A stretch of DNA of 64,000 nucleotides from Meiothermus luteus (lineage in GTDB: Bacteria; Deinococcota; Deinococci; Deinococcales; Thermaceae): positions 1 to 64,000 of the forward strand of contig NZ_QWKZ01000001.1 in assembly GCF_003574085.1 (NCBI RefSeq). Reading direction: 5' to 3'. A program made the translations under genes and the position numbers. How positions within the stretch are numbered: the stretch's first letter is position 1; each line of letters begins with the position of its first letter. Under the pieces are notes generated by a model. The model did not search any database, was not told the origin of the DNA, and saw only the letters and a list, made by a program, of their open reading frames with translations. This document shows, in pieces, positions 1 to 64,000 of the stretch.

Positions 1-29
1 CAATACAATATTGTCGTCAGGAGGTAAAA

Positions 30-245
30 ATGGAAAAGGTTTTTGTCTGTCCAGATCTGCGCACCGGCGAGAAGCTTGCGGAGTTGCTCTACCTGGGCTT
101 CAAAGCAGGTGGACTCGTCGAATGGGAAGGAGACCAGGGTTGGCTCAAGCCCGCCTATAGGATCACTTTCCGCAGTGAAGCCCTTCAACGGGGTTTTGTG
201 GAGTTTGTGAGGGCTCTCTTCCCTTCGGTCGTCATCCTCGACTAA
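30..245 (+). CDS. Small hypothetical protein (71 aa)
   Basis: I do not recognise this family. The start is set by a strong AGGAGG leader 6-7 bases before the ATG. The protein is a mixed alpha/beta 71 residues without Cys pairs, signal peptide or membrane segment. A 10-bp palindrome, ACAATATTGT at 5-14, lies just ahead and could be an operator. A strong terminator hairpin follows, so the gene probably ends a transcription unit that begins before the window. Confidence 0.6.
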   Translation: MEKVFVCPDLRTGEKLAELLYLGFKAGGLVEWEGDQGWLKPAYRITFRSEALQRGFVEFVRALFPSVVILD

Positions 246-263
246 CCCTTCCGTCCTTCTTTG

Positions 264-304
264 CCTTCCGAGGATAATCCTTTTCCTTGGGAGGTTCTTT
301 TTTT
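264..304 (+). terminator. Rho-independent terminator with an 11-nt loop ending TCCTTTT
   Basis: A 10-bp stem (264-273 with 285-294, two wobble pairs) encloses loop ATAATCCTTTT and is followed by TTC and a run of T. The same architecture recurs at 15419-15458 with compensatory stem changes. Confidence 0.7.
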
Positions 305-318
305 GCACAGAGTGTACC

Positions 319-777
319 CTAGCGCAGCAGGCGCGGATCGAGGAAGAGCGGCTGGGGTTCGCCGGTGCGCACCTCCCTCATCGCGGGGTGGCGGGGGTTG
401 AGCAGCAGGTTGAACTCCACCGGCACCACCGCCGAGGGAACCCGCAGGGCCAGCGAGCGCAGGCTCAGGGCCCACTCGAGACCCAGAGCCTGGGTGGACT
501 CGGGGTAGGGCTCGGGCAACTGCCGCCAGTCGGGGGGCAGTTCGCTCAGCTCCTCGACGTGGGGATCGGGGATCTCCACCTCGATGGCTGCGAACGCGGT
601 CAGGTGAGCCCGGTCGTCCACGTGAACCAGCACCTCCAGGATGCCGGTGGAGAGGTGTTCGGCCAGGTACACCACCGGGACCCCGAGGCGGTTCCAGCGT
701 CCGGGGCTCTTGGCTGCCCCTTCCCCGGTGAAGGCGGTGTGGGCGTAGCTGCGCGAGGCGATGCGCCAGGCCCTCAC
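319..777 (-). CDS. RES-domain toxin (ParT/MbcT type)
   Basis: A 152-residue RES protein. Family members degrade or ADP-ribosylate using NAD+ and act as toxins paired with Xre/ParS antitoxins. Visible hallmarks are the N-terminal 'WRIASRSYAHTAFTGEGA' segment, the conserved 'GRWNRLG..VVYLAEHLSTGILEVLVH' region and the central Glu. The length is normal for the family. Its ATG overlaps the stop of the upstream antitoxin gene (ATGA), indicating translational coupling in one leftward operon. Whether it destroys NAD+ or modifies a protein cannot be told from sequence. Confidence 0.88.
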   Translation of the reverse strand: MRAWRIASRSYAHTAFTGEGAAKSPGRWNRLGVPVVYLAEHLSTGILEVLVHVDDRAHLTAFAAIEVEIPDPHVEELSELPPDWRQLPEPYPESTQALGLEWALSLRSLALRVPSAVVPVEFNLLLNPRHPAMREVRTGEPQPLFLDPRLLR

Positions 778-1172
778 GTCACCAGGCCGTCCTCCAGGCG
801 GCCCAGGAGGTGCTCCACCGCCTGGGAGCCAGGTTCAGTGTCCAGGTACGCGAGGGGGCTCGAGCCGTGCAGGAACACCTTGGGGCTGTTCATCCAGGAG
901 GCCGCCAGCTGGGGCGAGCCGAAGAGCTCCTCGGCACGGCGCAGCAGGTAGATCACCCGGTACAGGCGGTTGGACTGCTCCCGGTTCAGGCGTCCCAGGC
1001 CCTTGTAGCGGTGGAGGCTGCTCCTGGGGATGCCCGCTGCCTCCAGCACCTCCTGCTGATCCAGACCGTAGCGCCGGGCCACCTCGGGGATGAGTTCCAC
1101 CGGCAGCCCCTCCCGGACGCTCGCCACGTCAGTGGGTGAGCCGTCGAAGCGGAGGGGGAGCACTGTTCCCAT
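774..1172 (-). CDS. Xre/ParS/MbcA-type antitoxin
   Basis: A 132-residue antitoxin: an N-terminal HTH-like region ('LDQQEVLEAAGIPRSSLHRYKG') and a C-terminal DUF2384-type toxin-binding region ('AEELFGSPQLAASWMNSPKVFLHGSSPLAYLDTEPG'), as in partners of RES toxins. It lies directly upstream of the RES gene with a 4-base overlap. I chose the ATG at 1172 over the one at 1181 because the promoter -10 ends only 7 bases upstream of 1172, implying a leaderless mRNA starting at this ATG. It probably represses its own promoter. Confidence 0.85.
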   Translation of the reverse strand: MGTVLPLRFDGSPTDVASVREGLPVELIPEVARRYGLDQQEVLEAAGIPRSSLHRYKGLGRLNREQSNRLYRVIYLLRRAEELFGSPQLAASWMNSPKVFLHGSSPLAYLDTEPGSQAVEHLLGRLEDGLVT

Positions 1173-1179
1173 ATGGGAC

Positions 1180-1208
1180 ATTATGGCGTTCCACCTTGAA
1201 CAAGTCAA
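1180..1208 (-). promoter_or_regulatory. Sigma-70-type promoter of the Xre-RES operon, probably leaderless
   Basis: On the minus strand, TTGACT (1208-1203), a 17-base spacer, CATAAT (1185-1180), then 7 bases to the ATG at 1172. The palindrome CCCATATGGG overlaps the start and may be the autorepression site. Confidence 0.75.
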
Positions 1209-1396
1209 CGCTCCAGCCCCAGCCTCCTCGCCGCCCGCAGGGTGCGGGGGGCCTGGGAGAGATCGGCCTCGAGGTAGTCCCGCCCCCGGCGGAAGCGGGC
1301 GTCTTCCCCGTAGCGCTTCGCCAGCACCCGGAAGTAGTCCGCGCTGAAGTGCAGGAAGGCGGTGGCCGCCTCCCCATCGAAAGACAACCAACCCGT
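1205..1396 (-). pseudogene. 3' fragment of an unidentified gene, cut by the iscB element
   Basis: The minus strand encodes about 63 coding-like residues ending '...DYLEADLSQAPRTLRAARRLGLER' with a normal stop. Upstream of about 1396 the protein-like composition ends where the iscB-associated structured region begins. I infer a gene truncated at its 5' end by that insertion. The family is not recognised. Confidence 0.4.
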
Positions 1397-1397
1397 A

Positions 1398-1721
1398 AGT
1401 CCTGACTGCGCGGCGCACAGGCAGGTCGTAGACCCCATGGCTGAAGCCAGGGGCTTGGAGCCCGTCTATGACGAGGCCAAGCGATGGAGCCCATGGACAA
1501 GGCGCTGATGTCGCTACGTTGCGAACAGGTTCAAGACCCACTCCGGGGTGCTTCCCCAGCCCCGGACCCTGGCAGTCCCGGTTGCAGACAAGCTTTGGGG
1601 TGTGCGCGAAACGGATCGGGACGTGCACCGGTTCGCAACATGGCCGAGGGGAGCGGTACGGGAGCGTCCGCCCATATCCGTCACCAGCCCCGTAAGGGGT
1701 CCCGAAAGGGAAGGAGAAAAC
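1398..1721 (+). ncRNA. omega-RNA (HEARO)-like leader of iscB
   Basis: IscB nucleases use a roughly 200-300-nt structured RNA (omega-RNA, known earlier as HEARO) encoded immediately upstream of the ORF. This stretch has no coding potential and is rich in pairings: GCTTGG/CCAAGC (about 1455-1485), a 9-bp long-range pairing GTTGCGAAC (1518-1526) with GTTCGCAAC (1631-1639), and two tight hairpins, CCCCGTAAGGGG and TCCCGAAAGGGA, just before the ribosome-binding site and iscB ATG. The assignment rests on position and structure. A guide, if any, would lie at the 5' end near 1398. Confidence 0.55.
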
Positions 1722-1817
1722 ATGGTTTTCGTGCTGGACAAAAGAAAAAAGCCGCTCATGCCTTGCAGCGAGAAGCGTGCTCGGTTCCTGCTCACCCGAG
1801 GCCGGGCGTTTGTAGTT
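1722..1817 (+). pseudogene. iscB: IscB, truncated after the PLMP domain
   Basis: After the leader GGAG, ATG opens a frame whose first 32 residues are the IscB hallmark PLMP domain ('MVFVLDKRKKPLMP', 'SEKRARFLLTRGRA'). The next expected residues are missing: homology stops at about 1817 and unrelated, AT-richer sequence follows. The RuvC and HNH nuclease domains are absent, so the protein cannot cut DNA. IscB proteins are IS200/IS605-associated RNA-guided nucleases, ancestral to Cas9. This is a relic at the left edge of the cargo cluster. Confidence 0.8.
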
Positions 1818-1861
1818 CTACCTATATTGTTAAGAGTCCCGAGTCATCTAAATTCGAGGCT

Positions 1862-3262
1862 ATGCTGGAAGTTAACCGCCGATGCAACAGCATCGAAGAG
1901 CTCAGGCATGACCCTGAGCTTCTTGATAGTCCAGTCGGTCGTGTTTTTCCGGGCGTGAATCATTCACTCCGGGCGGTTCGCCCCGACCTACCCCCAACTT
2001 CAGCAGATATCGTGATTATTGGAGGCGGGATTATTGGCAGCGGCATAGCCTGCCACCTCTGGCACGTACCCAGCCTGCGGCGCCGGATGATCCTGCTGGA
2101 GAAACACTCCTTCCTCGCTGGGCAGTTCTTCCAGGCCATGAACGCCACCGGGCAAAGGGTCATGCGCAGCCCCTACGAGCACCACATCGCCCCGGACGGC
2201 GACATGCAGATGCTAGACTTCGCTCGTCTTCACCTCGACCAGTTGACGTCGCTCGAGCGCGAGCAGGTCTGGCTGGGCCTCTCGGGCCAGCGCGCCGTAG
2301 TCCCGCTCGACGTGTTCATCGGCCACTCGACCCACATGATCGGGGTACATCAGCTCCGCAAGATCGCCTACCGCGCGCGGGTAATCTCGGTTAGACCTGA
2401 CCCGGGGCGGGACGGATATCTGATCGCTACCGCCGAGGGGCCGGTCATCCGGGCCAAGACAGTCATCCTGGCAGCGGGCAACCGCGAGGCTGTGTGGCCG
2501 CAGGTTTTCTCGGAGGCTGCCCGCCGCTATCCCGCGCAGGTGTGTTCGGTATACGCGAAGCCAGCGCTCAACCCGGGCCAGACGATCGCCGTCGTCGGTA
2601 GTGGGCTCAGCGCGGCCCACACCATCCTCCGGGCGCTCGAGGCCGGAGCACGGCCCGTGTGGATCCTACGCCGCGAGGAGCGTTACCGGTGTGCCGATTT
2701 CGACACGGCTTATTTCCGAACGGAGGGTATTGCGCGGTTCCGGCGGCTGCCTAGCCTGGCCCGGAAGGTCGGTACGTTGCTGGAGGAATCCCGTGGCAGC
2801 ATCATGCTGGAGTTCCTGCCGCGGCTGGGCAGCCTAGAAGAAGCGGGCGTCTTACGGGTTCACCGTCATGCCACGGTGTTGGCTGTCCGAGCATCAGCCA
2901 GCGGCCGCCTCGAACTCAACCTGTCATCGGGCGCCGATGAGCATGTGGACTTGGTGATTTTGGCGACCGGCCTATCCCCTGACACGCAGCTTCTGCCGGA
3001 TGAGGTCGAGCTCCTCGCCGATCGTTACCCGGTCCTGGAGGACGGCACGCTTGAGGTCAGCGGCCACCCAGGCCTCTTCGCAGCCGGGCCACTGGCCTCT
3101 TTGACGCTTGGTCCCGCCGCCAAGAACGTGGATGGGGCTAGGCTGGCCGCACAAGTGATCATCCCGGCACTCATTGAAAAATTCAGTGGCAGCCGTCCAG
3201 CTTCCTTCACGGTTCGGGGGAATTTCGCCGTCAGTTTCCCGCTGAAGGCAGGTGTGCGATGA
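1862..3262 (+). CDS. FAD/NAD(P)-binding oxidoreductase (flavin N-hydroxylase / thioredoxin-reductase-like fold)
   Basis: A 466-residue two-dinucleotide-binding flavoprotein. An FAD Rossmann motif 'IVIIGGGIIGSG' lies near residue 45, a second NAD(P) motif 'IAVVGSGLSAAHT' near 245, and the 'LVILATG' motif near 360. The arrangement resembles lysine/ornithine N-hydroxylases and related monooxygenases, but the substrate is unknown. The frame stays open further 5' into the iscB relic; I use ATG 1862 because family-like sequence begins shortly after it. There is no clear Shine-Dalgarno, so the start is uncertain. First gene of the cargo cluster; the next gene overlaps it by 4 bases. Confidence 0.75.
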   Translation: MLEVNRRCNSIEELRHDPELLDSPVGRVFPGVNHSLRAVRPDLPPTSADIVIIGGGIIGSGIACHLWHVPSLRRRMILLEKHSFLAGQFFQAMNATGQRVMRSPYEHHIAPDGDMQMLDFARLHLDQLTSLEREQVWLGLSGQRAVVPLDVFIGHSTHMIGVHQLRKIAYRARVISVRPDPGRDGYLIATAEGPVIRAKTVILAAGNREAVWPQVFSEAARRYPAQVCSVYAKPALNPGQTIAVVGSGLSAAHTILRALEAGARPVWILRREERYRCADFDTAYFRTEGIARFRRLPSLARKVGTLLEESRGSIMLEFLPRLGSLEEAGVLRVHRHATVLAVRASASGRLELNLSSGADEHVDLVILATGLSPDTQLLPDEVELLADRYPVLEDGTLEVSGHPGLFAAGPLASLTLGPAAKNVDGARLAAQVIIPALIEKFSGSRPASFTVRGNFAVSFPLKAGVR

Positions 3263-3720
3263 CCCAGCACCGGTCAGGCGCTTACTACCTCCCCGAGGAA
3301 GAGTTGGAGCGCGCCATGGTACTCATGCGCTACGGAACGTCCGAGCTCCACGCGGTCTTCGGGCTCTGCCACGTCGCCCAGGATCTGACCGCACAGCTGT
3401 GCTGGATCGAACGCGCAAGCCATAGCGAGCGGGCTGCTGAGCTGTTGGAGGATCTGGAGGCAGAGGGGCAGCGCGAGGCCGACAGCCTGATCCAGCTCTT
3501 GAAGTCCGCAATCTGTGAGGAATGGGGCTACTGCAGGCGCCGTGTGACGGATGGGCTCGGCGATCCCCGCCGCCTGGTTCAAGAGCTTTCCCGCCTCATT
3601 TACAACTACTTATGCTTAGACGAAAAGGGGGTGAGAGCCGTAGATCGATCTTGGGTACTCCTGGCAGCGGTAGTGCTTGCGAGATCAGACTTGGGAAAAC
3701 TCTGCCGCTGTGCGGGTTGA
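3259..3720 (+). CDS. Hypothetical protein in the oxidoreductase/exporter cluster (153 aa)
   Basis: Not recognised. It is predicted mostly helical, with Cys residues scattered (four after residue 50) but no clear metal motif. The ATG overlaps the flavoprotein stop (ATGA), so the two are translationally coupled and may act together. Codon use matches the flanking cluster genes and shows fewer CTCGAG pairs than the plasmid backbone. Confidence 0.6.
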   Translation: MTQHRSGAYYLPEEELERAMVLMRYGTSELHAVFGLCHVAQDLTAQLCWIERASHSERAAELLEDLEAEGQREADSLIQLLKSAICEEWGYCRRRVTDGLGDPRRLVQELSRLIYNYLCLDEKGVRAVDRSWVLLAAVVLARSDLGKLCRCAG

Positions 3721-3766
3721 GAGGAGTTAGGGTCTAGGTTTCCTTGCAGACACGACGGAGGGAAAG

Positions 3767-4423
3767 ATGCTGAGGTCGAAGGACTTGCACATGGCGGCTA
3801 CCATCGACATGGAGAGCCGCACCATCATGGTCTCAGGGGCGATTGATGTCAACCGGGTCACTATCGTCATGCGGGTGCCGATCCCGGAGCCCGGGGAATA
3901 CACGCTGGTCAAGGCGGAGACCAACCTGACCGATGAGCCCTGGCTGTGCTGGCAGATCACCCTCGGAGAAGGGGTTTCGCTCCCGCTGCAAAACCCTACG
4001 AATCTGCTGCTTTCGCGCCAATTCCGCAAGGCCAAGTACCTGGCGGACCGGGGCGCGATCCTTTTCTGGGATGGCGAGGTCCGTCCGGGCGACGCCATCT
4101 TCAAGATGGCGCGGCTGAACATCTCCGGCAACTACATGATCCTGTCGCATAACCGCGGGGGGTTAACCGACGGCATCTTTGACGAAGACGAGGACGAGTC
4201 CGACGATACCGGGCTTGAGCAGGACACCCCGCGGATCGACCTGCCCGGGGCCTTGGACCGCTACTACGAGCACATCACGAGGCACGGCTTCGGTGACGAT
4301 CTGCCCAAGATTGAGGTCGAAACACCGGTAAGGATCGTGCAGCCTGGGGAAATCGACATCCTCTCCTTCACGAACCTCCCCCAAGCCCATTCGGGCGGCA
4401 TCCGGCCGCGGGAGCGAGCCTGA
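3767..4423 (+). CDS. Hypothetical protein with an acidic tract (218 aa)
   Basis: Not recognised. The N-terminal 130 residues look beta-rich, a highly acidic stretch (DEDEDESDD) sits near residue 145, and the C-terminus is short and basic. A GGAGGG leader precedes the ATG; a downstream Met in the same frame (residue 9) is an alternative start. It lies between the flavoprotein pair and the exporter and ends just before a terminator-like hairpin, so it closes the first transcription unit of the cluster. Confidence 0.6.
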   Translation: MLRSKDLHMAATIDMESRTIMVSGAIDVNRVTIVMRVPIPEPGEYTLVKAETNLTDEPWLCWQITLGEGVSLPLQNPTNLLLSRQFRKAKYLADRGAILFWDGEVRPGDAIFKMARLNISGNYMILSHNRGGLTDGIFDEDEDESDDTGLEQDTPRIDLPGALDRYYEHITRHGFGDDLPKIEVETPVRIVQPGEIDILSFTNLPQAHSGGIRPRERA

Positions 4424-4445
4424 AGGAGTGCTGGTGCCGTTCAGA

Positions 4446-4470
4446 GGAGGCCTTATGGCCTCCGCTTTTG
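4446..4470 (+). terminator. Terminator-like hairpin inside the cargo cluster
   Basis: Perfect 7-bp stem GGAGGCC / GGCCTCC with loop TTAT, followed by GCTTTTG. It sits between the acidic protein gene and the ABC ATPase gene and probably limits, rather than abolishes, read-through. Confidence 0.6.
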
Positions 4471-4486
4471 TAGGATCAGCCGGCTT

Positions 4487-5473
4487 ATGATTGTCCTGGA
4501 GGGGGTTTCCAAACGCTACCGGGTGCTCGAGCCCGGGCGTGGCCTCGGGGGCTTCGTGCGGAGCCTGGTGAAGCCGCGTTACCGGGAAATTACCGCCCTG
4601 GACAACATCAGCCTCACCGTCCCGCAGGGGCAGGTGGTCGGCTACATCGGACCCAACGGGGCAGGCAAGTCCACAACCATCAAGATCATCGCGGGGATCG
4701 TCCGCCCCTCGGCGGGTCGGGTTGTTGTGGCGGGCCGAGACCCGTTCCGCCAGCGCACCGCCCACCAGCTGGAACTCGGGGTGGTGATGGGCCACCGCAC
4801 CCGGCTTTTCTGGGACCTGCCGGTGCTGGAGTCGCTCCGCTACCACGCCAAGGTGTATCGCCTCAGCCAGAGTGGATTGGATCAGCGCATCGGTGCCATG
4901 GCCCGGCAATTCGGCATCGAGGGGTTGCTCTCGCAGCCGGTACGCCAGCTGAGCCTTGGACAGCGCGTCCGGTGCGACTTGGCCCTCGCCTTCCTCCACC
5001 ACCCCAGGGTGCTCCTGCTCGATGAGCCTACCATCGGCCTGGACTTCGACAGCAAGGCGTTGCTGCGGTCCGCTATCCGTCAGGTGGCCTCTGATCTACA
5101 GACGACCGTCATCCTGACGTCGCACGACTTGGACGATGTTGAAGCCTTGAGCGATCGTATCGTCCTGCTCGACGAGGGCCGAGTCCTCTACGACGGAACC
5201 CTCCGACAACTCCGAGCCCAGCACGGCGTACTCCCCGAGCTCCGGCTAAGGCTCGAAGCCGGGGCGGATCAGGTGCGCGCTTGGCTTGAGGGGCTGGGCG
5301 GAGTACGGGAGGTCTACACCCACGACGGCTGGGTGTGCGTCGCCCATGAGGGGGGAGGAGCCCCTGCGGCTGTGCTTGCGCGCCTTCTTCCACAAACCCC
5401 GGTCAGGGAGATGACCACCCACGAACCCTCGATCGAGGAGGTACTCCGGCGGGTCTACCGGGGAGCAAGGTAG
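4487..5473 (+). CDS. ABC-2 exporter ATP-binding protein
   Basis: A 328-residue NatA-like ATPase that would power an exporter made with the two following membrane proteins. Walker A GPNGAGKST is at about 59-67, the signature is 'LSLGQR', Walker B is 'RVLLLDEP', and the H-loop is 'ILTSHD'. The C-terminal ~90 residues form the regulatory extension seen in the COG4586-type subgroup. The gene is separated from the first permease gene by 2 bases. Substrate unknown; the context suggests efflux of the product made by the neighbouring oxidoreductases. Confidence 0.9.
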   Translation: MIVLEGVSKRYRVLEPGRGLGGFVRSLVKPRYREITALDNISLTVPQGQVVGYIGPNGAGKSTTIKIIAGIVRPSAGRVVVAGRDPFRQRTAHQLELGVVMGHRTRLFWDLPVLESLRYHAKVYRLSQSGLDQRIGAMARQFGIEGLLSQPVRQLSLGQRVRCDLALAFLHHPRVLLLDEPTIGLDFDSKALLRSAIRQVASDLQTTVILTSHDLDDVEALSDRIVLLDEGRVLYDGTLRQLRAQHGVLPELRLRLEAGADQVRAWLEGLGGVREVYTHDGWVCVAHEGGGAPAAVLARLLPQTPVREMTTHEPSIEEVLRRVYRGAR

Positions 5474-5475
5474 AG

Positions 5476-6267
5476 ATGATCCCTTATACCGCCAACCTCC
5501 GTGTCGGATTTCAGCTGGCCCTCGCATACCGTAGAGCGGCCGCGGTCTGGGTCGTCGGAGAGCTGGCGCTCCTGGTGGCATTTTACTTTTTGTGGCGCGC
5601 GGTTTTCCTTTCCGTACCCGCAGGGTCATTTGCGGATCGGGACTTCGCTGCTTTCTACTTGTACTTATTGACCGCGCGACTCGCAGCGCGATTCACCGGC
5701 GGGCCTGCCTGGGGGTTCTTTGCCCAGCGCGTCCGTGTGGGAACCGTTGTGTACGACTTGGTACAGCCGGTCGAACTGGAGTATGCCCTCCTAGCCCGGT
5801 GGTTAGGGCAGAAGGCCGGACAGTTGGTCATGGCGCTGCCGGCCTACGCCACCGCAGCGTTCGTCTCCGGGGCCTGGAGCGCTGGCGAGTGGCGGTTGGG
5901 GTGGTTCTTCCTGAGCCTGGTGGTGGGTTTTGCCTGTGCCTACTTTTTCGAGTTCTTGATGAGCCTCTCGGCTTTCTACACTAGCGCGCAGCAGGGGATC
6001 AACGAAGCCAAGGCCCTGGTCGTGGCGCTCCTGAGCGGGGCATTTTTCCCCATTGACCTGCTGCCGGATCGCTACGCCCTTCTAGCCAGTCTGCTGCCTT
6101 TCCAGGCCTTTATCTACCTTCCTGCGCGCATGCTGCAGCCGTCCATGCCGGAGAGCGAGATCTTCCGCGGACTGGCGGTGCAGCTGTTCTGGCTCCTGGT
6201 GCTTGCTGCAAGCTCCCGCTTCCTCCTCGGACGAGTACGCCAGCGGTTCAACGTGCAAGGAGGATAA
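5476..6267 (+). CDS. ABC-2 family permease, first subunit
   Basis: A 263-residue membrane protein with about six hydrophobic segments (for example residues 20-45, 100-125, 140-165, 175-200 and 230-250), typical of ABC-2/DUF990 permeases that pair with COG4586-type ATPases. Its start follows the ATPase stop by two bases and its stop TAA abuts the next ATG. It should form the heterodimeric channel with the next gene product. Confidence 0.85.
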   Translation: MIPYTANLRVGFQLALAYRRAAAVWVVGELALLVAFYFLWRAVFLSVPAGSFADRDFAAFYLYLLTARLAARFTGGPAWGFFAQRVRVGTVVYDLVQPVELEYALLARWLGQKAGQLVMALPAYATAAFVSGAWSAGEWRLGWFFLSLVVGFACAYFFEFLMSLSAFYTSAQQGINEAKALVVALLSGAFFPIDLLPDRYALLASLLPFQAFIYLPARMLQPSMPESEIFRGLAVQLFWLLVLAASSRFLLGRVRQRFNVQGG

Positions 6268-7065
6268 ATGACCCACTACCTCGCCCTCGCGCTGGCCGCC
6301 CTGAGGCTGCAATTCGCGACCTGGAAGCAGTACCGGGTGGACTATACCGCTGGCGTGCTCACCGTGCTCCTGGAGCAGGCCCTGACCCTGGTGCTTTTCT
6401 CCGTCATCTTCACACACGTGCCGCAAGTCCGCGGCTGGACCTTCCCCGAGATGCTCGTGCTTTACGGGTTGAACCGAATGGCGCTCGGCCTTGCCGACAC
6501 TCTGGGGGAGAGCCTATGGTGGGTCGGCAGCTACGCCCAGGACGGCAGCCTGCTGCTCTACAAGCTCCGTCCGCTCGGGGTACTCTTCCAGCTCCTCACT
6601 GAGCGGATCCACTTCGAGCGGATTTCAGGATGCCTGACCGGGCTGATCCTGGTCCTCCATGGAGCGTCCGCGGCCGGGGTGGAATGGACTGCCGGTAAGG
6701 TTGCCACGGTCCTCTTATTTGTTCTCCTGGGCGCGTTCATCTATCTCGGGCTCATGATCCTGGGGGCTGCCGTAGCCATGCGGGTCATCGGCAGTTTGGA
6801 CGCCATCACGACCTTGTGGAGCTTAACCGAGTTCGCCAAGTACCCGCTTCCCATCTTCGGTCGAACCGGGGCCTTTCTCCTGACGTTCGTCGTCCCGCTG
6901 GCGCTGACCGGCTATGTTCCTGCCGCTCTCCTGCTCGACGAGCACACACGCACAGCAGGCACCATCGCCCTTGCCGAGGCTTTGGTCGCTGCCGGCGCGT
7001 TCTTCGGCTTGTGCCTGCTGGCGTGGTCGTGGGCCCTCCGCGCTTATGAGGGGACTGGGAACTGA
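6268..7065 (+). CDS. ABC-2 family permease, second subunit
   Basis: A 265-residue membrane protein of the same type, with six likely transmembrane helices and the 'FPEMLVLYGLNRMA' region common in this family. It starts immediately after the preceding permease with a GGAGG leader inside that gene's 3' end. Together with the ATPase it makes a complete three-gene exporter. Confidence 0.85.
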   Translation: MTHYLALALAALRLQFATWKQYRVDYTAGVLTVLLEQALTLVLFSVIFTHVPQVRGWTFPEMLVLYGLNRMALGLADTLGESLWWVGSYAQDGSLLLYKLRPLGVLFQLLTERIHFERISGCLTGLILVLHGASAAGVEWTAGKVATVLLFVLLGAFIYLGLMILGAAVAMRVIGSLDAITTLWSLTEFAKYPLPIFGRTGAFLLTFVVPLALTGYVPAALLLDEHTRTAGTIALAEALVAAGAFFGLCLLAWSWALRAYEGTGN

Positions 7066-7100
7066 GAGCCAACCTGCGGCGATAGCGGTGGGGGTGCTTA

Positions 7101-8075
7101 ATGGGCATGAGGTATCGCAAGGTCGGTAAGTGGGGCCTTCAGGTCTCCGAGATCGCCCTGGGTGCCTGGGCCAGCTTCGGAGATTGCGTGAAGGATGTGG
7201 GCGAGGTCAAGAAGATCGTGTGTCTGGCCTACGAGTCCGGCGTCAACTTCTTCGATAACGCGGACACCTATGCGAACGGATGCGCTGAAGAACTCATGGG
7301 CAGCGTGCTCGCCGAGTACCCACGCAGCACCCTCGTCCTCGCCTCGAAGGCGGGATGGCCTGTGTCCGGGTGTCCCAATAGCCAGGGCCTCTCCCGCAAG
7401 CACCTGCGCGCCTCTCTGCAGGCCAGCCTTCAAAGGCTACGAACGGATTATCTGGATATCTACTTTGCTCACCGCCACGACCCGGATGTACCCCTCGAGG
7501 AGATTGTCACGACCATGAGCGCGTTCGTTGATCAGGGGCTTATCCTCTACTGGGGAACCAGCGAGTGGCCTGTCGCACGGCTGGCGGGTGCATGCGAGTT
7601 TGCCAGGGCGAATGGGCTGCATCCACCTATCTGCGAGCAGGTTGACTACTCGATCCTTTACAGGAAGCGGTGGGAAAACACCCTGGCGCCGGAGGCGGAG
7701 CCGCTCGGATTGGGCTTGATGGCCACGAGCCCGTTGGCGATGGGGGTGCTCACCGGGAAGTACGACGACGGGATCCCCCCCGGTAGCCGGTTGGCCCGGC
7801 ATAAGGTGCTGAAGGAAGCTCTGCTGACGCCTCACAACCTCGCTCGTGTGCGGGAATTGGCGGCGGTCGCTGCCGAGCACGGAATGACCCGGGCTCAGCT
7901 CGCGCTAGCTTGGGTTTTGCGACGCAAGGAGCTTTCATGCGCCATCGTGGGAGCCACCGGGATAGGGCAGCTTCAGGAAAACCTTGGTGCGGCCGGGGTA
8001 GTGCTCGCACCCGAGGCCGTGGCACAGATCGAGCGGATTATAGGTGGCAAAAGCTCAACCGCGAGCACCACTTGA
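7101..8075 (+). CDS. Aldo/keto reductase (KCNAB/YghZ-like)
   Basis: A 324-residue TIM-barrel, NADPH-dependent carbonyl reductase. The catalytic tetrad is visible: Asp and Tyr in 'NFFDNADTYANG' (about 50-60), Lys in 'VLASKAG' and His in 'YFAHRHDPD'. The coenzyme-binding end 'AIVGATGIGQLQENLGA' is intact. Normal length. Two Met codons (7101 and 7107) could start it. It probably reduces a carbonyl in the compound handled by this cluster. Confidence 0.88.
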   Translation: MGMRYRKVGKWGLQVSEIALGAWASFGDCVKDVGEVKKIVCLAYESGVNFFDNADTYANGCAEELMGSVLAEYPRSTLVLASKAGWPVSGCPNSQGLSRKHLRASLQASLQRLRTDYLDIYFAHRHDPDVPLEEIVTTMSAFVDQGLILYWGTSEWPVARLAGACEFARANGLHPPICEQVDYSILYRKRWENTLAPEAEPLGLGLMATSPLAMGVLTGKYDDGIPPGSRLARHKVLKEALLTPHNLARVRELAAVAAEHGMTRAQLALAWVLRRKELSCAIVGATGIGQLQENLGAAGVVLAPEAVAQIERIIGGKSSTASTT

Positions 8076-8108
8076 CCACCTACTGTCCTTATCGGAGTTG
8101 GCGACGGT

Positions 8109-8936
8109 ATGCACGCACGGGACAAACCTCTCCCGATCCTCCGAGCAACTACCCGCCGGGAACGCCTCGAGAGGGCCCGGCACATCGCAGATTGGATCCT
8201 GGGCCATTACTCGGACGCGGTTGTGGCCATCGGAATCTATGGGTCCACCGCACGGGGCTCCGACGAGCCCTACTCCGACCTGGAGATGTCGGTCCTCATG
8301 CGAAGCTCACCCACCCCCGGCAGGGACGAGCGCTACGTGCAAGGGCTCAAAATCAGCGTCGAATTCCACACCGTGGGGTCGGTCTACCGGCGCCTGCAGC
8401 GGGTAGACCTGACCTGGCCCTTGTGCGTAGACCAGTTTGTCTCGGTCTTATCCCTGTACGACCCGGAGGGGCACTGGCCCAAGCTAAAGCTGCTCGTTGA
8501 TCAGCTGCCGTCCGGATCGTTCGTGCAAGCCATTCGCGAGGGGATCGTGGGGGAATTGTTGGAGAACTTCGCCAAGCTGGAGAATGCCCGAAAACGCGAC
8601 GACGCCCCTGCAATGCGATGGATCGCCTGGAACCTCGCGTGGGATGTGGCCATGATCTCCGCCCTCATGAACCGGGCATACTTCACCTCTTGGTCGCGCA
8701 CACCCGACGAGATCCTCCGACTGCCGTCGCTGCTGCCCGCGGTTAAGAGCCTCGTGGAGAAGTTCCGCAACGGCGATCTGCGCAGCGCCAAGGGGCTCCA
8801 TCGTTGTTGCGAAGCCGCAGTGAGGGGGGTTGTGCAACATGTGGCAACCCTTGGCGTCCACGTCCAAGTCGAACCGTCCCTGGCAGGACCTCCCCGGGAG
8901 CAGATCGGGGGAGGTGGGCCCGGATCGAAACGATAA
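8109..8936 (+). CDS. Kanamycin-nucleotidyltransferase-like enzyme
   Basis: A 275-residue protein with the nucleotidyltransferase core 'GIYGSTARGSDEPYSDLEMSVLM' (GS...D.E; residues about 42-60), followed by the helical C-terminal domain of the ANT(4')/KNTase family. Known relatives adenylylate aminoglycoside hydroxyls. In a P450/exporter cluster it may be a tailoring enzyme or a self-protection enzyme rather than clinical-type resistance. The C-terminal tail is Gly-rich. Confidence 0.78.
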   Translation: MHARDKPLPILRATTRRERLERARHIADWILGHYSDAVVAIGIYGSTARGSDEPYSDLEMSVLMRSSPTPGRDERYVQGLKISVEFHTVGSVYRRLQRVDLTWPLCVDQFVSVLSLYDPEGHWPKLKLLVDQLPSGSFVQAIREGIVGELLENFAKLENARKRDDAPAMRWIAWNLAWDVAMISALMNRAYFTSWSRTPDEILRLPSLLPAVKSLVEKFRNGDLRSAKGLHRCCEAAVRGVVQHVATLGVHVQVEPSLAGPPREQIGGGGPGSKR

Positions 8937-8954
8937 GCGTTGTGGAGGAGGAGG

Positions 8955-9449
8955 ATGGCTAATAAGGACACCCGAACACTCGAGGAAAGGATAGAGGAAC
9001 TACAGGCGGTGGTGACGAAGCTCTTCGTCCAAATGGATGCCCAGCGTATTGGAGGTCCGGGGAATGCCGGTGCTGCTGATGGCGGCGAGTTGCCGGACTT
9101 TGGCCCTTGGATGGACACGACATGTTGCTACGCCAGGGTCATCGCCCTTCGGACCGACCTCCAGGGTCGCTTCCAGTTTGCCACACTTAAACTGCTGCAC
9201 GACTGCTCTGATGAGCGCCGACCTGCCTGGAGAGAGGGCGCCATCTTCGACCTGCGCAACCCGGCCTGGGAGGCTGAACTGAAGCGAGCCCAGAACTATG
9301 ACCTGCTGGTTGGTGTAAGGGTTCTTCCGGACGGACGAGTCGTCGGGATCGAACTGGCACGCCCTAACAAGAAACCCCGGGCCTCGACGCCCGGCGTTTC
9401 CCAGTTGCGAGCGGAAAGGGCACCAAAAGTGGACAAGGAGGCTCCGTAA
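8955..9449 (+). CDS. Hypothetical protein with N-terminal coiled coil (164 aa)
   Basis: Not recognised. Start chosen at ATG 8955 after an excellent GGAGGAGGAGG leader. Residues 6-30 form a short coiled coil (heptad Leu/Val), followed by a globular region with a Cys pair 'TTCCYARV' and a basic tail. It lies between the nucleotidyltransferase and the P450 with short gaps, so it is probably co-transcribed. Confidence 0.6.
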   Translation: MANKDTRTLEERIEELQAVVTKLFVQMDAQRIGGPGNAGAADGGELPDFGPWMDTTCCYARVIALRTDLQGRFQFATLKLLHDCSDERRPAWREGAIFDLRNPAWEAELKRAQNYDLLVGVRVLPDGRVVGIELARPNKKPRASTPGVSQLRAERAPKVDKEAP

Positions 9450-9458
9450 CTTTAGAAG

Positions 9459-10700
9459 GTGGTGAAGTCCAGAGCTATGCCCCCAACGGCCCCAGTCCCA
9501 CCCTTTGACCCCCTGTCGCCGGAGGTCCTTGCCGACCCCTATCCAGCGTACGCGCGCCTGCGTATGTCGGACCCTGTGCACTGGGGGATTCCCCACACGC
9601 GCGCCGGAGCGTGGTATGTATTCCGCCACGCCGACATCGCGAGCCTCCTCAGGGATCCGCGGTTGTCGCGACGACGACCGGCTACTGGGAGGGGAGTCCC
9701 CTCTGGAAGACCCATTTCCGAGCCATACCGTGGCTTTTTGCGGATGATGGCTCAACAGGTGGGATTTCAGAATACTGTTGGTCACGCTCGTCTGCGGGCG
9801 GTGATGGGGCCGCTTTTGTCTCCGCGTGCAGTCGCTGGTGTAGTCCCGCGAGTCGAGTGGGTCGCCCGCAAGCTGCTACAGGACATCGAGGACCAGCATT
9901 CCATGGATGTACTCAACGAGTATGCTCTTCCGCTGGTACTCAGGGTGTTGGCGGAATTGCAGGGCGTTCCGGAGAGTTCGTTCGAGGAGTTGCGCGCCTG
10001 GATCGGGGTGATCTCCAGTGTGAGCTCTTCCTCTCCCAAGGAAGAGCTTCTAAGAGCCAACCGGGCGGTGGCCGAGTATGGCCAGCTGGTAGAAGGACTC
10101 GCGGGGGAGGCTGGGGGGAGCCCCCAGGGAACCGTGCTGGCTGGCATGTTAGCTGCGCGGGAATTAGGACAGGTCAGCCAAACAGAATTCGTCGCGAACC
10201 TGCTGGCCTTGCTCGACGCTGGTACCCAGACCACCGCTGACTTCATTACGAACAGCGTGTTGGTACTCTTGAGCCACCAGGACCAGCTCAAGCTTCTCAG
10301 GGAGGACCCGCAGTTGCTGGGCTACGCAGTCCAGGAACTCTTGCGCTTCGAAAGCCCAGTGCAGATCGTTGGCCGCTGGGCAACTGAGAGCTTCGTTTTT
10401 CAGGGTAAAGGGATCGAGCGGGGCCAAGTCGTGTACCTAGTCCTGGGCTCGGCTAACCGTGATCCCAGCTGGGTGAGCGATCCGGACCGGCTTGACTTAA
10501 AAAGGAAGCTGGACCGTACAGCAGCCTTTGGCGGAGGAACCCACTATTGCCTAGGTGCCCCGCTAGCCCGCCTGATAGGGGGAAAAGCTCTAGAGATTCT
10601 TCTACAGTGGAAAGGCAGCTTGTCTTTGCAGACCAGCAGGCTTATATGGCGGCCCGCGTTCGGGTTTCGTGGGCTTACTGAGCTGAGGGTATCATGGTAA
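9459..10700 (+). CDS. Cytochrome P450
   Basis: A 413-residue bacterial class I P450. The heme ligand loop 'FGGGTHYCLGAPLA' (Cys near 360), the K-helix ExxR 'ELLR', and the I-helix 'LDAGTQTTAD' are present. The usual acidic residue before the catalytic Thr is Gln here. No ferredoxin or reductase gene is adjacent, so electrons must come from elsewhere. Starts GTG 9459/9462 or ATG 9477 are possible. It ends the cargo cluster, 70 bases before a transposon end. Confidence 0.9.
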   Translation: MVKSRAMPPTAPVPPFDPLSPEVLADPYPAYARLRMSDPVHWGIPHTRAGAWYVFRHADIASLLRDPRLSRRRPATGRGVPSGRPISEPYRGFLRMMAQQVGFQNTVGHARLRAVMGPLLSPRAVAGVVPRVEWVARKLLQDIEDQHSMDVLNEYALPLVLRVLAELQGVPESSFEELRAWIGVISSVSSSSPKEELLRANRAVAEYGQLVEGLAGEAGGSPQGTVLAGMLAARELGQVSQTEFVANLLALLDAGTQTTADFITNSVLVLLSHQDQLKLLREDPQLLGYAVQELLRFESPVQIVGRWATESFVFQGKGIERGQVVYLVLGSANRDPSWVSDPDRLDLKRKLDRTAAFGGGTHYCLGAPLARLIGGKALEILLQWKGSLSLQTSRLIWRPAFGFRGLTELRVSW

Positions 10701-10825
10701 TGGCAGCATGCGTATTTCAGAAGATTCGAGCCACACTTTTCGTCGGAAGCCGAGCCGGTGATTCAGTAACTCACCTTACGCGGCAAAGCTGAGAGACTGT
10801 CGTAAAAGTCCGCTATACTTGAAGG

Positions 10826-11879
10826 GTGGCTTCTACACGGAGATCTTACCCCAGCGACCTGTCGGACGCGGAGTGGGCCATCCTGGAGCCGTTGATCCCC
10901 GCCCCCAAGCCCGGTGGCCGACCCGCAAAGGTGCCGAGGAGGGAGATCGTCAGCGCCATACTTTACGTCCTGGAAAACGGCATCAAGTGGCGGGCCATGC
11001 CCCATGACTTACCCCACTGGTCTACGGTCTACCACTACTTCCGCAAGTGGCAGAAGGAGGGGGTCTGGGAGCGGGTGGCCCAGGCCCTGGTCCGGTGGGA
11101 TCGGGAGCGAGAAGGAAGGCAGGCTTGCCCCAGCGCTCTTGTCATGGATAGTCAGTCCGTCAAGACCACGGAAAAAGGGGGCCCCGGGGACACGACGGGG
11201 CGAAGAAGGTCAAAGGGAGAAAGCGGCAGAACACGGGGGGCCGTCTCTTGAACGGAAGGGGTGTGGGGCGGCAGTCCCCGACCAGACCGCAGTTCGGTTG
11301 GTCGGGGAAGGATAGCCCCGCCAGGACAAAGTCCTGTATACTGTTTTTGTAGGTCGTCCCCGGAACGGGGATGCGCGTAAAGGGAGCCGCAGGCGAGTGT
11401 CCTACACACGTTTGAGCCTGTGAGGATGGTCGCGCGAAACTCCAACCAAAGTTGGTTGCGAGTAGTTCATGGCCTTTGTCCACCCGGCCAATGAGCACGA
11501 CAAGTGGGGTGGGCAGGCGTTGCTTTTGGGGATGGACCTCTCCTTGTGGCCCCGGGTGCGCAAGCTCTTTGTGGACTGGGGCTACCGGGGTTTGCGGGAG
11601 GTGGCTAGGGGGCTGGGACTGGAGCTGGAGGTGGTGGCCCGTCCTTACGCGGGGGTGCGGGGGGTCTGGGTGCGGGAGGGGGAGGAGGTGCCGGAGATCC
11701 CGCGGGAGGGTGGGTTCAAGCCCCTGCCCAAGCGGTGGGTGGTGGAGCGGACCTTTGCCTGGATGGGGCGAAACCGACGGCTGGGGAAAGATTACGAGTA
11801 CCCCCCTGAGGTAACGGAAGCCTGGATGTATTTAGGCATGATACGCTTGCTGGTGAAGCGGCTGGCCAGGGCCGCTTAA
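10826..11879 (+). pseudogene. IS5-family transposase OrfA/OrfB, interrupted
   Basis: OrfA (10826-11251) has the N-terminal 'LSDAEWAILEPLIP' domain and first Asp 'VMDSQSVKT'. At the slippery run GAAAAAGGGGGCC (about 11170-11182) a -1 shift gives the expected 'GHDGAKKVKGRKR' and continues to 'TGGRLL', where the 218-bp insertion begins. OrfB resumes at 11469 with 'MAFVHPANEHDKWG' and runs to 11879 with 'RWVVERTFAWMGRNRRLGKDYE'. Removing the insert restores a continuous OrfB. As it stands the transposase is inactive. Confidence 0.85.
11252..11469 (+). mobile_element. 218-bp palindrome-rich element, probably IS200/IS605-derived
   Basis: The insert sits between TTGA and TGGCC of the IS5 transposase gene, with no target duplication; excision rejoins 'RLL' to 'MAFVHP'. 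It contains a 9-bp stem TCCCCGACC/GGTCGGGGA, CAGGACAAAGTCCTG followed by TATACTGTTTTT, CCCCGGAACGGGG, and a right-end hairpin CAACCAAAGTTGGTTG. No ORF. Insertion next to TTGA and subterminal hairpins fit a non-autonomous IS605-type element; its TnpA is not in the window. Confidence 0.6.
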
Positions 11880-11931
11880 GCTGGAGGAGGGGACTTTTAC
11901 AACAGTTTCTGAAATGGCATAGATTGAAAAG

Positions 11932-13033
11932 GTGAATCCCCAGCCCCTGGATTTGTACACCGATTACTTGTTGAGCAGCTTTGGAGCGGCGACGGCCACA
12001 GGATTGTCGCGGATGGTGGATGGAGCCATAAGCCACGACCAGATCACCCGCATGCTGGGGGGAGATTGACAAGGCTCGGTGCAGTTGTGGCGCAAGGTCA
12101 AAGCCACGGTGCGAAAGATACAGCGTGAGGAAGGGGTGCTGATTCTGGATGATAGCATTTTGGAGAAACCCTACACGGACGAGAACGATATAGTGGCCTG
12201 GCAATAGCAAAGAGCGGATGGTCAAGGGGATCAACTTTGTGAGCCTGTTGTATCACAGCCAGGGGCTGACCTTGCCGGTAGGCTACGTGCTGGTGGAGAA
12301 GACGGAAGTCTATGTAGATCAGAAAAGTGGCCAGCGCAAACGCCGCAGCCAGGTGAGCAAGAATGAACACGCCCGCTACCTGCTGCAAACCGCAGTGCAT
12401 AACCAGATTCCCTTCCAGCACGTGCTCAACGACGTCTGGCTTGCCTCGGCGGCGAACATGCGATTTATCGTGCTGGACATGAAGAAGCACTTTGTGATGC
12501 CGCTCAAAAGCAATCGCAAGGTAGCGCCAGGTTATCGGCACCGCCGGTATGCGCTGTGCGCACCCCCTATGAGCCAAGAACAACAGCAAAGGGGTCAATG
12601 GACAGGAGTGGAGGGTCTGGACTACCAAGACCCCACCCCCCGGCAGGTATATCTGGAAGGGGTTCCCTTCCCCCTGCTGCGGGTTCGGCAAGTCTTCACC
12701 CACGAAGATGGGAGCCAGGGGGTGTTGTATTTGTGTAGCAGCGATACCACCCTGGACTTTGAACGGATGATCGAGCTCTATCAAAAACGATGGGAGATCG
12801 AGCGCTTTCATCAATCCATCCGACAAAACGCTGCCCTGGCCAAGTCGCCTACCAAGACCCTGACCACCCAGGCCAACCATTTCTTTGCGGCTATGTGGGC
12901 CTTTGTCAAGCTGGAACTCCTCTCCCACCAGACCCAAATCAACTACTTCGCCCTCAAGGCCAAGCTCTATCTGGTTGCCAGTCGGGCTGCTTTTCAGGAA
13001 CTACAGCAGATCAAAGCTCAACTGACCGCGTAA
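11932..13033 (+). pseudogene. DDE transposase, IS701/IS4-like, decayed
   Basis: The reconstructed protein begins at GTG 11932 ('VNPQPLDLYTDYLLSSFGAA'), reaches an in-frame TGA at 12067, continues through 'VLILDDSILEKPYTDEND', reaches a second stop near 12205, then shifts frame. The long C-terminal part (from 12218) is intact and holds 'MVKGINFVSLLYHSQG', the second Asp region and 'YQKRWEIERFHQSIRQN' with the catalytic Glu. Two stops plus a frameshift make it non-functional. Confidence 0.8.
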
Positions 13034-13044
13034 GGTATACCTTC

Positions 13045-13350
13045 GTTTGCTACCGCATAGCCCCACCCCAGCCATTCTGAGGAGGACATGACTGCGAACC
13101 AGATTGTGGGCTAGGATGAGGAGGTTTATCCGGGCTACGAGGCCCCCGAAGCTCTTGCTCTCTACTTGGCGAAGCCGGAAAGACCTGACCAGGACGCCAA
13201 AGCGCACCTCTATCCAGTTTCTCCCCATCCACTCCCTCCACCTAGCGGAACCCCCGGTCCCCCAGGACCGGGCCCAAGCCCGAATCTTCCACCCGGCCCC
13301 GGGCCCAGATCTCCCCGGTGTTGCCCGGCAGGACGCCCCAGCGCACGGGG
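13045..13350 (-). pseudogene. Transposase C-terminal relic (IS982/IS5-like)
   Basis: On the minus strand, 'VLPGNTGEIWARGRVEDSGLGPVLGDRGF' is followed, after a stop and a frame change, by 'FGVLVRSFRLRQVESKSFGGLVARINLLILAHNL', resembling the last third of IS982-type transposases. Only the C-terminus remains. The relic ends at the right end of the IS701-like element. Confidence 0.5.
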
Positions 13351-13351
13351 T

Positions 13352-13879
13352 ATGAAAACCTATGCTGGGGTAGGAAGCAGGCGTGCGCCCGAGGATGTGC
13401 TAAAGCTGATGGGGAAGATTGCCCGGCGGCTGGCGGAGCGGGGCTGGGCGCTGCGAACGGGTGGGGCAGAAGGGGCTGACCGGGCGTTTGAGCGGGGGGC
13501 CCGTGCGGGCGGTGGAGCAGTTGAGGTGTTTCTGCCGTGGCCGGGATACAACGGCTACCGGGAAGGGGCGCTGAAAGCCCCGAGCCCGGAGGCGGTGCGG
13601 CTGGCGGCAGCATTGCATCCGGCCTGGGGGCGTCTGTCACCGGCGGTACAGCGGTTGATGGCCCGGAACTCCCACCAGATCTTGGGGCTCGACCTGAACG
13701 ACCCGGTGGCCTTCGTCCTCTGCTGGACACCGGACGGGGCCGAGTCGGAGCAAGAATGCGGGCCGGAAACTGGTGGCACGGGGCAGGCGATCCGGCTGGC
13801 CTCGAGGTGGGGCGTGCCCGTGGTCAACCTCAAAAGAGAGGACGCGTTGGAGAAGATAGCTCGGCTGGTCAAGGGTTGA
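13352..13879 (+). CDS. SLOG-fold (DprA/LOG-like) protein
   Basis: A 175-residue Rossmann-like SLOG protein. The 'YAGVGSRRAPEDVL' start, 'RTGGAEGADRAFERGA' loop and 'GTGQAIRLASRWGVPVVNL' end are the nucleotide-binding features. Phage and plasmid members are annotated as DprA-like or YspA-type; they bind a nucleotide ligand of unknown identity. Start ATG 13352 is where family similarity begins. First gene of the hairpin-punctuated series, with copy 1 right after its stop. Confidence 0.72.
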   Translation: MKTYAGVGSRRAPEDVLKLMGKIARRLAERGWALRTGGAEGADRAFERGARAGGGAVEVFLPWPGYNGYREGALKAPSPEAVRLAAALHPAWGRLSPAVQRLMARNSHQILGLDLNDPVAFVLCWTPDGAESEQECGPETGGTGQAIRLASRWGVPVVNLKREDALEKIARLVKG

Positions 13880-13906
13880 ACCAGGGGGCGGCAGGAGCCG
13901 CCCCCC
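13879..13906 (+). repeat. Intercistronic hairpin, copy 1 of 12
   Basis: AACCA followed by a perfect 9-bp stem GGGGGCGGC/GCCGCCCCC with loop AGGA, directly overlapping the stop of the SLOG gene and leading into the next small gene. Confidence 0.85.
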
Positions 13907-13916
13907 TCCGGTGGGC

Positions 13917-14132
13917 ATGAAAACGCTAGCGATCACCATCGGGGTCTTCAGGAATCAGGTCTATGCCTACCGGCTGCGCCAGGCCGAGGAGCGGGTGCGC
14001 CTCGAGCTCGGTCTCAAGGGGAGTGGGGGGTGGGACTGGCGGCCCTGGAAGGAAGGGGCGCTGGAAGAGATGCGGATGCTCTACCAGACGCTTCAAAGCT
14101 ACGACCGGGGGCGGTGGCTGAAGACGGAGTAG
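13917..14132 (+). CDS. Small hypothetical protein (71 aa)
   Basis: Not recognised. A basic, mostly helical 71-residue protein beginning 10 bases after hairpin copy 1; there is no clear Shine-Dalgarno, so expression may depend on coupling to the upstream gene. It is followed by the 13-bp inverted repeat at 14133-14183. Confidence 0.5.
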   Translation: MKTLAITIGVFRNQVYAYRLRQAEERVRLELGLKGSGGWDWRPWKEGALEEMRMLYQTLQSYDRGRWLKTE

Positions 14133-14183
14133 GGTTCTTGCCCCCCTTGTTGCTTTTGAGTGGGTAGCGAGGGGGCAAGAACC
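14133..14183. repeat. Inverted repeat GGTTCTTGCCCCC-N25-GGGGGCAAGAACC
   Basis: 13-bp perfect arms with a 25-base loop, no trailing T-run. The same CTTGCCCC/GGGGCAAG design, also with a 25-base loop, recurs at 18680-18726, and in weaker form inside the repeats at 45483 and 52753. A protein-binding or recombination site is as likely as a terminator. Confidence 0.65.
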
Positions 14184-14228
14184 ACACTGTATTGCTCTGC
14201 CGTGGTATCCTGTTACCAGGAGGTAACT

Positions 14229-15401
14229 ATGATCAGCACGGCAGTTTGGGCAAACCGTATACAGGCAGCTCTGGGGCGTGAGCCTCGGAGCGTTCAGGAG
14301 GCCCTCGAGGGTTTGAGGGTGGTTCTCAAGGAGGACGGGGTGAAGCGGGAGTTCTACCAGGCTGCGCGGGAAAATCAGCGCTTCGAGCGTTTCTCCCGTG
14401 ACGACAGGGTTGCCCTCATTGTCTGGGCAGCCTTGAAGGAGGCTTTGGAGAAGACCCGACGCCTCGGCCAGAAGACCCCCTCCACGCTGGTCGTTCGTAA
14501 GGACGACTCGGTAAAGGAGGAGGTCAAAGGGGTCGTCAAGGCCATCGGCACCTGGAAAGGCCCGGACAAGGTGTACGAGGTGTTCCCGTGGGACACTAAA
14601 GTAACCTTGCGGAAGGGGGCGGAGATCAACCACCCCCAGTACGGTAAGGGCTATGTCCAGGAGGTGAGCGACCGCCACGCCCTGGTGCGCTTCAAAGCGG
14701 GCCCCAAGAAGCTCGCGTTGAAGGCCGCCAAAGGGATGCTGGTGGACAGGTACGCCCAGGCCCCCGACCGCCGGGTAGCCGACGCGAAGGGCTGGCTCGA
14801 GCGGTTCCTCTCTTCCGGGGAGGAGATTCGCAGCTTGAGCCGCCTGGAGCGGGAGGAGGAACTCGGGGGAAACCCCCACTTCTCCGAAGGCCTCATCTCG
14901 CAAGAGGTGGTGGAGCGGCTGGAACGCGCAGGCTACCGCATAGACCCCTACAGCCTTGAGGGAGTAGATTCCCTGGTGGACTCCCTCCCCGCCAGGGAAG
15001 AGAAGTTCAAGGAGGGTGTCCTGGGGATCACTATCCTCAGAACCCGTGACGGCAAGGCTATCGGCTTCCGCAAGCCCGGCTTGTGGGAGACGAAAGTCGC
15101 TCCTGACGCAGGGCAGGAGAGCTTTGCAGCGCTCGTCGAAGCGCAGATGGCCTACACGGCTCTGACGGAGATGCTCCAGGGAGAAGAGGGCTGGTCGGTG
15201 AGCGAGGTGCGTCCGCACCTGAGCAAGCTGGCTAAAGCCCTTCAAAAGGCAGATGCCCGGCGGCTCTTTGATCTCTTGCAAGAGGTCGCCGCCCTCCGCT
15301 TGCTCAAGGCGGAACTGCATCGCGCCGGATTTGCCCCCGTTAGAGCCGTCGCTTACCGCGACTCGAGCGGGGAAGTTGTGTACACCGCTCCGGTGTACTA
15401 A
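14229..15401 (+). CDS. Hypothetical protein (390 aa)
   Basis: Not recognised. Start set by AGGAGG 5 bases before ATG 14229. The N-terminal ~90 residues are helical; residues about 125-180 resemble a small beta-barrel ('GAEINHPQYGKGYVQEVSDRHALVRF', KOW/SH3-like); the rest is helical with many Glu/Arg. No membrane segment or catalytic motif. It is the largest unknown in the small-gene series and has its own promoter-proximal inverted repeat. Confidence 0.65.
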   Translation: MISTAVWANRIQAALGREPRSVQEALEGLRVVLKEDGVKREFYQAARENQRFERFSRDDRVALIVWAALKEALEKTRRLGQKTPSTLVVRKDDSVKEEVKGVVKAIGTWKGPDKVYEVFPWDTKVTLRKGAEINHPQYGKGYVQEVSDRHALVRFKAGPKKLALKAAKGMLVDRYAQAPDRRVADAKGWLERFLSSGEEIRSLSRLEREEELGGNPHFSEGLISQEVVERLERAGYRIDPYSLEGVDSLVDSLPAREEKFKEGVLGITILRTRDGKAIGFRKPGLWETKVAPDAGQESFAALVEAQMAYTALTEMLQGEEGWSVSEVRPHLSKLAKALQKADARRLFDLLQEVAALRLLKAELHRAGFAPVRAVAYRDSSGEVVYTAPVY

Positions 15402-15418
15402 GGTAAGCGTCCTTTTTG

Positions 15419-15458
15419 CCTCTCAGGGAAAGTCCTTTTCTCTGAGGGGTTCCTTTTT
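15419..15458 (+). terminator. Terminator with conserved TCCTTTT loop
   Basis: 10-bp stem (15419-15428 with 15440-15449), loop AAAGTCCTTTT, then TTCCTTTTT. Relative to 264-304, stem pairs 5 and 8 change C-G to T-A and A-T to G-C, which conserves pairing. It also directly precedes the ribosome-binding site of the next gene. Confidence 0.7.
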
Positions 15459-15467
15459 GGAGGGAAT

Positions 15468-15902
15468 ATGAAGGTAGTCTGGCGTCGCAGGTTTCCCTGG
15501 CACGAGCAGGCCTGGTGTGATGTGGATGTGTACCGGCTGGGGTTGCACGTCCTGGTGGTTCTGCGGGATCAGAACGATCACGAGGGTACCAGCGTGACCA
15601 ACGCCCTCGAGATCGTGGCCCGGCGGGTGCGCGAGCAGATACTGGCCCCCGAGGGGCTGGAGGGCCTCGAGGTGCACTGGGTGGAGTGGAGCCGCACCGA
15701 CGGGGTAGCCAGCGTAGTCTCGTTCGCGGATGAGGAGTGCTTCGAGGGCCCCCAGTGGCAGTACCTCCACCCGGCAGAGTTCCAGAAGATCCTGGCCGCC
15801 TTCGAGGCCCCGGACCAGCTCGAGGCGTGGATCCGGGAGGGGGCGCTTGACCTGAAAGGGTGGGAGGAGTCCAGAGGAGAGCCCCGCAGCCGGGGCAACT
15901 GA
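15468..15902 (+). CDS. Hypothetical protein (144 aa)
   Basis: Not recognised. An acidic alpha/beta protein with a GGAGG leader 7 bases upstream. It contains many Trp and Glu residues and no Cys cluster beyond two isolated Cys. It lies between the conserved-loop terminator and hairpin copy 2. Confidence 0.6.
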   Translation: MKVVWRRRFPWHEQAWCDVDVYRLGLHVLVVLRDQNDHEGTSVTNALEIVARRVREQILAPEGLEGLEVHWVEWSRTDGVASVVSFADEECFEGPQWQYLHPAEFQKILAAFEAPDQLEAWIREGALDLKGWEESRGEPRSRGN

Positions 15903-15929
15903 GGCGTTTGTTCCGCTGTGAAGGGGCGA

Positions 15930-15960
15930 ACCAGGGGGCGGCCAAAGCCGCCCCTTTTCT
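15930..15960 (+). repeat. Intercistronic hairpin, copy 2 of 12
   Basis: ACCAG, 8-bp stem GGGGCGGC/GCCGCCCC, loop CAAA, then TTTTCT; 15 bases later comes the leader GAGGAGG of the ArdC-like gene. Confidence 0.88.
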
Positions 15961-15978
15961 TTGAGCGAGGAGGTAGCT

Positions 15979-16779
15979 ATGAAAGCCGACGCGCTTATGG
16001 AAAGCATCAAGGGCTGGGTGGAGCAGCTCGCCGCTGAACTCCAGGAGGGGCAGACCCAGGGGTTCCTGGCCTTCCTGGAAAAAGCGGGCCGCTTCCACCG
16101 CTACAGCGCGAGAAACGTCCTGCTCATCCACCAGCAGCGCCCGGAGGCCACCCTGGTGGCGGGAATGAAGCGCTGGAACGAACTGGGGCGGCGCGTGAGG
16201 AAGGGCGAGCGGGGCATCGCCATCCTCGCGCCGAGCCTGAAGCGGGTGGAGGTGGTGGACGAGGAAACCCAGGAGGTGCGGGAAGAGCGGAAGCTAGTGG
16301 GCTTCCACACCACCTACGTCTTCGACATCGCGCAAACCGAAGGCGAGCCGCTAAAGCCCCAGACAGAGGAGATCCCCCAGGGGCCCGCGCTGTACGCCCG
16401 GCTCAAGGTGGTCTGCCCGGTGGGGGTGCAGGAGGGATTGCTCCCCGGCGGGGCGCTGGGCAAGACCAACGGGAAGCGGATCGTGCTGGCGGCGGATCAG
16501 GGCTACACCAGCAAGGCCGAAACACTCCTGCACGAGTGGGCCCACACCCTGCTGCACTTTGGGGGAATGAACCTGCCCCGGGAGGTGGAAGAACTCGAGG
16601 CCGAGGCGGTGGCCTACGCCGTGGGGCGGGAGCTCGGGCTGCCGATGAGCACCAGCCGGGACTACATCCTGCACTGGCGAGGAACAGTTGAGGCGCTCGA
16701 GGCCTCCCTCGAGCGCCTCCAGGAGGTTGCTCGTCAGATTCTCTCTGCTATAAAGAGCAGACTAGAAGCAGCCGCCTAA
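15979..16779 (+). CDS. ArdC-like antirestriction protein with zinc metallopeptidase domain
   Basis: A 266-residue protein with the ArdC N-terminal ssDNA-binding domain ('RYSARNVLLIHQQRPEATLVAGMKRWNELGRRVRKGERGI', residues about 40-80) and a C-terminal metallopeptidase-like domain with zinc site 'HEWAHTLLH' and a downstream Glu. ArdC proteins protect incoming plasmids from host restriction during conjugation. Start ATG 15979 follows GAGGAGG. Its presence argues that this element moves between cells and faces restriction, such as the type III system farther along. Confidence 0.88.
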   Translation: MKADALMESIKGWVEQLAAELQEGQTQGFLAFLEKAGRFHRYSARNVLLIHQQRPEATLVAGMKRWNELGRRVRKGERGIAILAPSLKRVEVVDEETQEVREERKLVGFHTTYVFDIAQTEGEPLKPQTEEIPQGPALYARLKVVCPVGVQEGLLPGGALGKTNGKRIVLAADQGYTSKAETLLHEWAHTLLHFGGMNLPREVEELEAEAVAYAVGRELGLPMSTSRDYILHWRGTVEALEASLERLQEVARQILSAIKSRLEAAA

Positions 16780-16785
16780 AACCAG

Positions 16786-16826
16786 AACCAGGGGGCCTCC
16801 CGCCGCCGGAGGCGGCGGTGCCCCCT
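16786..16826 (+). repeat. Intercistronic hairpin, copy 3 of 12
   Basis: ACCA followed by outer stem GGGGGC/GCCCCC enclosing a second stem CCGCCGCC/GGCGGCGG, then TTCCTTCTTC; a two-storey version like copy 6. Confidence 0.85.
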
Positions 16827-16848
16827 TCCTTCTTCTGAGGAGATAGTT

Positions 16849-17067
16849 ATGAAAGAGATCGTTCTGTTGCTGTTGACCCGAAAAGGTCTAGCCCGCTGCA
16901 AAGTTGTGCTTGCGGAGGGGAAGACCATTATCCTGTCCACTCCAGCAGGCAGGGTGGGGTTCCCCCGCTGGGCGCTCATCCCGGAAGGGGCCCATTACCG
17001 GGTCTCGTGCCGCTATGAGATCGATCCCCAACAGGAAAGCCGCCTTGAGTCGGCTCTAGGACTATAA
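16849..17067 (+). CDS. Small hypothetical protein (72 aa)
   Basis: Not recognised. Beta-rich, basic 72-residue protein with leader GAGGAG 8 bases upstream. It follows hairpin copy 3 and precedes a degenerate gene. Confidence 0.55.
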   Translation: MKEIVLLLLTRKGLARCKVVLAEGKTIILSTPAGRVGFPRWALIPEGAHYRVSCRYEIDPQQESRLESALGL

Positions 17068-17072
17068 GCATG

Positions 17073-17333
17073 ATGCCGACATTGAGCCTCGAGCGGTGGG
17101 CCCGGTTGGAGGGCCGGGTCTGCTGGGCCGAGGTGAGCGGGGTGATTCATAGAGGTCTGCGGAGCATTACCGGCAGGAAGCCCTCACCACTGAGCGGGAG
17201 TGCCGGGCCCTGGTGCAGATGGGGCTGATCAGGGAGCCCGGTGAGCCCAGCCTCGAGGATCGCCCAGGGTCACCCCGACAATGGGTCGGTGCAGGCGGCC
17301 CGGCGGGTGCTGGAAAAGCGCAGCCAAAGGATG
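17073..17333 (+). pseudogene. Degenerate small gene
   Basis: Coding-like segments occur in three frames: 'LSLERWARLEGRVCWAEV' from the ATG at 17073, then 'HYRQEALTTERECRALVQM' and then 'DNGSVQAARRVLEKRSQR'. They look like one ~85-residue gene broken by two frameshifts. It ends at hairpin copy 4, as intact members of the series do. Family unknown; the reconstruction is tentative. Confidence 0.35.
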
Positions 17334-17357
17334 AACCAGGGGGCGGTACCGCCCCCT
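17334..17357 (+). repeat. Intercistronic hairpin, copy 4 of 12
   Basis: AACCA plus the perfect 18-bp palindrome GGGGGCGGTACCGCCCCC, followed by TTCCTTG and then AAAGGAGG of the next gene. Confidence 0.88.
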
Positions 17358-17380
17358 TCCTTGTTTGTAAAGGAGGACAT

Positions 17381-17785
17381 ATGAACTGGGTAGCTTCAGC
17401 AACGGTACTGATAGGCAAAAGAGGGCTTGAACTGCTTAAGCAGCGGTCGGAGGCCCTGAACAAACTGGTGGGCTGGGAAGCCCAGGGTGAGGTGGTGCCC
17501 GGTGGCTACGTGCGGCTGCACCTGCCGGGCTGCCCGGAGGGGTCTGTGTGGTGGATCGCAGAGCTGCTCGAGGCCTTCGTGATGGAAGTGGGGCCGGACT
17601 CGGGCGGGCCCGGAGTGGGAGGGGCCTTCCTGGATGGATGGTATACCTACGAGGTGATGCCGTTCAACTTCACGCGGCTGGCCGAGGTCTATGACCGCTG
17701 GAAGGCCCAGCACCCGGCTTTCGACGACCCGGAAGAGGGCCTCGAGGCGGTAGAGGCGATTCTCGAGCAAGCCCAGCGGGACTAA
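17381..17785 (+). CDS. Hypothetical protein (134 aa)
   Basis: Not recognised. Start ATG 17381 follows AAAGGAGG. The protein is acidic and mixed alpha/beta, with a Gly-rich mid-section ('GPDSGGPGVGG') and a helical C-terminus. It lies between hairpin copies 4 and 5. Confidence 0.6.
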   Translation: MNWVASATVLIGKRGLELLKQRSEALNKLVGWEAQGEVVPGGYVRLHLPGCPEGSVWWIAELLEAFVMEVGPDSGGPGVGGAFLDGWYTYEVMPFNFTRLAEVYDRWKAQHPAFDDPEEGLEAVEAILEQAQRD

Positions 17786-17794
17786 ACAGGCGGA

Positions 17795-17827
17795 GAACCA
17801 GGGGGCGGCTTCTGCCGCCCCTTTTTG
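17795..17827 (+). repeat. Intercistronic hairpin, copy 5 of 12
   Basis: AACCAG, 8-bp stem GGGGCGGC/GCCGCCCC with loop TTCT, then TTTTT: a textbook terminator shape. Confidence 0.88.
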
Positions 17828-17846
17828 CATGGGCGAGGTGATTGCA

Positions 17847-17990
17847 ATGGGCAAACACAAGGCTTTGAAGCATCTAGCGCGGGGCCATGAGTTGGGCATG
17901 GGGCGCAGCACCCAAACCCACGGCGATAAGCGGCAGAAGCGTTTACGCACCCGTTCGGCTCGTCTGCGGGCGGCCTTACGGGACGAGTAA
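17847..17990 (+). CDS. Very small basic protein (47 aa)
   Basis: ATG 17847 has a GAGGTG leader 6-7 bases upstream. The product is strongly basic (many Arg, Lys and His; 'GHELGMGRSTQTHGDKRQKR') and could bind nucleic acid. Position between copies 5 and 6, with the same hairpin-RBS-ATG spacing as its neighbours, is the main evidence that it is real. Confidence 0.5.
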   Translation: MGKHKALKHLARGHELGMGRSTQTHGDKRQKRLRTRSARLRAALRDE

Positions 17991-17992
17991 GA

Positions 17993-18044
17993 GCCAGGGG
18001 GCGGCCTCCCGCCGCCGGAGGCGGCGGCGCCGCCCCGCTTCTTT
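17993..18044 (+). repeat. Intercistronic hairpin, copy 6 of 12
   Basis: GCCAG, outer stem GGGGCGGC/GCCGCCCC and inner stem CCGCCGCC/GGCGGCGG, then GCTTCTTT and GATGAGGTG before the next ATG. Confidence 0.85.
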
Positions 18045-18057
18045 GGATGAGGTGATT

Positions 18058-18237
18058 ATGCAGATCGAACTCAGCGAAAAAGAAGTCAAGGCCTTGCTGG
18101 AACTCCTCAAAGAGCACCTGCACTACGGATGGATAGAGCAGGACGGTGAGTTTGAGGTGATCTCGAGCGGGCAAGTCTCGGCCACGCTCAGGGAGCTTTA
18201 CCGGCGCCTCAAAGGGGGTCAGGCCAAAGCGGCCTAG
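18058..18237 (+). CDS. Small hypothetical protein (59 aa)
   Basis: Not recognised. Helical, with 'LSEKEVKALLELLKEHLHYG' at the N-terminus (an amphipathic helix). GAGGTG leader before ATG 18058. Bracketed by hairpin copies 6 and 7. Confidence 0.55.
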   Translation: MQIELSEKEVKALLELLKEHLHYGWIEQDGEFEVISSGQVSATLRELYRRLKGGQAKAA

Positions 18238-18264
18238 CACCAGGGGGCCATCCGGCCCCTTCCT
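18238..18264 (+). repeat. Intercistronic hairpin, copy 7 of 12
   Basis: CACCAG, stem GGGGCC/GGCCCC with loop ATCC, then TTCCTTCTTCTGAGGAGG. Copies 7 and 9 share the loop. Confidence 0.85.
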
Positions 18265-18282
18265 TCTTCTGAGGAGGGCTTT

Positions 18283-18678
18283 ATGCCGATTGACTTAGAG
18301 GGCGAACGCAAGCGGGCGGTGCGGGCGCTGGACAACCTGCTGTGGCGCATCCAGGAGGCGGAGCGCGACCTCGAGCGGGCCCAGGCGCGGGTGGAAGGCC
18401 TCTTCCCCATGCGAGTAGTGTGGAAGAAGAAAACCTGTGGGAAGAACGGTTGCCGCTGCACTCGAGGGGCGCTACACGGGCCGTACCCGTACCTGATCGA
18501 GCACCGCGATGGAAAGAAGGTGGAGCACTACCTGGGCAAGGGGTGGAGCCCACCCGAGGGGATGATCGCCCCTGAGCGCTACCACGCCCTGATGCGGGAG
18601 TTCAGGGAAAAGCGGGAGCGGGCGGAGCGGCTGATGGATCGGCTGTATCGGGTGGTGGAGATGATGCGGGGCTGGTAG
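18283..18678 (+). CDS. DUF6788-like protein with CxxxxCxC motif (131 aa)
   Basis: Two coiled-coil-forming helical ends flank a small metal-binding-like core 'TCGKNGCRCTRGALHGPYPYL' (about residues 51-70), the signature of DUF6788-type proteins often found near transposons and phages. Function unknown. ATG 18283 follows GAGGAGG. It ends one base before the inverted repeat at 18680. Confidence 0.68.
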   Translation: MPIDLEGERKRAVRALDNLLWRIQEAERDLERAQARVEGLFPMRVVWKKKTCGKNGCRCTRGALHGPYPYLIEHRDGKKVEHYLGKGWSPPEGMIAPERYHALMREFREKRERAERLMDRLYRVVEMMRGW

Positions 18679-18679
18679 C

Positions 18680-18726
18680 TTTCTTGCCCCCTTGTGCAGT
18701 ATCCAGGTGTGTCGAGGGGCAAGAAA
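18680..18726. repeat. Inverted repeat TTTCTTGCCCC-N25-GGGGCAAGAAA
   Basis: 11-bp perfect arms, 25-base loop beginning CTTGT and ending CGA like the copy at 14133-14183. It marks the end of a run of rightward genes. Confidence 0.65.
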
Positions 18727-18855
18727 CCTCCCTTCTGAAATCCGATAAGGTGAGTTATAGCAAGCATGGGTTGCCTAGAAAGCAGCGGAGCGTACCCACG
18801 CTAGCGTATCTGACCGCTGGCGTAGTTACCGCGAGGATAGAGAAGGGAGCTCTGC

Positions 18856-19248
18856 TCAGGGCTGCCTTACACGCTCAAAACGCTTGTCCAGTTCTTTGAA
18901 AACGAATTCGATCAGGTCAGTGTAACTACCGCTGCCGGTCACGTAAGTCACCCCTCCGGCGCTATACAGGGTGAACACGGCACGAAAGACAACCCGCCCG
19001 AATAAAAACGTGGAACCTACGTTCTGCGCGTTGTCAAGTTGATAGACGACCTCTCCAGGTCTGACAGAGAGAAGCCGCAGGACTGCCAGGTCGCGGTTAT
19101 AAGGGTGATTGGGGGCGACCTCTAAAATCGCTCGCTGAACCTCGTCCTGTGCCGCCTTGTAGACAACCGGTTTACCAGCATCGGAAGGAGCAGGAGCACA
19201 AGCCGATAAGATCGCTACCAGGAAAACAATAAAAAAAGCCTTTTGCAT
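18856..19248 (-). CDS. Lipoprotein (130 aa)
   Basis: N-terminal signal peptide of about 15 residues ending in a lipobox 'ILSAC', so the Cys should be lipidated and the protein membrane-anchored outside the cytoplasm. The mature part is beta-rich and unrecognised. GAGGTAGACT leader precedes the ATG. It is the only leftward gene in this stretch and breaks the hairpin-linked series; AT content is higher than its neighbours. Confidence 0.72.
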   Translation of the reverse strand: MQKAFFIVFLVAILSACAPAPSDAGKPVVYKAAQDEVQRAILEVAPNHPYNRDLAVLRLLSVRPGEVVYQLDNAQNVGSTFLFGRVVFRAVFTLYSAGGVTYVTGSGSYTDLIEFVFKELDKRFERVRQP

Positions 19249-19433
19249 AGTCTACCTCTACCCTGTTATCTTTCTATTATATCGGCAGCGAACGCAATAG
19301 AAAAAACCTGCCTGTTCTAACTGCCGAACACCCCACACCCCTACTGCCACACCGAGAGACAAAAACGGGGGTTCCAGGAGAACTACCCCCCTCCATAAGG
19401 GCTACCGACCCTGAACCGATCCTCATTCCGATA

Positions 19434-19454
19434 AAGGGCCATCCGGCCTTTTTG
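19434..19454 (+). terminator. Hairpin related to copies 7 and 9 but lacking the ACCAGGGG lead
   Basis: AAAGGGCC, loop ATCC, GGCCTTTTT: the same inner stem-loop as copies 7 and 9 with a different outer stem, then a GGAG leader and ATG 19488. Confidence 0.6.
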
Positions 19455-19487
19455 CTGCTGTAAGAACCTGATAGGAAAGGAGAAAAC

Positions 19488-19850
19488 ATGCTGTTGGTAA
19501 AGGTGCAAGTAGATGAGCCGCAGTACGTGCTGGTACAGCATGGTCGGGTGGTTGCAAGCTGGTTTGCCTTCACCATGTGGGGCAGCATGGTGAAGCGGCT
19601 GCTCGAGCAACTCGACTTCCGGGTGGAAGAGGTGGATGCCACAGCGATGGTAAGGTCTTTTGGTGAGTTGGGGGACGAGTACAACCCCGAGTGGGAAATC
19701 CCCGCGCTGATACAGAAAGTCCTGGAAGAGTTTGGCGTAGAAGCCCTTAGACGACCGCTCGAGCGCGACCAGGCCATGCACTTGTGGGAGAAGGCCAGGG
19801 TTCTGGGCGGGCTGTTTCTCCCTAAAAACGTACACCTAATCCCGGAATGA
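19488..19850 (+). CDS. Hypothetical protein (120 aa)
   Basis: Not recognised. Starts after AAAGGAG; alpha/beta with a beta-rich N-terminus ('MLLVKVQVDEPQYVLVQHGRV') and a helical C-terminus. No motif. Preceded by a copy-7-like hairpin and followed by two strong terminator hairpins. Confidence 0.6.
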   Translation: MLLVKVQVDEPQYVLVQHGRVVASWFAFTMWGSMVKRLLEQLDFRVEEVDATAMVRSFGELGDEYNPEWEIPALIQKVLEEFGVEALRRPLERDQAMHLWEKARVLGGLFLPKNVHLIPE

Positions 19851-19888
19851 GAGAGTTCTGAAAAAACGTCCCACTTACCCCCTCCTGA

Positions 19889-19956
19889 CCCTCGGGAGGG
19901 GGCGGTTTGTTGTTCAAGAAAAATGCGTACTTACCCTTCTAAGTGCGCTTTTTGGA
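19889..19956 (+). terminator. Two successive terminator hairpins
   Basis: First CCCCCTCC...GGGAGGGGG with a T-rich tail (about 19889-19920), then a 12-bp imperfect stem AAATGCGTACTTA/TAAGTGCGCTTT ending in TTTTT (about 19921-19953). The second overlaps the leader of the next gene (GGAGGTG). Confidence 0.65.
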
Positions 19957-19963
19957 GGTGAAC

Positions 19964-20233
19964 ATGCGTAGAATCAACGATCCCCTGGTACTCAGAGACT
20001 ACCTCTCGCGGCTGTCCAGCGAGCCCATGACCCCGGCTCAGGCCCGGCTGCTGCTGGCCTCGAGGGGCGTTCGGGCTCAGCAGAAAGCGCTTGAGGCGGC
20101 TTTGCGGATGATGGCGGCCCCTGCTGTAGCGCCGGTAAAAACCCGGCGGGTACGGCTCAAGCCGCTGGACGACCTGCCTTTGACCCCGGAGGAGCGGGCG
20201 ATCATGGAGCGGTTGAGGAGGGAGCGGGCCTGA
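19964..20233 (+). CDS. Small helical hypothetical protein (89 aa)
   Basis: Not recognised. A basic all-helical protein; residues 15-55 could form an HTH-like pair. TTGGAGGTG leader before ATG 19964. It ends 24 bases before hairpin copy 8. Confidence 0.55.
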   Translation: MRRINDPLVLRDYLSRLSSEPMTPAQARLLLASRGVRAQQKALEAALRMMAAPAVAPVKTRRVRLKPLDDLPLTPEERAIMERLRRERA

Positions 20234-20256
20234 TCGGGGTGCTGTGGGGAGGGCAG

Positions 20257-20286
20257 AACCAGGGGGCGCCGCCTGGCGGCGCCCCA
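20257..20286 (+). repeat. Intercistronic hairpin, copy 8 of 12
   Basis: AACCAG followed by GGGGCGCCGCC and GGCGGCGCCCC (up to 11 bp), then ACTTATTTGGATGAGGTG. Confidence 0.85.
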
Positions 20287-20309
20287 CTTATTTGGATGAG
20301 GTGACTGAA

Positions 20310-20489
20310 ATGCGTGAGGAACTCTGTCCTGAGTGCCAGGGGGATGGTTACGTGACGGTGGCCTGCGACTACTACAGCGCGAGCTACGGCTACTACCTGC
20401 AAGACGAGCGGCCCGTGCCCTGCCGGATGTGCGGCGGGAGCGGGTACGTGGAGGTGATGGAGGCGGAAGTAGCGGAGGAAGCGGCCTAG
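20310..20489 (+). CDS. Small DnaJ-type zinc-finger protein (59 aa)
   Basis: Two CxxC pairs ('CPECQGDGYV' and 'CRMCGGSGYV') with the CxxCxGxG spacing of the DnaJ Cys-rich domain predict one zinc ion. GAGGTG leader before ATG 20310. Such mini-fingers often act in replication or transcription complexes; here it precedes the clamp gene by 13 bases and may be co-translated. Confidence 0.68.
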   Translation: MREELCPECQGDGYVTVACDYYSASYGYYLQDERPVPCRMCGGSGYVEVMEAEVAEEAA

Positions 20490-20502
20490 ACAAGGGGGAG
20501 AT

Positions 20503-21510
20503 ATGGAAAAGCTAAAGCACTTTCTAACCCTGTTCGATAGACGCTCGACCCTGATGGTGCAGGCCGATGGACACCGCTACGCCCTGATGGGCGAGCGGGA
20601 GTTAGACAAAGGTCGCCTGCTCTACGCCCGCTGGAAGGCCGGAGAGGCCCAGGGGCCGGTGGTGGCGGTGGACGCTTCGCTTTTCAAAGCGGCCATCCAG
20701 CGCAGCGCCCAGGTCTCTCTGAACGGGAAGGTCTGGGTGGGCGAGGTGGGCCTCGAGTACCGCGAGGTGGAGTTTGCCATGCCCACCATTGAGCCCCAGG
20801 TCTGGGTCAGCCGCAAGGAGTTGCTGGCGAGCCTCGAGGCGGTCTACGAAGCCACCAGCACCGACCCCACGCGGGCCGTCTTTCAAGGGGCCCAGTTCGA
20901 GTTCAGCCCCACCCGCCTGAAGCTGGTAGCGAGCGACGGCTACGTGCTGGCCGAGCGCACCATCCCAGCGCGGGGGGTCTTAGAGGGCAGGGCGGTGATC
21001 CACCGCGAGGGGCTGGCATTGATGATGAAGGCTTTGAAGGGGGTGGAGGAGTTCGAGGTGGGCCTGGGCTTGAAGGAGGGCGAGCTGGGACTCAAAGCAG
21101 GGGGGCTCGAGATGAGCTTCACCCGCATAGAGGGCGAGTACCCCGATTACGAGCGGGTGATTCCCAAGCCCGAGGAGTGGCAGAGCACCATCGAGGTCTA
21201 CGTACCGGCCCTGGTAGAGGCGCTGGAGGCGCTGCGCCCGCTGTTTTCGCGTTCAAGCAACCAGCGGGTGGACGTGCAAGCGGAAGAAGGGGTGATCCAC
21301 CTCGAGGTGGACAACGAGCACGGCCAGGCGCACCGAAGGGTACCCTGTGTGGTACAGGGGGTGATGAGCTTCGCCATCAACGGGCAGTTGTTCCTCGAGC
21401 GCATCCAGCCCGTGAAGGGAACCGGAAAGCTACACTTCGTTGACCCTAAAAAGCCCGTGCTCATCGAGGGTGGAAGCTACCGGGGGGTCGTCGTGCCCTT
21501 GCGGGTATAG
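20503..21510 (+). CDS. dnaN: DNA polymerase III beta sliding clamp homologue
   Basis: A 335-residue clamp-like protein. Three repeated beta-alpha-beta units are visible; the central 'EFSPTRLKLVASDGYVLAERT' and 'ISFTRIEGEYPDYERVIP'-like segment are the DnaN hallmarks. It is about 30 residues shorter than usual chromosomal clamps, mainly at the N-terminus. The clamp tethers polymerase to DNA. A plasmid-borne copy next to an initiator and a helicase loader suggests the element supplies its own replisome parts. GGGGGAG leader. Confidence 0.85.
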   Translation: MEKLKHFLTLFDRRSTLMVQADGHRYALMGERELDKGRLLYARWKAGEAQGPVVAVDASLFKAAIQRSAQVSLNGKVWVGEVGLEYREVEFAMPTIEPQVWVSRKELLASLEAVYEATSTDPTRAVFQGAQFEFSPTRLKLVASDGYVLAERTIPARGVLEGRAVIHREGLALMMKALKGVEEFEVGLGLKEGELGLKAGGLEMSFTRIEGEYPDYERVIPKPEEWQSTIEVYVPALVEALEALRPLFSRSSNQRVDVQAEEGVIHLEVDNEHGQAHRRVPCVVQGVMSFAINGQLFLERIQPVKGTGKLHFVDPKKPVLIEGGSYRGVVVPLRV

Positions 21511-21539
21511 CACCAGGGGGCCATCCGGCCCCCTTTTTG
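21511..21539 (+). repeat. Intercistronic hairpin, copy 9 of 12
   Basis: CACCA, 7-bp stem GGGGGCC/GGCCCCC with loop ATCC, then TTTTT: begins at the stop of the clamp gene. Confidence 0.88.
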
Positions 21540-21555
21540 ACTGTGGGAGGTCTAT

Positions 21556-21783
21556 ATGAAAAAAACCCTGAAGTTTCCCCGCATAGAGCTTTCCTACCTG
21601 GACAAGGCCCCCGACCACGGGCAACCGGAGCTTGCGGTGGTTTTTCCCCAGCGCAAAAGGAACCGCATCGTCCCTGTAGCGGTAGGGGAACAGGCCACCC
21701 AGCTTTGGAAGCACCCCCTGAGCGAAGAGGAGTTCCTGGCCCTGGTGGATCATGCCACGGAAGAGAAGCTGGTATCGGCTTGA
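21556..21783 (+). CDS. Small hypothetical protein (75 aa)
   Basis: Not recognised. Leader GGGAGG 6-7 bases before ATG 21556. Its 3' end overlaps the start of the candidate initiator gene by 32 bases in another frame, implying translational coupling to replication genes. Confidence 0.58.
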   Translation: MKKTLKFPRIELSYLDKAPDHGQPELAVVFPQRKRNRIVPVAVGEQATQLWKHPLSEEEFLALVDHATEEKLVSA

Positions 21784-22438
21784 AGCCCATCGGTTGCGGG
21801 AGGTGCTCGAGCGGCTCTCGCTGAAAGACGGGCTTTTGCTCTGGGAGGCCCTGGGGGAAGACCCTGGGGCCTTTCCTTTAGGGAACCCCGAGGCCCGGCG
21901 GCAGGCGATGCACCGGATAAAGCGTGACAGAGTGTCACAGGGAATCGCAGGAAACCCCGTGACAAAATGTCACACGCCTTTGCGTGCTGGAGAGAGAAAA
22001 CCCCTTGCGAAAAGAGAGAAACCACGTGACAAAGTGTCACAGGAAAACAAGCGAAACAAAGCAGGCTCTCGCTACCCCGACCCTGCCGGGTCGCTGGCCC
22101 AGGAGCTAGGGGGCTGGCGGGCGGGGCTTTTGTACCGGGCCCGCAAGGAGCAGAACGCGCTGATCCAGCGGTTAGCCCAGCAGCACAAGGAGAGCCTGCT
22201 GGAGCTGCTGAACCTGGTGGAGTCCCTGCCACTAGCCAAGCGCGTCCCCACCACCCTGGCCTGGTTGGAGGAGTTCGCCAGCGAGATCGAGCGGTTAGGG
22301 GACGAGGCCGTGCGGCAGGTGCTGCTCGAGGTGAGGAAGAAGGCCCCCGACCAGCCGCTCTTGTACGCCCGGCGGGTGCTGGCGGGGCGGGGAAAGAAGG
22401 AGGAGAAGACATGGACAGCGACCGGCGAGCAGTTCTGA
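21752..22438 (+). CDS. Candidate replication initiator containing internal palindromic repeats
   Basis: A 228-residue basic protein, not recognised by family. The N-terminal ~55 residues could be an HTH ('YRLEAHRLREVLERLSLKDGLLLWEAL'), followed by a low-complexity Lys/Arg linker that encodes three GTGACA-N3-TGTCAC palindromes, then a helical C-terminus. A gene carrying its own repeats and followed by a helicase loader is the layout of lambda O-P, so I infer an origin-binding initiator. It overlaps the loader gene by 28 bases. Start ATG 21752 lies inside the previous gene. Confidence 0.5.
   Translation: MPRKRSWYRLEAHRLREVLERLSLKDGLLLWEALGEDPGAFPLGNPEARRQAMHRIKRDRVSQGIAGNPVTKCHTPLRAGERKPLAKREKPRDKVSQENKRNKAGSRYPDPAGSLAQELGGWRAGLLYRARKEQNALIQRLAQQHKESLLELLNLVESLPLAKRVPTTLAWLEEFASEIERLGDEAVRQVLLEVRKKAPDQPLLYARRVLAGRGKKEEKTWTATGEQF
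21924..22040. other. Candidate replication origin: three GTGACA-N3-TGTCAC palindromes
   Basis: Exact copies at 21924-21938 (spacer GAG), 21959-21973 (AAA) and 22026-22040 (AAG). Spacings of 35 and 67 bases put copies 1 and 2 in different reading frames, so the conservation is not for protein sequence. The intervening DNA is A-rich against a GC-rich background, suitable for unwinding. Confidence 0.6.
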
Positions 22439-23202
22439 ACCTTGCCCCTGTGCTCGAGGCCCTACGCTCCAAAGGGGGGCAAGAAGTGGCCCACGACCCC
22501 AGCCTACCCCCCTGCCCTTTGTGCGGCGCGGCGGCCCTGGCCGGGTACACCTTCGAGCGGCCCAGCCAGATCGAGCACGACTGCGACTGTGGCTACCTCG
22601 AGCCCGCCCAGTACCAGACCGCCTTGCTCGCCTCATGGCGGCTGTGGAAGGCCCCGCAGTTTTTGCGGGCTGATCTTGCGGGCTACCCCCGCTACCGGGA
22701 GTATCTGGAGCGCCCCCTGGAGGCCCACAGCGGCAACAAGGCCGCCATCGAAGCGGCCCGGCGCTACCAGGGGGGCTTGCTGTACCTCTACGGCCCGCCG
22801 GGGGTGGGCAAAACCCATCTGGCCCTCAGAATCGCGGCCCGGCTGGTGGCCGAAGGACGGTTCGTGCGTTTCAGGAGCGAACTCGACTTCCTGGCCGAGG
22901 AGCGGCTGGCAGCGGCGGGAGAGGGAACCTTGCCCCAGTATGAGCGCCTGGTGCTCGACGACGGGGGCAAGACAAGGCTCACCCCCTTCACCTTAGAACG
23001 CCTCTACGCCCTGGTGGAGCGCTCGAGCGCGGGCGGGTGCGACCTCATCATCACCTCCAACCTGTCCCCCGAAGCCTACGCCGCCCGGTTAGGCGAGGTG
23101 GGTGAGGCGGTGCTGTCGCGCATCCAGGGCGGGGTGGTGGTGGAAGTGCAGGGGCCAGACAGAAGGGCCAGGGGGCCTTCGGCCCCACCTGGTGGGGTAT
23201 GA
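22411..23202 (+). CDS. DnaC-like helicase loader ATPase
   Basis: A 263-residue AAA+ protein with an N-terminal Cys cluster ('CPLCG...CDCGY', about 30-62), Walker A GPPGVGKT (about 128-135), Walker B 'LVLDDGG' and sensor 'LIITSNL'. DnaC/DnaI/lambda-P-type loaders place the replicative helicase at an origin. GGAGGAG leader inside the initiator gene. The last codons encode hairpin copy 10, and the stop overlaps the next ATG (ATGA). Confidence 0.85.
   Translation: MDSDRRAVLNLAPVLEALRSKGGQEVAHDPSLPPCPLCGAAALAGYTFERPSQIEHDCDCGYLEPAQYQTALLASWRLWKAPQFLRADLAGYPRYREYLERPLEAHSGNKAAIEAARRYQGGLLYLYGPPGVGKTHLALRIAARLVAEGRFVRFRSELDFLAEERLAAAGEGTLPQYERLVLDDGGKTRLTPFTLERLYALVERSSAGGCDLIITSNLSPEAYAARLGEVGEAVLSRIQGGVVVEVQGPDRRARGPSAPPGGV
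23166..23190 (+). repeat. Intercistronic hairpin, copy 10 of 12, inside a coding end
   Basis: GCCAG, stem GGGGCC/GGCCCC with loop TTC, then ACCTGG. It lies within the last 13 codons of the helicase loader, so the motif is kept even where it must be translated. Confidence 0.75.
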
Positions 23203-23315
23203 ATCTACAAGAAGTGGTCGCGTTGACGGCGGGCGGGGTCTTTATCATCTTTGGCGGCTTCGCCCTGCTGGTGGCGCTGGTGGAGGAGGTGATTTTTCGA
23301 TGGAAGAGAAAGTGA
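23199..23315 (+). CDS. Small single-pass membrane protein (38 aa)
   Basis: ATG overlaps the loader stop (ATGA). Residues 7-28 ('VALTAGGVFIIFGGFALLVALV') form one transmembrane helix, followed by a basic cytoplasmic end 'FRWKRK'. The stop overlaps the next gene start. No family recognised; tight coupling on both sides supports it. Confidence 0.5.
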   Translation: MNLQEVVALTAGGVFIIFGGFALLVALVEEVIFRWKRK

Positions 23316-23824
23316 ACATCCTGCAAAAAGCCCAGGAACGGGTCAGCCCGGAAGCCGCCCGGCTGCTAGAGGAGCGGGCGCGGAAGGGCCTCGAGACCTA
23401 CGGCATGACCCTGGACGAAAATCAGGCCCCTCTGGAGGAACGCCTGCAGCACGCGCTGGAAGAAGCCCTCGATCTACTCCAGTACCTGGAGTGGGCCAGG
23501 GAGGTCGCGCCGGAGGGGTTGGAGGCGCAGCTGGACGAGCTATGTGTGTTCGCCGCTGAGATAGCCAACGTCCTGGCCCGGATCAACGCGGATGAACCGC
23601 CCGACGACCCCGGCGAGTGGGTGGAGTGGCGCGACCTGGAGGGCCCGACCTGCCCACAGAGTTCTAGGCACCAGGGGGCGTCGCCGCCCCCTTTTCTTCT
23701 TCTGAGGAGGAACGCTATGAAAAACATCCGCGAACGGATCGAGGGTTTTCTGAGCCGCCTCGAGCGGGCTGAGGCCATCCTGTTAGACGGCCGGCTACAC
23801 CGGGTGGAGGATCACAACAGTTGA
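23300..23824 (+). CDS. MazG-like nucleotide pyrophosphohydrolase, frame open into the next gene
   Basis: Start ATG 23300 follows GGAGGAGGTG. Residues about 20-75 carry the all-alpha NTP-pyrophosphatase pattern ('RKGLETYGMTLDENQAPLEERLQHALEEALDLLQYL', with ExxE). Such enzymes hydrolyse (d)NTPs and occur in phages. The frame has no stop before hairpin copy 11 and continues through it into the SWIM-gene frame. A one-base shift near 23640 would end the protein at TAG 23663-23665, just before the hairpin as in all other members, so the true C-terminus is probably there. Confidence 0.65.
   Translation: MEEKVNILQKAQERVSPEAARLLEERARKGLETYGMTLDENQAPLEERLQHALEEALDLLQYLEWAREVAPEGLEAQLDELCVFAAEIANVLARINADEPPDDPGEWVEWRDLEGPTCPQSSRHQGASPPPFLLLRRNAMKNIRERIEGFLSRLERAEAILLDGRLHRVEDHNS
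23669..23696 (+). repeat. Intercistronic hairpin, copy 11 of 12
   Basis: CACCA, 7-bp stem GGGGGCG/CGCCCCC with loop TCGC, then TTTTCTTCTTCTGAGGAGG. Tail identical in style to copies 3 and 7. Confidence 0.88.
23717..23824 (+). pseudogene. 5' part of a SWIM zinc-finger gene split by IS607
   Basis: After GAGGAGG, ATG 23717 opens 'MKNIRERIEGFLSRLERAEA...GRLHRVEDHN', the usual lead-in of SWIM proteins, then meets a stop two codons later at the IS607 left junction. The matching second half, starting 'HTYVVRGSQNYLVDLEKETC', lies at 25983-26189 past the element. Confidence 0.7.
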
Positions 23825-23859
23825 CGTTTAGCGTACATTACTTTACATTATAGCCTATT

Positions 23860-24468
23860 ATGGATTTGCTTCTCCTCACCGCCCAGCAGGTGGGAGAGCG
23901 CTATGGCCTCCACCGCAACACCCTGTACGCCTGGGAGCAGCAGGGGCTCCTGCATCCCGTCCGCACCCCCGGGGGTCGCAGGCGGTACCGCAGGGACGAG
24001 ATCGAGCGGCTTCTCACCCTGGAGTCCCTGCCGGTCCAGGCCGAGTCCAGGCCCCGCACCGTGCTGTACGCCCGGGTGAGCACCCGGAAACAGGAACCCT
24101 TCCTCCAGGCCCAGGTAGCCCGTCTGGAGGCCTTCGCCAGGGAGCAAGGCTGGGACTGCGAGGTGGTGGCCGAGGTGGCCAGCGGGGTCAACGAGAACCG
24201 CCGGGGACTTCTCAAGGTGCTGAACCGGGCCAGGAGGGGTGAGCTGGACCGGGTGGTGGTGGAGTACGAGGACCGCCTGGCCCGTTTCGGGCTCGGGTAC
24301 CTGCGCGCTTTCCTGCAAGCTTTTGGCGTGGAGCTGGTAGTCCTCAACGGCAAAGAGAGGAAGGAGCTCGGAGAGGAGCTGGCCGAGGACCTGGTGGCTA
24401 TCGTGGCCAGCTTCGCCGCCCGGATCTACGGGAAGGGGGATTCTGGTGAGGAGACGGGGCAAGGCTGA
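23860..24468 (+). CDS. tnpA: IS607 transposase TnpA (serine recombinase)
   Basis: A 202-residue protein with an N-terminal MerR-like HTH ('TAQQVGERYGLHRNTLYAWEQQGLL') and a C-terminal resolvase domain with catalytic Ser in 'YARVSTRKQ' and Arg-rich 'EYEDRLARFGLGYL'. It makes and rejoins the breaks that move IS607. Length and domain order are normal, so it is probably active. Its 3' end overlaps tnpB by 23 bases. Confidence 0.93.
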   Translation: MDLLLLTAQQVGERYGLHRNTLYAWEQQGLLHPVRTPGGRRRYRRDEIERLLTLESLPVQAESRPRTVLYARVSTRKQEPFLQAQVARLEAFAREQGWDCEVVAEVASGVNENRRGLLKVLNRARRGELDRVVVEYEDRLARFGLGYLRAFLQAFGVELVVLNGKERKELGEELAEDLVAIVASFAARIYGKGDSGEETGQG

Positions 24469-25999
24469 GGGTTACCAGGGCGTCCAGGCCCGGCTGGTCT
24501 TCCCTGAGCGGGAGGACGAGAAGGCGGTTCTGGATCTGATGCGCCGCTTCTCTGCGGCGAAGCGGTTCGCCTACAACCGGCTTTTAGAGGGCAGGACCCG
24601 GGAGGAGCTCAAGCGTCAGGACGGGCCCCTCTGCCCCCGCTTCCGCCTCAACACCCGCTACGCCGACGAGGCGATTGAGAAGGCCCAGGGCGTGCTGGAC
24701 TCCGCCCGGGAGCTCGGAAAAGACCCCTGCAAGGTGGTCTTCGGAGGGAGGAAGCTTTTTGAGCAGCTAAAGCGCCAGCACCTCTCAGGCAAAGATTGGA
24801 AGCGCCTGAAAAGGGAGTGGAAGGAGAAGCGCCAGGGCCTGCTCTATGCCCGGGGCGACGGGAGCAAGGGGGGCAACCTCAACCTCCGGCTGCTGGTGAG
24901 GGCAGGAGCCCTCTGGCTCCGGGTGAACCTGGGGGACGGAACTTACGCCCAGGCCCTGGTGAGGACGGGCCACCCTAACTTGGATAAGCTCCTGGAGCGG
25001 GTTCACGTGGGGCTTCCCTACAACGTGGGGCTCTCCCTGAGGGAGGGACAGGTCCAGGCCCACTTCACCTGGCCCGAGGAGCTTCCCCCTCCCACCCACA
25101 CCAAGGAGAACGGGATGCTGGGGATAGACGTGAACGCCGACCCCTACCACCTCGCTCTCGCCGTGGTCTCTCCTGAGGGGAACCTCGCCCGCTACCTGAC
25201 CCTTCCCCTGGAAGAGGTGGACTTCGCCCCCAACAAGGGAGCTAAGGAACTCCTCCTCTGGAAGGTCGCCCACCAGGTGGTGGCCCTGGCGGAGGAGCAC
25301 GGGGTAGCCGTCGCCACCGAGCGGCTCAAACACCTCCGCAAGACCCATAGGGGGGACGGCTCAGGCCGGGCCTTCCGCCGCAGGCAGCACCGCTTCGCTT
25401 ACCGCTCCCTCTTGCAGAAGATTCACGCCCTGGCCCGAAAGCGGGGTGTAGAAGTCTTAGAGGTCAATCCGCAGGACACCTCCAGCATCGGGATGCTGAA
25501 GTACGCCCCCTTGCTCTCCCTCTCCAAAGACATCGCGGCGGCCTATGTGATCGGCCGGAGAGCCCTGGGCTTCACCGAAAAGCTCCCCAAGGGCTACGGG
25601 GCCCTTCTCCGGGACGAGGGCTTCCTCGCCCAGGCCGAGGGGTTCCACCAGACCCGCCTCCGGGAGCTCCAGAAGCTCAAAGAAACTGAGAGGAACCCCT
25701 ACCTCAAGCGCAAGCTTTCCCGGGAGATGGGAAAAGCCAGGCGCTCCCTGAACCTCGTCCAAAGCCTTCGGGGCTCGCCAGGGAGCCGGAGTGGGTCAAC
25801 CGAGGGAAGGAACCCTTCCGGCATCAATCCCTGGCGGGTCCTGAGGGTAGGCCTTTTCCTTCCGTTCCTCGGGCGCGAGGTGCCGCGAGACCTCTCGCCC
25901 CTCAAGCCCTTCCTCCATGGACTGTGGGAGCGGTGGAAAACGAGCCCAGGTCCTCATCCTGGTGGGGGGCCGGAGTGCGCTAATGTGCACTTTTGCTGA
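24446..25999 (+). CDS. tnpB: TnpB-type RNA-guided nuclease of IS607, without the zinc ribbon
   Basis: A 517-residue RuvC-fold protein: first Asp 'MLGIDVNADP' (about 228), Glu 'VATERLKHL' (about 292), last Asp 'LSLSKDIAAAYVIGRR' (about 355). The CxxC...CxxC ribbon expected between the last two is absent, as in the 'TnpB-related' subgroup. TnpB proteins cut DNA guided by an omega-RNA from the element's 3' end, which here would overlap the last ~130 codons. Starts at GTG 24446. All three acidic residues are present, so cutting is plausible. Confidence 0.85.
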   Translation: MRRRGKAEGYQGVQARLVFPEREDEKAVLDLMRRFSAAKRFAYNRLLEGRTREELKRQDGPLCPRFRLNTRYADEAIEKAQGVLDSARELGKDPCKVVFGGRKLFEQLKRQHLSGKDWKRLKREWKEKRQGLLYARGDGSKGGNLNLRLLVRAGALWLRVNLGDGTYAQALVRTGHPNLDKLLERVHVGLPYNVGLSLREGQVQAHFTWPEELPPPTHTKENGMLGIDVNADPYHLALAVVSPEGNLARYLTLPLEEVDFAPNKGAKELLLWKVAHQVVALAEEHGVAVATERLKHLRKTHRGDGSGRAFRRRQHRFAYRSLLQKIHALARKRGVEVLEVNPQDTSSIGMLKYAPLLSLSKDIAAAYVIGRRALGFTEKLPKGYGALLRDEGFLAQAEGFHQTRLRELQKLKETERNPYLKRKLSREMGKARRSLNLVQSLRGSPGSRSGSTEGRNPSGINPWRVLRVGLFLPFLGREVPRDLSPLKPFLHGLWERWKTSPGPHPGGGPECANVHFC

Positions 26000-26189
26000 C
26001 CAGGGGATGCCGCACACCTACGTGGTGCGGGGAAGCCAGAACTACCTGGTGGATTTGGAGAAGGAGACCTGCACCTGCCCCGACCACGCCAGGGGGCACA
26101 CCTGCAAGCACCTGCTGGCGGCGGTGCTGCTGGAGCGGGGGGAGAAGAAGGCAGTTCAGAGAATGAATGAAGCCGTCAAAGCCGCGTGA
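25983..26189 (+). pseudogene. 3' part of a SWIM zinc-finger gene split by IS607
   Basis: Contains the SWIM motif CxCxnCxH ('CTCPDHARGHTCKHLLAAVLL') that binds zinc and DNA or protein. A Met contributed by the transposon end (25983) could allow translation of a 68-residue product. Joining 23717-23820 to this segment gives a normal ~100-residue SWIM protein. Confidence 0.72.
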
Positions 26190-26202
26190 GTATACTGGAG
26201 AC

Positions 26203-26514
26203 ATGGTACTGACCGAGCGGGTGCCCCTGGCCGAGAACGAGGCGGGCGACCTCTACGTAGAGGGTAGCCGGGTCTTCCTGGAAGACTTGGTAGACCTCTA
26301 CCGCCAGGGGTACTCCCCGGAGGAGATGGCCCTGGCCTACCCGGGCCTGGCCCTGGCTGACCTCTACGCGGTGCTGGCTTACGTCCTGCGCCACCCGGCG
26401 GAGGTGGAAGCGTACCTAAAGCGGCAGGGGGTGCGGGCCAGGGAAGCGGAAGAGAAGACCCGGAGTTACCGCTCCAGCGACCTGCGTAAGCGCCTGGAGG
26501 AACGCAGGGAATGA
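26203..26514 (+). CDS. DUF433-type antitoxin
   Basis: A 103-residue protein with the DUF433 HTH ('VFLEDLVDLYRQGYSPEEMALAYPGLALADLYAVLAYVLRHPAEVEAYL'). It typically precedes a DUF5615 PIN-like toxin and neutralises it. TATACT lies 6 bases before the ATG, with GGAG between, so the mRNA may be nearly leaderless. Overlaps the toxin start by 4 bases. Confidence 0.83.
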   Translation: MVLTERVPLAENEAGDLYVEGSRVFLEDLVDLYRQGYSPEEMALAYPGLALADLYAVLAYVLRHPAEVEAYLKRQGVRAREAEEKTRSYRSSDLRKRLEERRE

Positions 26515-26858
26515 AGCTCCTGCTGGACGAGAATCTGGAGGCCGCCATCCTGCGCGGCCTCCTTCGTCTCTCTCCTGGCCTCGACGTGGTGCGGGTGGTG
26601 GATGTGGGTCTTGCGGGCGCACCCGATCAGGCGGTGCTGGCCTGGGCCGCCGAGCAGGGTCGGGTGGTGGTCTCCAGGGACAGGGCCACCATGAGCCTGG
26701 AAGCGGCCCGGCGGATAGAGTCCGGGGAGCCCATGCCCGGACTGCTGCTCATCCGGCGCAGGGCGAGCGTTGGAGAAGTCCTTCGCGCGTTGGAGTTGAT
26801 CCTGGCGTGTGCTCAGGAGGGCGAGCTCGAGGGGGTCATCGAATACATCCCCTTCTGA
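26511..26858 (+). CDS. DUF5615 PIN-like toxin
   Basis: A 115-residue PIN-fold protein ('MKLLLDENLEAAILRGL', then 'VVVSRDRATMSLEA') with the conserved Asp/Glu positions of the Mut7-C/DUF5615 family, presumed RNases. ATGA overlap with the DUF433 gene gives the standard antitoxin-toxin order. Hairpin copy 12 follows. Confidence 0.83.
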   Translation: MKLLLDENLEAAILRGLLRLSPGLDVVRVVDVGLAGAPDQAVLAWAAEQGRVVVSRDRATMSLEAARRIESGEPMPGLLLIRRRASVGEVLRALELILACAQEGELEGVIEYIPF

Positions 26859-26870
26859 GAAGGGAAAAGA

Positions 26871-26909
26871 GCACCAGGGGGTGGCTTCGGCCACCCCCTC
26901 ACTTTTTTT
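26871..26909 (+). repeat. Intercistronic hairpin, copy 12 of 12
   Basis: CACCA, perfect 9-bp stem GGGGGTGGC/GCCACCCCC with tetraloop TTCG, then TCACTTTTTTT and AAAGGAGG of the next gene. The stem base change (T-A pair in place of C-G) keeps pairing. Confidence 0.9.
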
Positions 26910-26923
26910 GAAAGGAGGCAAAT

Positions 26924-27457
26924 ATGCCAGATCATGTTACAAAGTTAGACCCTTTAGCCATCCTAACCAAACCCCTTACTGCTGACGAGATCGAGTGGAA
27001 GATCACCTCTCGCAAGGACGGGCAAACCAGTTTGGCTCCGTATACCGACGCTAGAGCAGTAATGACACGCCTTGATCTAGCCTTCGGGCCTTTTGGCTGG
27101 CAGGTGCGCTATACCCCGGCCCAGGTGGGCAACGAGTACGGGGTTATCGCTGCTATTGCAATCAAGCACCCCGAGACCGGCGAGTGGGTGGAGAAGCAAG
27201 ATGGCGCGGGACCGACGGATATAGAGCCTTTCAAGGGAGGGGTTTCGGGTGCGCTCAAGAGGGCCGCTACCGTTTGGGGTATTGGCAGAGAGCTCTACGC
27301 CTACCCCCGGGTGGTTGTGGAGGGCGAGCACAAGTACATCCCCTTCAAAGTTTTGAATCGCCTTAAGGGGTTGCCTAAAGCCATCGCGGAGGGCAAGCCG
27401 CTGCCCGAGGTCATCCGACTCAACGCGGAGGGGGAGAGCGTGCGGAAGGGGGGATAG
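26924..27457 (+). CDS. Rad52/DdrA-like single-strand annealing protein
   Basis: A 177-residue protein with the Rad52/22 core ('VMTRLDLAFGPFGWQVRYTP', 'DIEPFKGGVSGALKRAATVWGIGRELY'). These proteins bind ssDNA ends and promote annealing, and are common in phages and in Deinococcota. AAAGGAGG leader after hairpin copy 12. It is the last gene of the hairpin-punctuated series and fits its replication/recombination theme. Confidence 0.82.
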   Translation: MPDHVTKLDPLAILTKPLTADEIEWKITSRKDGQTSLAPYTDARAVMTRLDLAFGPFGWQVRYTPAQVGNEYGVIAAIAIKHPETGEWVEKQDGAGPTDIEPFKGGVSGALKRAATVWGIGRELYAYPRVVVEGEHKYIPFKVLNRLKGLPKAIAEGKPLPEVIRLNAEGESVRKGG

Positions 27458-27512
27458 TCATCCTCCAGGCACCCGTGGTTAACATTTAAGGTCTAATTTT
27501 TAGTAAAAATTA

Positions 27513-27541
27513 TTGACATAAATTAACATCCATCGTATCCT
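27513..27541 (+). promoter_or_regulatory. Sigma-70-type promoter with adjacent AT-rich palindrome
   Basis: TTGACA (27513-27518), 17-base spacer, TATCCT (27536-27541), 20 bases before the next ATG. Just upstream the inverted repeat AATTTTTAGTAAAAATT (about 27495-27511) may be an operator. Confidence 0.72.
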
Positions 27542-27561
27542 TTGAAAAGAGGTGAAGACCT

Positions 27562-27795
27562 ATGGCAGGTAAGCGCACCAGCCCTTCAATGGCGACTAAG
27601 GCCGCAAAGGCATTGGATGATGGGCGGACTGGTCGGGTGACTAAATCTCTGGCCGCAAGCGTTCTGGCGCAAACTGGTGACAACAGCAAGACCAGCGCTA
27701 AGATCGCCTCCCTGGCCTCGGAGGTGCTAAGCAACCCGAAGTCCAGCGAAATCGCCAAGAGTCTGGCCGCATCGGCATTGTCCCAGTCCGAGTGA
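27562..27795 (+). CDS. Small Ala/Ser-rich hypothetical protein (77 aa)
   Basis: Family not identified by name; I have the impression that similar short Lys/Ala/Ser-rich proteins occur elsewhere in bacteria. It is helical, with a repeated 'KSLAAS' motif at residues 28-33 and 65-70. GAGGTG leader. It has its own strong promoter and heads the group with the Xre-ImmA and PIN genes, so it may be part of that module. Confidence 0.6.
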   Translation: MAGKRTSPSMATKAAKALDDGRTGRVTKSLAASVLAQTGDNSKTSAKIASLASEVLSNPKSSEIAKSLAASALSQSE

Positions 27796-27829
27796 GACCC
27801 CCGCACGCCCTGCATCCTTACTGCGAGTA

Positions 27830-27847
27830 GGTCGGTGACTACCGACC
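27830..27847. promoter_or_regulatory. Perfect 7-bp inverted repeat upstream of the Xre-ImmA gene
   Basis: GGTCGGT-GACT-ACCGACC, 28 bases before the ATG. No T-run, so an operator for the Xre domain is more likely than a terminator. Confidence 0.5.
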
Positions 27848-27874
27848 GTCTCTTGGCGTTAGTAGGGGCAGGTC

Positions 27875-28990
27875 ATGTCTATGGTGAACGTCAGCTACAT
27901 TCAGCCACTCCGCGAACAGCAGGGGCTTAGCCAGACCGATCTGGGTAACAGGGTCGGGGTGACCCGGCAGACCATCGCGGTCTGGGAGAAGGGGGAGCGC
28001 ATGCCTTCCATTGGGCAGTTGGCTGCCATCGCCCAGGCCCTGGGCGTGCCGCTCGAGGTTTTCTTTGAACAAAACGTGGAGGAGCCGAACCTGTTGTTCA
28101 GGGCCGATCAAGCAGGAGTTCTTACCCCCGCCATCCGGGCCCTGGTGCTCAAGCGGGCGCTGGCTTATGCCGAGATCGAGCGGGCGCTCGGTGAGGTAGC
28201 CGTGTCGCCACCCCAGATGCCGGTAGAGGTTTACGATCCGCATGCGGTGGAGCGCTACGCGGGTGAGGTGCGGGACTTCCTCGGGGTGGAACACGCCCCC
28301 TTGGGGGACGTGATCGCCCGGCTCGAGGATCGCGGGCTGAAGGTCCTCCTCACCCCACTGCCAGCCCACGTGAGCGGGTTCTCGGCCTACACCGAGTCGC
28401 TGGGGGCGGTCATCGTCATCAACGAAAAGCACCCGGTCGAGCGGCAGTTCTTCACCGCTCTGCACGAGTTAGCCCACCTCATCTGCCATCGCCAAGACTT
28501 CCTGCACCCCGAGAAGACGGTGGCTTCAGGACTGAGGGAGAAACTCGCTAACCACCTGGCCGGGGCGGTGCTGCTGCCGCGTGAGGTGATTGAGCGAGAA
28601 CTCCACGCCTTCCGGAACCACTGGATTCCCGAGGCCATGCTGCTTGACCTCAAGCTGCGCTACAGCGTTAGCATGCGAACCGTCCTGATTCGTGCCGAAC
28701 AGGTCGGCATCATTTCCCGTAAGCAATCTGGTCAACAAATTGGTATATTGAACAGGAGATTTGGAAAGGACAAGGAGCCGCTCGAACTACGGCGCGAGTT
28801 CTATAACCCAGACTGGAAGGATGAACAGAGCCAGGGGCTGCCCAAGTCCCGGCTCGAGCGGTTGGTGTTCCAGGCTCTAAGCCTCGGTGTCGTGAGCGCC
28901 TCTCGGGCTGCGGAAGTGCTGGGGGTTCCGATTGAATATATCCGCAAGCGGGCCGCCCTCTGGTCGTCGAACGGCGGAAGTGCCCTCTAG
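27875..28990 (+). CDS. Xre-family regulator fused to ImmA/IrrE zinc metallopeptidase
   Basis: A 371-residue protein: HTH at about 8-62 ('LSQTDLGNRVGVTRQTIAVWEKGERMPSI'), then an M78 peptidase with 'HELAHLICH' (about 194) and a downstream Glu. Such proteins act as regulators that cleave a partner repressor, or as antitoxins. A helical C-terminal extension of ~100 residues ends in a second HTH-like piece ('SASRAAEVLGVPIEYIRKR'). The PIN gene follows 8 bases later, suggesting a toxin-antitoxin pair. Confidence 0.85.
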   Translation: MSMVNVSYIQPLREQQGLSQTDLGNRVGVTRQTIAVWEKGERMPSIGQLAAIAQALGVPLEVFFEQNVEEPNLLFRADQAGVLTPAIRALVLKRALAYAEIERALGEVAVSPPQMPVEVYDPHAVERYAGEVRDFLGVEHAPLGDVIARLEDRGLKVLLTPLPAHVSGFSAYTESLGAVIVINEKHPVERQFFTALHELAHLICHRQDFLHPEKTVASGLREKLANHLAGAVLLPREVIERELHAFRNHWIPEAMLLDLKLRYSVSMRTVLIRAEQVGIISRKQSGQQIGILNRRFGKDKEPLELRREFYNPDWKDEQSQGLPKSRLERLVFQALSLGVVSASRAAEVLGVPIEYIRKRAALWSSNGGSAL

Positions 28991-28998
28991 CAGCTCCG

Positions 28999-29487
28999 AT
29001 GATCCTGCTCTCCGACGCCAACATCCTCATTGATTTCGCCAAGGTTGGAGGTCTGAACGCCTTGGTGAAGCTGGGAACCCTCGAGGTGCTTGATGTCGTG
29101 CTGGCCGAGGTAAATGACCTGTCTGAGCTCCAGGTAAGTGCGTTGGGCGTGCGGGTTGTACAGGTTCAGGAGACATGGCTTCCGGCGGCGAAGGCCCTGA
29201 AGAAGGCAGGGTTGTCGCTGGCCGATGCCCTGTGCCTCCATTACTCCCTCACCAACGGCCATACGCTCCTCTCCAACGATGGGCGGTTGCGCAGGGCTTG
29301 TGCGGAGAACCAAGTTGCCGTTCACGGCAGCCTCTGGGCGGTGCTCGAGCTCCATCGCCGAGCGATTTGCCCGCCTGATGTGCTGTGCGGCTGGCTGTCT
29401 CGCTGGGAGAATGAACTGGAAGCCCGCCTACCTGCCGGCGAACTGGCACGGGTGCGTCAGGATTTGGGGTGTACTGGGCTATGGTGA
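28999..29487 (+). CDS. PIN-domain protein, probable toxin
   Basis: A 162-residue PIN nuclease-like protein. Conserved acidic residues occur in 'LLSDANILIDF', 'SLADALCLHYS' and 'LLSNDGRLRRAC'. These coordinate the metal for RNA cleavage in VapC-type toxins. It follows the Xre-ImmA gene closely; the usual partner of that regulator type is just such a PIN protein. Confidence 0.82.
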   Translation: MILLSDANILIDFAKVGGLNALVKLGTLEVLDVVLAEVNDLSELQVSALGVRVVQVQETWLPAAKALKKAGLSLADALCLHYSLTNGHTLLSNDGRLRRACAENQVAVHGSLWAVLELHRRAICPPDVLCGWLSRWENELEARLPAGELARVRQDLGCTGLW

Positions 29488-29681
29488 TCCGCTTAGCCCC
29501 AAAGAGAGAGGAATTCCTCGATAGGCAGGAACCCCAAGCCTGCAGTGATGTTCTCGCCACCTGCACGGACTTGACTACATAAAAGGAGGCAAGAAATCCC
29601 GAAGAAGCGTCCAGGATTGCTGCTCTGCCAAATTCAGCTGCAGCAACCGTGGTCTTTTGCTCGTTATGATTGATGTGACAT

Positions 29682-32600
29682 ATGGCACATCCTTTGGAAC
29701 ACCTCGAGGGCTATCAGAAGTTCCGCGTGTTGCTGAGCGAGCTATTCCAGCTTGACCTGGCCGACCTTGATTTTGGCCTCTACCGGCTGCTGAAACAGCG
29801 CCGTAGAGCTATCGAGGACTACTTTGCCAAAGAACTACCTGAGCGCTTGTATAACCACATCCACGCCTTGAGCCAGCAGGCCAAAGCTGATCTCGAGGCT
29901 GAGCTCAAAGCAGCGACGGATAAGCTCAGGCAACTGACACCCAATGCCATCGAGCCTGACGGTACCCTGACCCCCATTGCCGATACCCTGGCCCAGGCCG
30001 GTGGGCAGATTGGTAACCTGATTGATCGGATTCGCCAGATTCGTAGCATCCTAGGCGAACAGGTACTCGCAGAGAACCAGGTCAACGACGTGCTCCTGCT
30101 CGTTCATGATTTTTTTCGCCGCTACTACGACGAGGGTGACTTCATCCCCCAGCCGCGCTTTTCTTACGGTGAGGGTTATGCCATTGAGTCATACGGGGAT
30201 CGCGGCTTAGCGCCGCTACCCCAGGACTTCCCCGGTGCGGTCTACCGTGGTGAGGATGTGTACTTCCACTGGCCTACCCGTGGGATGCACTATGCCAAGA
30301 GCGACACCTACCTGAAAAACTACAGCTTCAGGGTAGAAACCCAGGGCCTCGAGCCCCAAACCTTTACGGTGCAGTTCGTCCTGGCCCATGTAGAAGCCGT
30401 CAGGGATAACAACCGGGCTTCCCGCTACTTCTTCCCCAAGCCTGAGGTAAAGCTCGAGGGCCATACCCTGACCATCCCCTTTGACTACCGAAGCAAGAGG
30501 GAAGGCGACCCCGCCAATCAGGAGAAGATCCTCGAGGCCGCCCTACCCGCCGTGCTGGCCACCATCCCCGATCCCGACCTTCGGGCGGCCTTGGAGAACA
30601 CCGGCGACAACGGCAGGAACCTGCTTTACCGCCGGGCCCGCCACTATAGTGCCCTGGGCAGCAAGGACTTCTTCATCCACCCCCACCTCGAGGACTTCCT
30701 TCAGGCCGAGCTGGACTACTTTACCAAATCGCAGGCCCTGCGCCAGGCCGAGTTGGACGACGACCATGTGCTGCGTCGCCGCCTGGCCACCCTCAAAGCC
30801 TTCAGGGGGATCACCCAGGATCTGATCCGCTTCCTGGGCCAGCTCGAGCGCATCCAGACCCAGCTTTTCGAGAAAAAGCGTCTGGTCTACCGCACGGACT
30901 ACATCGTGCCTATTCGCCACATCCCCCAGAGCCTGTGGCCGGAGATTCTGGCAAACGAGGCGCAAATCCGGTACTGGCGGGACGAGATGGGCCTCGCCGA
31001 GATCAACCAGCAAATCCTTGAGACCCACCCCTCCCTGCCGGTCTTTACCGGCAACTTCAACCCCGGCTTTGCCCGGAAGCTGCTGGCGGCCCTGAGCGAG
31101 CACTGGGATCTGGACGAGGCTACTGACGGGGTCCTGGTACACGCGGAAAACTATGGCGCCCTCCGCACCCTGGAAGCCCGCTGGCGTGAGCAGGTCAAGG
31201 TGGTCTACATTGATCCCCCTTACAATACGAAGTCCTCGGAAATCCCCTATAAGAATGGCTTCAAGCACGCCACCTTCGCTACTCTCATCGAAGGACGAGT
31301 GCGCCCCGCTCGCGACTTCCTGAGAAAAGACGGGGTGATGCTGGTAAGCATTGACCTCGAGGAGCGCACTGTCTTAGAGCACGTGCTACAGGACACCTTT
31401 GGTCGTTGGAACCAGGTGGAAGAACTCATCTGGGCAATGAACACTACCAACAGCCAGGTACCCACTTACTCCACCAACCACGAGTACATTCTGGTCTGGG
31501 CGAAGCATTTGCCCACTGTGGCCGCTGATCCTAAGATGTTCCGCGAGCCCAAGCCCGGCTACGAGGAGGTAATGGCCCTCATCGAGGAACTCAACCCCAG
31601 CTATCCATCCCTGACTGAGGTGGAAAGGGCCCTGAAAGAGCTTTATGAGCAACATAAGGCCGAGTACCGCAGGCAGGTGGAAGCCCAGGGCCTCTCCTGG
31701 AAGGAGGAGAAGAAAAACGACCCCTGGAAGGGGATATACCCCTATAACCGGGCCGAGTACCGGGACGCCCAAGGCCGCCTGGTTCCCGAGGCGGAGGCAA
31801 AGGCTCGGGGGGCTAAGTTGTGGGTGTGGCGGGAGGATAATATTTCCATGCCTGCAGGAAAACAGTCTCCCAACACAAGGGATCCCAACAGTCCTAACTA
31901 CCGCTTCTACCAACCCCCTCATCCCATAACGGGCAAGCCCGTGCCCCACCCCAAGAGCGGCTGGAAATTCCCCTACGAGGCCAGGGATGAGGAGGAGGGC
32001 CGCTCCTTCAAAGAGCTGGACGCAGATGGGCGCATCGTCTGGGGCGAGGACGAGCGCAAGGTGCCCCAGATCAAGCGCTTTCTCCACGAGGTGGAGACCA
32101 ACGTGGGCAAGAGCGTCATCGTGGACTACAGCGACGGCGAGAAGGAGACCTCGGCCCTCTTCGGGCGCTCAGGGGTCTTCTTCGCCCCCAAGCCCACCAG
32201 CCTGATGGTGCGCCTGCTCCAGCAGACCACCTGGGGGAGGGACTGGGTGCTGGACTACTTCGGAGGCTCCGGCACCACCGCCCACGCGGTCATCCGGCTC
32301 AACCGGGAGGACGGAGGCCGACGCAGGTTCATCCTGGTAGAGATGGGCGACCACTTCGACAGCGTGGTGCTGCGGCGGGTGCAGAAGGTGATGTACGCGC
32401 CGGTATGGAAGGACGGCAAACCCAAACCGGAGCCCGTGGTGGGCGGCAAACTCCACCAGCCGAGTTTGGAGAGCGAGGGTGGGATGAGCCCCCTACCCCA
32501 GTGGATGGAACGCTCACCCCGCCTGGTCAAGGTGCTGCGCTTGGAGAGCTACGAGGACGCCCTGTTCAACCTACAAACCGAGCCTTCCCCGCGCGAGACA

Positions 32601-33107
32601 GCCTATGCCGAAAACCTGAGCGCGGTGGAGCGGCCCCACGAGTTCTTGACCCGTGAGAATGCCTATCTCCTCTCCTACTTTGCCGAGGTCGTACAAGACG
32701 GGAATCCCACGCTGCTACGACCCATGCTGAATGGAGAGGCGCTTACCGAATGGCACTATCCTGCAGCCATCCGGATCAAGCGGCCCGAAAAGGGAGGCTA
32801 CCGGGAAGAGGAAGTGGATTGGCTGGAAACAGCCGCGCTTTGGCTGGGGCTCAGAATCCGCAAGTATGCGGAGATGGAAGCGAACGGGCATCTCTACAGG
32901 GTCATGTACGCTACCTCGCTCGATGAGGCACAACCGGTTGCTCTGATCTTGCGCGAGCGCAAGCCCGACCTTGACTTACATGCGGAGCGGGTCTGGCTGG
33001 AACAGACTTTTCCCGGCCACCGGGTGATCCTCAATGCACCCCCGATAGCTGCCTTTGAAGCGCTAGAGGAGGTACTTCTGGACGCCATGATGGAGGGGTC
33101 GAAGTGA
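29682..33107 (+). CDS. mod: Type III restriction-modification methyltransferase (Mod)
   Basis: A 1141-residue beta-class DNA methyltransferase. Catalytic 'VVYIDPPYNTKSS' (about 510) and, downstream, AdoMet-binding 'VLDYFGGSGTTAHAVI' (about 868) occur in the order of Mod proteins. The large N-terminus and the central region presumably recognise the target. It modifies adenine in host DNA and works with Res. Longer than many Mod proteins, as in the subgroup with ~1000-residue Res partners. Its stop overlaps the Res start. Confidence 0.9.
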   Translation: MAHPLEHLEGYQKFRVLLSELFQLDLADLDFGLYRLLKQRRRAIEDYFAKELPERLYNHIHALSQQAKADLEAELKAATDKLRQLTPNAIEPDGTLTPIADTLAQAGGQIGNLIDRIRQIRSILGEQVLAENQVNDVLLLVHDFFRRYYDEGDFIPQPRFSYGEGYAIESYGDRGLAPLPQDFPGAVYRGEDVYFHWPTRGMHYAKSDTYLKNYSFRVETQGLEPQTFTVQFVLAHVEAVRDNNRASRYFFPKPEVKLEGHTLTIPFDYRSKREGDPANQEKILEAALPAVLATIPDPDLRAALENTGDNGRNLLYRRARHYSALGSKDFFIHPHLEDFLQAELDYFTKSQALRQAELDDDHVLRRRLATLKAFRGITQDLIRFLGQLERIQTQLFEKKRLVYRTDYIVPIRHIPQSLWPEILANEAQIRYWRDEMGLAEINQQILETHPSLPVFTGNFNPGFARKLLAALSEHWDLDEATDGVLVHAENYGALRTLEARWREQVKVVYIDPPYNTKSSEIPYKNGFKHATFATLIEGRVRPARDFLRKDGVMLVSIDLEERTVLEHVLQDTFGRWNQVEELIWAMNTTNSQVPTYSTNHEYILVWAKHLPTVAADPKMFREPKPGYEEVMALIEELNPSYPSLTEVERALKELYEQHKAEYRRQVEAQGLSWKEEKKNDPWKGIYPYNRAEYRDAQGRLVPEAEAKARGAKLWVWREDNISMPAGKQSPNTRDPNSPNYRFYQPPHPITGKPVPHPKSGWKFPYEARDEEEGRSFKELDADGRIVWGEDERKVPQIKRFLHEVETNVGKSVIVDYSDGEKETSALFGRSGVFFAPKPTSLMVRLLQQTTWGRDWVLDYFGGSGTTAHAVIRLNREDGGRRRFILVEMGDHFDSVVLRRVQKVMYAPVWKDGKPKPEPVVGGKLHQPSLESEGGMSPLPQWMERSPRLVKVLRLESYEDALFNLQTEPSPRETAYAENLSAVERPHEFLTRENAYLLSYFAEVVQDGNPTLLRPMLNGEALTEWHYPAAIRIKRPEKGGYREEEVDWLETAALWLGLRIRKYAEMEANGHLYRVMYATSLDEAQPVALILRERKPDLDLHAERVWLEQTFPGHRVILNAPPIAAFEALEEVLLDAMMEGSK

Positions 33108-36100
33108 GCCTGGATGCTCATCTGGTGCTGGCTCGCTTTTTCCTGAGCAAGTTGCGGGTCAGCAACATCAACCAATTGCGGAGCTGGCAGGCCCTGGAGG
33201 ACACCCAGGCCACCGGGGCGCAAACGGTGTTCTTCAACGCGGCCTTGGGCATGGCCACCCCGGATTTGGCCCAGCGGCTCCCCCTCTATGACGCCAACCT
33301 GCGCGAGTACGAGAGTCGCCTGGCCCGCCGTCGTAAAGAGTTCGCGGGGTTTAAGTATTTCCAGTACATTGCTCTTCTAGCCTCGGAGTACCACCTGGAT
33401 CAGCTGACGGGCGATCCTGAGAAATACGTGGATGAGCTCAATGAATTTCAGGCTGCGGATCTACACCGCGCCCAGTTCACACTGCCCGACCTGCGCCGCC
33501 TGGCCTTTTACCTGGCCACAGGTGCAGGTAAAACCCTGCTCCTTCATGTGCATTACTGGCAGCTGTTGCACTACTTTAAAGCCGGAAGCAAAAAAGAGGC
33601 CCTGACCCCTGAGGCTGGGTTTGGGAACATCCTCTTGCTAACTCCTAACGCGGGTTTGGCCGAACAACACCGCCAAGACCTTGAAAGAAGCGGCATCCCG
33701 GCTCGCTACCTGACCGAGGTCAAGCACAACCCCAGCAGCGTGTTACCCGGTACGGTGCTGGTGGTGGATATGCCCAAGCTCCGCGACAAACGCGCTAAGG
33801 ACGAGACAGAGACTGAAGGGCTCTACTACCCCATCCTGGGACAGGCCAACCTGGTCTTTGCCGATGAGGGTCATAAGGGCACCGCCTCCCTGGACAAGGG
33901 CTGGCGTCAAATCCGTGAGTGGTTGAGCGAAAAGGGAATGCTCCTGGAGTACAGCGCTACCTTTGCCCAGGTCTTGAAGAGTGGAGAGATGTTAAGGGAG
34001 TACGGCAAGCGGATTCTTGCCGACTACCAGTACCGCTACTTCTACCAGGATCAGTATGGCAAGGATTTTCAGTCTATAGAAGCCAACCCTGGTGACCTCA
34101 ACCCCACCGCTGAGGAGGAAGCCGCGTTAATGGGGGGCTTGCTCCTCTACTACGTGCAGCTACGGCATTACCTGAGCCTGGGGAACCGGGCCCGCGAGTA
34201 CAACTTGGAAAAGCCGCTTTGGACGTTCGTGGGCCACACCGTCATCAAGAGCAGCAAGGGCAAGGAGGGCGAGTTAGAGGAAGACGCCGAGACCTTAGCC
34301 GACGTGGCCAAGGTGGTGCGCTTCCTCAAGCGCTTGACGGACGATCCTCAGTGGGCCCAGGGCTTGATGGCGGGTGCAGTGACCAGCGTAGAGTTCATCG
34401 GCAACTCCAACCCTTTTGCAGCCCATCTGACCGAGCTACAAACGCAGGCTCCGCGCCAGCTCTACTACGAGGTGCTGGAGACGGTGATGCTAGGGCGCGG
34501 AGCCCTGGAGCTTCACCTGATGCCCGCTCAGGGCGAGATTGGCCTGAAGACCTCAGGAGCCAGAGAGTACTTCGGGGTCATCAACATCGGGGACACCGCG
34601 GGTTTCAAGAAGCAGCTTGAGCAGAATCTGAAGCTGGCCGTAGGGGAAAACCCGCTTTATGGTTACAGCCTCTTTCAGCAGATCAACCAGCCCAACAGCC
34701 CCATTCAAGTGCTCATAGGCTCCAGAAAGTTCGTAGAGGGCTGGAGTAGCTGGCGGGTCTCTACCATGACCCTGCTCAACATCGGGAAGAACCAGGGGCC
34801 CCTCATTATTCAGCTCTTTGGCCGGGGGGTGCGGCTGTTGGGGCAGAACCACTCGCTCAAGCGCTCAGGGAAGCATGAGGTTAAACGACTGGAGACCCTG
34901 TACGTGCTGGGTCTCAACGCCAATTACATAAAGCGTTTTCTGGAAACCATCCAATCTGAGGACATCAACCTGGAGCGGATACAGTTAGAACTCCAAATCA
35001 ACCAATCGGCACTCGCCAAACCCCTACCCCTGCCCCGGCTGCCTGAGAATTTCGTCTTTGAGTCGCGCACCCTGGTTTTTGAACCTGATAACATCACTAA
35101 GCCCAGCGTCACTTTGGCAGCCAGGATCAGCGTGCTGGAAAACCAGGAGCTGGTAAGCCAGACCGCAGGCCAGCGCCAACCCTTGGAGCCCAAGCATTTA
35201 GCCATGCTGGACTGGGTGAGTTTGCGGCAGAAACTGCTGATCTACGCCAGGGCCGAGCGCATTGGCAATCTGAGCTTTTCCACTAAAAAGTTACAGCAGG
35301 TCTTGCAGCAGGGCTGGTACAGCCTGGTTGCTTCCGAGAGTGACTTAGCGAGTCCCAAGGCCCTCGAACAAGCCGTGCTGGCCATCCTTCGCAAATACCT
35401 GAGCGAATACTATAGGCGCGAGCTCAACGATGCCCAGGCCAGAGAAATTCTGCCTGGCAAACTACAACAGGAGGACCTCGAGACTCACTACGAGGTAACG
35501 GTCCCCGCAAGCTCGCCCATCATACTGGCCGAGATCAAAGCTCTGGCTGATAATCTGAAGCTTTGGCAGAGTGAGCAGGTCGCGCCTATACCGCGCCTGT
35601 ATATTGACCCAAACATAAAGCTCGAGGCAGTGTATCAGCCGCTAGTCTACGAGACGAAAAATACCTCTTTGCCCAAAGGTGTGCAGGTCAAACCGGCCCC
35701 TCTGGAAGAAAGCGAACACAACTTTATTCAGTCCCTGCAACGCTTCTGGCAAGTCCACTATGCTGAGGCCGAGTTTGCATCACTCAAGCTCTACCTAATG
35801 CGAAATGCTTCAAAAAAGGGTTTGGGCTTCCACAATAAAACTGGCTTCTACCCTGACTTTATCCTCTGGATTGAGCATGAGCAGACTGGCGGCTGGCGTG
35901 TAGTGTTTGTAGAGCCCCACGGCATGGAGCGAGAGGACATCGAAAATCACCCCAAGCTCGAGGTATTTACCCGACTGCTGCCCCAGCTCAGCGCGCGGCG
36001 TGAGTTCCAAGAGGCCAGGATTAAGCTGGACGGTTATATGCTTACTCCGACCCCAGCTTCCAGAATACCTGGCAATGAAAGCTACAACCCCGATTGGGAT

Positions 36101-36190
36101 CGCATGGCGAAGGAAACCCACTTATTGGTGGGAGAACGCGGGGATGAGGCCAATATTCGAACAATCATCCTTGGAAAGCGACAGAACTAA
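33104..36190 (+). CDS. res: Type III restriction endonuclease (Res)
   Basis: A 1028-residue SF2 helicase-nuclease. Walker A 'LATGAGKTLLLHVHYW' (about 140), DExH-like 'LVFADEGHKGTAS' (about 250), helicase motif VI region 'IIQLFGRGVRLLG', and a C-terminal PD-(D/E)xK core 'FYPDFILWIE...VVFVEPHG' (about 910-945). It cuts unmodified DNA after ATP-driven translocation. GTG start overlaps Mod (GTGA). Its 3' end overlaps the convergent integrase gene by 4 bases. Confidence 0.9.
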   Translation: MSLDAHLVLARFFLSKLRVSNINQLRSWQALEDTQATGAQTVFFNAALGMATPDLAQRLPLYDANLREYESRLARRRKEFAGFKYFQYIALLASEYHLDQLTGDPEKYVDELNEFQAADLHRAQFTLPDLRRLAFYLATGAGKTLLLHVHYWQLLHYFKAGSKKEALTPEAGFGNILLLTPNAGLAEQHRQDLERSGIPARYLTEVKHNPSSVLPGTVLVVDMPKLRDKRAKDETETEGLYYPILGQANLVFADEGHKGTASLDKGWRQIREWLSEKGMLLEYSATFAQVLKSGEMLREYGKRILADYQYRYFYQDQYGKDFQSIEANPGDLNPTAEEEAALMGGLLLYYVQLRHYLSLGNRAREYNLEKPLWTFVGHTVIKSSKGKEGELEEDAETLADVAKVVRFLKRLTDDPQWAQGLMAGAVTSVEFIGNSNPFAAHLTELQTQAPRQLYYEVLETVMLGRGALELHLMPAQGEIGLKTSGAREYFGVINIGDTAGFKKQLEQNLKLAVGENPLYGYSLFQQINQPNSPIQVLIGSRKFVEGWSSWRVSTMTLLNIGKNQGPLIIQLFGRGVRLLGQNHSLKRSGKHEVKRLETLYVLGLNANYIKRFLETIQSEDINLERIQLELQINQSALAKPLPLPRLPENFVFESRTLVFEPDNITKPSVTLAARISVLENQELVSQTAGQRQPLEPKHLAMLDWVSLRQKLLIYARAERIGNLSFSTKKLQQVLQQGWYSLVASESDLASPKALEQAVLAILRKYLSEYYRRELNDAQAREILPGKLQQEDLETHYEVTVPASSPIILAEIKALADNLKLWQSEQVAPIPRLYIDPNIKLEAVYQPLVYETKNTSLPKGVQVKPAPLEESEHNFIQSLQRFWQVHYAEAEFASLKLYLMRNASKKGLGFHNKTGFYPDFILWIEHEQTGGWRVVFVEPHGMEREDIENHPKLEVFTRLLPQLSARREFQEARIKLDGYMLTPTPASRIPGNESYNPDWDRMAKETHLLVGERGDEANIRTIILGKRQN

Positions 36191-36936
36191 TCCCCTCTGA
36201 ACACCCGTCGGTAGCTTTCTCCCACCTGCTCCAGCGAACTCTCGGCGTAGATCTGGGTGGTCTTGAGGTCCCGGTGCCCCAAAAACTTCTGCAGCTGCTC
36301 CAGGGGCATCCCCCGGTCGAGGAGAATCTGCGCCACCGAGTGCCTGAGCAGGTGGGGGTAGACCCGCTTCTCGATGCCCGCCTCCTGCGCGGCCCGCCGG
36401 ATGAGCTTCTGGATGGCCCGGGGGGAGTAGCGCTCATGGCGGTTGGACTCGAAGAGGTAGCCCCGGGTGCGCCCCGCCAGGTGAACCCGCAGCTCCTGGG
36501 CCAGGGCGGGCAGGATCGGGACATACCGCACCGAGTCCTTCTTGGCCTTGTGGACGTAGAGGTGGGGGGCCTCCCCGTCGAGGTGGACATCCTGGGCCCG
36601 CAAAAAGACGAACTCCGAGACCCGGACTCCGGTGTAGAAGAGGGTCTTGAGCATCAGGCCGTAGACCGGCTTCCTGGGGTGGAGGCGGTAGGCGGCCTCG
36701 AGCAGGCGCTCGACCTCCTCGCGGCTGAGCCGCTCCACCACCCGACGCCGGGCAGGGGGCGGCTCGAGCGCCAGCAGCCGGCGCACCCGCTCGACCACGT
36801 ACCTGCTCTGGTCATAGCTCAGGTGGGCCTTGCGCCAGAGCCAGGCGGTCTCACGGATAACCCCCTCGAGTTCAGAGTTCGCTTTCGTTTTCTTACCGCG
36901 CACTTCGACCAGCTTGAGGGGGGTTGCGCTCTCCAT
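36187..36936 (-). CDS. Tyrosine recombinase/integrase
   Basis: A 249-residue XerC/D-like integrase. Catalytic residues: Arg in 'TGVRVSEFV', Lys in 'HKAKKDSVRYVP', 'HLLRHS' (H-x-x-R), His in 'LGHRDLKTT' and nucleophile Tyr in 'TQIYAES'. It could integrate the element or resolve dimers. Convergent with the restriction genes, so it may have brought them. A GCGAAATCTTGC motif shared with the repeats at 45483 and 52753 lies just upstream at about 36980. Confidence 0.9.
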   Translation of the reverse strand: MESATPLKLVEVRGKKTKANSELEGVIRETAWLWRKAHLSYDQSRYVVERVRRLLALEPPPARRRVVERLSREEVERLLEAAYRLHPRKPVYGLMLKTLFYTGVRVSEFVFLRAQDVHLDGEAPHLYVHKAKKDSVRYVPILPALAQELRVHLAGRTRGYLFESNRHERYSPRAIQKLIRRAAQEAGIEKRVYPHLLRHSVAQILLDRGMPLEQLQKFLGHRDLKTTQIYAESSLEQVGESYRRVFRGD

Positions 36937-37138
36937 GACCCCCTCAGTCTAGCCGGAAAAGTTCGCTGTATGAGTATTGTGCGAAATCTTGCTCGCTCGC
37001 CGATCTTGAAAAAGGCACATCTGGGTACAAGCTTTTGCTAGGCAGAGTTGCAGGATCACATCAGCGAGATTCAGCAAAGATTGGTCTAGCCACCACCCTT
37101 GACCCCAGGTGGTTCTTGCACGTATTCTCAGAGAAAAT

Positions 37139-37156
37139 ACTTGTAACCTTACAGGT
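37139..37156. promoter_or_regulatory. Probable LexA operator
   Basis: ACTTGTAA-CC-TTACAGGT, an 18-bp palindrome with 7 of 8 arm positions matched, 11 bases before the lexA-like ATG. Predicts autoregulation and DNA-damage induction of the cassette that follows. Confidence 0.7.
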
Positions 37157-37167
37157 ATAGGGATGCC

Positions 37168-37809
37168 ATGCAACTCTCCAGGGGCCAACAGAAGGTAGTC
37201 CAGCAGATGTCCGCGCTGAAGCGGAAACTCGGGCGCATGCCCAGTGTGCCCGAGCTCAGTGCCGCGCTGGGCTACTCCTACCAGGCCTTGCGGCAGCACC
37301 TAACTGCGCTGGAGCGCAAGGGGCTGCTGGAGGTCATCTCGCGCGGCCAGGGTCGCACTTCCGAGATCATCCTCACCCCGCAAGGAAAGTTGCTTTTGGG
37401 TCAGGGCATCCCTGTTCTGGGCTACATCGCAGCAGGGCCGATGGCCCCGGCTGTGCAGCAGCAACTGGGCCTGCTGGAGCTGCCGGGCAGCCCCGACACC
37501 TTCGCCCTGGTGGTGGATGGCGATTCGATGGCTGACTTCTTTCTGGCTGGGGATGTGGTGGTGGTGCACAGGGTGGCCCGCCCCCCCCGCCGCCGGGAGA
37601 TCTGCGCGGTCATCGACAGCGAGACCGGCCGGGCCAGCCTCAAGTATGTAACCCTTCAGGGGGATATAGCTTTGCTCGAGCCCCACAACCCCGACTATCC
37701 CAGCCTGGAGCTACCGGCCCGCGAGCTACGCCTCCTGGGCGTGTTTGAATACATGTTGCGTGGCAAAAGCCCCGAGCAACTGCTCTCTACCCTGGGGGTG
37801 GTTATGTAA
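37168..37809 (+). CDS. lexA: LexA-like SOS repressor
   Basis: A 213-residue protein with an N-terminal winged helix (residues 1-70, 'LSAALGYSYQALRQHLTALERKGLLEV') and an S24 peptidase domain: cleavage site Ala-Gly in 'GYIAAGPMAP', catalytic Ser in 'VDGDSMADF', Lys in 'ASLKYVT'. Self-cleavage with RecA-ssDNA would derepress its targets. It heads the imuB-dnaE2 set. The C-terminus is ~10 residues longer than typical LexA. Confidence 0.87.
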   Translation: MQLSRGQQKVVQQMSALKRKLGRMPSVPELSAALGYSYQALRQHLTALERKGLLEVISRGQGRTSEIILTPQGKLLLGQGIPVLGYIAAGPMAPAVQQQLGLLELPGSPDTFALVVDGDSMADFFLAGDVVVVHRVARPPRRREICAVIDSETGRASLKYVTLQGDIALLEPHNPDYPSLELPARELRLLGVFEYMLRGKSPEQLLSTLGVVM

Positions 37810-37937
37810 CCCTTTCCTAGCCCACGACTCGAGGGCGCGTTCAGCCTGCCAGCCATTTCGCGCCCTCCCCCATAGCATCCAGGGCAATGCTCCGGAGCGG
37901 TCTTCTATTGGTCTTGTCAGTATAGCAGAAATCCCCC

Positions 37938-39122
37938 ATGCCCCAAAGCCGTTCTCATCGTCCAGAGCTCGATCATCACCCCTATACCGAAGGGGTCGCG
38001 GCCCTGCTGTTCGACCCCTGGCCGCTGTATGTGGCCCGCTGCCTGAACCCTGGGCTGCCCGAAGAACCCGTAGCGGTCACACTAGGGGATCGGGTGGTTG
38101 CGGCCACCCCCGCGGTGCGCAAAGCGGGGGTAAACCTGGGGATGCGGGGTTCGGTCGCTTTGGCCAGGCTGGCCGGGCTACGCCTGATTCGACTGGAAAC
38201 CCCAATGCTGCACGCTACCTGGGAGGTGCTGCTGGAGGAGATGCCAGCCTTCAGTCCCTGGGTCGAGCTCCTCAGTCCTGGACGGTTGCTGTTGCGGGTA
38301 GACATGGCAGCGGCCCGGGTGCTGGCAGAAGTGTACAGGGTAAGGGTTGGTTTCGCCCGGTACCGCGAGGTCGCCCTGCTGGCCGCACTGTCCGCCCGCC
38401 CAGGCCGGGTTCGGACAGTCCCACCGGGCGAAGAGAAAAGCCGGACGGATCGGCTGCCGCTCTACCTGCTCAAGGGGCTGGGCCTGGGGGCGCGCTCCCT
38501 GGAATGGCTCGCGCAGCTGGGGCAGCACACCCTGGGCGACCTGCGGCAATGGAGCAAAGCGCAGCTGGAGCGCACGCTGCCGGAGTACGGGGCCCTCGAG
38601 CGCTACCTGTTGGGCCCCTGGAGTTCCCAGGTAAACCGTGCCCGGCTTCCTGAAACCATGCGGGTAGAACACCCCTTTGCCGAGGCCGCCCTCGAGCCCA
38701 GGGAGTTCGAGCCGGTACTGAAGCACCTGGCCGCGCAGCTATCCCGTGCGCTCCAGGGCAAAGGCAAAGCTGCTTTCCGGCTAAAGGTGCTCGCAACGGC
38801 CTGCGGCAATCTGCATTCTGCGGCCCGCCAGAGCAAAGTTCCACTCCAGCAGGCCGACCCCATCTACCGCCTGGCCCGCCTGACCCTGGAAGACACCGGC
38901 GCCCTGGGGCTACCCCTCGAGCAGATCTCCCTCGAGCTCTCGAGCCTGCGCCGCCCTGGGGTTCAGGGGGCCCTGTGGGAAAGCCGCCCGCAAAGCCTGG
39001 CTATCCAGGCGGTGGCCGAGCAGTTCCCCTGGACGCTGGTACAGGCGCGGGAGCTCGACCCCTACGCCCTGGCCGCCGATCAGCGCGCGGTCTGGATTCG
39101 GCTGCTGGAAGGGGATCCCTGA
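37938..39122 (+). CDS. imuB: ImuB-like Y-family polymerase homologue
   Basis: A 394-residue Y-family fold protein. The N-terminal palm segment 'ALLFDPWPLYVARCLNPGLPEEPVAVT' and little-finger region are recognisable, but the paired catalytic acids of active polymerases are missing, as in ImuB. ImuB bridges the beta clamp and DnaE2 in the mutasome. It is followed with a 1-base overlap (TGATG) by the DUF6504-type gene. Confidence 0.83.
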   Translation: MPQSRSHRPELDHHPYTEGVAALLFDPWPLYVARCLNPGLPEEPVAVTLGDRVVAATPAVRKAGVNLGMRGSVALARLAGLRLIRLETPMLHATWEVLLEEMPAFSPWVELLSPGRLLLRVDMAAARVLAEVYRVRVGFARYREVALLAALSARPGRVRTVPPGEEKSRTDRLPLYLLKGLGLGARSLEWLAQLGQHTLGDLRQWSKAQLERTLPEYGALERYLLGPWSSQVNRARLPETMRVEHPFAEAALEPREFEPVLKHLAAQLSRALQGKGKAAFRLKVLATACGNLHSAARQSKVPLQQADPIYRLARLTLEDTGALGLPLEQISLELSSLRRPGVQGALWESRPQSLAIQAVAEQFPWTLVQARELDPYALAADQRAVWIRLLEGDP

Positions 39123-39364
39123 TGCGCCGGGTAGGTCTTGCGGTTACGGTGGAGGCCCACCCCGACGGGCGGCCAGGGGCGGTGGTCTACCGCTACCGGC
39201 GGCTAGTGCTGCGCTGGTTGAAGCGCTGGCGCAGCAAGGGACGCTGGTTTCTAGGAGAGGGGCCCCGCGCCTACTGGTGGGTCGAGGTCGAGGGCGGTCT
39301 GACCCTGGAGGTCTACCACCAGGAGGGAAGCGGTCTATGGGTGCTCACGCGGATTCTCGACTGA
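39122..39364 (+). CDS. DUF6504-type small protein of the mutagenesis cassette
   Basis: An 80-residue basic protein with 'WWVEVEGGLTLEVYHQEGSGLWVLTRILD' at the C-terminus, the pattern of DUF6504, commonly attached to or beside imuB and dnaE2. Overlaps both neighbours. Function unknown; likely a mutasome accessory. Confidence 0.68.
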   Translation: MRRVGLAVTVEAHPDGRPGAVVYRYRRLVLRWLKRWRSKGRWFLGEGPRAYWWVEVEGGLTLEVYHQEGSGLWVLTRILD

Positions 39365-42300
39365 AGCCCGCGGCCCTGCACGTACACTCCTACTTTTCCG
39401 AGGGGGGTGGGGTGAGCAGCCCAGCCCGGCTAGCCCGACAGGCCGCCGAACTCGGATACGGGGCGCTGGCCCTGACCGACTGGCTTTCGCTGGCGAGCGT
39501 GGTGGAGCTGCACCAGGCCTGCCACAGCCTGGGCCTGCAGGCCCTCACCGGGGCCACCGTGCCGCTCCGGGTACATTCGCAGATCTATCCGGTGGTGCTG
39601 CTGGCGGCCTCGCGGCGGGGCTACGGCCACCTCGGCGAACTCATTACCCGAGCCCGGCAGCGGGACACCCCGTGTGTTGAACTCGAGGAACTGCTCGCCC
39701 ACGCCGAGGACCTGCACCTGCTCAGCGGGGGTCGGGCCGGGCCGGTCAGCCGTCTGCTGGCTGCACGCAAATCGGAGGTTCTGCACCGCCTGCTTTCCAC
39801 CCTGCGCTCGGCGTTCCCAGACCGGCTATGGGTTCAGCTTTTCCACGAGTTCTACCCCGAGGACGACCGGCGGGTGCGGGCCTTGTGGGCCTTCGCCCGT
39901 GAATGCTCCTTACCGGTGGTCGCGGCCCCCGAGGTGCGCTACGCGGTCCAGTCCCTCTACCCGCTGCACGAAGCCCTCACCGCAGCCCGTCTGGGCATCA
40001 GCGTCCACACCCCGCACCCCCAGGCAGTCAGAAACGATGCCCAGTACCTGCCCTCCCTGGCCGAGCTGCGCGACCGCTTTCCCTTTCCCGAGGCCCTGGC
40101 CAACACCGCCCGGCTGGCCCAGGCCTGTGCCTTCGAACTGCTGCCCGAGCGCCTGGAGACCGCAGTGCCCCTGCTACCGCCCGGGCTCTCGGCCCCGGCC
40201 TACCTGCGTCAGCGGTGCTATACCGGCCTGGAGCGGCTATATCCCTCGAGCACGCGGGAGGCTGCGAGGGCCCGACTGGAGTACGAGCTGGGAGTGGTGG
40301 AGGAGATGGAGATGGCGGGGTTTTTCCTCCTCGAGGCCGAGATCATGGATTACTGCCGCTCCCACGGCATCCTGGCGGCTGGTCGGGGCAGCGCCGCGGG
40401 CAGCCTGGTCTGCTACACCCTGGGCATCTCCCAGGTAGACCCCCTCCAGCACAACCTCCTTTTCGAGCGCTTCCTGCACGCCGGGCGGCGCTCCACCCCC
40501 GACGTGGACATTGACCTGGCCTCTCACCGCCGTGACGAGGTGCTGGCCTGGGTCGAGCAGCGCTTCGCTGGGGGGGAGCGCCGCGAGGCCATGACCGCCA
40601 ACTACATCACCTACCGGTTGCCCTCTGCCTTGCAGGATCTGGGCCGGGCCCTGGATCTGCCCATGCACCAGCGCACCCTGCTCAGCAAACTGCTGGGCCG
40701 CGACCACCGCCACCGGCGGCCCCACCAGGCCCGTCGGGCCCAGGCCATCTTCGACGAGGTTCTGGGAAACAGCCCGCTGAAGGAGGTGCTGCTTTGGCTT
40801 TTAGAGCAGATCGAGCCGGGCCACGTGCGCCACCTGGCCCCCCATAGCGGCGGGGTGGTGCTCTCTGCCCATCCCCTGACCTATTACTCCCCACTGCAAC
40901 GAAGCAGCGGGGGGATTTTGCACCTGCAACTCGATAAGGAAGGGGTCGAGCAGATGGGCCTGATCAAATGCGACCTGCTGGGTCTGCGGATGCTGGGCGT
41001 GCTGGAACGGGCCCGGGAGGAGGTATATCGCACCGAGGGGGTATGGCTTGATCTGGGTCGTCTGCCCGACGAGGCAGCAGTCTGGGATGCGCTGGAAGCG
41101 GGCGATACGCTGATGCTCTTTCAGCTCGAGAGCCCGGCCCAGATGCAGACTTCCCTGCGGGTAAAGCCCCGCAGCCGGGCCGAGCTGGCCCACCAGATTG
41201 CCCTCATCCGCCCCGGCCCCATCCAGTTGGGCACCGTGCATCCCTACCTGCGGCGGGCCCAGGGCCTCGAGGCCGAGACGGTGGTGCACCCGGCCTTAGC
41301 CCCCATCCTGGGGCCGACCCGGGGGGTTCTGCTGTACCAGGATCAGCAGCTTCGCATCCTGCACGACTGCGCTGGCTATAGCTGGCCCGAGGCCGAGCGA
41401 CTGCGCAAGAAAATCGCCCGCGCCGAGGGGGAAGAAGAGCTTGAAGAAGAGGCTACCCGATTTGTTCAGGCCGTTGAGCGTACCCTGGGCGCTACCCGCG
41501 AACAGGCCCAGGCCATCTGGCAGATGGTGGCCGACTTCCGCGGCTACGGCTTTTGCGCCTCTCACGCCCACGCCTTTGCCCAGCACGCCTACGCCAGCGC
41601 CTGGTTGCGGCTGCATTTCCCGGCGGAATACTGGGCCGCCTTCATGACCGAGCGGCCCGGCTTCTGGCCTGCCGATACCCTGCGCCAGATGGCCCACAAG
41701 CTGGGGGTGGTGGTGCTGCCCCTGGACATCAACCAGAGCGGCAGGCACTATCGCTGTGAGAAGACCCCCCAGGGTAAAGGGGTGCGCCTCCCCCTCACTG
41801 CCGTCCACGGCCTGTCGGAAACCCTGGCGGAAGCGATTCTGTTGGAGCGGCTGGAGCGCCCCTTCGCCTCCCTCGAGGACTTCTATGCCCGGGTGGCCCT
41901 GGCGCGCGACGTGTTTATGAACCTGATACGGGCCGGGGCCTTCGAGGCCCTGCTGGATCGGCGCTCTGCGCTGTACCAGGCCCAGGTTCTGTTGCAGACC
42001 CACCCAGGAGGGGCACGGCCCTTGCTGGAAGCTCCCCTGCCCCCCACCCCAGCCCTGCCCCCCCTGGAACTCCCCGAGCGCATGGCCTGGGACTACCAGA
42101 CCAAGGGTTTCTCCGAACTGGCCCTGCACCCGCTGGATCTGATGCGCTCGAGGCTGCTCGAGCTGGGCTGCAAGCCCCTGGTTTCGCTGCAACGCCTGGA
42201 AGGAGCCCAGGTGCGCACCGCTGGCCTCTTCAAGTTCTTGCAAAAACCTGAGTCGGCTCGAGGTTTTGCTTTCGTGGTTGTGGAGGACGGGACACAACTG

Positions 42301-42507
42301 GCCCAGCTCATCGTGACTCCCCAGCTCTGGGAGCGCTGCGGTCGAACGGTGCAAACCGCACAGGTGCTGGTGGTGGAGGGAGTGGTAGAGCGGGCCGGTA
42401 CTTTGCTGGCCCTCAAGGTAGAGCGGCTCTGGGGCCTTCCCCTGGAGACTACCCCCGCCCCTATCCAGCAAGCCGCGCCCCTGCCTACACTGGAAGTAGG
42501 CTCCTGA
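39337..42507 (+). CDS. dnaE2: Error-prone DNA polymerase DnaE2 (ImuC)
   Basis: A 1056-residue C-family polymerase. PHP domain at the N-terminus ('LHVHSYFSEGGGVSSP'), catalytic core 'GRGSAAGSLVCYTLGISQVDP' and 'STPDVDIDL' (Asp pair), 'LIRPGPIQLGTVHPYL', and a C-terminal OB region. It lacks the long C-terminal tail of the replicative DnaE1. ATG 39337 has AGGAGGGAAG upstream, inside the DUF6504 gene. Together with ImuB it performs translesion synthesis after DNA damage. Confidence 0.9.
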   Translation: MGAHADSRLKPAALHVHSYFSEGGGVSSPARLARQAAELGYGALALTDWLSLASVVELHQACHSLGLQALTGATVPLRVHSQIYPVVLLAASRRGYGHLGELITRARQRDTPCVELEELLAHAEDLHLLSGGRAGPVSRLLAARKSEVLHRLLSTLRSAFPDRLWVQLFHEFYPEDDRRVRALWAFARECSLPVVAAPEVRYAVQSLYPLHEALTAARLGISVHTPHPQAVRNDAQYLPSLAELRDRFPFPEALANTARLAQACAFELLPERLETAVPLLPPGLSAPAYLRQRCYTGLERLYPSSTREAARARLEYELGVVEEMEMAGFFLLEAEIMDYCRSHGILAAGRGSAAGSLVCYTLGISQVDPLQHNLLFERFLHAGRRSTPDVDIDLASHRRDEVLAWVEQRFAGGERREAMTANYITYRLPSALQDLGRALDLPMHQRTLLSKLLGRDHRHRRPHQARRAQAIFDEVLGNSPLKEVLLWLLEQIEPGHVRHLAPHSGGVVLSAHPLTYYSPLQRSSGGILHLQLDKEGVEQMGLIKCDLLGLRMLGVLERAREEVYRTEGVWLDLGRLPDEAAVWDALEAGDTLMLFQLESPAQMQTSLRVKPRSRAELAHQIALIRPGPIQLGTVHPYLRRAQGLEAETVVHPALAPILGPTRGVLLYQDQQLRILHDCAGYSWPEAERLRKKIARAEGEEELEEEATRFVQAVERTLGATREQAQAIWQMVADFRGYGFCASHAHAFAQHAYASAWLRLHFPAEYWAAFMTERPGFWPADTLRQMAHKLGVVVLPLDINQSGRHYRCEKTPQGKGVRLPLTAVHGLSETLAEAILLERLERPFASLEDFYARVALARDVFMNLIRAGAFEALLDRRSALYQAQVLLQTHPGGARPLLEAPLPPTPALPPLELPERMAWDYQTKGFSELALHPLDLMRSRLLELGCKPLVSLQRLEGAQVRTAGLFKFLQKPESARGFAFVVVEDGTQLAQLIVTPQLWERCGRTVQTAQVLVVEGVVERAGTLLALKVERLWGLPLETTPAPIQQAAPLPTLEVGS

Positions 42508-42525
42508 GCACGGCAGGTATCCTGT

Positions 42526-43113
42526 ATGAGCAAACCCTCCCTTCCTGCTACCTGGCGCTACGTTGAGCGCATCTCCCAGCCGGTGAGCCGGTCGCGTAAC
42601 CCCTTCTGGCGCACGCTAGGCCCCCACGTCTATTGCCCTATTTGCGAAGAGCGTCTGCGAGCCGAATATGAACGTTTGGTAGAAACGCGAGGTGTCTACA
42701 TTGACTACCTAACCCCGCTCGTACCAATGCGTCGGGCACCTGTAGAAGCACCGCCCCACTCGGATGAGCATGTGGAGGTGTGGATCGGGGCCTGCTCGTC
42801 CTGTGGCCAGGTTGTCTGGTCAGACTGTCCTCCCCTGACCCGAGCCGAGATCGCCGCAGCACGCGAGGAGGAGAGACAGGCACAGCTAGCGCGCCGTGAG
42901 GCGGATCGCCTCGAGCGTGCGGAGCAGCGCGCGGCACGCGCACGGGCCAAGGTCTGCAAACGTGAAGGCCACCGGCTGGGTTCACCTGTAATTCTCAGCT
43001 TTGCGGTTATGGGCGTTGAGCATGGCCCCGTGCGAGCCTGTGAGCGCTGCGGTCAAATGGTTGCTGCTTCCGAGTTGAGGGCTATCGATGTGCTGCTGGA
43101 GGAGCACGAGTAG
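42526..43113 (+). CDS. Hypothetical Cys-rich protein (195 aa)
   Basis: Not recognised. Three CxxC pairs ('CPICEERL', 'CSSCGQVV', 'CERCGQMV') suggest two or three zinc sites; the centre (about 105-150) is a charged coiled coil. It starts 19 bases after dnaE2, so it might be part of the damage-inducible unit. GGTATCC-like upstream sequence, no strong leader. Confidence 0.6.
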   Translation: MSKPSLPATWRYVERISQPVSRSRNPFWRTLGPHVYCPICEERLRAEYERLVETRGVYIDYLTPLVPMRRAPVEAPPHSDEHVEVWIGACSSCGQVVWSDCPPLTRAEIAAAREEERQAQLARREADRLERAEQRAARARAKVCKREGHRLGSPVILSFAVMGVEHGPVRACERCGQMVAASELRAIDVLLEEHE

Positions 43114-43273
43114 TGTGGTACACTTGGCGCATAAACAACCGCGGTGGGCTTGGGTTCCCAATACCGCACGCGACTCCCTTGCGTCCAAGCGCAGAGGGAT
43201 CCCTCTTTAAGCGAATCACTGCATCACCAGGGGAGCCCTCGAGTTCTTAGAACTGCATGTTGGGGGGTTAAGT

Positions 43274-43858
43274 ATGTGCGGCAGGCTGGTCAACACGCTC
43301 ACGCGGGATGACTACCGCACCTATTTCGACCTCGAGGCCCCCGATTTCGAGTCCACCTACAACGCAGCCCCCACCCACCAACTGCCGGTGGTGCGTATGC
43401 GGCAGGCGCAGCGCGAACTGGTTCTGATGCGCTGGGGATTTCCCGGTCGGGAGGCTGCGGTGCTGTTCAATGCACGCAGTGAAACGGTGGCGCAGAAGCC
43501 CAGCTTCCGGGCCGCCTGGCGCTCTCGGCGGGCTCTTCTGCCGGTGAGCGGCTGGTACGAGTGGAAGGACAAACAGCCCTATTTCATCCGCCGCTCGGAT
43601 GGCCGACCTGTTGTACTGGCGGCACTATGGGAAGGGGAGGCCTTCACGGTACTGACCTGTGCAGCGGGGGAGGATCTGGCCTGGCTTCACCACCGGGTGC
43701 CGGTGGTACTCGAGCGCAAAAACTGGGATGCCTGGCTGGCTGGTGCACCAGCCGAAGCCTGGATGCGTCCCTTCCCACCTGGCCCACTGGTAGCGCAAAA
43801 GGCCAGCTTACGGGTGGGTAATGTGCGAAACAACGACCCATCCTTGCTTATGGGTTGA
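43274..43858 (+). CDS. SRAP-domain protein (YedK/HMCES)
   Basis: A 194-residue protein beginning 'MCGRL': after Met removal Cys2 forms a thiazolidine crosslink with abasic sites in ssDNA. The conserved Asn ('TYNAAPTHQLPVV'), 'GWYEWK' Glu and 'HHRVPVVLE' His are present. It shields abasic sites from error-prone repair. Its presence next to the mutasome reinforces the DNA-damage theme. The ~160-base gap upstream contains palindromes AGAGGGATCCCTCT and GTTCTTAGAAC. Confidence 0.88.
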   Translation: MCGRLVNTLTRDDYRTYFDLEAPDFESTYNAAPTHQLPVVRMRQAQRELVLMRWGFPGREAAVLFNARSETVAQKPSFRAAWRSRRALLPVSGWYEWKDKQPYFIRRSDGRPVVLAALWEGEAFTVLTCAAGEDLAWLHHRVPVVLERKNWDAWLAGAPAEAWMRPFPPGPLVAQKASLRVGNVRNNDPSLLMG

Positions 43859-43979
43859 GTTCAGCGCCGGCTAAAGTGTATATCTCTGGACACATTAGGG
43901 AGAAACTCGAGAGATCCTCGGAAACAATGGCACACTCCCCATCGAGAAAAAGACCTTTTCTGGCGCTAAAATATGCTTG

Positions 43980-44657
43980 ATGACTGGCTACACCGGCTTT
44001 GCCTCCACTGATGGCTTCACCCTGTATTTCGACAACGGGCTGGTCTGCACGGTCTCGGAGCGAGGCGTGCAGATAAGGGAGCGGAAGCGGGGCCTCCACC
44101 CCCTTTTGATCTTGGTGCTCAGCATTTCCCTGGCGGGCGGGCTGGCGACCCCCTTGCAGGGGGTTCTGCCCAGGATGTGGACGCTCAGCCCAGGCCTCTT
44201 GGTCGGGGTGGTAATTCTCCTGGCCCTGCTCTTGCTGTGGACACCCCCCGGGAGTCGGCTCCGCCGCTGGCACGGGGCTGAGCACCAGACCGCAAACGCC
44301 CTGGAACAGATGTTGAGCAACCCAGAGATCAGCCCCGAGGAGGCTTTTGACCGCTCCTCGTGGCTGCACCCCTACTGCGGGACGACGGCAACCGGGATGG
44401 CCCTGCCCCTGCTGCCCCTGGCCTTCCTCTGGCCCCCCCTGGCCTTCGTGGTCATAGCCCTGGTCGCCTACCTGCACACCCAGCTTCCACCCGACCACGC
44501 CCTGCGCGCCCCGGGGCTGCTGTTCCAGCGGCTGCTGGCCGCCCCTGTGGGGGTGCGTGAGCGGGCGGCCTCACTCGAGGCCCTCCGGGCGCTGAAGGAG
44601 CGGGGCCTCCTGGCCACACAGGGGCACCCGGCAATGGCGGAGGATGAGAGCCGCTGA
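43980..44657 (+). CDS. Membrane protein, DUF6391-like (225 aa)
   Basis: About four hydrophobic segments (residues 38-60, 70-90, 145-170) around a conserved soluble motif 'RRWHGAEHQTANALE...YCGTT', typical of DUF6391/DUF1385 proteins. Function unknown. Start at ATG 43980, or TTG 43977 one codon earlier; no strong leader seen. Confidence 0.65.
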   Translation: MTGYTGFASTDGFTLYFDNGLVCTVSERGVQIRERKRGLHPLLILVLSISLAGGLATPLQGVLPRMWTLSPGLLVGVVILLALLLLWTPPGSRLRRWHGAEHQTANALEQMLSNPEISPEEAFDRSSWLHPYCGTTATGMALPLLPLAFLWPPLAFVVIALVAYLHTQLPPDHALRAPGLLFQRLLAAPVGVRERAASLEALRALKERGLLATQGHPAMAEDESR

Positions 44658-44713
44658 TCGCACAGGCAGAAGGGGCGCTGTAATCGGCGATATAACCTAC
44701 AGAGGAGAGAATC

Positions 44714-44980
44714 TTGCGCAAGCTCTACATTCCCAGACTGACCATCCAGTTGGAGGGTAAAGCAGACAAGGAGAGGTTGCAGGAGAGCGAGGAGCTGTAC
44801 GAGGAGTACGCCCGGGAGGCCGGGTATCAGATCGTCTGGTGTACCACCAGTGAGGCCGTGACCATTACCCTTTTCGAGGCTCGAGAGGGGGAGGGCTACG
44901 AGTTGGCCCAGCAGGCCTTTATGGATGGGCTGGCCCGCTACATGGAGGCCCGGGGAATCCCCCCAGTCCGGTTGCGCTAG
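44714..44980 (+). CDS. Hypothetical protein (88 aa), TTG start
   Basis: Not recognised. The leader AGAGGAGAG 6 bases before TTG 44714 decides the start. Acidic and helical with a beta C-terminus. GATATAACC, 25 bases upstream, may be the -10 element. Followed 22 bases later by another small gene. Confidence 0.55.
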   Translation: MRKLYIPRLTIQLEGKADKERLQESEELYEEYAREAGYQIVWCTTSEAVTITLFEAREGEGYELAQQAFMDGLARYMEARGIPPVRLR

Positions 44981-45002
44981 ACCCCTACCGGAGACGCCCT
45001 TT

Positions 45003-45374
45003 ATGGACATCGATAAACAAGATCAGGCCGATCACCTGCAGGCTAAAAAGGCCCTGCGCTTTCGGGACGCCCTCAAGCGGGAGACCCTCCAGGCCATCAG
45101 CCAGAAGCTCTGGAAATACAAGCCCCACCTGGCAGGGCAGGAGGTGCTGGCGGTGCTCATCCTGATCCCCCCCGACCACCCCGCCTGGCCCCGGATGGAG
45201 CGGGAGATAAAGGAGGAGGCGGCCTTCTGGGAGGTCGACTTTATGGCGCTTTACGCCCGGGCCTTGGAGGAGGCGAAACCTGGAATCGAGGCCATTTCGG
45301 TCTTCTTTTTTCTGGAGACGGGCGACTACAGCATCCTGCACTTTGCTCCTGACGACAAAATGCCGAAAGCCTGA
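45003..45374 (+). CDS. Hypothetical protein (123 aa)
   Basis: Not recognised. A charged alpha/beta protein with a hydrophobic strand-rich middle ('GQEVLAVLILIPPDHP'). GGAG leader 11-14 bases upstream of ATG 45003. It probably shares a transcript with the preceding gene. A 215-base gap with the 45483 repeat follows. Confidence 0.55.
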   Translation: MDIDKQDQADHLQAKKALRFRDALKRETLQAISQKLWKYKPHLAGQEVLAVLILIPPDHPAWPRMEREIKEEAAFWEVDFMALYARALEEAKPGIEAISVFFFLETGDYSILHFAPDDKMPKA

Positions 45375-45482
45375 GCCGCCTCACCCGGCGCCTCCAAAAG
45401 GCGTACCGCCCCCACCTTGCGGCTGAAGGTAAAGGTGCGGTGCTGGCCGTGGTAGTGCATGGCAGATGGAACCCGCCCTCAG

Positions 45483-45607
45483 ATAAGGGAGATTATGCGA
45501 AATCTTGCCCCCGGTTGTTACCTTTGACCATTCAGTGTAGGGCAAGAAGCGACCGGAAACCCCTATAACTTCCTCGGAAAAGGAAGGATTTGTTGGGACT
45601 GTTGGGA
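45483..45607 (+). repeat. 125-bp repeat, copy A (partner at 52753-52877)
   Basis: About 93% identical to the copy at 52753-52877. It contains TCTTGCCC-N29-GGGCAAGA and ends in two 9-bp GTTGGGA units (45592-45598, 45601-45607). Both copies lie directly upstream of a rightward gene. Confidence 0.85.
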
Positions 45608-45877
45608 GTTTTAGGCGACGAGCTGACCCAGGTCACACGCGGGTTATACGGAAAGCGCAAGAACCTGCTGGCCTGGGCCTCCCTAACCGCTTTGAAGGAA
45701 GGGTTGGAGCGGGCAGTGCTGGAAGCCACGAACGAGGAGGCGGGCGACCGGAGGCTATACGCGACGGCCCGCGGCTTTGCCGACGAGCTTCTGCTAGAGA
45801 GGCCTAGCCGCCCGGAGGAACTGCTCCGGCTGCAGAGGGCGCTGGACAAAGCGATTGCGCGGGCTATGCGCCCCTGA
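45590..45877 (+). CDS. Small helical protein (95 aa), start within GTTGGGA repeats
   Basis: Not recognised. The frame opens at TTG codons inside the repeat, with AAGGAAGG just before; translation may start at 45590, 45593 or later. The product is all-helical with Leu/Arg/Glu bias. It is cut short of any operon by the IS982 element that starts 17 bases after its stop. Confidence 0.5.
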   Translation: MLGLLGVLGDELTQVTRGLYGKRKNLLAWASLTALKEGLERAVLEATNEEAGDRRLYATARGFADELLLERPSRPEELLRLQRALDKAIARAMRP

Positions 45878-45893
45878 AGCGCTTTTGGTAATA

Positions 45894-46768
45894 TAACTCA
45901 AGTTGCCACCTAGACATTCCGAGCTAGAAAGCAAAAACTAAGGCCACTATGAACTGGACTGTTCTAGTGGCCTTCTGCATTATAGACGATCTGCTCAAGA
46001 CCCTCGGACACAAGGACGACCCCCAGAGCAAGACCCCCGCCAGCGTCGTCCTCACCATCTGGATACTGGCCGCCCTCTTCTTCTCCGGCAAGCACAAACA
46101 CGCCCTGGCCTATGCCAAAGAGCAGGGTCTCTTTAGCTTCATCCCCTCCCGCAGCCGCTTCTGCCGCCGACTGCACAGCTTGTCTGACTGGATACCGTTG
46201 CTGTTGCCCCTGTGCAAGACCTTATGGGAGCAACTGTCCTCGGTGGAGCACTACGTTCTGGATACCTTCCCCCTGCCAGTCTGTGAAAACGTCCGCGCAC
46301 CCCGCTGCCGCCTGGCCCCCGGCCTCACCTACCGGGGTTACATTCCCAGTAAGCGGGCCTACTTCCACGGCCTGAAGCTGCACCTGGTCTGCAACAACCA
46401 CCAGTTCATCACCGAGGTGCTGTGCACCCCGGGGTCTGTTGCCGCTGTGCAGGGGCTGTACCTGTTGCCGCTGGACTTGGCGCAAGGAAGTGAGCTGTAC
46501 GTGGATCGAGGGTATACCGACTACCTGGCAGAGGACGACCTGGCGATGGCCGAGGGCATCCGGCTGCGAGCTATTCGCAAGGGGAACTCCAAGCGCTACC
46601 ACCAACCCAGTCAGTTCATCGCCTCCTTGGGCAGGAAAATCATCGAGTCGGTGGGTTCCGCCCTGACCGAACTATTCCCCCAGGGCTTTGTGCTCAAGGT
46701 ATGGGGCTTCATCTTTGTCCACAACTTCAGGCGGCTGGCCAGCGTTTTGTAGGTAGTAACTTGGGTTA
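45894..46768 (+). mobile_element. IS982-family element
   Basis: Inverted ends TAACTCAAGTTGCCACC (45894-45910) and, on the other strand, TAACCCAAGTTACTACC (46768-46752), 14 of 17 matching, flank a single intact transposase gene whose stop overlaps the right end. Apparently complete. Confidence 0.85.
45949..46752 (+). CDS. IS982-family transposase
   Basis: A 267-residue DDE transposase. First Asp in 'YVLDTFPLPVC', second in 'ELYVDRGYTDY', Glu in 'KIIESVGSAL'. Normal length for IS982, no stop or shift. Probably active. Confidence 0.9.
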   Translation: MNWTVLVAFCIIDDLLKTLGHKDDPQSKTPASVVLTIWILAALFFSGKHKHALAYAKEQGLFSFIPSRSRFCRRLHSLSDWIPLLLPLCKTLWEQLSSVEHYVLDTFPLPVCENVRAPRCRLAPGLTYRGYIPSKRAYFHGLKLHLVCNNHQFITEVLCTPGSVAAVQGLYLLPLDLAQGSELYVDRGYTDYLAEDDLAMAEGIRLRAIRKGNSKRYHQPSQFIASLGRKIIESVGSALTELFPQGFVLKVWGFIFVHNFRRLASVL

Positions 46769-46883
46769 GAGCTTAAGCGCATGGGTTTTGATGAGGTGGA
46801 CGCCAACATCCCGGAACAGGTGTCTTACCCCCGCGCCTGTTGTCTGGTGTCCATGGAGGGGGCAAGAAGGGGCCGGTTCCCGC

Positions 46884-47063
46884 TCAAAAACCGCTCCCCA
46901 GCGGCCTGCGGGCCCCGATGTAGCGCGCGCGGTAGGCCGCGATGGGCTCGACCACCACCCGCCCGGCGCGGTAGCTGGCGTGGGCCATCAGCCCGTTCCA
47001 CAGCACCAGCCCCACGTGATCCACGGCCCTCCCCGGCGCGGTGAAGAAGACCAGATCGCCAAG
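46884..47063 (-). pseudogene. NlpC/P60 peptidase, C-terminal fragment
   Basis: On the minus strand, 'SRLGDLVFFTAPGRAVDHVGLVLWNGLMAHASYRAGRVVV' is the His-containing half of an NlpC/P60 cell-wall hydrolase. The catalytic Cys region upstream is missing and the frame is broken near 47063. The remainder of 46769-47108 holds only degenerate sequence. A relic, possibly left by the insertion of the IS next door. Confidence 0.65.
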
Positions 47064-47108
47064 CCGGGAAACACAGCCCGGGCTCCCTCAAGCTGGTGGG
47101 GATAGGTA

Positions 47109-47657
47109 CTAATCGACCTTGCTCAAAACGTCCAGGTGGTACTTTTTCTCCAGTACCGGGAAACGACTAAGGATCAGCTCGTACATCTCGAGGATCCTCT
47201 CCTGGTTGCCGCTTCGGTATTTATCCCAGATGGCTCGAGCCAGCAAAGCCTTATAAAAGGGGCTCATATGGGCCAGGGTGGTGACCTTCAAGAACAGCGG
47301 GGTATAGGTGGTACCCGTAACGCTGAGGTTCGCCATGGCTTCAGCGCGCAGCGTCTCCAGTATGCCCTGCATCACCGCCCAGCCCTGTGGGGGTGGGCGT
47401 AGGGGCGGGCGGTGCAAGGGCTGGGCCAGCACCAGGGTCTTGGCGGTGTTGGCGGACTCGGTAAATCCCAGCTGCTCGATCTGCCCCTCGATGATTTTGA
47501 GTTCCTCCAGTTTCAGTAAAGCAGCCGCCCACATCATGAAGAAGGCCGGTTCGTGGGTCTTCTCGTTGAGGGTCAGGTAGTCTGCGGTTAGCTGGGCCAG
47601 CTTCTTACGTAGAGCGTTGCGCTCCTCTTTCATCTGTCGTTTTTCCTCGAGTGTCAT
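47109..47657 (-). CDS. Hypothetical helical protein (182 aa)
   Basis: Not recognised. Start ATG 47657 follows GGAGGAGAG. The first 55 residues are a charged coiled coil ('LEEKRQMKEERNALRKKLAQLTADYLTLNEK' region); the rest is helical. It diverges from the next gene over a 31-base gap with AATAATAATAA, likely a shared promoter. Confidence 0.6.
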   Translation of the reverse strand: MTLEEKRQMKEERNALRKKLAQLTADYLTLNEKTHEPAFFMMWAAALLKLEELKIIEGQIEQLGFTESANTAKTLVLAQPLHRPPLRPPPQGWAVMQGILETLRAEAMANLSVTGTTYTPLFLKVTTLAHMSPFYKALLARAIWDKYRSGNQERILEMYELILSRFPVLEKKYHLDVLSKVD

Positions 47658-47688
47658 CTCTCCTCCTAAAGCCAATAATAATAAGGCT

Positions 47689-47949
47689 ATGTACGGAACC
47701 CTCTGGACCCGACTGCCCCAGACCCTGGGACCTCTGCTACCGCTGGACGAGGCGGCCTGGGAGGCCGTGGCCCACCTGCCCCCGCAAGAGCAGCTGGTGC
47801 GGCTGGGCCTGGCCGAGCTGGTGATGGAGGTGCGGGACGCTCGAGGCCGGGTGCTCGGAATCGGGCCGCTCATACTGTCGCTGGTGCTCCTGGGCCACCT
47901 CGAGGAGGAGCGGGCCTACTTCCGCCACCCCGAGGCCCTGAGCGGGTAG
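47689..47949 (+). CDS. Hypothetical protein (86 aa)
   Basis: Not recognised. ATG 47689 lies 5-6 bases after AATAATAA, which could be a -10 element giving a leaderless mRNA. Amphipathic helices with a hydrophobic stretch 'LGIGPLILSLVLLGHL'. Divergent from the 182-residue gene. Confidence 0.5.
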   Translation: MYGTLWTRLPQTLGPLLPLDEAAWEAVAHLPPQEQLVRLGLAELVMEVRDARGRVLGIGPLILSLVLLGHLEEERAYFRHPEALSG

Positions 47950-47960
47950 AGCCGCCATCC

Positions 47961-48167
47961 GTGAGCGGAGGGTTGGTGCTGGCCTGGGCGGCGCTGGTGG
48001 GCCCGCTGGCCGTATGGGTGTACGCCTGGTGCTGGGGAACCTGTTTCGGGGGCATGGCGACTTTCGCGGCAGATGCCGCGCCTCAGCGTGGTTCTGCGCC
48101 TCGGTGGGGCAGCATCATGCCTGTGTGGGGCCTGCCTCAGCCGGGGTATTGGAATTTGGTACACTGA
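47961..48167 (+). CDS. Possible small membrane protein (68 aa), GTG start
   Basis: Residues 3-27 form one hydrophobic helix ('GLVLAWAALVGPLAVWVYAWCWG'). No homology recognised and the leader is weak. It fills the gap before the OLD-type nuclease gene; the evidence is only the hydrophobic profile. Confidence 0.3.
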   Translation: MSGGLVLAWAALVGPLAVWVYAWCWGTCFGGMATFAADAAPQRGSAPRWGSIMPVWGLPQPGYWNLVH

Positions 48168-48173
48168 CGGCAT

Positions 48174-50276
48174 ATGGCGTTGCTCCAATTTCGCGTGCGG
48201 CAGTTTCGCTCGATAGAGGACAGCGGCTGGATCACCTGCGACGACGTGACCACCCTGGTGGGGGTGAACGAGGCGGGCAAGTCCAATCTGCTGCTGGCGC
48301 TGTGGAAGCTCAACCCGGCCAAGGGCGGCGAAATCAACCTGCTGGCTGACCTGCCTCGCCGTCTGTACTCCACCGCACGCAGCGACCCAGGGGAGATCAC
48401 CTTCATCGAGGCCGACTTCGAGCTCTCCGAGGAGGCCACCGAGGCGGTGGCCGAAAAATGTTTGATCGCGACCAACCAGCCTCTGCGGGTCAGGCTGTCG
48501 AAAACCTTCGCGGGCGACGTGGACGTCGAGTTCCTGAATGCTACGCCAGCCGATAAGATCATCTCGAAAAATTTCCACAAGGTGGTGACCGACAATTTGG
48601 CCAGGGTACGGGCTGAGTCCGCCGCCACCCCGGAGCTCGAGGAGGCCAAGGCGGCAGTGGAGGAAAGATTCGAGCAGATCCTCGAGAAGTATCCCACGCC
48701 CGAGACCTCCTTCTCGAGGGAGCAGCTGGCCGAGTTTCACACCCTCATGACCTTGAGCCTGCCCAAGCCGTCCGCCTTCCAGGCTGCGTTGGAGGCGGTG
48801 CAGTCTGAGATCAAGCGCCTGGAGCGCTACCTCGTCGCACCCCATCGGGTCCCAGGCGTGAAGGAGGTCGTGCTCAAGGCGATCCCCAAGTTCGTGTATT
48901 ACTCCAACTACGGCAACCTCGACTCCGAGATCTACCTCCCCCACGCCGTGGAGAACATGCAGCGTACCGACCTCACCGGTGTCGCTGAGGCCAAGGCCCG
49001 CACATTGCGGGTGCTTTTCAAGTACGTGGGCCTTGACCCGAAGGAGATCATGGAGATGGGGAAGGAGCCTGTCCAAGTGGTTAACCAATACGGTTACGGT
49101 CAGGTGGTCCCGCAGGTCAGCGAGGAGCAGATCGCCGAGGCCGCCAGGAAGAAGACTGAGCGGCAGGCCCTGCTCCACTCGGCCCAGAGCCGACTCTCGC
49201 GCGAGTTCCGCGAGTGGTGGAAGCAGGGCGAGTACATCTTCGACTTCCGGGCCGACGGCAACTACTTCCGCATCTTTGCCTCCGAGCCCTCCCGCCCCGA
49301 GCCCATCGAGCTGGAGAACCGCAGCGCCGGGTTGCAGTGGTTCCTGAGCTTCTACCTGGTGTTCCTGGTGGAGAGCGAGGAGGCCCATGCGGGTGCTATC
49401 CTGCTCCTTGACGAGGCTGGGCACTCCCTCCACCCCCTCGCCCAGCGCGACCTAGCTCAGTTCTTCGCCAACCTCTCCAAGACCAACCAGGTCATCCACA
49501 CCACCCAGTCCCCCTTCCTGGTGGACACCAACCATATCGACCGGGTTAGGGTGGTCTACGTGGACGATAACGGATTCACCGTGGCCTCAGAAAACCTGCG
49601 TGTTGCAGAGAGCCCGGGTAGCCACCAACGCTCAGTCTACGCCGTCCACGCCGCGCTCGGTCTCAGCGTCTCCGATACCCTGTTGCAGGGCTGTCTGCCG
49701 GTGATCGTCGAGGGGGTCTCCGACCAGATCTACCTTAACGCCATCAAAAACTGGCTGATCCGGGAGAAGCAGATCGCCCCCCCGCTGGAAATCGTCTTCG
49801 TCCCCTCGGGGGGGACCAAGGGGGTAAAGCCGCTCTCGAGCTTGCTGACCGGCCGCGAAGGGGAGCTGCCGCCGGTGGTGCTCGACAGCGACGACGCAGG
49901 CCGGGCCATGCAGGCCAGCCTCGCCGCCGAGCTGTACAAGCCCAGCCCCGGGCGGCTGATCGCAGTGGGCGACTTCGCCCAGGTGCAGGACGCCGAGCTG
50001 GAGGATCTGATCCCCTTCAGCGTGCTTGAGCCGCTGCTGGACAAGCTGTTCCGCGAAGTCGACGAGGTGTTCGCCGACCACTACGATCCAGGCCTTCCAC
50101 TGGTCGCTCAGGTCCAGGGCTTGGCCGGGCGCAAGGGGATCGCGCTCGACCCCGGCTGGAAGGTCACCCTGGCCAAAGGATTTAAGAACCGGCTGCTTGC
50201 CCGGAACCCACCCTCCATCGACAAGTCCGTGCTCGCCAACTGGAAGAAGCTGTTCTCCCGCATCCTGAAAGGGTAG
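48174..50276 (+). CDS. OLD-family ATPase/TOPRIM nuclease
   Basis: A 700-residue protein. ABC-type ATPase half: Walker A 'GVNEAGKSNLLLAL' (about 30), Walker B 'AILLLDEAGHSLHP' (about 413), H-loop region 'VIHTTQSPFLVD'. TOPRIM half: 'VIVEGVSDQIYL' (about 510) and 'VVLDSDDAG' (about 567). OLD nucleases cut DNA and serve in phage defence, alone or with a UvrD-like partner. No GajB-type gene is adjacent; a UvrD-like helicase lies 3.5 kb away on the other strand. TACACT 8 bases before the ATG suggests a short or absent leader. Confidence 0.87.
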   Translation: MALLQFRVRQFRSIEDSGWITCDDVTTLVGVNEAGKSNLLLALWKLNPAKGGEINLLADLPRRLYSTARSDPGEITFIEADFELSEEATEAVAEKCLIATNQPLRVRLSKTFAGDVDVEFLNATPADKIISKNFHKVVTDNLARVRAESAATPELEEAKAAVEERFEQILEKYPTPETSFSREQLAEFHTLMTLSLPKPSAFQAALEAVQSEIKRLERYLVAPHRVPGVKEVVLKAIPKFVYYSNYGNLDSEIYLPHAVENMQRTDLTGVAEAKARTLRVLFKYVGLDPKEIMEMGKEPVQVVNQYGYGQVVPQVSEEQIAEAARKKTERQALLHSAQSRLSREFREWWKQGEYIFDFRADGNYFRIFASEPSRPEPIELENRSAGLQWFLSFYLVFLVESEEAHAGAILLLDEAGHSLHPLAQRDLAQFFANLSKTNQVIHTTQSPFLVDTNHIDRVRVVYVDDNGFTVASENLRVAESPGSHQRSVYAVHAALGLSVSDTLLQGCLPVIVEGVSDQIYLNAIKNWLIREKQIAPPLEIVFVPSGGTKGVKPLSSLLTGREGELPPVVLDSDDAGRAMQASLAAELYKPSPGRLIAVGDFAQVQDAELEDLIPFSVLEPLLDKLFREVDEVFADHYDPGLPLVAQVQGLAGRKGIALDPGWKVTLAKGFKNRLLARNPPSIDKSVLANWKKLFSRILKG

Positions 50277-50421
50277 CGTTCGCGGCTGGGCGGCACCTGA
50301 CGGGGCACTTCCTGGCCGCCCCATCCACCGCGCCAGGGGATGCTCATGGGCACGCGCAAGGGGTAGGGGAAGGCGGGGTGGGCGATCTCCTTCACGGTGG
50401 CCTCAGCGTAGCACTTCATCT

Positions 50422-50439
50422 GTGAAAGAAACCTTTCAC
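50422..50439. promoter_or_regulatory. Inverted repeat GTGAAAG-AAAC-CTTTCAC
   Basis: Perfect 7-bp arms directly upstream of a minus-strand frame (ATG 50419, 'MKCYAEATVKEIAHPAFPYP') that looks like the start of a lost gene. Probably an operator. The rest of 50277-50531 has no clear gene. Confidence 0.45.
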
Positions 50440-50531
50440 GGATGAAGGCCGCCGCCCCTCCCCCGGCCTGCGGGGAGGCCCCTGCGCGGCTTGTTGCAAT
50501 CTACTACTGAGTGGAATAGATTGATGTAGAC

Positions 50532-50831
50532 ATGCAAAGCGCACGCCGTGAAAGAGGTTCGATGAGCCAATCCAGAGCCAGCCGCCAGGGGCAGCGCAAT
50601 CTGCCCTGGCACGACCACAGCTGGCTGCGGCGCGAGCTGCGGCGGCTGGGCACGGTGAAGGCGGTGGCCCGGCTCCACGACGTGCCCGAGAGCACGCTGT
50701 ACAACTACATGTCCCGGCACGGGATCCGGGCCCCCCACCGACCCGCCGAGTTTGGCCGACCGCTGCGCAATCCGGCTTGTCCCAGCCGCGTCACGCTGTG
50801 GCGGCGAAGGAAGCGCACCGGGAAACCCTAG
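50532..50831 (+). CDS. Small HTH protein (99 aa)
   Basis: A basic protein with a clear helix-turn-helix at about 32-66 ('WLRRELRRLGTVKAVARLHDVPESTLYNYMSRHGI'), so likely a DNA-binding regulator or recombination accessory. Translation may begin at 50532 or at ATG 50562 ('MSQSRASRQG'). Converges with the next gene, overlapping by 4 bases. Confidence 0.6.
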   Translation: MQSARRERGSMSQSRASRQGQRNLPWHDHSWLRRELRRLGTVKAVARLHDVPESTLYNYMSRHGIRAPHRPAEFGRPLRNPACPSRVTLWRRRKRTGKP

Positions 50832-51247
50832 GCCTCCACCCCCGGCTTCGGCTGCAAGCAGGCCAGGACTTCGGCGGCGAGGAGGTTCTCGCCGTTTTGC
50901 AAAACCGCCAGCAACAAATCCGCTACCGGCTCGACCTCTTCCCGGGGGGCTCCTTGGGCCAGCAGCCGGTCTCCCTCCCGGCGCAACCGCACCCCCCGGT
51001 AGGGCCAGCGCACCGCCGCCGCTACGATGGTCTCGCTGACCTGAAAATCCCCCCAGGGGGGCTCGGCCTCCCCCAGGTAGTCCAGGTGCGCGAGCCACAC
51101 CCGGGCCTCCCCCGGGCTTTTCTCCAGCATCCGCGCGATCTCTTCCAGGTCGCGCTGGAGTTCTCCCATGTCCTTTGCCCTACGTGCTCCCCGGCGGGTG
51201 ACGAAGACCCGCCGGGCCCGAAGCTCCGCGTGGATGGTCGTTTCCAT
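50828..51247 (-). CDS. Hypothetical protein (139 aa)
   Basis: Not recognised. Leader GAGGAGAG before ATG 51247. A beta N-terminus is followed by helices; the C-terminus is Leu-rich. Part of a leftward run that begins with the Csx16-like gene, so it may be co-expressed with it. Confidence 0.55.
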   Translation of the reverse strand: METTIHAELRARRVFVTRRGARRAKDMGELQRDLEEIARMLEKSPGEARVWLAHLDYLGEAEPPWGDFQVSETIVAAAVRWPYRGVRLRREGDRLLAQGAPREEVEPVADLLLAVLQNGENLLAAEVLACLQPKPGVEA

Positions 51248-51296
51248 CGCTCTCTCCTCGCTGTGCAGGCGGGGCGCCCCACCCTCTGTGCAATCC

Positions 51297-51558
51297 TCAA
51301 GCGGCCCCCACCAGGGCCATCCCCCCGCTCACCCGGTGCCCCAGCCGCCGCAGGGCCCGGAAGCTCTCCGAGTCCATGCGCCCCTTGAGGGGCCGCCGGG
51401 TGAGCCCCTCCACCACCGCCAGGGCGATGGGGTAGGCCGCCAGCAGCCGCCCCCACCACCTCCACCACCCGGGCCGGTTGGCCCGGCGTGACGATGGCCA
51501 GGTAGCTTTTGTACAGCCCCAGATCCACCCCGAGGGTATGCGTGTGGCCGTGGTTCAT
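51297..51558 (-). pseudogene. Small gene with a one-base frameshift (about 85 aa when repaired)
   Basis: Reads 'MNHGHTHTLGVDLGLYKSYLAIVTPGQPARVVEVV' then, after a G5 run where one G is surplus (near 51467), 'GRLLAAYPIALAVVEGLTRRPLKGRMDSESFRALRRLGHRV' to a stop at 51297. It could be a real gene with a sequencing or natural frameshift. Family not recognised. It starts at the base adjoining the stop of the Csx16-like gene. Confidence 0.4.
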
Positions 51559-52347
51559 CTACCGCCCCCGCTCGAGTTCGTACCCCTCTACCGCCTGGGA
51601 GCGCCCGTAGTCCCGTTCCGGGCCGCCCTTTTCCATGAAGCGCTGCACCTCTTCGCGGCTCACCCCAGCCTGCTCGGCCACCCGATCCAAAGCCCGCTCG
51701 AGCTGCTGCTCGGAGAAGACCCGGAAGGTCTCCACGCTGGGCTGACGTTCCATCATCATCTCGTAGTTGAGGCGCACCTTGGCAGCGCGCTCCTCCTCGG
51801 TCAGGTTGAACTGCACGCTCTGCACCCGCTCGGCCTCCGCGGCCAGGTAGAGCGGTACGGTACCGATGACTTCTTTGCCGCGCACGTCCTCGATGCGGGC
51901 CTGCTCCACCACCACCGCGTCCTGCGGTGCGTAACCGGCGTCCTTGAGATAGCGGGCGGTGTCCGGCTGGTTGGTCACCACCACCGGTTCGCCCTCACCC
52001 TTGCTGAAGTAACGCTCCGGCAGCGCCACCCCTAGGTCGCGCTCGATGCGTTCCATGCGGGCCTGGAAGTCCTCCTCCCGGTATACCCGGTAGACCTCCG
52101 TGCTGATCACCCGCTCACGCACCTCCTCCAGTGAGAGTTCGCGGCCAAAGTCCTCGCGGGAGAGGCGCAGGTTGACCGTGGTGACCGAGTTCGCTTCGGC
52201 GGCCAGATGGGGGGGGAGTACCCCCACCACGTCCCGCCCCTGAATCTCCTCGACGGAATGCACGTGCTTTTTTACCTCGTCCACCGCATATCCCTGCTCG
52301 CGCAGGTATTCCACCAGTCCTTGATGCTGAGTTACCACGGTAGCCAT
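51559..52347 (-). CDS. Protein with two Csx16-like domains (262 aa)
   Basis: Residues 1-90 ('VVTQHQGLVEYLREQGYAVD...HVHSVEEIQGRDVVGVLPPHLAAEA...FGRELS') and about 120-215 ('VVVTNQPDTARYLKDAGY...IEDVRGKEVIGTVPLYLAAEA') are two copies of the Csx16 (VVA1548) fold. Csx16 is found with type III CRISPR systems and is linked to cyclic-oligoadenylate degradation (ring nuclease). No CRISPR array or cas gene is in the window, so a role as an anti-CRISPR or standalone signalling enzyme is inference. A helical C-terminus follows. Start ATG 52347 begins domain 1. Confidence 0.62.
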   Translation of the reverse strand: MATVVTQHQGLVEYLREQGYAVDEVKKHVHSVEEIQGRDVVGVLPPHLAAEANSVTTVNLRLSREDFGRELSLEEVRERVISTEVYRVYREEDFQARMERIERDLGVALPERYFSKGEGEPVVVTNQPDTARYLKDAGYAPQDAVVVEQARIEDVRGKEVIGTVPLYLAAEAERVQSVQFNLTEEERAAKVRLNYEMMMERQPSVETFRVFSEQQLERALDRVAEQAGVSREEVQRFMEKGGPERDYGRSQAVEGYELERGR

Positions 52348-52353
52348 AGTTAT

Positions 52354-52735
52354 TTGACGCTCCCACGAATAAAGCCGGTGGGATTCTTGGTTCAACGAGG
52401 ACTGCCCACAGTGCGTAGGTTTTACACCCTCTCCCCAAGCGTGACTTCCCGTGTGCCCCACGGTAGTTTGGACGTTGATGCACGGCTTGGTTTTCGCCGC
52501 ACACGTCCGAGGTCTACGCTACAGGTTTTACCCGCCCAGCGCTTCGTGGACGGAACCCCATACCCCCGCCCCGCCAAGGCGGGGCGGCAAGAACCCCGGA
52601 AACTTTTGTTTCCAGGCGCAATTTTAGCACATCTGCCGCTCACCATGCTATGTGCCCCTGTGGGGCACCTAGGAGAGTCCTCGCCTCGCCACGGCGAGGC
52701 GACCATCCCCGAAGGGGATGGGTTTTATAGCTCCC
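52354..52735 (-). mobile_element. IS200/IS605-derived element without tnpA or tnpB (omega-RNA-like)
   Basis: On the minus strand: a left-end hairpin CCATCCCC-TTC-GGGGATGG (52721-52703), CGCCTCGCC/GGCGAGGCG (about 52701-52682), further GC hairpins, then a TnpB-C-terminus-like stretch ('GVKPTHCGQSSLNQESH') and right-end hairpin TCCCAC/GTGGGA (52383-52361) ending in GTCAA. This is the layout of the 3' omega-RNA end of an IS605 element with the genes deleted. It lies 7 bases upstream of the Csx16-like start. Confidence 0.55.
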
Positions 52736-52752
52736 CCACGCCCCTCTTTTCC

Positions 52753-52877
52753 ATAAGGGAGATGGTGCGAAATCTTGCCCCCGTTTGTCACCTTTGGTTA
52801 TTCAGTGTAGGGCAAGAAGCGACCGGAAACCCCTATAACTTCCTCGGAAAAGGAAGGGTTTGTTGGGAATGTTGGGA
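52753..52877 (+). repeat. 125-bp repeat, copy B (partner at 45483-45607)
   Basis: Contains TCTTGCCC-N29-GGGCAAGA and ends in two GTTGGGA units. About nine differences from copy A, clustered in the loop. Both carry the motif GCGAAATCTTGC, also found near 36980 beside the integrase. Confidence 0.85.
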
Positions 52878-52960
52878 ATTAAGTTCAGCAAAAAATAAGA
52901 ATTCCCAACAGGTTTATTGCGTCCTGGACAGCGCTGTTGGGACTGTTGGGACTGTTGGGA
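52862..52960. repeat. Six 9-bp GTTGGGA units upstream of the membrane-HTH gene
   Basis: Direct copies at 52862 and 52871, one inverted at 52903, and three direct at 52936, 52945 and 52954, always 9 bases apart within a run (unit GTTGGGAMT). The block from 52936 to about 52980 reappears inverted at about 63310-63346. Confidence 0.82.
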
Positions 52961-53024
52961 GTTTTAGCAATAGGCCCCTTGTGAGTTTCGGAAAGGCGTG
53001 AAAACGATAACGTGTTCCTCTTGC

Positions 53025-53039
53025 CATGTAATATGTTGC
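53025..53039. promoter_or_regulatory. CATGTAATATGTTGC box, shared with the CI/Cro-like switch
   Basis: 14 of 15 bases match 59602-59616 in the divergent repressor promoter. Immediately precedes ATG 53041. It may be an operator for the repressor, or simply a common extended -10 (TGTAATAT). Confidence 0.55.
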
Positions 53040-53040
53040 T

Positions 53041-53859
53041 ATGCGTTGGAACACAGTTCTGCTCTCCCTAATCGCGGCGCTGGCCCTGCCGGTGGTTGGA
53101 CTTGTTACGGGCCGGGTGGTGGGGGATTTCTTCCTCCGTGGAGATTTGATCGGTGTGGTGGGTGCTGGCTTCGGAGTTCTGGTGTACGCCCTGGCCCTGG
53201 CCTCCTCGTACTCGCACCTGCGCCACTACTACCAGGGCTATGAGGCCCGGGGGGTGCGGGCCTCGTGGGCGCTGGCCCTTGCGGTAGAGGTTGCGACCTT
53301 TTATATGAGCTTTGCCAATGTGGTCATTCACTCCCCCTGGGCTTTTTGGGGCAGCTTGATCGGGGCCTTCGTAGTCTTCTGGGGCAACTTCTCCAGCATG
53401 TATGAGGCCCGGACTGGGCGGCTTAGTGGAGAAACCACCGCACAGCCTGTTCGTGCGGAAGCAGCCCTGCACGGCGCATTCCCCGAGCAAACGCTGGCGT
53501 TTGTTTCCGCCGAGGCTGTGGAGACCCGGATTAGCCAGGTGAGGCAGGAAGTTCGGGCGGTGTCGAAACAGAGCTCTGGTGAGCCCTTACCGAGACAGAC
53601 CGTTTACGAGGAACACCCTGAGGTCAGGCCGGTGACCTTACCCACCCAGGAAGGGCACGAGGCTACCTCAGGGCAGGATTTCCCCCTATCCGCGGTTGAC
53701 CAGGAGGTGCTGCGCCTGGCGGCAGCAGGGCCGGTGGGCCCTTCGAGCGTCAGCCGGGCGCTTGGAATCGCCAAGAGTTCCGCCAGCGACAGGCTCCGGC
53801 GGCTGGAGCGGCTGGGGTTGCTGGTGAAGCAGGGCTCGAGTTATTTAGCCACCAAATAG
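53041..53859 (+). CDS. Membrane-anchored winged-helix protein (272 aa)
   Basis: Four transmembrane segments in residues 5-115, a flexible ~90-residue linker, then a winged helix at about 205-270 ('VDQEVLRLAAAGPVGPSSVSRALGIAKSSASDRLRRLERLGLLV', MarR/ArsR-like). It resembles DUF2637/Spd-type membrane proteins fused to an HTH and could regulate transfer or maintenance genes from the membrane. TAATAT sits 6 bases before the ATG, so the mRNA may be leaderless. The last 15 bases overlap the convergent helicase gene. Confidence 0.65.
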   Translation: MRWNTVLLSLIAALALPVVGLVTGRVVGDFFLRGDLIGVVGAGFGVLVYALALASSYSHLRHYYQGYEARGVRASWALALAVEVATFYMSFANVVIHSPWAFWGSLIGAFVVFWGNFSSMYEARTGRLSGETTAQPVRAEAALHGAFPEQTLAFVSAEAVETRISQVRQEVRAVSKQSSGEPLPRQTVYEEHPEVRPVTLPTQEGHEATSGQDFPLSAVDQEVLRLAAAGPVGPSSVSRALGIAKSSASDRLRRLERLGLLVKQGSSYLATK

Positions 53860-55428
53860 CCTCTTCCAGAATCGACCCAAAAGACCTGGGGTACGTGGAT
53901 CGGTCTTGCGCGCTTGCGCCTCAATCTCTGGTGTACAGAGCTGACGCTTGCCAGCTTTGAGCTCCCTGGCGAGATCTTTTTGTCGTTCAAGGGCCTCTGC
54001 GAAGGCCCCCTTGACCAGGGTATCGCGGGCGCGTGTGAAGGCCACATAGGTCAGGTTGGCCTCCTCTGGGTACAGCTTCACACACCGATGTGTGGGGTTC
54101 TCCTGGGCTAAGGTCACCCCCGTGAAGTCTTCTGCCAGAGTCACCCGATCCCACTCGCGGCCCTTGGAGCGGTGAGCGGTGGAGACCACCACCTCAGCAT
54201 GTTCCTCGTCCACCAAACTGTTGCGCAAGGTACGGCACACCTTGGGAATGCTGTCTTTGTACTCCTCGACAAGGCGCTCGTAGGGCCGGTACTGTGCGGC
54301 AATGGTGGGAAAGCGCTCAATGAGGTGCTTCAGTTGTTTCCAGCTGCTAAAGAGCGAGAACTCAGGGTGGCGGGGTTTCTGCCCCTGGTAAAGGCGGTAG
54401 GCGGCTTCCAGGGCATCGGTGAGCTCCTCAATCTTGTTCACCAGAGCTACTTTTTTGCCCTGCTCCAGCAGCGCCAGCACCTCCCGGAGCGCCCCGGCGT
54501 TGGTGCGGCTGAGGATGGCAGTAGATCCGTCCTGTTTCGGCTTGGGGTTGCCGCGCACCTGGCGCTCCTCCCCTTTGAAGAGGCGGAGCAGTTCGCTGGC
54601 CTCATCTGCAATGTGTTCCTTGAAGCGAAAAGACTGGGAGAGGAGGAGCTCCTGCCCGTCGAGGCGTTCCATGGCGTTCACCGCACCGCGCCAGGCGTAG
54701 ATCTGCTGGTGGGGGTCACCTACGAAGATGCGCTGTGCGGCCTGGGGCAGCAGGATGCCAAGCATCGCGGGGTTGGCATCCTGGGCCTCATCGAAGAGGA
54801 TCACGTCGTAGGGGAGCTGGGGGCGGGTGAGCTGGTAGAGCTTGAGGTAGACATCGTGGCTGACCGGATAGCTGGCCTCTGTGTCTGATAAAAGCTCCCA
54901 CGCCCGCTGGGCCAGGGGCACCAGGCAGGCCGCAAAGTCATCAAATCTCTTGCCTGCTGCCTCGATCTCCAGGCGTAGGATGTCAGGGATGTGTTCCGCT
55001 TTGACAGTTTCAGCCTCCGACTGGGTAAAGCGGTTCACGGTCTCAAGCACCGGGAACAGGGCCTCTTCCCGGTCGCGGAAGCCCCACTCCCGAAGGTCAT
55101 CGAGGCCGGGCATGTCCTCAGCCAGCAGGCGGCGGGCCTGGAAGAGACTTCCCCTCAAGCGATTCTTCTCATCAAACGGCTTGCCCGTCTTCTGGTAGGC
55201 TAGGGCGTGGTTGGTCATCGCGTCGGCCAGGTCGCCGAACTTCTCCTTAGCCTCTTCTGCCAGAGCCTTGCTAAACGTCAGGTAGAGGATGCGCTTGCCT
55301 GCCAGCGCTTTGGCGACTTCTACCAGGGTGAAAGTCTTGCCCGCCCCGGCGAAGGCCACCACCTTGAGATGATTACCAGTCTTTGCGGCTTCCACGACCG
55401 CTTTTTGTTCATCCGTTAGCGTTGCCAT
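53845..55428 (-). CDS. UvrD/Rep-like SF1 helicase
   Basis: A 527-residue helicase. Walker A 'AFAGAGKTFTLVEVA' (about 28), DEAQD box 'VILFDEAQDANPAM' (about 215), motif III 'GDPHQQIYAWRGA', motif IV 'SQSFRF', motif V 'VSTAHRSKGREWDRV' and motif VI 'YVAFTRARDTL' are intact. Shorter than UvrD, with reduced 1B/2B domains, like F-box-helicase or phage-type SF1 enzymes. It may aid plasmid replication or repair. Start ATG 55428 is set back-to-back with the nuclease gene. Confidence 0.87.
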   Translation of the reverse strand: MATLTDEQKAVVEAAKTGNHLKVVAFAGAGKTFTLVEVAKALAGKRILYLTFSKALAEEAKEKFGDLADAMTNHALAYQKTGKPFDEKNRLRGSLFQARRLLAEDMPGLDDLREWGFRDREEALFPVLETVNRFTQSEAETVKAEHIPDILRLEIEAAGKRFDDFAACLVPLAQRAWELLSDTEASYPVSHDVYLKLYQLTRPQLPYDVILFDEAQDANPAMLGILLPQAAQRIFVGDPHQQIYAWRGAVNAMERLDGQELLLSQSFRFKEHIADEASELLRLFKGEERQVRGNPKPKQDGSTAILSRTNAGALREVLALLEQGKKVALVNKIEELTDALEAAYRLYQGQKPRHPEFSLFSSWKQLKHLIERFPTIAAQYRPYERLVEEYKDSIPKVCRTLRNSLVDEEHAEVVVSTAHRSKGREWDRVTLAEDFTGVTLAQENPTHRCVKLYPEEANLTYVAFTRARDTLVKGAFAEALERQKDLARELKAGKRQLCTPEIEAQARKTDPRTPGLLGRFWKRLFGG

Positions 55429-55446
55429 TGATTAGGATTATCTATC

Positions 55447-56085
55447 ATGTTACGACTTTTTGTTGCTCTTTTGACCCTGCTGAGCCTGGCCCAGGCTCAG
55501 CAGACCCTAACAGGTCGTGCCAGCGTGATAGACGGGGACACCCTGGAGGTGCAGGGTGTTCGCATCCGGCTGTGGGGCATAGACGCGGTGGAGTCCTCAC
55601 AAACCTGCCTGGACGCTTCGGGGAAGGCCTGGCCGTGTGGACGCCGCGCCGCTTTCGCCCTGGCGGATTTCCTAGGGCAGCGCACCGTGCGTTGCGAGCG
55701 GCGGGACACCGACCGCTACGGACGGATGGTGGCGGTGTGCTACGTGGGTGGAATAGAGATCAACCGCTGGCTGGTGGAACAGGGCTGGGCCCTCGCTTAC
55801 GTCAGGTACGGAGGGAGTGTCTACCTTGACGCCCAGCGCCAGGCCCAGGCTCTGAAACGGGGCATCTGGCAAGGGCGTTTCACACCGCCCTGGGAGTACC
55901 GCCGCAACCCGGCTAACCCGCCCAGCGCCGGAGCGCCAAGAAGTCCAGCTACCCCACCAAGCAGCGTTTACTATCGCAGCTGCGCCGAGGCCCGAGCTGC
56001 CGGAGCCGCGCCCCTCTACCGGGGCCAGCCGGGGTACCGCCCAGGACTGGATCGGGATGGGGACGGGGTGGCCTGTGAGCGCTGA
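55447..56085 (+). CDS. Secreted thermonuclease (SNase) with Excalibur domain
   Basis: A 212-residue protein: signal peptide of about 17 residues ('LLTLLSLAQA'), SNase domain with 'VIDGDTLEVQGVRIRLWGIDAVE' and 'TDRYGRMVAVCYVGG' (catalytic Arg/Glu/Arg set), and a C-terminal Excalibur calcium-binding motif 'DRDGDGVACE'. It would degrade extracellular DNA or RNA. Divergent from the helicase gene with only 18 bases between starts. Confidence 0.9.
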   Translation: MLRLFVALLTLLSLAQAQQTLTGRASVIDGDTLEVQGVRIRLWGIDAVESSQTCLDASGKAWPCGRRAAFALADFLGQRTVRCERRDTDRYGRMVAVCYVGGIEINRWLVEQGWALAYVRYGGSVYLDAQRQAQALKRGIWQGRFTPPWEYRRNPANPPSAGAPRSPATPPSSVYYRSCAEARAAGAAPLYRGQPGYRPGLDRDGDGVACER

Positions 56086-56101
56086 GGCGCGGCCCCCGGC
56101 G

Positions 56102-56854
56102 TCAGAGGGCAACCCGGCAGTGCCGCACCAGCTCCCGCCGCAGCCTACCCACCAAGACCCCCAGCTCCCGCAGGGCTTCGAGCAACTCCTCGCGGGTGTC
56201 GGCTTCTGTCCAGTCCGTGCGCCAGCCCATTGCCTCGAGTTCCTCTTCCGAGGTTTCCAGCTGTACCCTCAGGTAGAACAGCCTTGAAAGTACCCTCTGG
56301 GTGCAGCGGGCGATGTCCTCGCTCACCGTAGCCGGCCACTCCCCCCGGCTGCTTTCCAGGAAGGTGCTCAGCGTCCCTAGCCACCTGGCTGCCTCGTCCA
56401 ACTGCGCCGAGCCACCCCGAAGAAAGCGGTGGCACTCCCGCAGACGGTCTCTGGCTTCGATCAGCTGCTGGGCTATCTTCTGCCAGCGTCCGCTAAGGCG
56501 CTCCTCCAGGCTTTCCAGCAGGCTGGATGTTGGCGACAGACCGAAATCAAGTTCCTCCAGGGCTTCGTTGCGCAGGCTGGCCAGGACGGCTTTGGCATAG
56601 GCGGCCTCGAAGAGCTCGGGCGGGCGGTATCCAGCCCGGCTTAGCCCGGCCAACTCGGCCAGGCTGAAGCAGGCGTACAGGAACCACCGCAGCCCCTTCC
56701 AGGCCTCCAGCTGGGCTCCAGTGACAAGCTGGGGGTCGGCCTGCGGCCATCGCTTGACCAGCTCCAGGGAAACCCGCTCTACCGGCTCCCTCAGCAGCTC
56801 GGCAGCCTCGCTCAGGGTGAAGCGCTGTGCGCGCCTGGCCTCCAGCAGTTCCAT
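56102..56854 (-). CDS. Hypothetical helical protein (250 aa)
   Basis: Not recognised. Start ATG 56854; an HTH-like N-terminus ('FTLSEAAELLREPVERVSLELV', about 12-33) and a long helical remainder with Leu/Glu/Arg bias. It lies 26 bases downstream of the recombinase gene and probably belongs to the same leftward operon as the repressor and recombinase. Confidence 0.55.
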   Translation of the reverse strand: MELLEARRAQRFTLSEAAELLREPVERVSLELVKRWPQADPQLVTGAQLEAWKGLRWFLYACFSLAELAGLSRAGYRPPELFEAAYAKAVLASLRNEALEELDFGLSPTSSLLESLEERLSGRWQKIAQQLIEARDRLRECHRFLRGGSAQLDEAARWLGTLSTFLESSRGEWPATVSEDIARCTQRVLSRLFYLRVQLETSEEELEAMGWRTDWTEADTREELLEALRELGVLVGRLRRELVRHCRVAL

Positions 56855-56880
56855 AGATAAGCTCCTCGCACGTACCAAGG

Positions 56881-58884
56881 CTAGCAGGCTCCTGGACTGG
56901 AATCCAGCTCGCCTGCCGAAACCAGCGCCTCCACCTCCGCCCACACCCCCTGGCTGACCCAGTTCTGATAGTGCCAGTAGACCATCTTCCCCGGCGGGTA
57001 GCTGGACGGCAGGCTCTTCCAGGGCCGCCCCTCCCGCAGCACCAGGAAGATGGCCTCCACGAGGGAGCGCCTGGCGTAGCGGGGTGGGGCTCCTCTGGCT
57101 TGGGGTTCAAACAGCGGCTCCAACCGCTGCCACAGCGCATCGGGGAGGGGATACGGGTAGCGGGGGTCAGGCTCCCGTTTCGGACGAACACGCTTCCCAT
57201 ACACCCACCTCCAGGCTGTCCCGTTGCTCACCCCATACTTCCGGGCCAGGCTGCGGGCGCTGGCCCCTGTCCGGCGGTGCTCCTCAATCAGGGCAACCCG
57301 AACTTCTCCTTTCCCCGACGGCCCCGGCTTCTTGCGAGGAAGAAAGTAGGTCAAGTTACCTTGAATACCCCGATTGCCCTGCACACGCCTGCCCGTGTGA
57401 GGTGCAATCTGCCCAAACCTGTAACGCACCTCTATCTCAACCTCTCCCTCACCTGGCCTTACCGTCACCTTCTCCACCAGTTCCCTTGCTACCGCCTGCT
57501 TCTCTTCCGGGGTAAGGCGATCTATCCGGTCGCGTAGTCGGGCCGAGAGACTCTCCAGGGAGTGGAGGGCTTCCTTACGCTGACGCTCGGCGATGGAGCG
57601 CTCCCGCGCTGCCTCCAAGCTCGCCTGCACTTCTTGTATACGGGCTTCCAGATCCTCGATGCGGGCGTAGTAGGTCTGTTTATCTATACCTCCTTCAAGG
57701 AAGAGGTCTAGCAGACGTGCGCGGGCTTCGATGAGGGCCTGCAGGCGTTTTTCCAGCAAGGAGACCTCATTCCTTTCCGGGGATTCCTCATTCACAAAAG
57801 CCTGCAAAGCCTCACCAGGGTTCAGAAGGAAGGTGCGGATGTCCTGCCAGATGCTCTCCTCAAGCTCTGCCCGGCGCACATGAGGAGCGGTACAGCGCAT
57901 GGAGGGGATGGGAGAAGCCTGGCGGTTCACACGCCCCACACAGGCGTAATAGTCGCTTGAGCCCACATATGCCCGCCCGCAGACTCCGCAGCGTATGAGC
58001 CCTTTGAGCAGGTACACGCTGCGGGCGTTACGCGCGGCGAACAGGGCGTTTCGGGCTAGCTGCTCCTGGGCAGCCTGGAAAAGCGCGGGTTCTACCAGGG
58101 GCGGTACCGCTACCGGCACCAGATCGGGCTGAGGCTTGCGGGTGCGCTTGCCGTAGGTGTACTCCCCGATATACGTGCGGTTCTTGAGGATGCGCAGCAC
58201 CCCGCCTCCCCGCCAGACCCCGGCGGTGCGTCTGCCCCGCACCCCGCGCCCCTCACGCCGGTACTTGGGAGGTACGCCCAGGCGGTTGAGCTCCTGGGCA
58301 ACCCGCTCGGTGCTCCAGCCCCGTTCAGCAACCCAGGTAAATATCTGCCGCACCACCGCTCCCTCCTCGGGCTGGGGCGTCAGGCGACCGTCCTCAACGG
58401 TGTAGCCGTAGGGCACGATACCTCCCAGATACCGACCGCTCTGTGCGGCTTTGCGAAGGCCCAGTCGGCTGCGTTCGGCGAAGGTGTCCCGCTCCCACTC
58501 GGCGAAGACCGCCATGATTCCCAGCACCGCCTTACCGATGGAGGTGGTGGTGTTGATATTCGGCTCGGAGTAGCTCATGAGGCCCACGCCACACTGCTCC
58601 AACCGCTCGATGAGGTCGTAGGCTAGACGCACCTTGCGGGCCAGCCGATCCAGCCGGTAGACCAGCACCACCGCAAAACGTCCCTCCTGTGCGTCCGCGA
58701 GCAGGCGGGTCAGGGCAGGGCGATCCTCCTGGGCTCCTGAGTAGCCAGGGTCGGTGTAGGTGGCCGCTACCTCATACCCCAGTACCTCAGCCCAGCGCGT
58801 GAGCACCTCCTTCTGAGCCTCGAGGGAGTAGCGCTCAACCTGCTCCTCGGTGGATACCCGGGTATATATAGCGCACTGCCTCAT
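56881..58884 (-). CDS. Large serine recombinase fused to an IS5 OrfA-like (DUF4096) domain
   Basis: A 667-residue protein. Resolvase domain 1-150 (catalytic Ser in 'YTRVSTEEQ', 'YRLDRLARK'), recombinase domain to about 270, zinc ribbon 'CGVCGRAYVGSSDYYAC' (about 305), coiled coil 365-445. Beyond the usual end at ~510 residues are an HTH ('TGASARSLARKYGVSNGTAWRWV') and about 95 residues matching the IS5-type OrfA N-terminus ('YPLPDALWQRLEPLFEP', 'RRSLVEAIFLVLREGRPWKSLP'). The fusion is unusual. Start overlaps the repressor stop (ATGA). Confidence 0.85.
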   Translation of the reverse strand: MRQCAIYTRVSTEEQVERYSLEAQKEVLTRWAEVLGYEVAATYTDPGYSGAQEDRPALTRLLADAQEGRFAVVLVYRLDRLARKVRLAYDLIERLEQCGVGLMSYSEPNINTTTSIGKAVLGIMAVFAEWERDTFAERSRLGLRKAAQSGRYLGGIVPYGYTVEDGRLTPQPEEGAVVRQIFTWVAERGWSTERVAQELNRLGVPPKYRREGRGVRGRRTAGVWRGGGVLRILKNRTYIGEYTYGKRTRKPQPDLVPVAVPPLVEPALFQAAQEQLARNALFAARNARSVYLLKGLIRCGVCGRAYVGSSDYYACVGRVNRQASPIPSMRCTAPHVRRAELEESIWQDIRTFLLNPGEALQAFVNEESPERNEVSLLEKRLQALIEARARLLDLFLEGGIDKQTYYARIEDLEARIQEVQASLEAARERSIAERQRKEALHSLESLSARLRDRIDRLTPEEKQAVARELVEKVTVRPGEGEVEIEVRYRFGQIAPHTGRRVQGNRGIQGNLTYFLPRKKPGPSGKGEVRVALIEEHRRTGASARSLARKYGVSNGTAWRWVYGKRVRPKREPDPRYPYPLPDALWQRLEPLFEPQARGAPPRYARRSLVEAIFLVLREGRPWKSLPSSYPPGKMVYWHYQNWVSQGVWAEVEALVSAGELDSSPGAC

Positions 58885-59585
58885 GGCCGGCGGAACTCCC
58901 CATGAACGATGCCCACCGGAACATACGCGGCCTTCCGGCCCGCAGGTGTCTGGAGTGAGCCGTCGGGCAGAAGCCAGAAGGTTGCCCCGGTGCCCCCGAC
59001 CGGACGTACCAGACTGGCCTCGGAGGGGAGGCGGAAAATCAGGGGGCGGCGGATTTCCTCGACAAAGCCGAGCAGGGTAACGCCCCGTTCCAGAGCCGCT
59101 CTGCGTTCGACCACCAGTACAGAGCCCTCGCTAAGCTGCAACTCCTCTGAGCGCAGCGCCTCCCGCTCCAGCAAGGCCAGAAAGAAGCTGGTGTAGCCCG
59201 GGCGGGTTGGAAGCAGGCGGGTGTCCAGGTAGCTTCTGCTGGGCGCTTCCTCCCCCACGCAAGCGGGGGCCAGGGCAGGGTAGTAGGGTATGGCGACAAC
59301 GCCAGGGGCAGAGGGTGCAAACTCTTCTGCTGCGCCCTCGCCGAGCAGCACTTCAATCGAGGGCAGGTGCAGGGTGCGCAGCAGAGCCTGTAAACGCCCC
59401 ACGCTCATGTCGCGAATGTCGTGGGCTCCTCGCTCGAGCTTGGCAACAAGGGAAGGGGAAACTCCGGCGGCCAGGGCCAGGCCTTCGCGGGAATAACCCA
59501 GTTTCTCACGCCGGGCCTGCAGAAGTCGGGCCCACTGGGGTGTGTGGATTTCTGTGGGGGCTGTACGGAAACTTTTCTTAGGCAT
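58881..59585 (-). CDS. CI-like Xre repressor (234 aa)
   Basis: N-terminal HTH at about 18-62 ('LQARREKLGYSREGLALAAGVSPSLVAKLERG') and a C-terminal S24-like beta domain in which the catalytic Ser/Lys pair is not obvious. It is divergent from a Cro-like gene across 62 bases of AT-rich palindromic DNA and precedes the recombinase gene with an ATGA overlap, so it probably controls excision or transfer. Confidence 0.78.
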   Translation of the reverse strand: MPKKSFRTAPTEIHTPQWARLLQARREKLGYSREGLALAAGVSPSLVAKLERGAHDIRDMSVGRLQALLRTLHLPSIEVLLGEGAAEEFAPSAPGVVAIPYYPALAPACVGEEAPSRSYLDTRLLPTRPGYTSFFLALLEREALRSEELQLSEGSVLVVERRAALERGVTLLGFVEEIRRPLIFRLPSEASLVRPVGGTGATFWLLPDGSLQTPAGRKAAYVPVGIVHGEFRRP

Positions 59586-59596
59586 ATACAGTAGTT

Positions 59597-59638
59597 TATT
59601 ACATGTAATATATTGCTAGCAGGTTAGTAATATGTTAC
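59597..59638. promoter_or_regulatory. Operator region of the divergent CI/Cro-like pair
   Basis: Perfect palindrome TATTACATGTAATA (59597-59610) and near-palindrome GTAATATGTTAC (59627-59638) in the AT-rich gap. TAATAT at 59628 could be the -10 of the rightward gene. Confidence 0.65.
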
Positions 59639-59647
59639 CATGCTGGC

Positions 59648-59902
59648 ATGGGCCAACCCAACATCATCCGTCGGCTGCGGCTGCGTGCTGGTTTGAGCCA
59701 GGAGTCGCTGGCAATGGGAGCTGGTATTACGTTGTCGCTACTGACCAAGTACGAGCAAGGCAGGATACGGCGGCCCTCGCTGGTTTGCAGTCACAAGCTG
59801 GCGAGGGTGCTGGCGTCGCGGCTGGGCGTTAGCGAGGAGAGGCTGCTGTTACAGATCGCGGAGGGGTTCGAGTGCCACCTAGACCACGACGTGTCCGATT
59901 AG
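59648..59902 (+). CDS. Cro-like Xre regulator (84 aa)
   Basis: Single HTH domain ('IIRRLRLRAGLSQESLAMGAGITLSLLTKYEQGRIRRPSL', residues 5-45). First gene of the rightward primase-helicase operon; expected to oppose the CI-like repressor. Starts about 20 bases after TAATAT, with essentially no Shine-Dalgarno. Confidence 0.78.
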   Translation: MGQPNIIRRLRLRAGLSQESLAMGAGITLSLLTKYEQGRIRRPSLVCSHKLARVLASRLGVSEERLLLQIAEGFECHLDHDVSD

Positions 59903-59977
59903 TGCGTCAGTACAGCGAAAACGAAGATTTCTCATCATTCGTCCGGCGAGCGCTGGAAATCGTGCTAGCGTCAGTAG

Positions 59978-60424
59978 ATGACCAGGGTGCGCAGGGCGCA
60001 CCACGACTTGATGCAAATGGAGAGAGATTTGTTCTTGCTGACACCCCGCCACAAGCGCCTGGCGGTGAGCCTCCCGGCGGGCAGAATCGCAGAGCTGCTG
60101 CGCTCTGCCCAGGAGATGCGGACGTTACTGCCGAACACGAAGCCCCTGCCGGAGATCGCCTTCGATCTGGAAGGGATGGGGATCACGGTACACCCGCTGT
60201 CCCTGCTCCCTGATGCACTCCAGGAAGTGCTGGAGATGGCCGGCAGGGCCCGCTTTGCCTGTCAGGCTTTGGGCATGGAAATGGGCGGGCGGCTCCTGGT
60301 GTCTGTGGGGCTGGCCTGGCTCGAGGTGCAGGTCTGGCGCGGAGAAAGCCTGGAGGTGCTCGTCCACGAGCTGGAGGAGGTGGAAGATGAGGGACATCCT
60401 GACGTGCTCTATCGAAAAGATTGA
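59978..60424 (+). CDS. Hypothetical protein (148 aa)
   Basis: Not recognised. Helical N-terminus and mixed C-terminus rich in Glu/Leu/Val; 'LEEVEDEGHPDVLYRKD' tail. It overlaps the primase gene by 38 bases, so it is probably co-translated with it and may be a replication accessory. Confidence 0.55.
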   Translation: MTRVRRAHHDLMQMERDLFLLTPRHKRLAVSLPAGRIAELLRSAQEMRTLLPNTKPLPEIAFDLEGMGITVHPLSLLPDALQEVLEMAGRARFACQALGMEMGGRLLVSVGLAWLEVQVWRGESLEVLVHELEEVEDEGHPDVLYRKD

Positions 60425-61328
60425 CCTGCCTGCACTGGTGTGCGAACTCTGGCCGGAGGCCGGGGCCAGGCCGGGGCGAGCCGGGGTATGCCGGGCGGTG
60501 TGGCGAGGGGATACCCACCCCTCGCTTTCTTTGTTCAGGGCTCGTGGTATCTGGTTCTGGAAGGACCACGCCACCGGGGAGGGCGGCAACGCCTTCCACC
60601 TGTTGCTCCGGGCTGGAATGAGCAAGGAGGCGGCAGCAGAAATCATCAAAAGCAGGGCCGAAGTGTCCCCGCCAGAGGCTCGATATTTCCGCCAGCGAAG
60701 CATATCCACAGCGCCTTCCCCTTCCGTGGGCCTGACCCCGTGTGAGCAGCGGGCCCTGGCAGCAGCCCAGCAGCGTCTTGACGAGGCGGCCATAGCGGGG
60801 CGGGGGATCACCCTCGAGCAGGCCCGGCGGGTGGGGTTGGGGAAGAGCCGCCAGGGTGACCTGGTGATTCCCATTTTGGGGCCCACGGGCGAGGTGCAGG
60901 CCATCAAGGCCCGGCTCAAAAATCCCCAGGACTTCCGCTACCGCTACCTCACCCCAGGCCGGGGTGCACCGGCCTGGTTCTCTCCTGGTTTCGCCCGGTG
61001 GCCTGAGCGGCCTGTCATTGTCATGGAGGGCGAACTCAACGCCATCACGAGCTGGTTTGCCCTCAAAGGACAGGCCGACCTGGTGGGGCTGCCCGGGGTG
61101 GAGGGGGCCGTACCCTGGAACTACCTCAAAGGGCGGCGGGTCTACCTCTACGCCGATGAGGATGAGGGTGGACGCAACGCTGTGCGGCGCTGGTGTGAGG
61201 AGGGCGGGGGTGAGAAAGTTGCGATTTTTGTCTTAGCGTCGCTTGGAGGTGGTATGGACGCTTGCGAGTACGCCGCACGGTGGGGGCAGCCTGCCCTGGC
61301 CGAGCGGCTGATGGAGTTGACGGGCTAA
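60387..61328 (+). CDS. TOPRIM primase-like protein
   Basis: A 313-residue protein. ATG 60387 has GGAGGAGGTGG upstream. The N-terminus resembles the CHC2/DnaG entry region ('RGDTHPSLSLF...DHATGEGGNAFHLL') with reduced Cys; the TOPRIM has 'VIVMEGELNAITSWF' and 'VYLYADEDEGGRNAVRRW' (Glu, DxD). It would lay down primers at the element's origin for the helicase that follows. Confidence 0.8.
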   Translation: MRDILTCSIEKIDLPALVCELWPEAGARPGRAGVCRAVWRGDTHPSLSLFRARGIWFWKDHATGEGGNAFHLLLRAGMSKEAAAEIIKSRAEVSPPEARYFRQRSISTAPSPSVGLTPCEQRALAAAQQRLDEAAIAGRGITLEQARRVGLGKSRQGDLVIPILGPTGEVQAIKARLKNPQDFRYRYLTPGRGAPAWFSPGFARWPERPVIVMEGELNAITSWFALKGQADLVGLPGVEGAVPWNYLKGRRVYLYADEDEGGRNAVRRWCEEGGGEKVAIFVLASLGGGMDACEYAARWGQPALAERLMELTG

Positions 61329-61364
61329 AAAAATCACCCCACCTGGCGGGGTGGGATGAAAAAA
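61327..61364. terminator. Bidirectional terminator between primase and helicase
   Basis: A-rich run, CACCCC-ACCTGGC-GGGGTG stem (61335-61353), then GGGATG and a run of seven A; works as a T-tailed hairpin on the minus strand. It overlaps the ATG at 61356, which is one reason to prefer the TTG start at 61377. Confidence 0.55.
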
Positions 61365-61376
61365 AGGAGGTTCTCC

Positions 61377-63305
61377 TTGCAACAAACAATATATCAAGAA
61401 CTGACCAGTGAGGAAATCCTACCGGGCTACCCCCGCTACCGCGTGCATCAGGGCCGTATCGAGATGGCGCGGCTGGAGGGCCGGGGGGAGCACCAGACCG
61501 TCAGGTACGTGCCGCTGTCTAATTTCGCCTGCCTCATCCGCCGCGAGGTGCGGCGCACGGACGGGGTGCAGGACGAGCTGCTGTTTGAGATTGAGGGCCA
61601 GGGCGCAGACGGCCCCCTCCCACGGGTGCGGGTGCGCTCGAGTGAGTTTGCGGCCATGAACTGGCCCATCCGGGAGTGGGGAGCCCGAGCTATCGTGGCC
61701 CCCGGCCAGAGCAACCGCGACCACCTGCGGGCGGCCATCCAGCACTTGAGCGATCCAGAGCAGACCACGGTCTACGCCCATACCGGCTGGATACGGAGGG
61801 GGACGGAGTGGGTCTATCTGCACGCCGGTGGCGGGATAGGGCCGGGCGGGAGCGTGGGGGGCCTCGAGGTTGACCTGCCCCCGGAGCTCGCGGGCTTTGC
61901 CCTGCCCCAGCCCCCTGAGGGGAAGGCGGAGCTTGCGGCCCTGCAAACCCTGGTGGGTCTGCTCGAGGTGGCCCCCCGTCGGGTTACCTGGCCGCTGCTG
62001 CTGTATGCCCTGGGTGCGGTGATTGAGCACCCGATGGGTAGCCTCTACCTGGCCGGACACACCGGGGCCCGGAAGACTAGCGTCTCCATGCTGGTGCAGG
62101 CCTTGTGGGGGCACACCCAGCCCCACCCGCCCACCAACTGGGAGGGGACGGCCAACGCGCTGGAAGCCTTGGCGTTTGCAGCCAAGGACGCGCTCTTGCT
62201 GGTGGACGACTACGCCCCTACCGGGCATGAGGGCAAGCAGAAAGAGTTGCAGGCCAAGGCCTCGCGAATCCTCCGCAACCAGGGCAACGGGGTGGGGCGG
62301 GCCCGGATGCGCTCCGATGGCACCATGCAGCCGGAGCGGGCCCCCAGGGGCAGCCTGCTCATCACCGGGGAGGATTTACCCCCAGGCCACAGCGTCAGGG
62401 CACGCTGTTTGGTGCTGGAACTGATCCCCGGAGAAGTAAATCTTGAGGCGCTCAGCCGGATGCAGCGGGAGGTGCATCGCCTGTCCCTGGCCTTGAGCGC
62501 CTGGGTGCGCTGGCTGGCGGGGCGGCTGGAGGGGGTACGCAAACAGGTGCGGCTACGCGCTGCCGAGCGTCGTTCCGCTTACCCTGCCGAGCACGGGCGC
62601 ACCACCGATGCGGTGGCCCGGCTTCATGCGGTGTGGGAGGTGGTGCGGGCGTACTGGACGGAGATCGGTCTCATAGATGAGGCCCAGGCTGCCGCCCTGG
62701 AGAGCGAGATAACCGGGGTGTTGCAGGCCGTGGCCGGGATGCAGGCGGGCTACCAGCAGGACGCTGACCCGACCCAGCGGTTCATCCCGCTGTTGTTGGG
62801 GCTGTTCAGCAGCCGCCGGGCCCACCTGGGCAACCGGCTATACGCCGAGGAGCCCCCACTGGACGCCGAGCGGTGGGGCTGGTTGTGGCAGCCCACCGCA
62901 AACGTGTGGGCTCCACAAGGGCCGCAGGTGGGATGGGTGGACGAGCAGGGGATTTACCTCGAGCCCACCACCGCCTACGCCGCCCTCAACCGCCTAGCGA
63001 TGGAGAGCGGGGAGCCCCTGCCCACGCCCCGCACCCTGTGGAAGCGATTGGGCGAGCGCGGCCTGATCCGCTCGCAGGAGCGGGGTGGCCGGGTGCGCTA
63101 TGGGGTGGGGGTGCGGATACAGGGCGTGACCCGCGACGTGTTGCACATCCCAGGGGGTATCCTCGCTAACAGTCCCAACAGTCCCAACACGGCGAATAAC
63201 AACGTCCCTGACGAGGAAAAACCCGTTGGGAAAAATCAGCCTGTTGGGAGTAATTTTTCTCCCAACAGTCCCTCGGAAGAAGCGGGCTATGAGGTACAGG
63301 TCTGA
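61377..63305 (+). CDS. DUF927-type replicative helicase/ATPase
   Basis: A 642-residue protein with a central ATPase: Walker A 'GHTGARKTSVSMLV' (about 226) and Walker B 'DALLLVDDYAP', the DUF927 pattern seen in phage and plasmid primase-helicase sets. TTG 61377 is 7 bases after AAGGAGG; ATG 61356 is possible but lies in the terminator. The last ~45 residues ('SPNSPNTANNN', 'PVGKNQPVGSNFSPNSPSE') are low-complexity because the DNA carries 9-bp GTTGGGA units. Confidence 0.78.
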   Translation: MQQTIYQELTSEEILPGYPRYRVHQGRIEMARLEGRGEHQTVRYVPLSNFACLIRREVRRTDGVQDELLFEIEGQGADGPLPRVRVRSSEFAAMNWPIREWGARAIVAPGQSNRDHLRAAIQHLSDPEQTTVYAHTGWIRRGTEWVYLHAGGGIGPGGSVGGLEVDLPPELAGFALPQPPEGKAELAALQTLVGLLEVAPRRVTWPLLLYALGAVIEHPMGSLYLAGHTGARKTSVSMLVQALWGHTQPHPPTNWEGTANALEALAFAAKDALLLVDDYAPTGHEGKQKELQAKASRILRNQGNGVGRARMRSDGTMQPERAPRGSLLITGEDLPPGHSVRARCLVLELIPGEVNLEALSRMQREVHRLSLALSAWVRWLAGRLEGVRKQVRLRAAERRSAYPAEHGRTTDAVARLHAVWEVVRAYWTEIGLIDEAQAAALESEITGVLQAVAGMQAGYQQDADPTQRFIPLLLGLFSSRRAHLGNRLYAEEPPLDAERWGWLWQPTANVWAPQGPQVGWVDEQGIYLEPTTAYAALNRLAMESGEPLPTPRTLWKRLGERGLIRSQERGGRVRYGVGVRIQGVTRDVLHIPGGILANSPNSPNTANNNVPDEEKPVGKNQPVGSNFSPNSPSEEAGYEVQV

Positions 63306-63577
63306 TATATGAGCCCCCTATTGCTAGGACTCCCAACAGTCCCAACAAATTGCGTTTCTTGTGTGCAGGACAGCACAATAAGCGTTGGGAAAAGCGGCTT
63401 TTGGAGGGGTCAAAACGGCAATTTTGTCCCAACGGGCAGAAATGCCGTTCAAAACGAGGCAAACTGCTTTTGCTGTGATTCCCTTCACAAGTGTTGGGAG
63501 TTTGGGGGGATAATGAAAACGTGTGTCCAGGACGGGAAAGATGAGGTTAGGGAACCCGGCTGTTGGGAATGTTGGGA
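63173..63577. repeat. Eleven GTTGGGA units: candidate iteron region
   Basis: Units at 63173, 63182, 63260, 63331 and 63340 (inverted) and 63225, 63243, 63384, 63493, 63562 and 63571 (direct). Pairs are exactly 9 bases apart. Units 63243/63260 form a hairpin. The stretch continues from the helicase 3' end through the 289-base gap 63306-63594, which has no gene. Confidence 0.8.
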
Positions 63578-63594
63578 CTAATTTGGGGGTAGGT

Positions 63595-63942
63595 ATGGGG
63601 AGTCCTTGGGGTGCGTTATTAGGAGCGGTGCCCGCCATTGCCAGGAAGGTGCAGCGGTTGGGATGCCGGAGGCTACGGCTGATCGTGGATGGGGAGGTGG
63701 TGTACTGGGCGCTGCTGGTGCCGAGCGAGGCTGAACTGGAAGCCCATGCGCGGTTTCCTGGGATGCCAAGATGGACGCTTGAGAGCTGGTTGAGGGGGTT
63801 GCTGGAGCGGTTTGAGGCGGGCTGGCCCCAGGCGAGGACGGTGGAGCTGCTCGGGGTGTGGCCCGACCGGGTGGAGCCGGTGGCTCGAGCCTTCCCCAAA
63901 GCGCCAGAGGGTTATTCCTCTTCCGAGGAAACTTTATGCTGA
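63595..63942 (+). CDS. Hypothetical protein (115 aa)
   Basis: Not recognised. Start ATG 63595 directly after the GTTGGGA region (GGGGGTAGGT leader). Alpha/beta, basic N-terminus ('ARKVQRLGCRRLRLIVDGEVVYWALLV'). Overlaps the next gene by 7 bases, suggesting an operon running past the window end. Confidence 0.58.
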   Translation: MGSPWGALLGAVPAIARKVQRLGCRRLRLIVDGEVVYWALLVPSEAELEAHARFPGMPRWTLESWLRGLLERFEAGWPQARTVELLGVWPDRVEPVARAFPKAPEGYSSSEETLC

Positions 63943-64000
63943 TCCGGCCTCGAGCTAAGATCGTGCCTCTCTCGTTACGGATGCCGCCGGGAGCCATTGT
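63936..64000 (+). CDS. Start of a gene running off the window
   Basis: ATG 63936 with CGAGGAAAC upstream; 21 codons ('MLIRPRAKIVPLSLRMPPGA') before the window ends. The overlap with the preceding stop supports it. Family cannot be told. Confidence 0.45.
   Translation, partial: MLIRPRAKIVPLSLRMPPGAI

Follow-up and report, generated by a model that had tools for sequence, protein, structure and literature searches.

Twelve co-oriented hairpin modules between small genes

The 64,000-nt stretch of Meiothermus luteus DNA analysed here (the window) raises the question of what a short hairpin does when it recurs, always in the direction of the genes, ahead of one small cistron after another. Twelve CCAGGGGG-hairpin modules lie between 13.88 and 26.92 kb, all on the plus strand and co-directional, which is far more than expected by chance and agrees with the twelve-copy family described in the initial annotation. 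Searching both strands of the window for ACCAGGGGG gave 11 exact matches, all on the plus strand, where 1.99 are expected; this count was reached in 0 of 100 shuffles. The match at 22766 is coding sequence with no module, and copies 6 and 10 read AGCCAGGGGG and GGCCAGGGGG, respectively, in place of ACCAGGGGG. The modules and the genes around them are as follows, with the position of CCAGGGGG in brackets.

13880 to 13916, plus strand: copy 1 (13881), 9-bp stem, loop AGGA
14229 to 15401, plus strand: gene following copy 1 and 13911-14132, weak UvrD C-terminal domain likeness
15929 to 15978, plus strand: copy 2 (15931), precedes the ArdC-like gene 15979-16779
16786 to 16848, plus strand: copy 3 (16788), outer and stacked inner stem, precedes 16849-17067
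17334 to 17380, plus strand: copy 4 (17336), precedes 17381-17785
17796 to 17846, plus strand: copy 5 (17798), precedes the small gene 17847-17990
17991 to 18057, plus strand: copy 6 (17994), inner stem identical to that of copy 3, precedes 18058-18237
18238 to 18282, plus strand: copy 7 (18240), precedes the DUF6788 gene 18283-18678
20257 to 20309, plus strand: copy 8 (20259), precedes a small cysteine-motif gene, 20310-20489 (Pfam matches below cut-off)
20503 to 21510, plus strand: sliding-clamp-like (DnaN) protein
21511 to 21555, plus strand: copy 9 (21513), stem-loop like that of copy 7, follows the clamp gene and precedes 21556-21783
21752 to 22438, plus strand: protein without family match, the query for finding related elements
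22411 to 23202, plus strand: DnaC-like helicase loader
23166 to 23198, plus strand: copy 10 (23168), within the 3' end of the loader ORF, ahead of an overlapping start at 23199; weak hairpin
23669 to 23716, plus strand: copy 11 (23671), precedes the start at 23717
about 23860 to 26000: IS607-type element, between copies 11 and 12
26872 to 26923, plus strand: copy 12 (26874), precedes the Rad52-like gene
26924 to 27457, plus strand: Rad52/Erf-like annealing protein

The stems span 6-10 bp and are free of mismatches when G-T pairs are allowed. In copy 10, which as described lies within coding sequence, the hairpin is weak and the minimum-energy fold is a different pairing. The covariation reported between copies 12 and 1 is present as quoted, and the second stacked stem ascribed to two copies was found in copies 3 and 6, above stems of 7 and 8 bp, respectively. 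The AGGAGG said to occupy every gap is found in some; others contain GAGGTGA or GGGAGG, and none is clear in copy 1. This copy is part of a near-identical transferred block that ends at 14132, and is separated by 5 nt from the called start (13911) and by 11 nt from the ATG at 13917. Among the proposed gene functions, those of the clamp, loader, ArdC and Rad52 proteins are supported, whereas neither Pfam nor PHROG yielded a match for the ‘initiator’ (21752-22438), and the ‘MazG’ (23300-23824) has no Pfam match and matches only PHROGs of unknown function (E 0.01). The ORF from 23300 reads through copy 11 to 23824, and the start at 23717 opens what looks like the first part of a SWIM-type gene split by the IS607-type element.

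The modules belong to one family of Thermales elements

A covariance model was built from 31 distinct canonical 44-nt copies, some of which come from the window; it favors stems of 8 bp and loops of 4 nt. Searched under strict filters against the 2.87-Mb home genome, it returned 10 matches, all within the window cluster (copies 9 and 10 were missed, under stricter filters). Because all of the matches sit in one cluster, the modules are not generic host terminators, and the outcome named in the initial annotation as refuting, equal matching of host operons, did not arise. The same module is present in homologous elements of other Meiothermus, Allomeiothermus and Calidithermus genomes and on plasmid pMESIL02. 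In related Thermus plasmids, orthologous genes (Rad52, SWIM) are preceded by hairpins whose sequence differs. A scan of genome contigs, from which records near the window were possibly left out, returned 34 stretches, with more than one match on only three contigs, all from Thermaceae.

A phage origin was considered and rejected, as megablast found no match in 50,697 phage records. Scans of viral contigs for Rad52 and the loader found no relative, and a scan of these with the module pattern gave 56 stretches of a single match each, taken as chance. Against this stands the occurrence of distant relatives of the Rad52-like protein (<60% identity) in 165 phage records; its near relatives (60-80% identity) are in 8 Thermaceae plasmids. 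Recent copying within an element is not supported, as modules of the same element are no more alike than modules across elements: of 1000 shuffles of the labels, 343 and 401 reached the observed within-versus-between difference. Some junctions orthologous to module junctions are without a module, and at the copy 7 junction it is absent in 6/6 other elements having that junction. In the junction comparison that covers Rad52, the Rad52 row of one element (G018a) was excluded, as it starts inside the gene, rows L182 and NEB1569 are unlike the others, and several Thermus rows are near-identical copies.

Most hairpins end at a near-constant distance upstream of the start codon

Hairpins end 17-28 nt before a start codon in 66 of 88 Meiothermus-type and 30 of 48 Thermus-type cases. 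When the 47 modules (of 81) that have both flanking genes called within 60 nt are considered, the median distance is 22 nt; 40 lie at 19-31 nt, and the remaining 7 are copies of copy 1, at 5 nt. Upstream, hairpins of the Meiothermus type usually follow a stop codon closely, the distance between the two having a mode of 4 and a median of 7 nt. Within 60 nt, 15 of the 81 modules have no called start downstream and 24 no stop upstream. Hairpin and gene share their orientation in 85 of the 86 hairpins listed, a few of which are chance hairpins. Counted per gene start, a hairpin at 17-28 nt is found in 66/263 starts of Meiothermus-type elements versus 4/188 chromosomal controls, and in 30/145 Thermus-type starts versus 7/154; these counts are without G008, G001 and G018c (Meiothermus type), L185 (Thermus type) and loci L187 and L188. 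With all fetched pieces and the same controls, the counts are 69/296 (p 4e-12) and 30/171 (p 2e-4), respectively, p values that are optimistic because the elements are related. L185, L187 and L188, three loci fetched for a weakly homologous counterpart of the 21752-22438 protein or for a single match to the model, have hairpins in 0/26, 0/22 and 0/8 cases.

Six further Thermus plasmids have a hairpin at 15-30 nt in 34/59, 9/18 and 2/2 gaps; one precedes Rad52 in 6/6 records and SWIM in 6/6. The modules are confined to one block of small genes: on pTA69 the block has a hairpin in 10/19 gaps, and the first 44 kb, outside it, at 1/38 minus-strand and 1/9 plus-strand genes. Gene calls for the distance, junction, tail, Shine-Dalgarno (SD) and edge counts were made with our own codon-usage caller, and the hairpin and module lists hold chance hairpins, such as the one at 51053 in the window. 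The fixed spacing could also arise because hairpin, tail, SD and spacer are packed closely together. The related elements, covariance search and start distances support a portable, element-specific and RBS-linked module, which bears out the earlier proposal in part.

Pairing is kept while tails and leaders change

At the Rad52 junction, 72/72 cells in 9 sequences are paired and one pair covaries (UA/CG), a result equalled in 7 of 500 shuffles. Pairing in the collected modules is partly by construction because a hairpin was required at collection, and most stem pairs are invariant across copies. The sequence after the hairpin differs between the two types. In 50 of 66 Meiothermus-type tails at least 4 of the 8 nt that follow are T, which makes up 50% of these positions (consensus CTTCTTTG), whereas Thermus-type tails are purine-rich, with 17% T and at least 4 T in only 3/30. 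As the U-tail is common in one type and rare in the other, what both types have in common seems to be a hairpin bordering the RBS on its upstream side, and not a terminator.

The leader preceding the hairpin also differs by group (ACCA versus AGGGCTTG), and where the leader changes from one group to another the hairpin sequence changes with it. CCA itself is part of the search seed, but the preceding A is conserved in 32/38 canonical copies, and several variant hairpins that were detected independently of the seed retain ACC. Sequestration of the SD by the ACC leader was rejected: the leader pairs with the SD 2-3% of the time (it is paired at all about one third of the time), and in 52 modules and 168 control starts the paired fraction of the SD is 0.60 versus 0.50 at 37 °C and 0.49 versus 0.43 at 60 °C. 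Control via SD pairing is not supported, because SD occlusion is not distinctive.

A proposed role as intercistronic RNA punctuation

Judging from sequence, we tentatively favor, at a little under an even chance, a reading in which the module punctuates the mRNA between cistrons in one Thermales mobile element family and serves the stability and insulation of each cistron. The hairpin would mark the upstream edge of each ribosome-binding site in a polycistronic mRNA, where it could protect the downstream cistron from 5'-3' decay and the upstream cistron from 3'-5' decay, and keep translation of adjacent cistrons apart. Shuffled single genes could then be expressed independently, with no need for promoters of their own. 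The U-rich tail of the Meiothermus type may contribute partial termination, and a cognate factor may recognize the group-specific leaders (ACCA and AGGGCTTG). Counted in favor of this reading is that disruption of RNase J was not achieved in T. thermophilus, according to the portion of that report available to us (PMC4229858). The U-rich Meiothermus-type tails (50/66) were counted against it, as they fit termination.

Whatever its role, the module constitutes a clean natural series, with dozens of copies, two sequence types and orthologous genes that keep the hairpin with the tail changed, suited to asking what a hairpin does at the edge of an RBS, a question that the phage SAS/ESAS sequences pose as well. 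As a marker of the small-gene block in plasmids and integrated elements of Thermales, it should aid in finding and delimiting such elements, and the modules are candidate parts for polycistronic expression in thermophiles.

Alternative readings

A possible but less likely explanation is that each module joins an intrinsic terminator or attenuator to an RBS, with downstream expression by leaky or factor-controlled readthrough (antitermination). As in intrinsic terminators, the stem is GC-rich, and the U-rich Meiothermus-type tails are compatible with the terminator-attenuator proposed at first; in the window, a terminator scan flagged 7 of 12 copies in register and another 2 partly, although it listed 24 sites in total where shuffles gave 14.7. 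The product of 14229-15401 also bears on it, since a UvrD C-terminal domain could touch RNA polymerase: residues about 127-167 weakly resemble this domain (E 6e-4). The AlphaFold2 model of this product was not usable for a fold search because its mean pLDDT is only 57.7. However, termination does not seem to be the conserved core, as most Thermus-type copies have no U-tract at orthologous positions (at the Rad52 and SWIM junctions the 8 nt following the hairpin contain no T in any record of the six plasmids), and, unlike terminators, the modules keep a fixed distance to the next start. Moreover, a simple scan listed no promoter-like site between 13.9 and 23.8 kb, and with no promoter in between, some twelve consecutive efficient terminators would leave the distal genes silent.

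It is doubtful that the module instead serves to bind a factor encoded by the element, acting on RNA or DNA, that reads the group-specific leader and uses the hairpin as scaffold. The kept A and ACC, the largely unpaired leader and the joint change of leader and hairpin are what this reading would lead one to expect, but common descent of the copies would yield equal conservation, and the factor is hypothetical.

Improbable, though worth stating, is a function as DNA, in which the hairpins would fold in the single strand that might enter by conjugation, or be extruded from the duplex, and act as small, oriented starts of transcription or priming; the hairpin promoters of the N4 virion polymerase provide the model. 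If true, each anti-restriction or repair gene would be expressed at once upon entry. The fixed start distance and lack of promoter-like sites in the simple scan are compatible with this idea, as is the ArdC and Rad52 context (with SSB too on Thermus plasmids). In single-stranded DNA promoters (Frpo-like), promoter boxes are formed in the folded strand. On inspection the modules are not of this kind, because stems of 6-11 bp, mostly G and C, cannot fit both boxes (definition in part from the available portion of PMC8708921).

A main function as a recombination linker for cassette-like gene exchange is very unlikely. In Meiothermus sp. KatS3mg071 (G012), the homology that ends on the left at copy 7 and the one that resumes on the right of copy 9 share 25 nt within a single module, so the segment between these copies is present or absent between two identical modules, one clear case of gene gain or loss. 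Genes also keep their neighbors less often across modules (same successor 86/306, same predecessor 86/273) than across other gaps of at least 20 nt (112/289 and 112/302). But homology-block edges within 15 nt number 148 for 64 modules and 177 for 75 gaps, with no enrichment at modules, and recombination has no need of strict orientation or a fixed start distance; with edges per boundary equal, the linker is not supported as main function beyond the one clear case. Integron attC cassettes carry attC core sites and adjoin the gene for an integron integrase; the sole integrase seen here is a generic tyrosine integrase at 36187-36936.

That the modules are ordinary host terminators or a dispersed chromosomal repeat can be dismissed almost entirely: the loose pattern CCAGGGGGN{4,34}CCCC does occur 238 times in the home genome versus 56 for a reversed control, but by eye many of the matches listed lack complementary arms, matches to the strict pattern are concentrated in elements like those of the model, and REP/RAYT repeats are dispersed over the chromosome in both orientations, unlike these single-orientation hairpins.

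Comparison with known repeat systems

The initial annotation likened the modules to the start-associated sequences (SAS) of mycobacteriophages. In the available parts of their description (PMC3203893), the SAS and extended SAS (ESAS) of cluster K mycobacteriophages number 11-19 per genome, almost all point the same way, precede starts of genes of different families and are confined to the non-structural half. SAS has no exact copy in M. smegmatis, and the inverted-repeat consensus varies between subclusters. The modules resemble them in copy number, single orientation, diversity of genes and element specificity. They differ in consensus and distance: SAS is the 13-bp GGGATAGGAGCCC, typically 3-7 bp before the start, and its authors see little support for RNA pairing in the inverted repeats, whereas the module hairpin ends about 22 nt away and its pairing is kept.

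Establishment genes of conjugative plasmids of the pLS20 family, including ardC, have repeated, conserved and structured upstream sequences; on p576, the 140 bp preceding ardC contain a pair of short inverted repeats, which its authors say most likely enhance RNA half-life (PMC8708921, as far as available). The modules share a repeated structured sequence ahead of ardC and other genes. In contrast, EGeRS1 covers 400-600 bp before operons and the module about 45 nt between genes, and EGeRS2 is a promoter plus operator, whereas the simple window scan listed no promoter-like site between 13.9 and 23.8 kb.

Cluster O mycobacteriophages contain many 17-bp dyad repeats (PMC4351075, in the part accessible). 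Unlike the modules, about 1/3 of these lie in coding sequence, and they have no clear transcription orientation and are not tied to starts. Common to both are the many copies and the presence or absence of a gene between two repeats, as for Corndog gene 14.

A repeated hairpin is confined to a single element of the M. luteus genome

The window, drawn from a 2.87 Mb draft genome, carries between 13.88 and 26.92 kb twelve plus-strand copies of an intercistronic hairpin formed by CCAGGGGG and a complementary arm, as the initial annotation had proposed, and the sequence ACCAGGGGG occurs 11 times as compared to 1.99 expected. Two details of that annotation likewise hold: a second stacked stem is present in copies 3 and 6, and copy 10 lies within coding sequence at the end of the loader ORF, where its hairpin is weak. 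The canonical module has the 44-nt consensus RGAACCAGGGGGCGGCAGRRGCCGCCCCnCTTCTTTGnGCGAGG, and in variant copies the hairpin is kept with changed letters (ACCATGGGGCGGC in pMESIL02, ACCCGGGGGCGGC and others). The distal stem varies from copy to copy. In an alignment of 31 copies every cell is paired, with CG, UA and AU all occurring at one position, although full pairing is by construction here because the hairpins were selected; at nine junctions preceding Rad52 genes, 72/72 cells are paired, with UA and CG at one position and one GU. The basal GGGG/CCCC is invariant in both alignments and therefore carries no covariation signal. Rfam, searched at the gathering threshold, returned no family over any of the 12 copies, and among the papers listed by searches of an open-licence library none described these hairpins. 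Nearest in kind are the SAS/ESAS repeats (PMC3203893) and the establishment sequences of pLS20 (PMC8708921). Another inverted repeat, TTCTTGCCCCC...GGGGGCAAGAA, forms a separate intergenic family, present at 14133-14186 and about 18680-18730 of the window, and in several relatives only its left half is found before genes of family f14.

The canonical pattern is present in 17 of 50 Thermaceae genomes and is clustered wherever there are several matches. A covariance model built from 31 distinct copies (E 0.01 or better) matches 19/50 of these genomes, nine of them 5-12 times and ten once. All 10 matches in the home genome fall at 13877-26913, which bears out the proposal that the module is specific to the element and not host-wide, and all 7 matches in another genome of the set, G016, lie within 536-546 kb. 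For the protein encoded at 21752-22438, five other genomes contain relatives of 66-86% identity and nine more contain weaker, partial or broken ones (50 searched). The loci around its near relatives hold much of the window gene set together with the same modules, located at some junctions as in the window and at others that differ; the module between families f03 and f14 occurs in the window only and is absent in 6 relatives. Over all loci, 85 of the 86 hairpins listed share the orientation of the genes.

The hairpin lies at a fixed distance from the downstream gene

Both flanking genes were called within 60 nt for 47 of the 81 modules in the set. In these, the distance from stop codon to hairpin has a mode of 4 nt and a median of 7, and the hairpin precedes the start by 19-31 nt in 40/47, with a median of 22 over all 47; the exceptions, 7 copies of c1 (the first copy), lie 5 nt from the start. 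A hairpin ~22 nt before a start is near the upstream border of the initiating 30S footprint. Among recurring overlapping gene pairs, the module occurs only between families f10 and f33 (copy 10 and its counterpart in Meiothermus sp. KatS3mg071). The successor gene is conserved in other elements in 140/251 comparisons of tight pairs without a module, as compared to 86/306 for module pairs.

By one procedure, a hairpin was found at 17-28 nt for 66/263 distinct gene starts in Meiothermus-type elements versus 4/188 in nine 20-kb chromosomal stretches, and for 30/145 in Thermus-type elements versus 7/154 in seven such stretches; counting the pieces first left out gives 69/296 and 30/171, respectively. 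Earlier controls yielded 0/59 around chromosomal dnaN genes and 0/33, 1/21, 2/21, 1/7 and 0/20 in element flanks.

Thermus elements carry a related hairpin with a different tail

Plasmids and contigs of Thermus that carry related genes have hairpins like AGGGCTTG-GGGGCC-NNNN-GGCCCC at the equivalent place, with mostly purine-rich tails. Of the seven Thermus-type Rad52 rows, six have a protein sharing 74-77% identity with that of the window (the NEB1569 row, 35%). In 5/7 the distance between hairpin and Rad52 start is 25 nt, and none of the 8 nt following the hairpin is a T; in all 8 Meiothermus-type rows that could be used this distance is 20-29 nt, and 4-6 of the 8 nt are T. Another six plasmids (T. 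aquaticus pTA69, T. oshimai pTHEOS02 and four from T. thermophilus) were analyzed with gene starts as deposited; the four T. thermophilus plasmids are not independent, because they are close to plasmids already in the set. Hairpins occupy 41/59 distinct gaps in the first four (34 at 15-30 nt), and 13/18 and 2/2 gaps in the last two (9 and 2 at 15-30 nt). In 6/6 a hairpin with 0 T precedes both Rad52 (23-26 nt) and the SWIM gene (26 nt). The distant relatives L185, L187 and L188 have no hairpin at 17-28 nt.

Within pTA69, the Rad52-SSB block has 10 hairpins in 19 gaps. The first 44 kb, which include the secretion system, have one at 15-30 nt before 1/38 minus-strand and 1/9 plus-strand genes; only 10 of these 38 minus-strand genes have a gap of at least 20 nt, and 0/10 have a hairpin. 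According to PMC4605624, pTA69 appears to encode conjugation machinery that comprises a relaxase and a T4SS, and PLSDB types it as non-mobilizable, MPF_T. We infer that the module block is an establishment region of a conjugative family; no Pfam match to a relaxase or T4SS was obtained among the 40 window proteins scanned.

In the Thermus plasmids and contigs L003, L182, L184 and L205, TCTTAGCTACA...TGTAGCTAAGA or its halves recur near starts as an operator-like inverted repeat. On locus L208, the plasmid gene at 1195-1884, which lies before the module block, codes for a protein containing sigma-70 region 3.

A proposed role of the module as punctuation of a polycistronic message

We infer that the module, whose hairpin, orientation, distance, confinement and tail difference are established by these observations, punctuates a polycistronic message. 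No promoter-like site is listed in the window from copy 1 to 23.8 kb, and the genes behind the window hairpins therefore probably depend on readthrough. 5'-3' decay is an activity of RNase J. Since this enzyme is essential in T. thermophilus, as stated in PMC4229858, such decay could plausibly endanger a processed cistron. Two short inverted repeats that precede ardC on p576 are described in PMC8708921 as most likely raising RNA half-life. Sequestration of the ribosome-binding motif by the module and homogenisation of modules within the element were both tested and are not supported.

Gene shuffling and an apparently transferred block

Homology between the window and Meiothermus sp. KatS3mg071 stops right at copy 7 and restarts right at copy 9, and the two ends overlap by 25 nt within one module of the latter genome. 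This segment is a clear case of one deletion or insertion between identical modules. A general test of homology edges at modules versus other gaps revealed no excess.

Loci of Meiothermus, Allomeiothermus and Calidithermus match window positions 1-14132 at about 99% DNA identity along as much as 14 kb (92.6% in genome G020), and identity drops at 14132; this stretch, copy 1 included, is apparently a recently transferred block. Its genes encode a KNTase-C-domain protein (8109-8936), an aldo/keto reductase, a P450-type protein and an ABC transporter. The SWIM-type gene (23717-23824 and 25983-26189) appears split by an IS607-type element, and an ORF from 23300 continues through copy 11. In a CRISPR-like array of the M. 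taiwanensis plasmid pMtWR-220, one spacer (L004, ~6001-6036) is identical over 36 bp to window ~21566-21601, in the gene after copy 9, and the element seems, from this match, to be a CRISPR target.

Other features of the window

1425-1659, HEARO RNA (Rfam RF02033, 100.5 bits)
36187-43858, tyrosine integrase, LexA-like, ImuB/SamB-like, DNA polymerase III alpha-like and SRAP genes, close together

In the protein encoded at 14229-15401, residues 127-167 match chains of the UvrD C-terminal domain (E 6e-4); a structure model has strands there, with a block pLDDT of about 50-85.

Follow-up and report, generated by a model that had tools for sequence, protein, structure and literature searches.

A probable replication-initiation module with dyad sites inside its initiator-like gene on an integrative element of Meiothermus luteus

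In a 64,000-nucleotide stretch of the genome of the hot-spring bacterium Meiothermus luteus (positions 1 to 64,000 of contig NZ_QWKZ01000001.1; hereafter the window), positions 21752-23202 very probably form a self-contained replication-initiation module of a conjugative element, with a 228-aa protein as its initiator. The features of the module are as follows:

21752..22438, + strand: initiator-like gene, 228 aa, with an N-domain (residues 1-63), a predicted disordered linker (64-108) and a helical C-domain (111-212)
21887..21937, + strand: predicted helix 3 (codons 46-62), the proposed recognition helix, in which residues 49-54 vary with site type
21924..21938, strand not applicable: dyad site 1, GTGACAGAGTGTCAC
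21959..21973, strand not applicable: dyad site 2, GTGACAAAATGTCAC, 35 bp from site 1
22026..22040, strand not applicable: dyad site 3, GTGACAAAGTGTCAC, 67 bp from site 2
21962..22070, + strand: stretch of lower local GC content (43-60% in 30-bp bins), A-rich on the top strand, surrounding sites 2 and 3 and continuing past them
22411..23202, + strand: DnaC/IstB-type AAA+ helicase-loader-like gene, 263 aa, with an N-terminal Cys cluster and the Walker A motif GPPGVGKTH

An earlier note on this DNA had reported three exact GTGACA-N3-TGTCAC palindromes lying in two frames of the 228-codon gene, and we confirmed them at 21924, 21959 and 22026 (gene offsets 173, 208 and 275) as 15-bp dyads in two codon phases of ORF 21752-22438. 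In a scan of the whole 2,874,609-bp genome allowing up to one mismatch, the pattern occurred at these three sites only, and the reversed control pattern gave 0 matches in the same genome. Three dyads with the same arms were reached in 0 of 20,000 shuffles that kept the protein and its codon usage. It is scarcely credible that the repeats simply reflect codon bias or repetition in the protein and do nothing as DNA: the linker is basic and predicted to be disordered, but the sites fall in two codon phases, the synonymous shuffles failed to produce them, and the concerted arm changes described below go against the protein sequence. The A-rich setting claimed for the palindromes proved only mildly true, as GC content around the last two dyads is still 43-57% against ~65% for the rest. 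Even the full range of 43-60% next to the dyads is a modest difference for an AT-rich opening region, and we regard 21962-22070 as a weak candidate for strand opening.

Clear homologues of the 228-aa gene were found in seven other genomes of the family, five of them intact (G017, G001, G008, G012 and G016; 66-86% amino acid identity) and two broken (G003 and G004). The earlier note had proposed looking for the palindromes in such homologues and, far from being absent, dyads are kept at offsets 173, 208 and 275 in 5/5 intact copies, with G012 and G016 each departing by a single base at one site. A partial fourth site lies 35 bp past site 3 in G001, G012, G008 and G016, and is lacking in the window and G017; the broken G003 copy retains one exact GTGACA dyad and one near dyad. 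Whole-genome matches to the relaxed pattern GNGACA-N3-TGTCNC were confined to this gene in G008, G012, G016 and G017, and G001 had one extra match outside the gene, which was asymmetric (GGGACA/TGTCTC).

The arms are of two types. In G008 and G016 they read GGGACA/TGTCCC at the three main sites (one G016 site is off by one base), and at each of the four sites the change from T-A to G-C has taken place on both arms, at positions 2 and 14. Changes on both sides filled 8 cells against 3.1 expected, a value reached in 0 of 500 shuffles, and the pairing was lost when the partner arm was slid by 1-3 columns. Several of the arm changes in G008 and G016 entail residue changes (R/V to G, H/Q to P), so the dyad symmetry is being kept at the DNA level. 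Control of translation by RNA hairpins in the initiator mRNA (6-bp stems with 3-nt loops), to which the protein or some other factor would bind, is very unlikely; changes on both sides would also keep RNA stems, but a stem needs pairing and not identical letters, and here all sites have the same arms and have all switched alike.

Helix 3 changes together with the sites. Its residues go from RRQAMH to LKKAKQ in both G008 and G016, and the type of residues 49-54 (RRQxMH or LKKxKQ) always pairs with the type of site. Twenty-three alignment columns split G008 and G016 from the rest, all within nt 146-290, with 7 in codons 49-54, 12 at the three main sites or an adjoining base, and 4 between sites 1 and 2. 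A different grouping, which sets the window's genome (G000), G017 and G008 against G001, G012 and G016, is carried by 18 columns spread across the gene, five of them in nt 237-254 between sites 2 and 3. Codons 49-54 or the sites (+/-1 bp) hold 19 of the 23 site-type columns compared with 2 of the 18 columns of the other grouping, a distribution whose Fisher value of 6e-6 is descriptive, as the site columns are not mutually independent. Both site types are found in both backgrounds of the remaining gene in a two-by-two pattern; two backgrounds and two site types are known, and the independent switches number one or two. From this joint change we infer that helix 3 is likely to read the dyad sites. 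Physical linkage contributes to the association because helix 3 borders site 1, and the G008 and G016 elements are related over much of their length. The window and G017 are identical over ~300 bp covering helix 3 and the sites yet divergent in the remaining gene, consistent with exchange of helix 3 and the sites as a block. A host-encoded binding factor was also considered and is unlikely, since both site types live in one genus.

The AF2 model of the 228-aa protein comprises three N-domain helices (residues 4-21, 24-33 and 46-62), a disordered linker (64-108), whose coding sequence contains dyad sites 2 and 3, and a helical C-domain. Modelled as a domain, the N-domain reached a pLDDT of ~80, with residues 46-62 as its third helix. 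The protein remains as unrecognised as first described: Pfam profiles gave nothing at E<=1, RepA_N (PF06970) included, NCBIfam gave nothing at E<=0.1, sequence profiles compared with PDB chains gave nothing, and structure comparison with the PDB, using either the full model or residues 1-65, gave nothing significant. The N-domain, which presumably adopts a helix-turn-helix fold, had no significant structural or sequence relative in these profile and structure searches. No relative of the protein was found among viral contigs, phage records or plasmid records, and in a PHROG search it matched none of phrog_50, phrog_345, phrog_678 and phrog_4707.

The neighbouring gene is more readily placed. 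The loader ORF overlaps the 228-aa ORF by 28 bp in the same direction, a pairing kept in relatives, and its earlier reading as DnaC-like was borne out by matches to PF01695 (40.6 bits, cut-off 24.1) and to the DnaC-like phrog_50 (E 2.9e-21). Relatives of the loader occur in 17 of 111 genomes of the phylum and on three circular plasmids, and most of the intact loci examined have an initiator-like gene upstream of the loader. Profile comparison matched the C-domain of the window protein to the Thermus set of such genes (probability 95, E 2.7e-8) and to a set from the G001 plasmid, G002, G003 and G004 (probability 80, E 1.4e-5), and several of the upstream genes in other Deinococcota match PHROGs labelled 'replication initiation' or 'O-like'. 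The proposal that an initiator gene with its own candidate sites is followed by a loader is strongly supported by this comparison of sequences. It is highly improbable that the dyads instead serve partition, as a centromere-like site recognised by the 228-aa protein while its AAA+ partner acts in segregation. Palindromes recurring within a gene for a putative DNA-binding protein, with an ATPase gene adjoining, would suit such a role, but the ATPase is of the DnaC/IstB type and neither ParA nor ParM, and the upstream genes of relatives match replication initiators.

Repeats accompany the initiator-like gene elsewhere in the wider family. In G011 the equivalent part of the gene contains five 18-bp dyads (TGTCACCAAATGGTGACA type, one imperfect), a pattern reached in 0 of 1000 synonymous shuffles, and other repeats occupy the equivalent part in G002 and in plasmid pMESIL02. 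Thermus members have no in-gene dyads; they carry 3-4 12-bp iterons (GTGGCACAACYG-like), differing in copy number by whole units, in a gap of ~100 bp between initiator and loader. Given the in-gene repeats of G011, G002 and pMESIL02 and the gap iterons of Thermus, putative binding-site arrays beside or inside the initiator gene recur across the family, with the in-gene position not shared by all members. The family also weighs against RNA hairpins, as the direct iterons of Thermus lie outside coding sequence without comparable stems and the G011 dyads are arranged differently. As side observations, the G011 initiator-like gene (L096 506-1465) is differently built and its dyads are built from GTGACA half-sites whose order is opposite to that in the window, and the Thermus iterons (L080 5885-5989, L081 5872-5977, L090-L094) are in tandem, flanked by an inverted TAGAAGC/GCTTCTA pair.

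Upstream of the module stand:

20503..21510, + strand: DnaN (beta clamp) homologue (PF02767, phrog_947), sharing 34% identity with a further clamp gene of this genome
21556..21783, + strand: 75-aa gene, function unassigned, whose end overlaps the start of the 228-aa gene

The beta clamp gene that had been added to the module is a real homologue, but not a conserved part of it: none was found in the seven other homologous regions checked (two being short contigs), and we rejected it as a component because related loci do without it. A terminator-like stem (21515-21534) and the 75-aa gene separate the clamp from the 228-aa gene, and the 75-aa gene is conserved directly upstream in 6 of 7 related regions checked. 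A GC-rich stem followed by a T run recurs between genes of the element (20263-20285, 21515-21534 and 23673-23692), and 19800-23900 contains 12 terminator-like sites against 3.5 expected. Just past the loader operon, 23860-25999 holds a resolvase-type gene with a MerR-like HTH and, after it, one that is TnpB-like (with a weak match to the Cas12f1-like TNB profile); together they are likely to be an IS607-type insertion.

The carrier is best called an integrative and conjugative element (ICE) targeting comM, present here as a circular contig. The ends of the contig (G000:C1, 94,983 bp) overlap exactly over 127 bp, giving a 94,856-bp circle, and G008, G001 and G016 have related elements inserted in their chromosomes, with a junction core common to all three. 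The junctions map to window positions 57385-57397, and the integrated copies lie within a gene that we take, from recognition of its sequence, to be comM. The features concerned are:

57385..57397, strand not applicable: attP core region, inside the large serine recombinase gene; target comM
56881..58884, - strand: large serine recombinase gene, for integration and excision of the element

The attP is intact in the circular contig, and a search of the window's genome for an empty comM site returned right-half comM pieces only. The lambda-like phage context that had been suggested is not borne out: we call the carrier an ICE and not a lambdoid prophage because it encodes a VirB4/TraG-like ATPase (TraG P-loop), a T4SS coupling protein (T4SS-DNA_transf) and the comM-targeting large serine recombinase, and neither the 228-aa protein nor the loader had a relative in the phage collection. 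The relaxase candidate has a sole match, PF13814 (Replic_Relax), which is weak and just below the cut-off.

Several further observations concern the element itself. The circle encodes a 667-aa recombinase with a C-terminal DUF4096-like tail, and the tail differs between the circle and the integrated copies because in the latter (G008 and G001) the recombinase frame ends shortly past the core. Positions 1-14136 are ~99% identical in G000, G008, G001 and G016 and have moved or been exchanged recently, because much of the surrounding element is only ~75-85% identical; this segment includes a HEARO RNA (1425-1659; RF02033, 100.5 bits) beside a possible HNH-nuclease gene. A tyrosine integrase, a LexA-like regulator, an ImuB-like Y-family polymerase and a DnaE-type polymerase follow in a row at 36187-42507, which looks like a mutasome cassette, and 51559-52347 matches Cas_VVA1548 (PF09652, E 8.9e-34), a putative CRISPR-associated family.

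The element also carries a Toprim-like ORF (60387-61328, recognised by eye) followed by a DUF927 ORF (61377-63305), a pair that may form another replication module and could be the element's true replicon. The 228-aa protein might be an autoregulator whose in-gene dyads are operators that stop or adjust transcription of the initiator-loader operon, with the origin elsewhere, for example at the Toprim/DUF927 genes. Dyads in the protein's own operon are typical of operators, the element does have this other primase/helicase-like pair, and joint change of helix 3 and the sites is compatible with DNA binding for any purpose. Yet the 3-4 sites start ~170 bp into the coding region and not at a promoter, the same C-domain occurs in genes labelled replication initiators or O-like that stand upstream of this type of loader, and the Thermus relatives have tandem 12-bp iterons past the initiator gene; we consider autoregulation in place of an origin improbable, and the two could coexist. 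GC skew of the circle gave no pointer to the 22-kb locus (detrended minimum ~59.2 kb, maximum ~25.1 kb), and the circle in the contig may be an excised form that exists only transiently. The intact attP on the circular contig and the location of relatives on circular plasmids count in favour of 21752-23202 as the initiation module.

In that preferred reading, the N-domain, chiefly through helix 3 (residues 46-62), would bind the 15-17 bp dyads as dimers where the protein's own gene encodes the end of helix 3 and the flexible linker. The bound array would then open the adjoining less GC-rich DNA, the C-domain would hand over the AAA+ DnaC-type loader encoded alongside, and the loader would place the host DnaB helicase on the opened strands, allowing the excised circle to replicate as a plasmid.

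Phages and a few plasmid families provide known cases of an origin inside the initiator gene. Lambda O and ori-lambda offer a close parallel in layout: there too the iterons lie within the initiator gene (offsets 349-433 of 900 in O), with the DNA-binding half on one side and the partner-binding half on the other, and the 3' end of O is overlapped, by 4 bp, by the next replication gene, P. Lambda O has an N-terminal DNA-binding domain and a C-terminal P-binding domain joined by a flexible linker (PMC6022878), and ori-lambda consists of four iterons and an AT-rich tract (PMC7466680). In the window, by contrast, the loader is of the AAA+ DnaC type, the sites are wider apart (35 and 67 bp), the AT-rich tract is weak and the carrier is conjugative rather than a phage. 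The comparison with lambda O/P made in the earlier note does not extend to kinship by sequence: the 228-aa protein had no detectable similarity to lambda O (hhalign probability 0.1, E 0.43), nor the AAA+ DnaC/IstB-type loader to lambda P (BLASTP E 4.6). Among tailed phages more broadly, the loader resembles those of phrog_50 and relatives of the initiator match replication-initiation PHROGs, but the 228-aa protein differs from O-like initiators in its shorter, distinct N-domain.

Plasmid initiators of the RepA_N type offer a second likeness. Those of pSK41 have an N-terminal DNA-binding domain, four Rep boxes in mid-rep and a separate C-domain, and the N-domain and origin of the hybrid pPR9 differ from those of pSK41 as one block (PMC5703833), an arrangement like that of the 228-aa gene, where a similar block exchange is suspected. 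The pSK41 Rep C-domain binds DnaG primase, whereas the window has a DnaC-type loader gene next. In repABC plasmids the origin lies inside the initiator gene repC (PMC3155836), but it lacks iterons, partition genes are in the operon and there is no loader gene. Integrative elements that excise and may replicate include ICETh2, ICEBs1, SXT/R391 and SGI1 (PMC7693054; PMC7433901), and ICEs that replicate after excision are known (PMC7433901); ICETh2 differs in having a primase-polymerase/helicase pair, and SGI1 in having its iterons downstream of rep. A limited literature search found no ICE with an in-gene iteron origin and a DnaC-type loader, which is weak evidence of novelty.

It is quite possible, if somewhat short of probable, that the 228-aa protein represents a new family of Thermaceae conjugative-element initiators in which the recognition helix and the in-gene sites switch specificity together, letting related elements coexist without competing for an initiator. 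If true, the two-by-two pattern of helix type and gene background would preserve in nature a record of initiator-origin co-evolution, and the paired change of helix and site offers a ready-made test of how initiator-origin specificity can change without loss of function. The module also offers the genetics of Meiothermus and Thermus a compact candidate replicon. A conjugative element with an in-gene origin and its own DnaC-type loader would, if the module works as proposed, show one way in which such an element may persist as a circle.

Follow-up and report, generated by a model that had tools for sequence, protein, structure and literature searches.

A putative iteron origin beside the DUF927 helicase gene of a circular ICE in Meiothermus luteus

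Introduction

The closest described relatives of the locus reported here are the SaPI/PICI pri-rep-ori modules, in which the C-terminal domain of the Rep helicase recognises an iteron origin directly downstream of its own gene (PMC7581432). The present locus resembles them in having a helicase of the same fold as SaPIbov1 Rep (PDB 8tch) with a C-terminal DNA-binding domain, a putative iteron origin that overlaps or directly follows the 3' end of rep, opposed iteron sets, and a probable primase gene upstream. A helicase of the same family, Cch (DUF927, PDB 5dgk), is found in SCCmec together with the Ccr serine recombinases; no SCC is known to carry a T4SS. In the PLE RepA/Odn system of Vibrio cholerae satellites, the DNA-binding domain of the initiator covaries with the origin under origin-directed nuclease attack, and the elements exchange replicon modules (PMC8263062). 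Finally, Thermus ICETh2, from the same order of bacteria, also combines primase and helicase genes (Ppol-Hel) in a mobile element, which, unlike the one considered here, is only 11 kb long and has a tyrosine recombinase and a tRNA site (PMC7693054). The same paper notes Meiothermus fusions of Prim-Pol and DUF927, and a search of it by term for iterons or a replication origin finds neither.

Here, we analyse a 64-kb stretch of Meiothermus luteus DNA (the window, NZ_QWKZ01000001.1:1-64000, from whose first base all positions are counted), in which an earlier note had noticed GTTGGGA repeats beside a primase-helicase operon and had suggested plasmid iterons, incompatibility sites or partition sites. 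The main array is most likely of the SaPI/SCC Rep-ori kind, which is already known, while its setting on a conjugative element and its variable unit code are new. The organisation had been called unique to phage satellites in a 2018 PICI paper.

The element

Then, to what kind of replicon does the window belong? It is the first 64 kb of contig C1 (94,983 bp), whose ends share an identical overlap of 127 bp and thus close into a circle of 94,856 bp. Most of C1 is colinear with a 91.6-kb insert in genome G008 and with inserts in G016, G003 and G001. In G008 the insert splits comM, and the junction obtained by joining its two ends maps to 57385-57397, the attP core, at the 3' end of the gene for a large serine recombinase (56881-58884, minus strand), the ORF of which continues through attP into an IS5-type remnant. 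Another contig of the same genome, C186, has at its end exactly 127 bp from the right end of the element, from which it runs into a 3' half of comM, and it differs from C1 at the crossover base. Therefore, attR and attP coexist in the assembly; a tandem integrated array could be an alternative source of the two. Among the candidates scored for an empty comM site in this genome, only 3' halves of comM were found. The element also carries T4SS genes downstream, for a TrbC/VirB2 protein (PF04956) and a VirB4/TraC-like ATPase. Based on the insertion in comM, the circular attP form and the T4SS genes, the element is an ICE of about 95 kb, and C1 is its attP form. The earlier reading of the repeats as iterons essentially stands, but the replicon is the circular form of an ICE and not a plain plasmid.

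Unlike the SaPI/PICI modules, the present one is located on a conjugative element of about 95 kb and not on a phage satellite; in place of a phage-satellite gene set, the circle encodes a large serine recombinase and T4SS proteins (VirB2, VirB4). The link to phages is slight, since a scan of viral_contigs gave nothing with the single helicase protein and one distant locus with the helicase alignment, and the helicase matches among phage records are confined to two distant, unannotated ones. The likeness to SCCmec comes from the helicase and from the recombinase, which matches Ccr profiles below their cut-offs; the insertion in comM is a difference from SCCmec. Nor is the element a classical iteron plasmid (Rep_3/RepA/pi/TrfA), since no Rep_3 match was found in the ORFs scanned and the neighbouring initiator is a DUF927 helicase. 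The ICE also encodes a beta-clamp-like protein (20503-21510, plus strand), a DnaC/IstB-like ATPase (22411-23202, plus strand) and a Rad52-family protein. The cumulative GC skew of the circle has its minimum at 59.2 kb, near the main array, which is weak support for an origin because the gene orientation flips at the same place.

The repeat unit and the layout of cluster B

The repeats are real. GTTGGGA occurs 23 times on the two strands of the window, whereas 100 dinucleotide shuffles contain on average 9.2 copies and at most 16, so that none of them reached the observed count. Twenty units are located in three clusters, at 45592-45607 (2), 52862-52960 (6) and 63173-63577 (12), so that the three positions given before are correct, while the total of 19 and the count of 11 in the third cluster are not. 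Three further copies lie outside the clusters, at 31868, 31883 and 63657, the first two of which are within a methylase gene, 15 and not 9 bp apart, and probably occur by chance. Within runs the spacing is exactly 9 bp, as had been noted, and a spacing of 18 bp is also present. Throughout the genome, the tandem form GTTGGGANNGTTGGGA has eight occurrences, of which seven are in this stretch and the eighth is within a CRISPR spacer, while the reversed control has none. The earlier note would have been refuted by a unit just as frequent in chromosomal DNA; for the tandem form this is not the case, since outside the element it is found in a single CRISPR spacer.

The third cluster, termed B below (63173-63577), is the putative oriV, and consists of two left half-modules and one right half-module. 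With F and R denoting the two orientations of the unit, the first left half-module (63173-63266) reads RR-palindrome-F-F-R and lies within the helicase coding sequence, the second (63331-63433) reads RR-palindrome-F-R and lies past the stop codon, and the right one (63493-63577) reads F-palindrome-FF. The first five units precede the stop codon (63303-63305) and the others follow it, in agreement with the earlier statement that the units cross the end of the helicase coding region.

In all the Thermales relatives (12 homologues), an array with the same layout is found at the same place next to the helicase gene, with a period of 9 bp and units on both strands. The unit depends on the element, namely GTTGGGA in the close relatives, GTAGGGA in G002, and GTTCCCGG, GTTACCGG or GTTCCCACT in others. 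The compact origins have the order RR-palindrome-F-F-R, then F-R-R-palindrome-FF, with the outer pairs about 200 bp apart in most of them, and their positions (R0 R9 core32 F53 F71 R85 / F125 R138 R156 core176 F200 F209) agree within 1-2 bp. In this form ten units and two GTCCAGGAC palindromes make up a dyad of about 218 bp, whose symmetry is good to about 1 bp. For the ten fixed slots in six elements, unit identity is 97% within an element and 65% between classes. Unit copies within one element change together, and what is conserved is the architecture, not the sequence. An automatic test extended the comparison to 27 helicase loci from several phyla. In 20 of them, a 6-mer recurs in tandem every 9 bp, on both strands, beside the 3' end of the helicase gene, as it does in one of 406 control segments and in none of 5400 shuffles; the other seven homologous loci fail this test, and each of the other periods from 7 to 14 gives at most two.

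It had been proposed that selection acts on the DNA, and there is now good support for this: the sequence changes in concert under an unchanged layout, the array runs across the stop codon, and the helicase tail that it encodes (residues 608-649) is predicted to be disordered (pLDDT below 50). Compared with SaPI/PICI origins, the array is partly or wholly inside coding sequence, its compact forms combine ten units in the dyad with a constant palindrome, and there is no clear AT-rich block; in cluster B, none is distinct between the half-modules of the two opposed iteron sets (30-bp bins).

The constant palindrome

The half-modules of cluster B contain the palindromes GTCCCTGAC (63204-63212), GTGCAGGAC (63363-63371), which is a variant of the constant core, and GTCCAGGAC (63525-63533). 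The core is enriched family-wide, since 50 family genomes contain 156 copies of GTSCWGGACGNNNNAAA and 22 of its reversed control. It also lies near the D5-type origin of G001 and, in G028, at an array of repeats that follows a DUF3987 initiator; in G024 and G036 it is present in contigs that encode a PF03090 Replicase, a family match obtained for G036. The simplest explanation for its spread over different initiator types would be a host factor, and the GTCCAGGAC palindrome is probably bound by such a factor, common to many Thermales replicons.

The Rep helicase and residue 585

Directly before and into cluster B runs the gene for Rep (61356-63305, plus strand), a DUF927 helicase (PF06048) similar to SaPIbov1 Rep and Cch. 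The AlphaFold2 model of Rep (pLDDT 82.5) matches, over residues 26-608, SaPIbov1 Rep (8tch) with Z 22.1 and SCCmec Cch (5dgk) with Z 20.4, followed by MCM helicases with Z about 13. When the PDB was searched by sequence with the helicase, nothing was found, and consequently the family link rests on Pfam DUF927 and the fold comparison. The C-terminal winged helix in the model (residues 537-604, encoded by 62964-63167, plus strand) comprises two helices followed by strands, and residue 585 (codon 63108-63110) is located within the wing strand 584-588. Upstream, 60213-61328 (plus strand) encodes a probable Toprim-type primase, recognised from motifs by eye and conserved in relatives, with no Pfam match and a true start that is probably internal. 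In two relatives, a Prim-Pol domain is fused to the Rep helicase.

Could the helicase itself read the unit? Among 13 helicases with their units, a sample with a few independent changes, residue 585 is the only one of 567 alignment columns that is perfectly associated with the unit class: Gly occurs with GTTGGGA, Ala with GTAGGGA, Arg with the GTTCCC units, and Val with GTTACCGG. Residue 592, also in the winged helix, has the second-best association. The GTTACC class has three origins on a tree built without the C-terminus, and Val is present each time. None of 2000 free permutations of the unit labels gives a perfect column, and when only GTTCCC and GTTACC are relabelled, a perfect column appears only under the observed labelling. 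The match between residue 585 and the unit is a correlation in a small sample and not proof; still, it makes the C-terminal winged helix of Rep the likely binder of the unit, and not the membrane-HTH protein, the Cro/CI-like proteins or the 95-aa protein that the earlier note had named. The lack of such an array upstream of its Thermus homologues argues against the membrane-HTH protein as a general binder. Compared with the PLE system, where the initiator is a RepA_N protein and the iterons are semi-palindromic and about 30 bp long, here the layout is constant and one residue is the candidate.

Cluster A, a single half-module

The second cluster (A, 52862-52960) is a solo half-module, FF ... 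R-palindrome-FFF, which matches a single half-module of B in order and spacing and could be aligned in seven elements. It is located upstream of, and adjoins, the gene for a membrane protein with a C-terminal HTH (53041-53859, plus strand). The inverted block of about 45 bp that had been reported between clusters 2 and 3 is best described as a match of 31 bp at 93.5% identity (52944-52974 vs 63347-63317). The first cluster is not independent of A, but an internally deleted copy of A together with its left flank (45483-45614), in which 45483-45610 is 92% identical to 52753-52880 (92% over 128 bp) and the match then jumps to the end of A (24/24).

Site A is intact in G008, G016, G003, G001 and G015. 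G002, with its switch to GTAGGGA in B, still has GTTGGGA in A, although units and palindrome bases of A have been lost there, and in G006 only two units are left. This pattern is consistent with a Rep-dependent site that degenerates once the specificity of Rep has changed. The ICE of G001, which has the same backbone, counts against Rep dependence: a D5-type helicase and ATGTAGG units replace Rep and B, yet A is intact, which a recent swap would explain. No second clusters of GTTCCCGG or GTTACCGG units were found in their elements, apart from one lone site in G029, and thus site A seems specific to this ICE family. The best guess for A is a control site that Rep would bind, acting by titration or handcuffing or through control of the membrane-HTH gene, at about even odds. 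Incompatibility or copy control, as suggested before, is a reasonable guess for this cluster only.

A model for cluster B and its alternatives

Very probably, B is the replication origin of the ICE as an excised circle, the iterons of which the adjacent DUF927/MCM-like Rep would read through its C-terminal winged helix, with residue 585 helping to set the unit. Once the ICE has been excised, each of two facing half-modules (RR-palindrome-F-F-R) would take up one helicase ring, so that the two rings are placed head to head, and the primase encoded by the element would then start bidirectional replication, while a host factor may sit on the constant GTCCAGGAC palindrome and A, elsewhere on the circle, would serve as the control site. 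A result that counts against this model comes from ICETh2, where the Ppol of the Ppol-helicase pair is dispensable for replication of the element (PMC7693054); the lack of a distinct AT-rich block, in contrast to PICI origins, also speaks against it.

Alternatively, A and B might be operator arrays for a regulator of the element (the CI-like 234-aa, the Cro-like 84-aa or the membrane-HTH protein), setting the transcription of the membrane-HTH gene and of the genes after the helicase. A is indeed upstream of the membrane-HTH gene in every element that has A, including that of G001, where it is intact despite the replaced DUF927 Rep, and a conserved gene cluster follows B. However, the array goes with the helicase and not with the regulators across elements and phyla, the winged-helix residue of the helicase tracks the unit class, and Thermus homologues of the membrane-HTH protein lack such an array, which makes this explanation unlikely.

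It is even less likely that B is an oriT or another relaxase or conjugation site, despite the presence of T4SS genes and the fact that the element has no clearly established vegetative origin. The sole relaxase match among the ORFs scanned is a sub-threshold Replic_Relax 5 kb from B; furthermore, across many elements and phyla the array accompanies a replicative helicase, with or without conjugation genes nearby, and its dyad layout is of the origin type, not that of a nick site. Partition sites are the least probable reading. Short direct and inverted repeats can be centromeres, as in the heptad arrays read by ribbon-helix-helix proteins, but no ParA/ParB-type match was found in the part of the ORF set that was scanned, the arrays are attached to a helicase gene whose winged helix tracks the unit, and nothing was found in support of this suggestion of the earlier note.

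Matched origins, co-resident elements and CRISPR

With B as the origin, the Thermales elements would provide natural matched sets of origin and initiator in which one residue appears to set the sequence specificity, so that origin finding by a self-loading replicative helicase, and the evolution of its specificity, could be tested with a few point mutants. Vectors for Thermus/Meiothermus could draw on these candidate origins, and the palindrome is a candidate host-factor site at Thermales replicons. G002 and G008 hold two such elements each, with different units, which suggests how co-resident elements stay compatible.

A wider scheme is possible, but we consider it rather doubtful. Thermales elements may keep a fixed origin layout and switch the iteron code in concert via one wing residue of Rep, the diversity being maintained by origin-directed immunity and incompatibility, and the CGTCCAGGACG palindrome with its A-tracts, at the origins of four unrelated initiator types, may serve plasmid and ICE replication as a host-factor site throughout the lineage. 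The CRISPR spacer GAGCTGTTGGGAATGTTGGGAGTGTGTTGGGA, on contig C165 of the same genome, matches site A of G001, G003 and G015 over 21 consecutive bases, and the host lineage has therefore probably met elements with GTTGGGA units.

Compared with the ICE of the window, the colinear element in the relative G001 is the product of a replication-module swap, in which a D5_N-type helicase gene and ATGTAGG repeats, at G001:C1:490500-493100, replace the DUF927 helicase and the GTTGGGA origin on the same ICE backbone. The palindrome CGTCCAGGACG, which carries A-tracts, is enriched in Thermales genomes (156 versus 22 in the control), where it accompanies the putative origins of more than one family of initiator, several in all (loci L172, L173 and L174).

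The 14-kb segment at 1-14136 is recently exchanged cargo: it shares 99% identity with G008, G016 and G001, the last belonging to another genus, whereas most of the remaining ICE shows about 70-86% identity. A HEARO RNA (RF02033) scores above the gathering score at 1425-1659, and the cargo of the ICE includes a CRISPR-associated Cas_VVA1548 domain protein (51559-52461).

Four 3' halves of comM, the gene split by the ICE in relatives, are located on G000:C162 and C186 of the source genome (L138 and L139), each adjoining ICE-like right ends. On this arrangement, several islands of this genome seem to have used comM as a recurrent landing site. The recombinase ORF continues beyond attP into what is left of an IS5-type transposase (56881-57390), and integration would consequently alter the recombinase C-terminus.

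An N6/N4 methylase gene contains a pair of inverted GTTGGGA units (31868-31889) at a distance of 15 bp from each other, probably by chance. Three GTTGGGA units make up one spacer of a type I-E-like CRISPR array in the source genome (L011, G000:C165:15208-15239); this spacer matches site A, the putative control site, of related ICEs over 21 bases.
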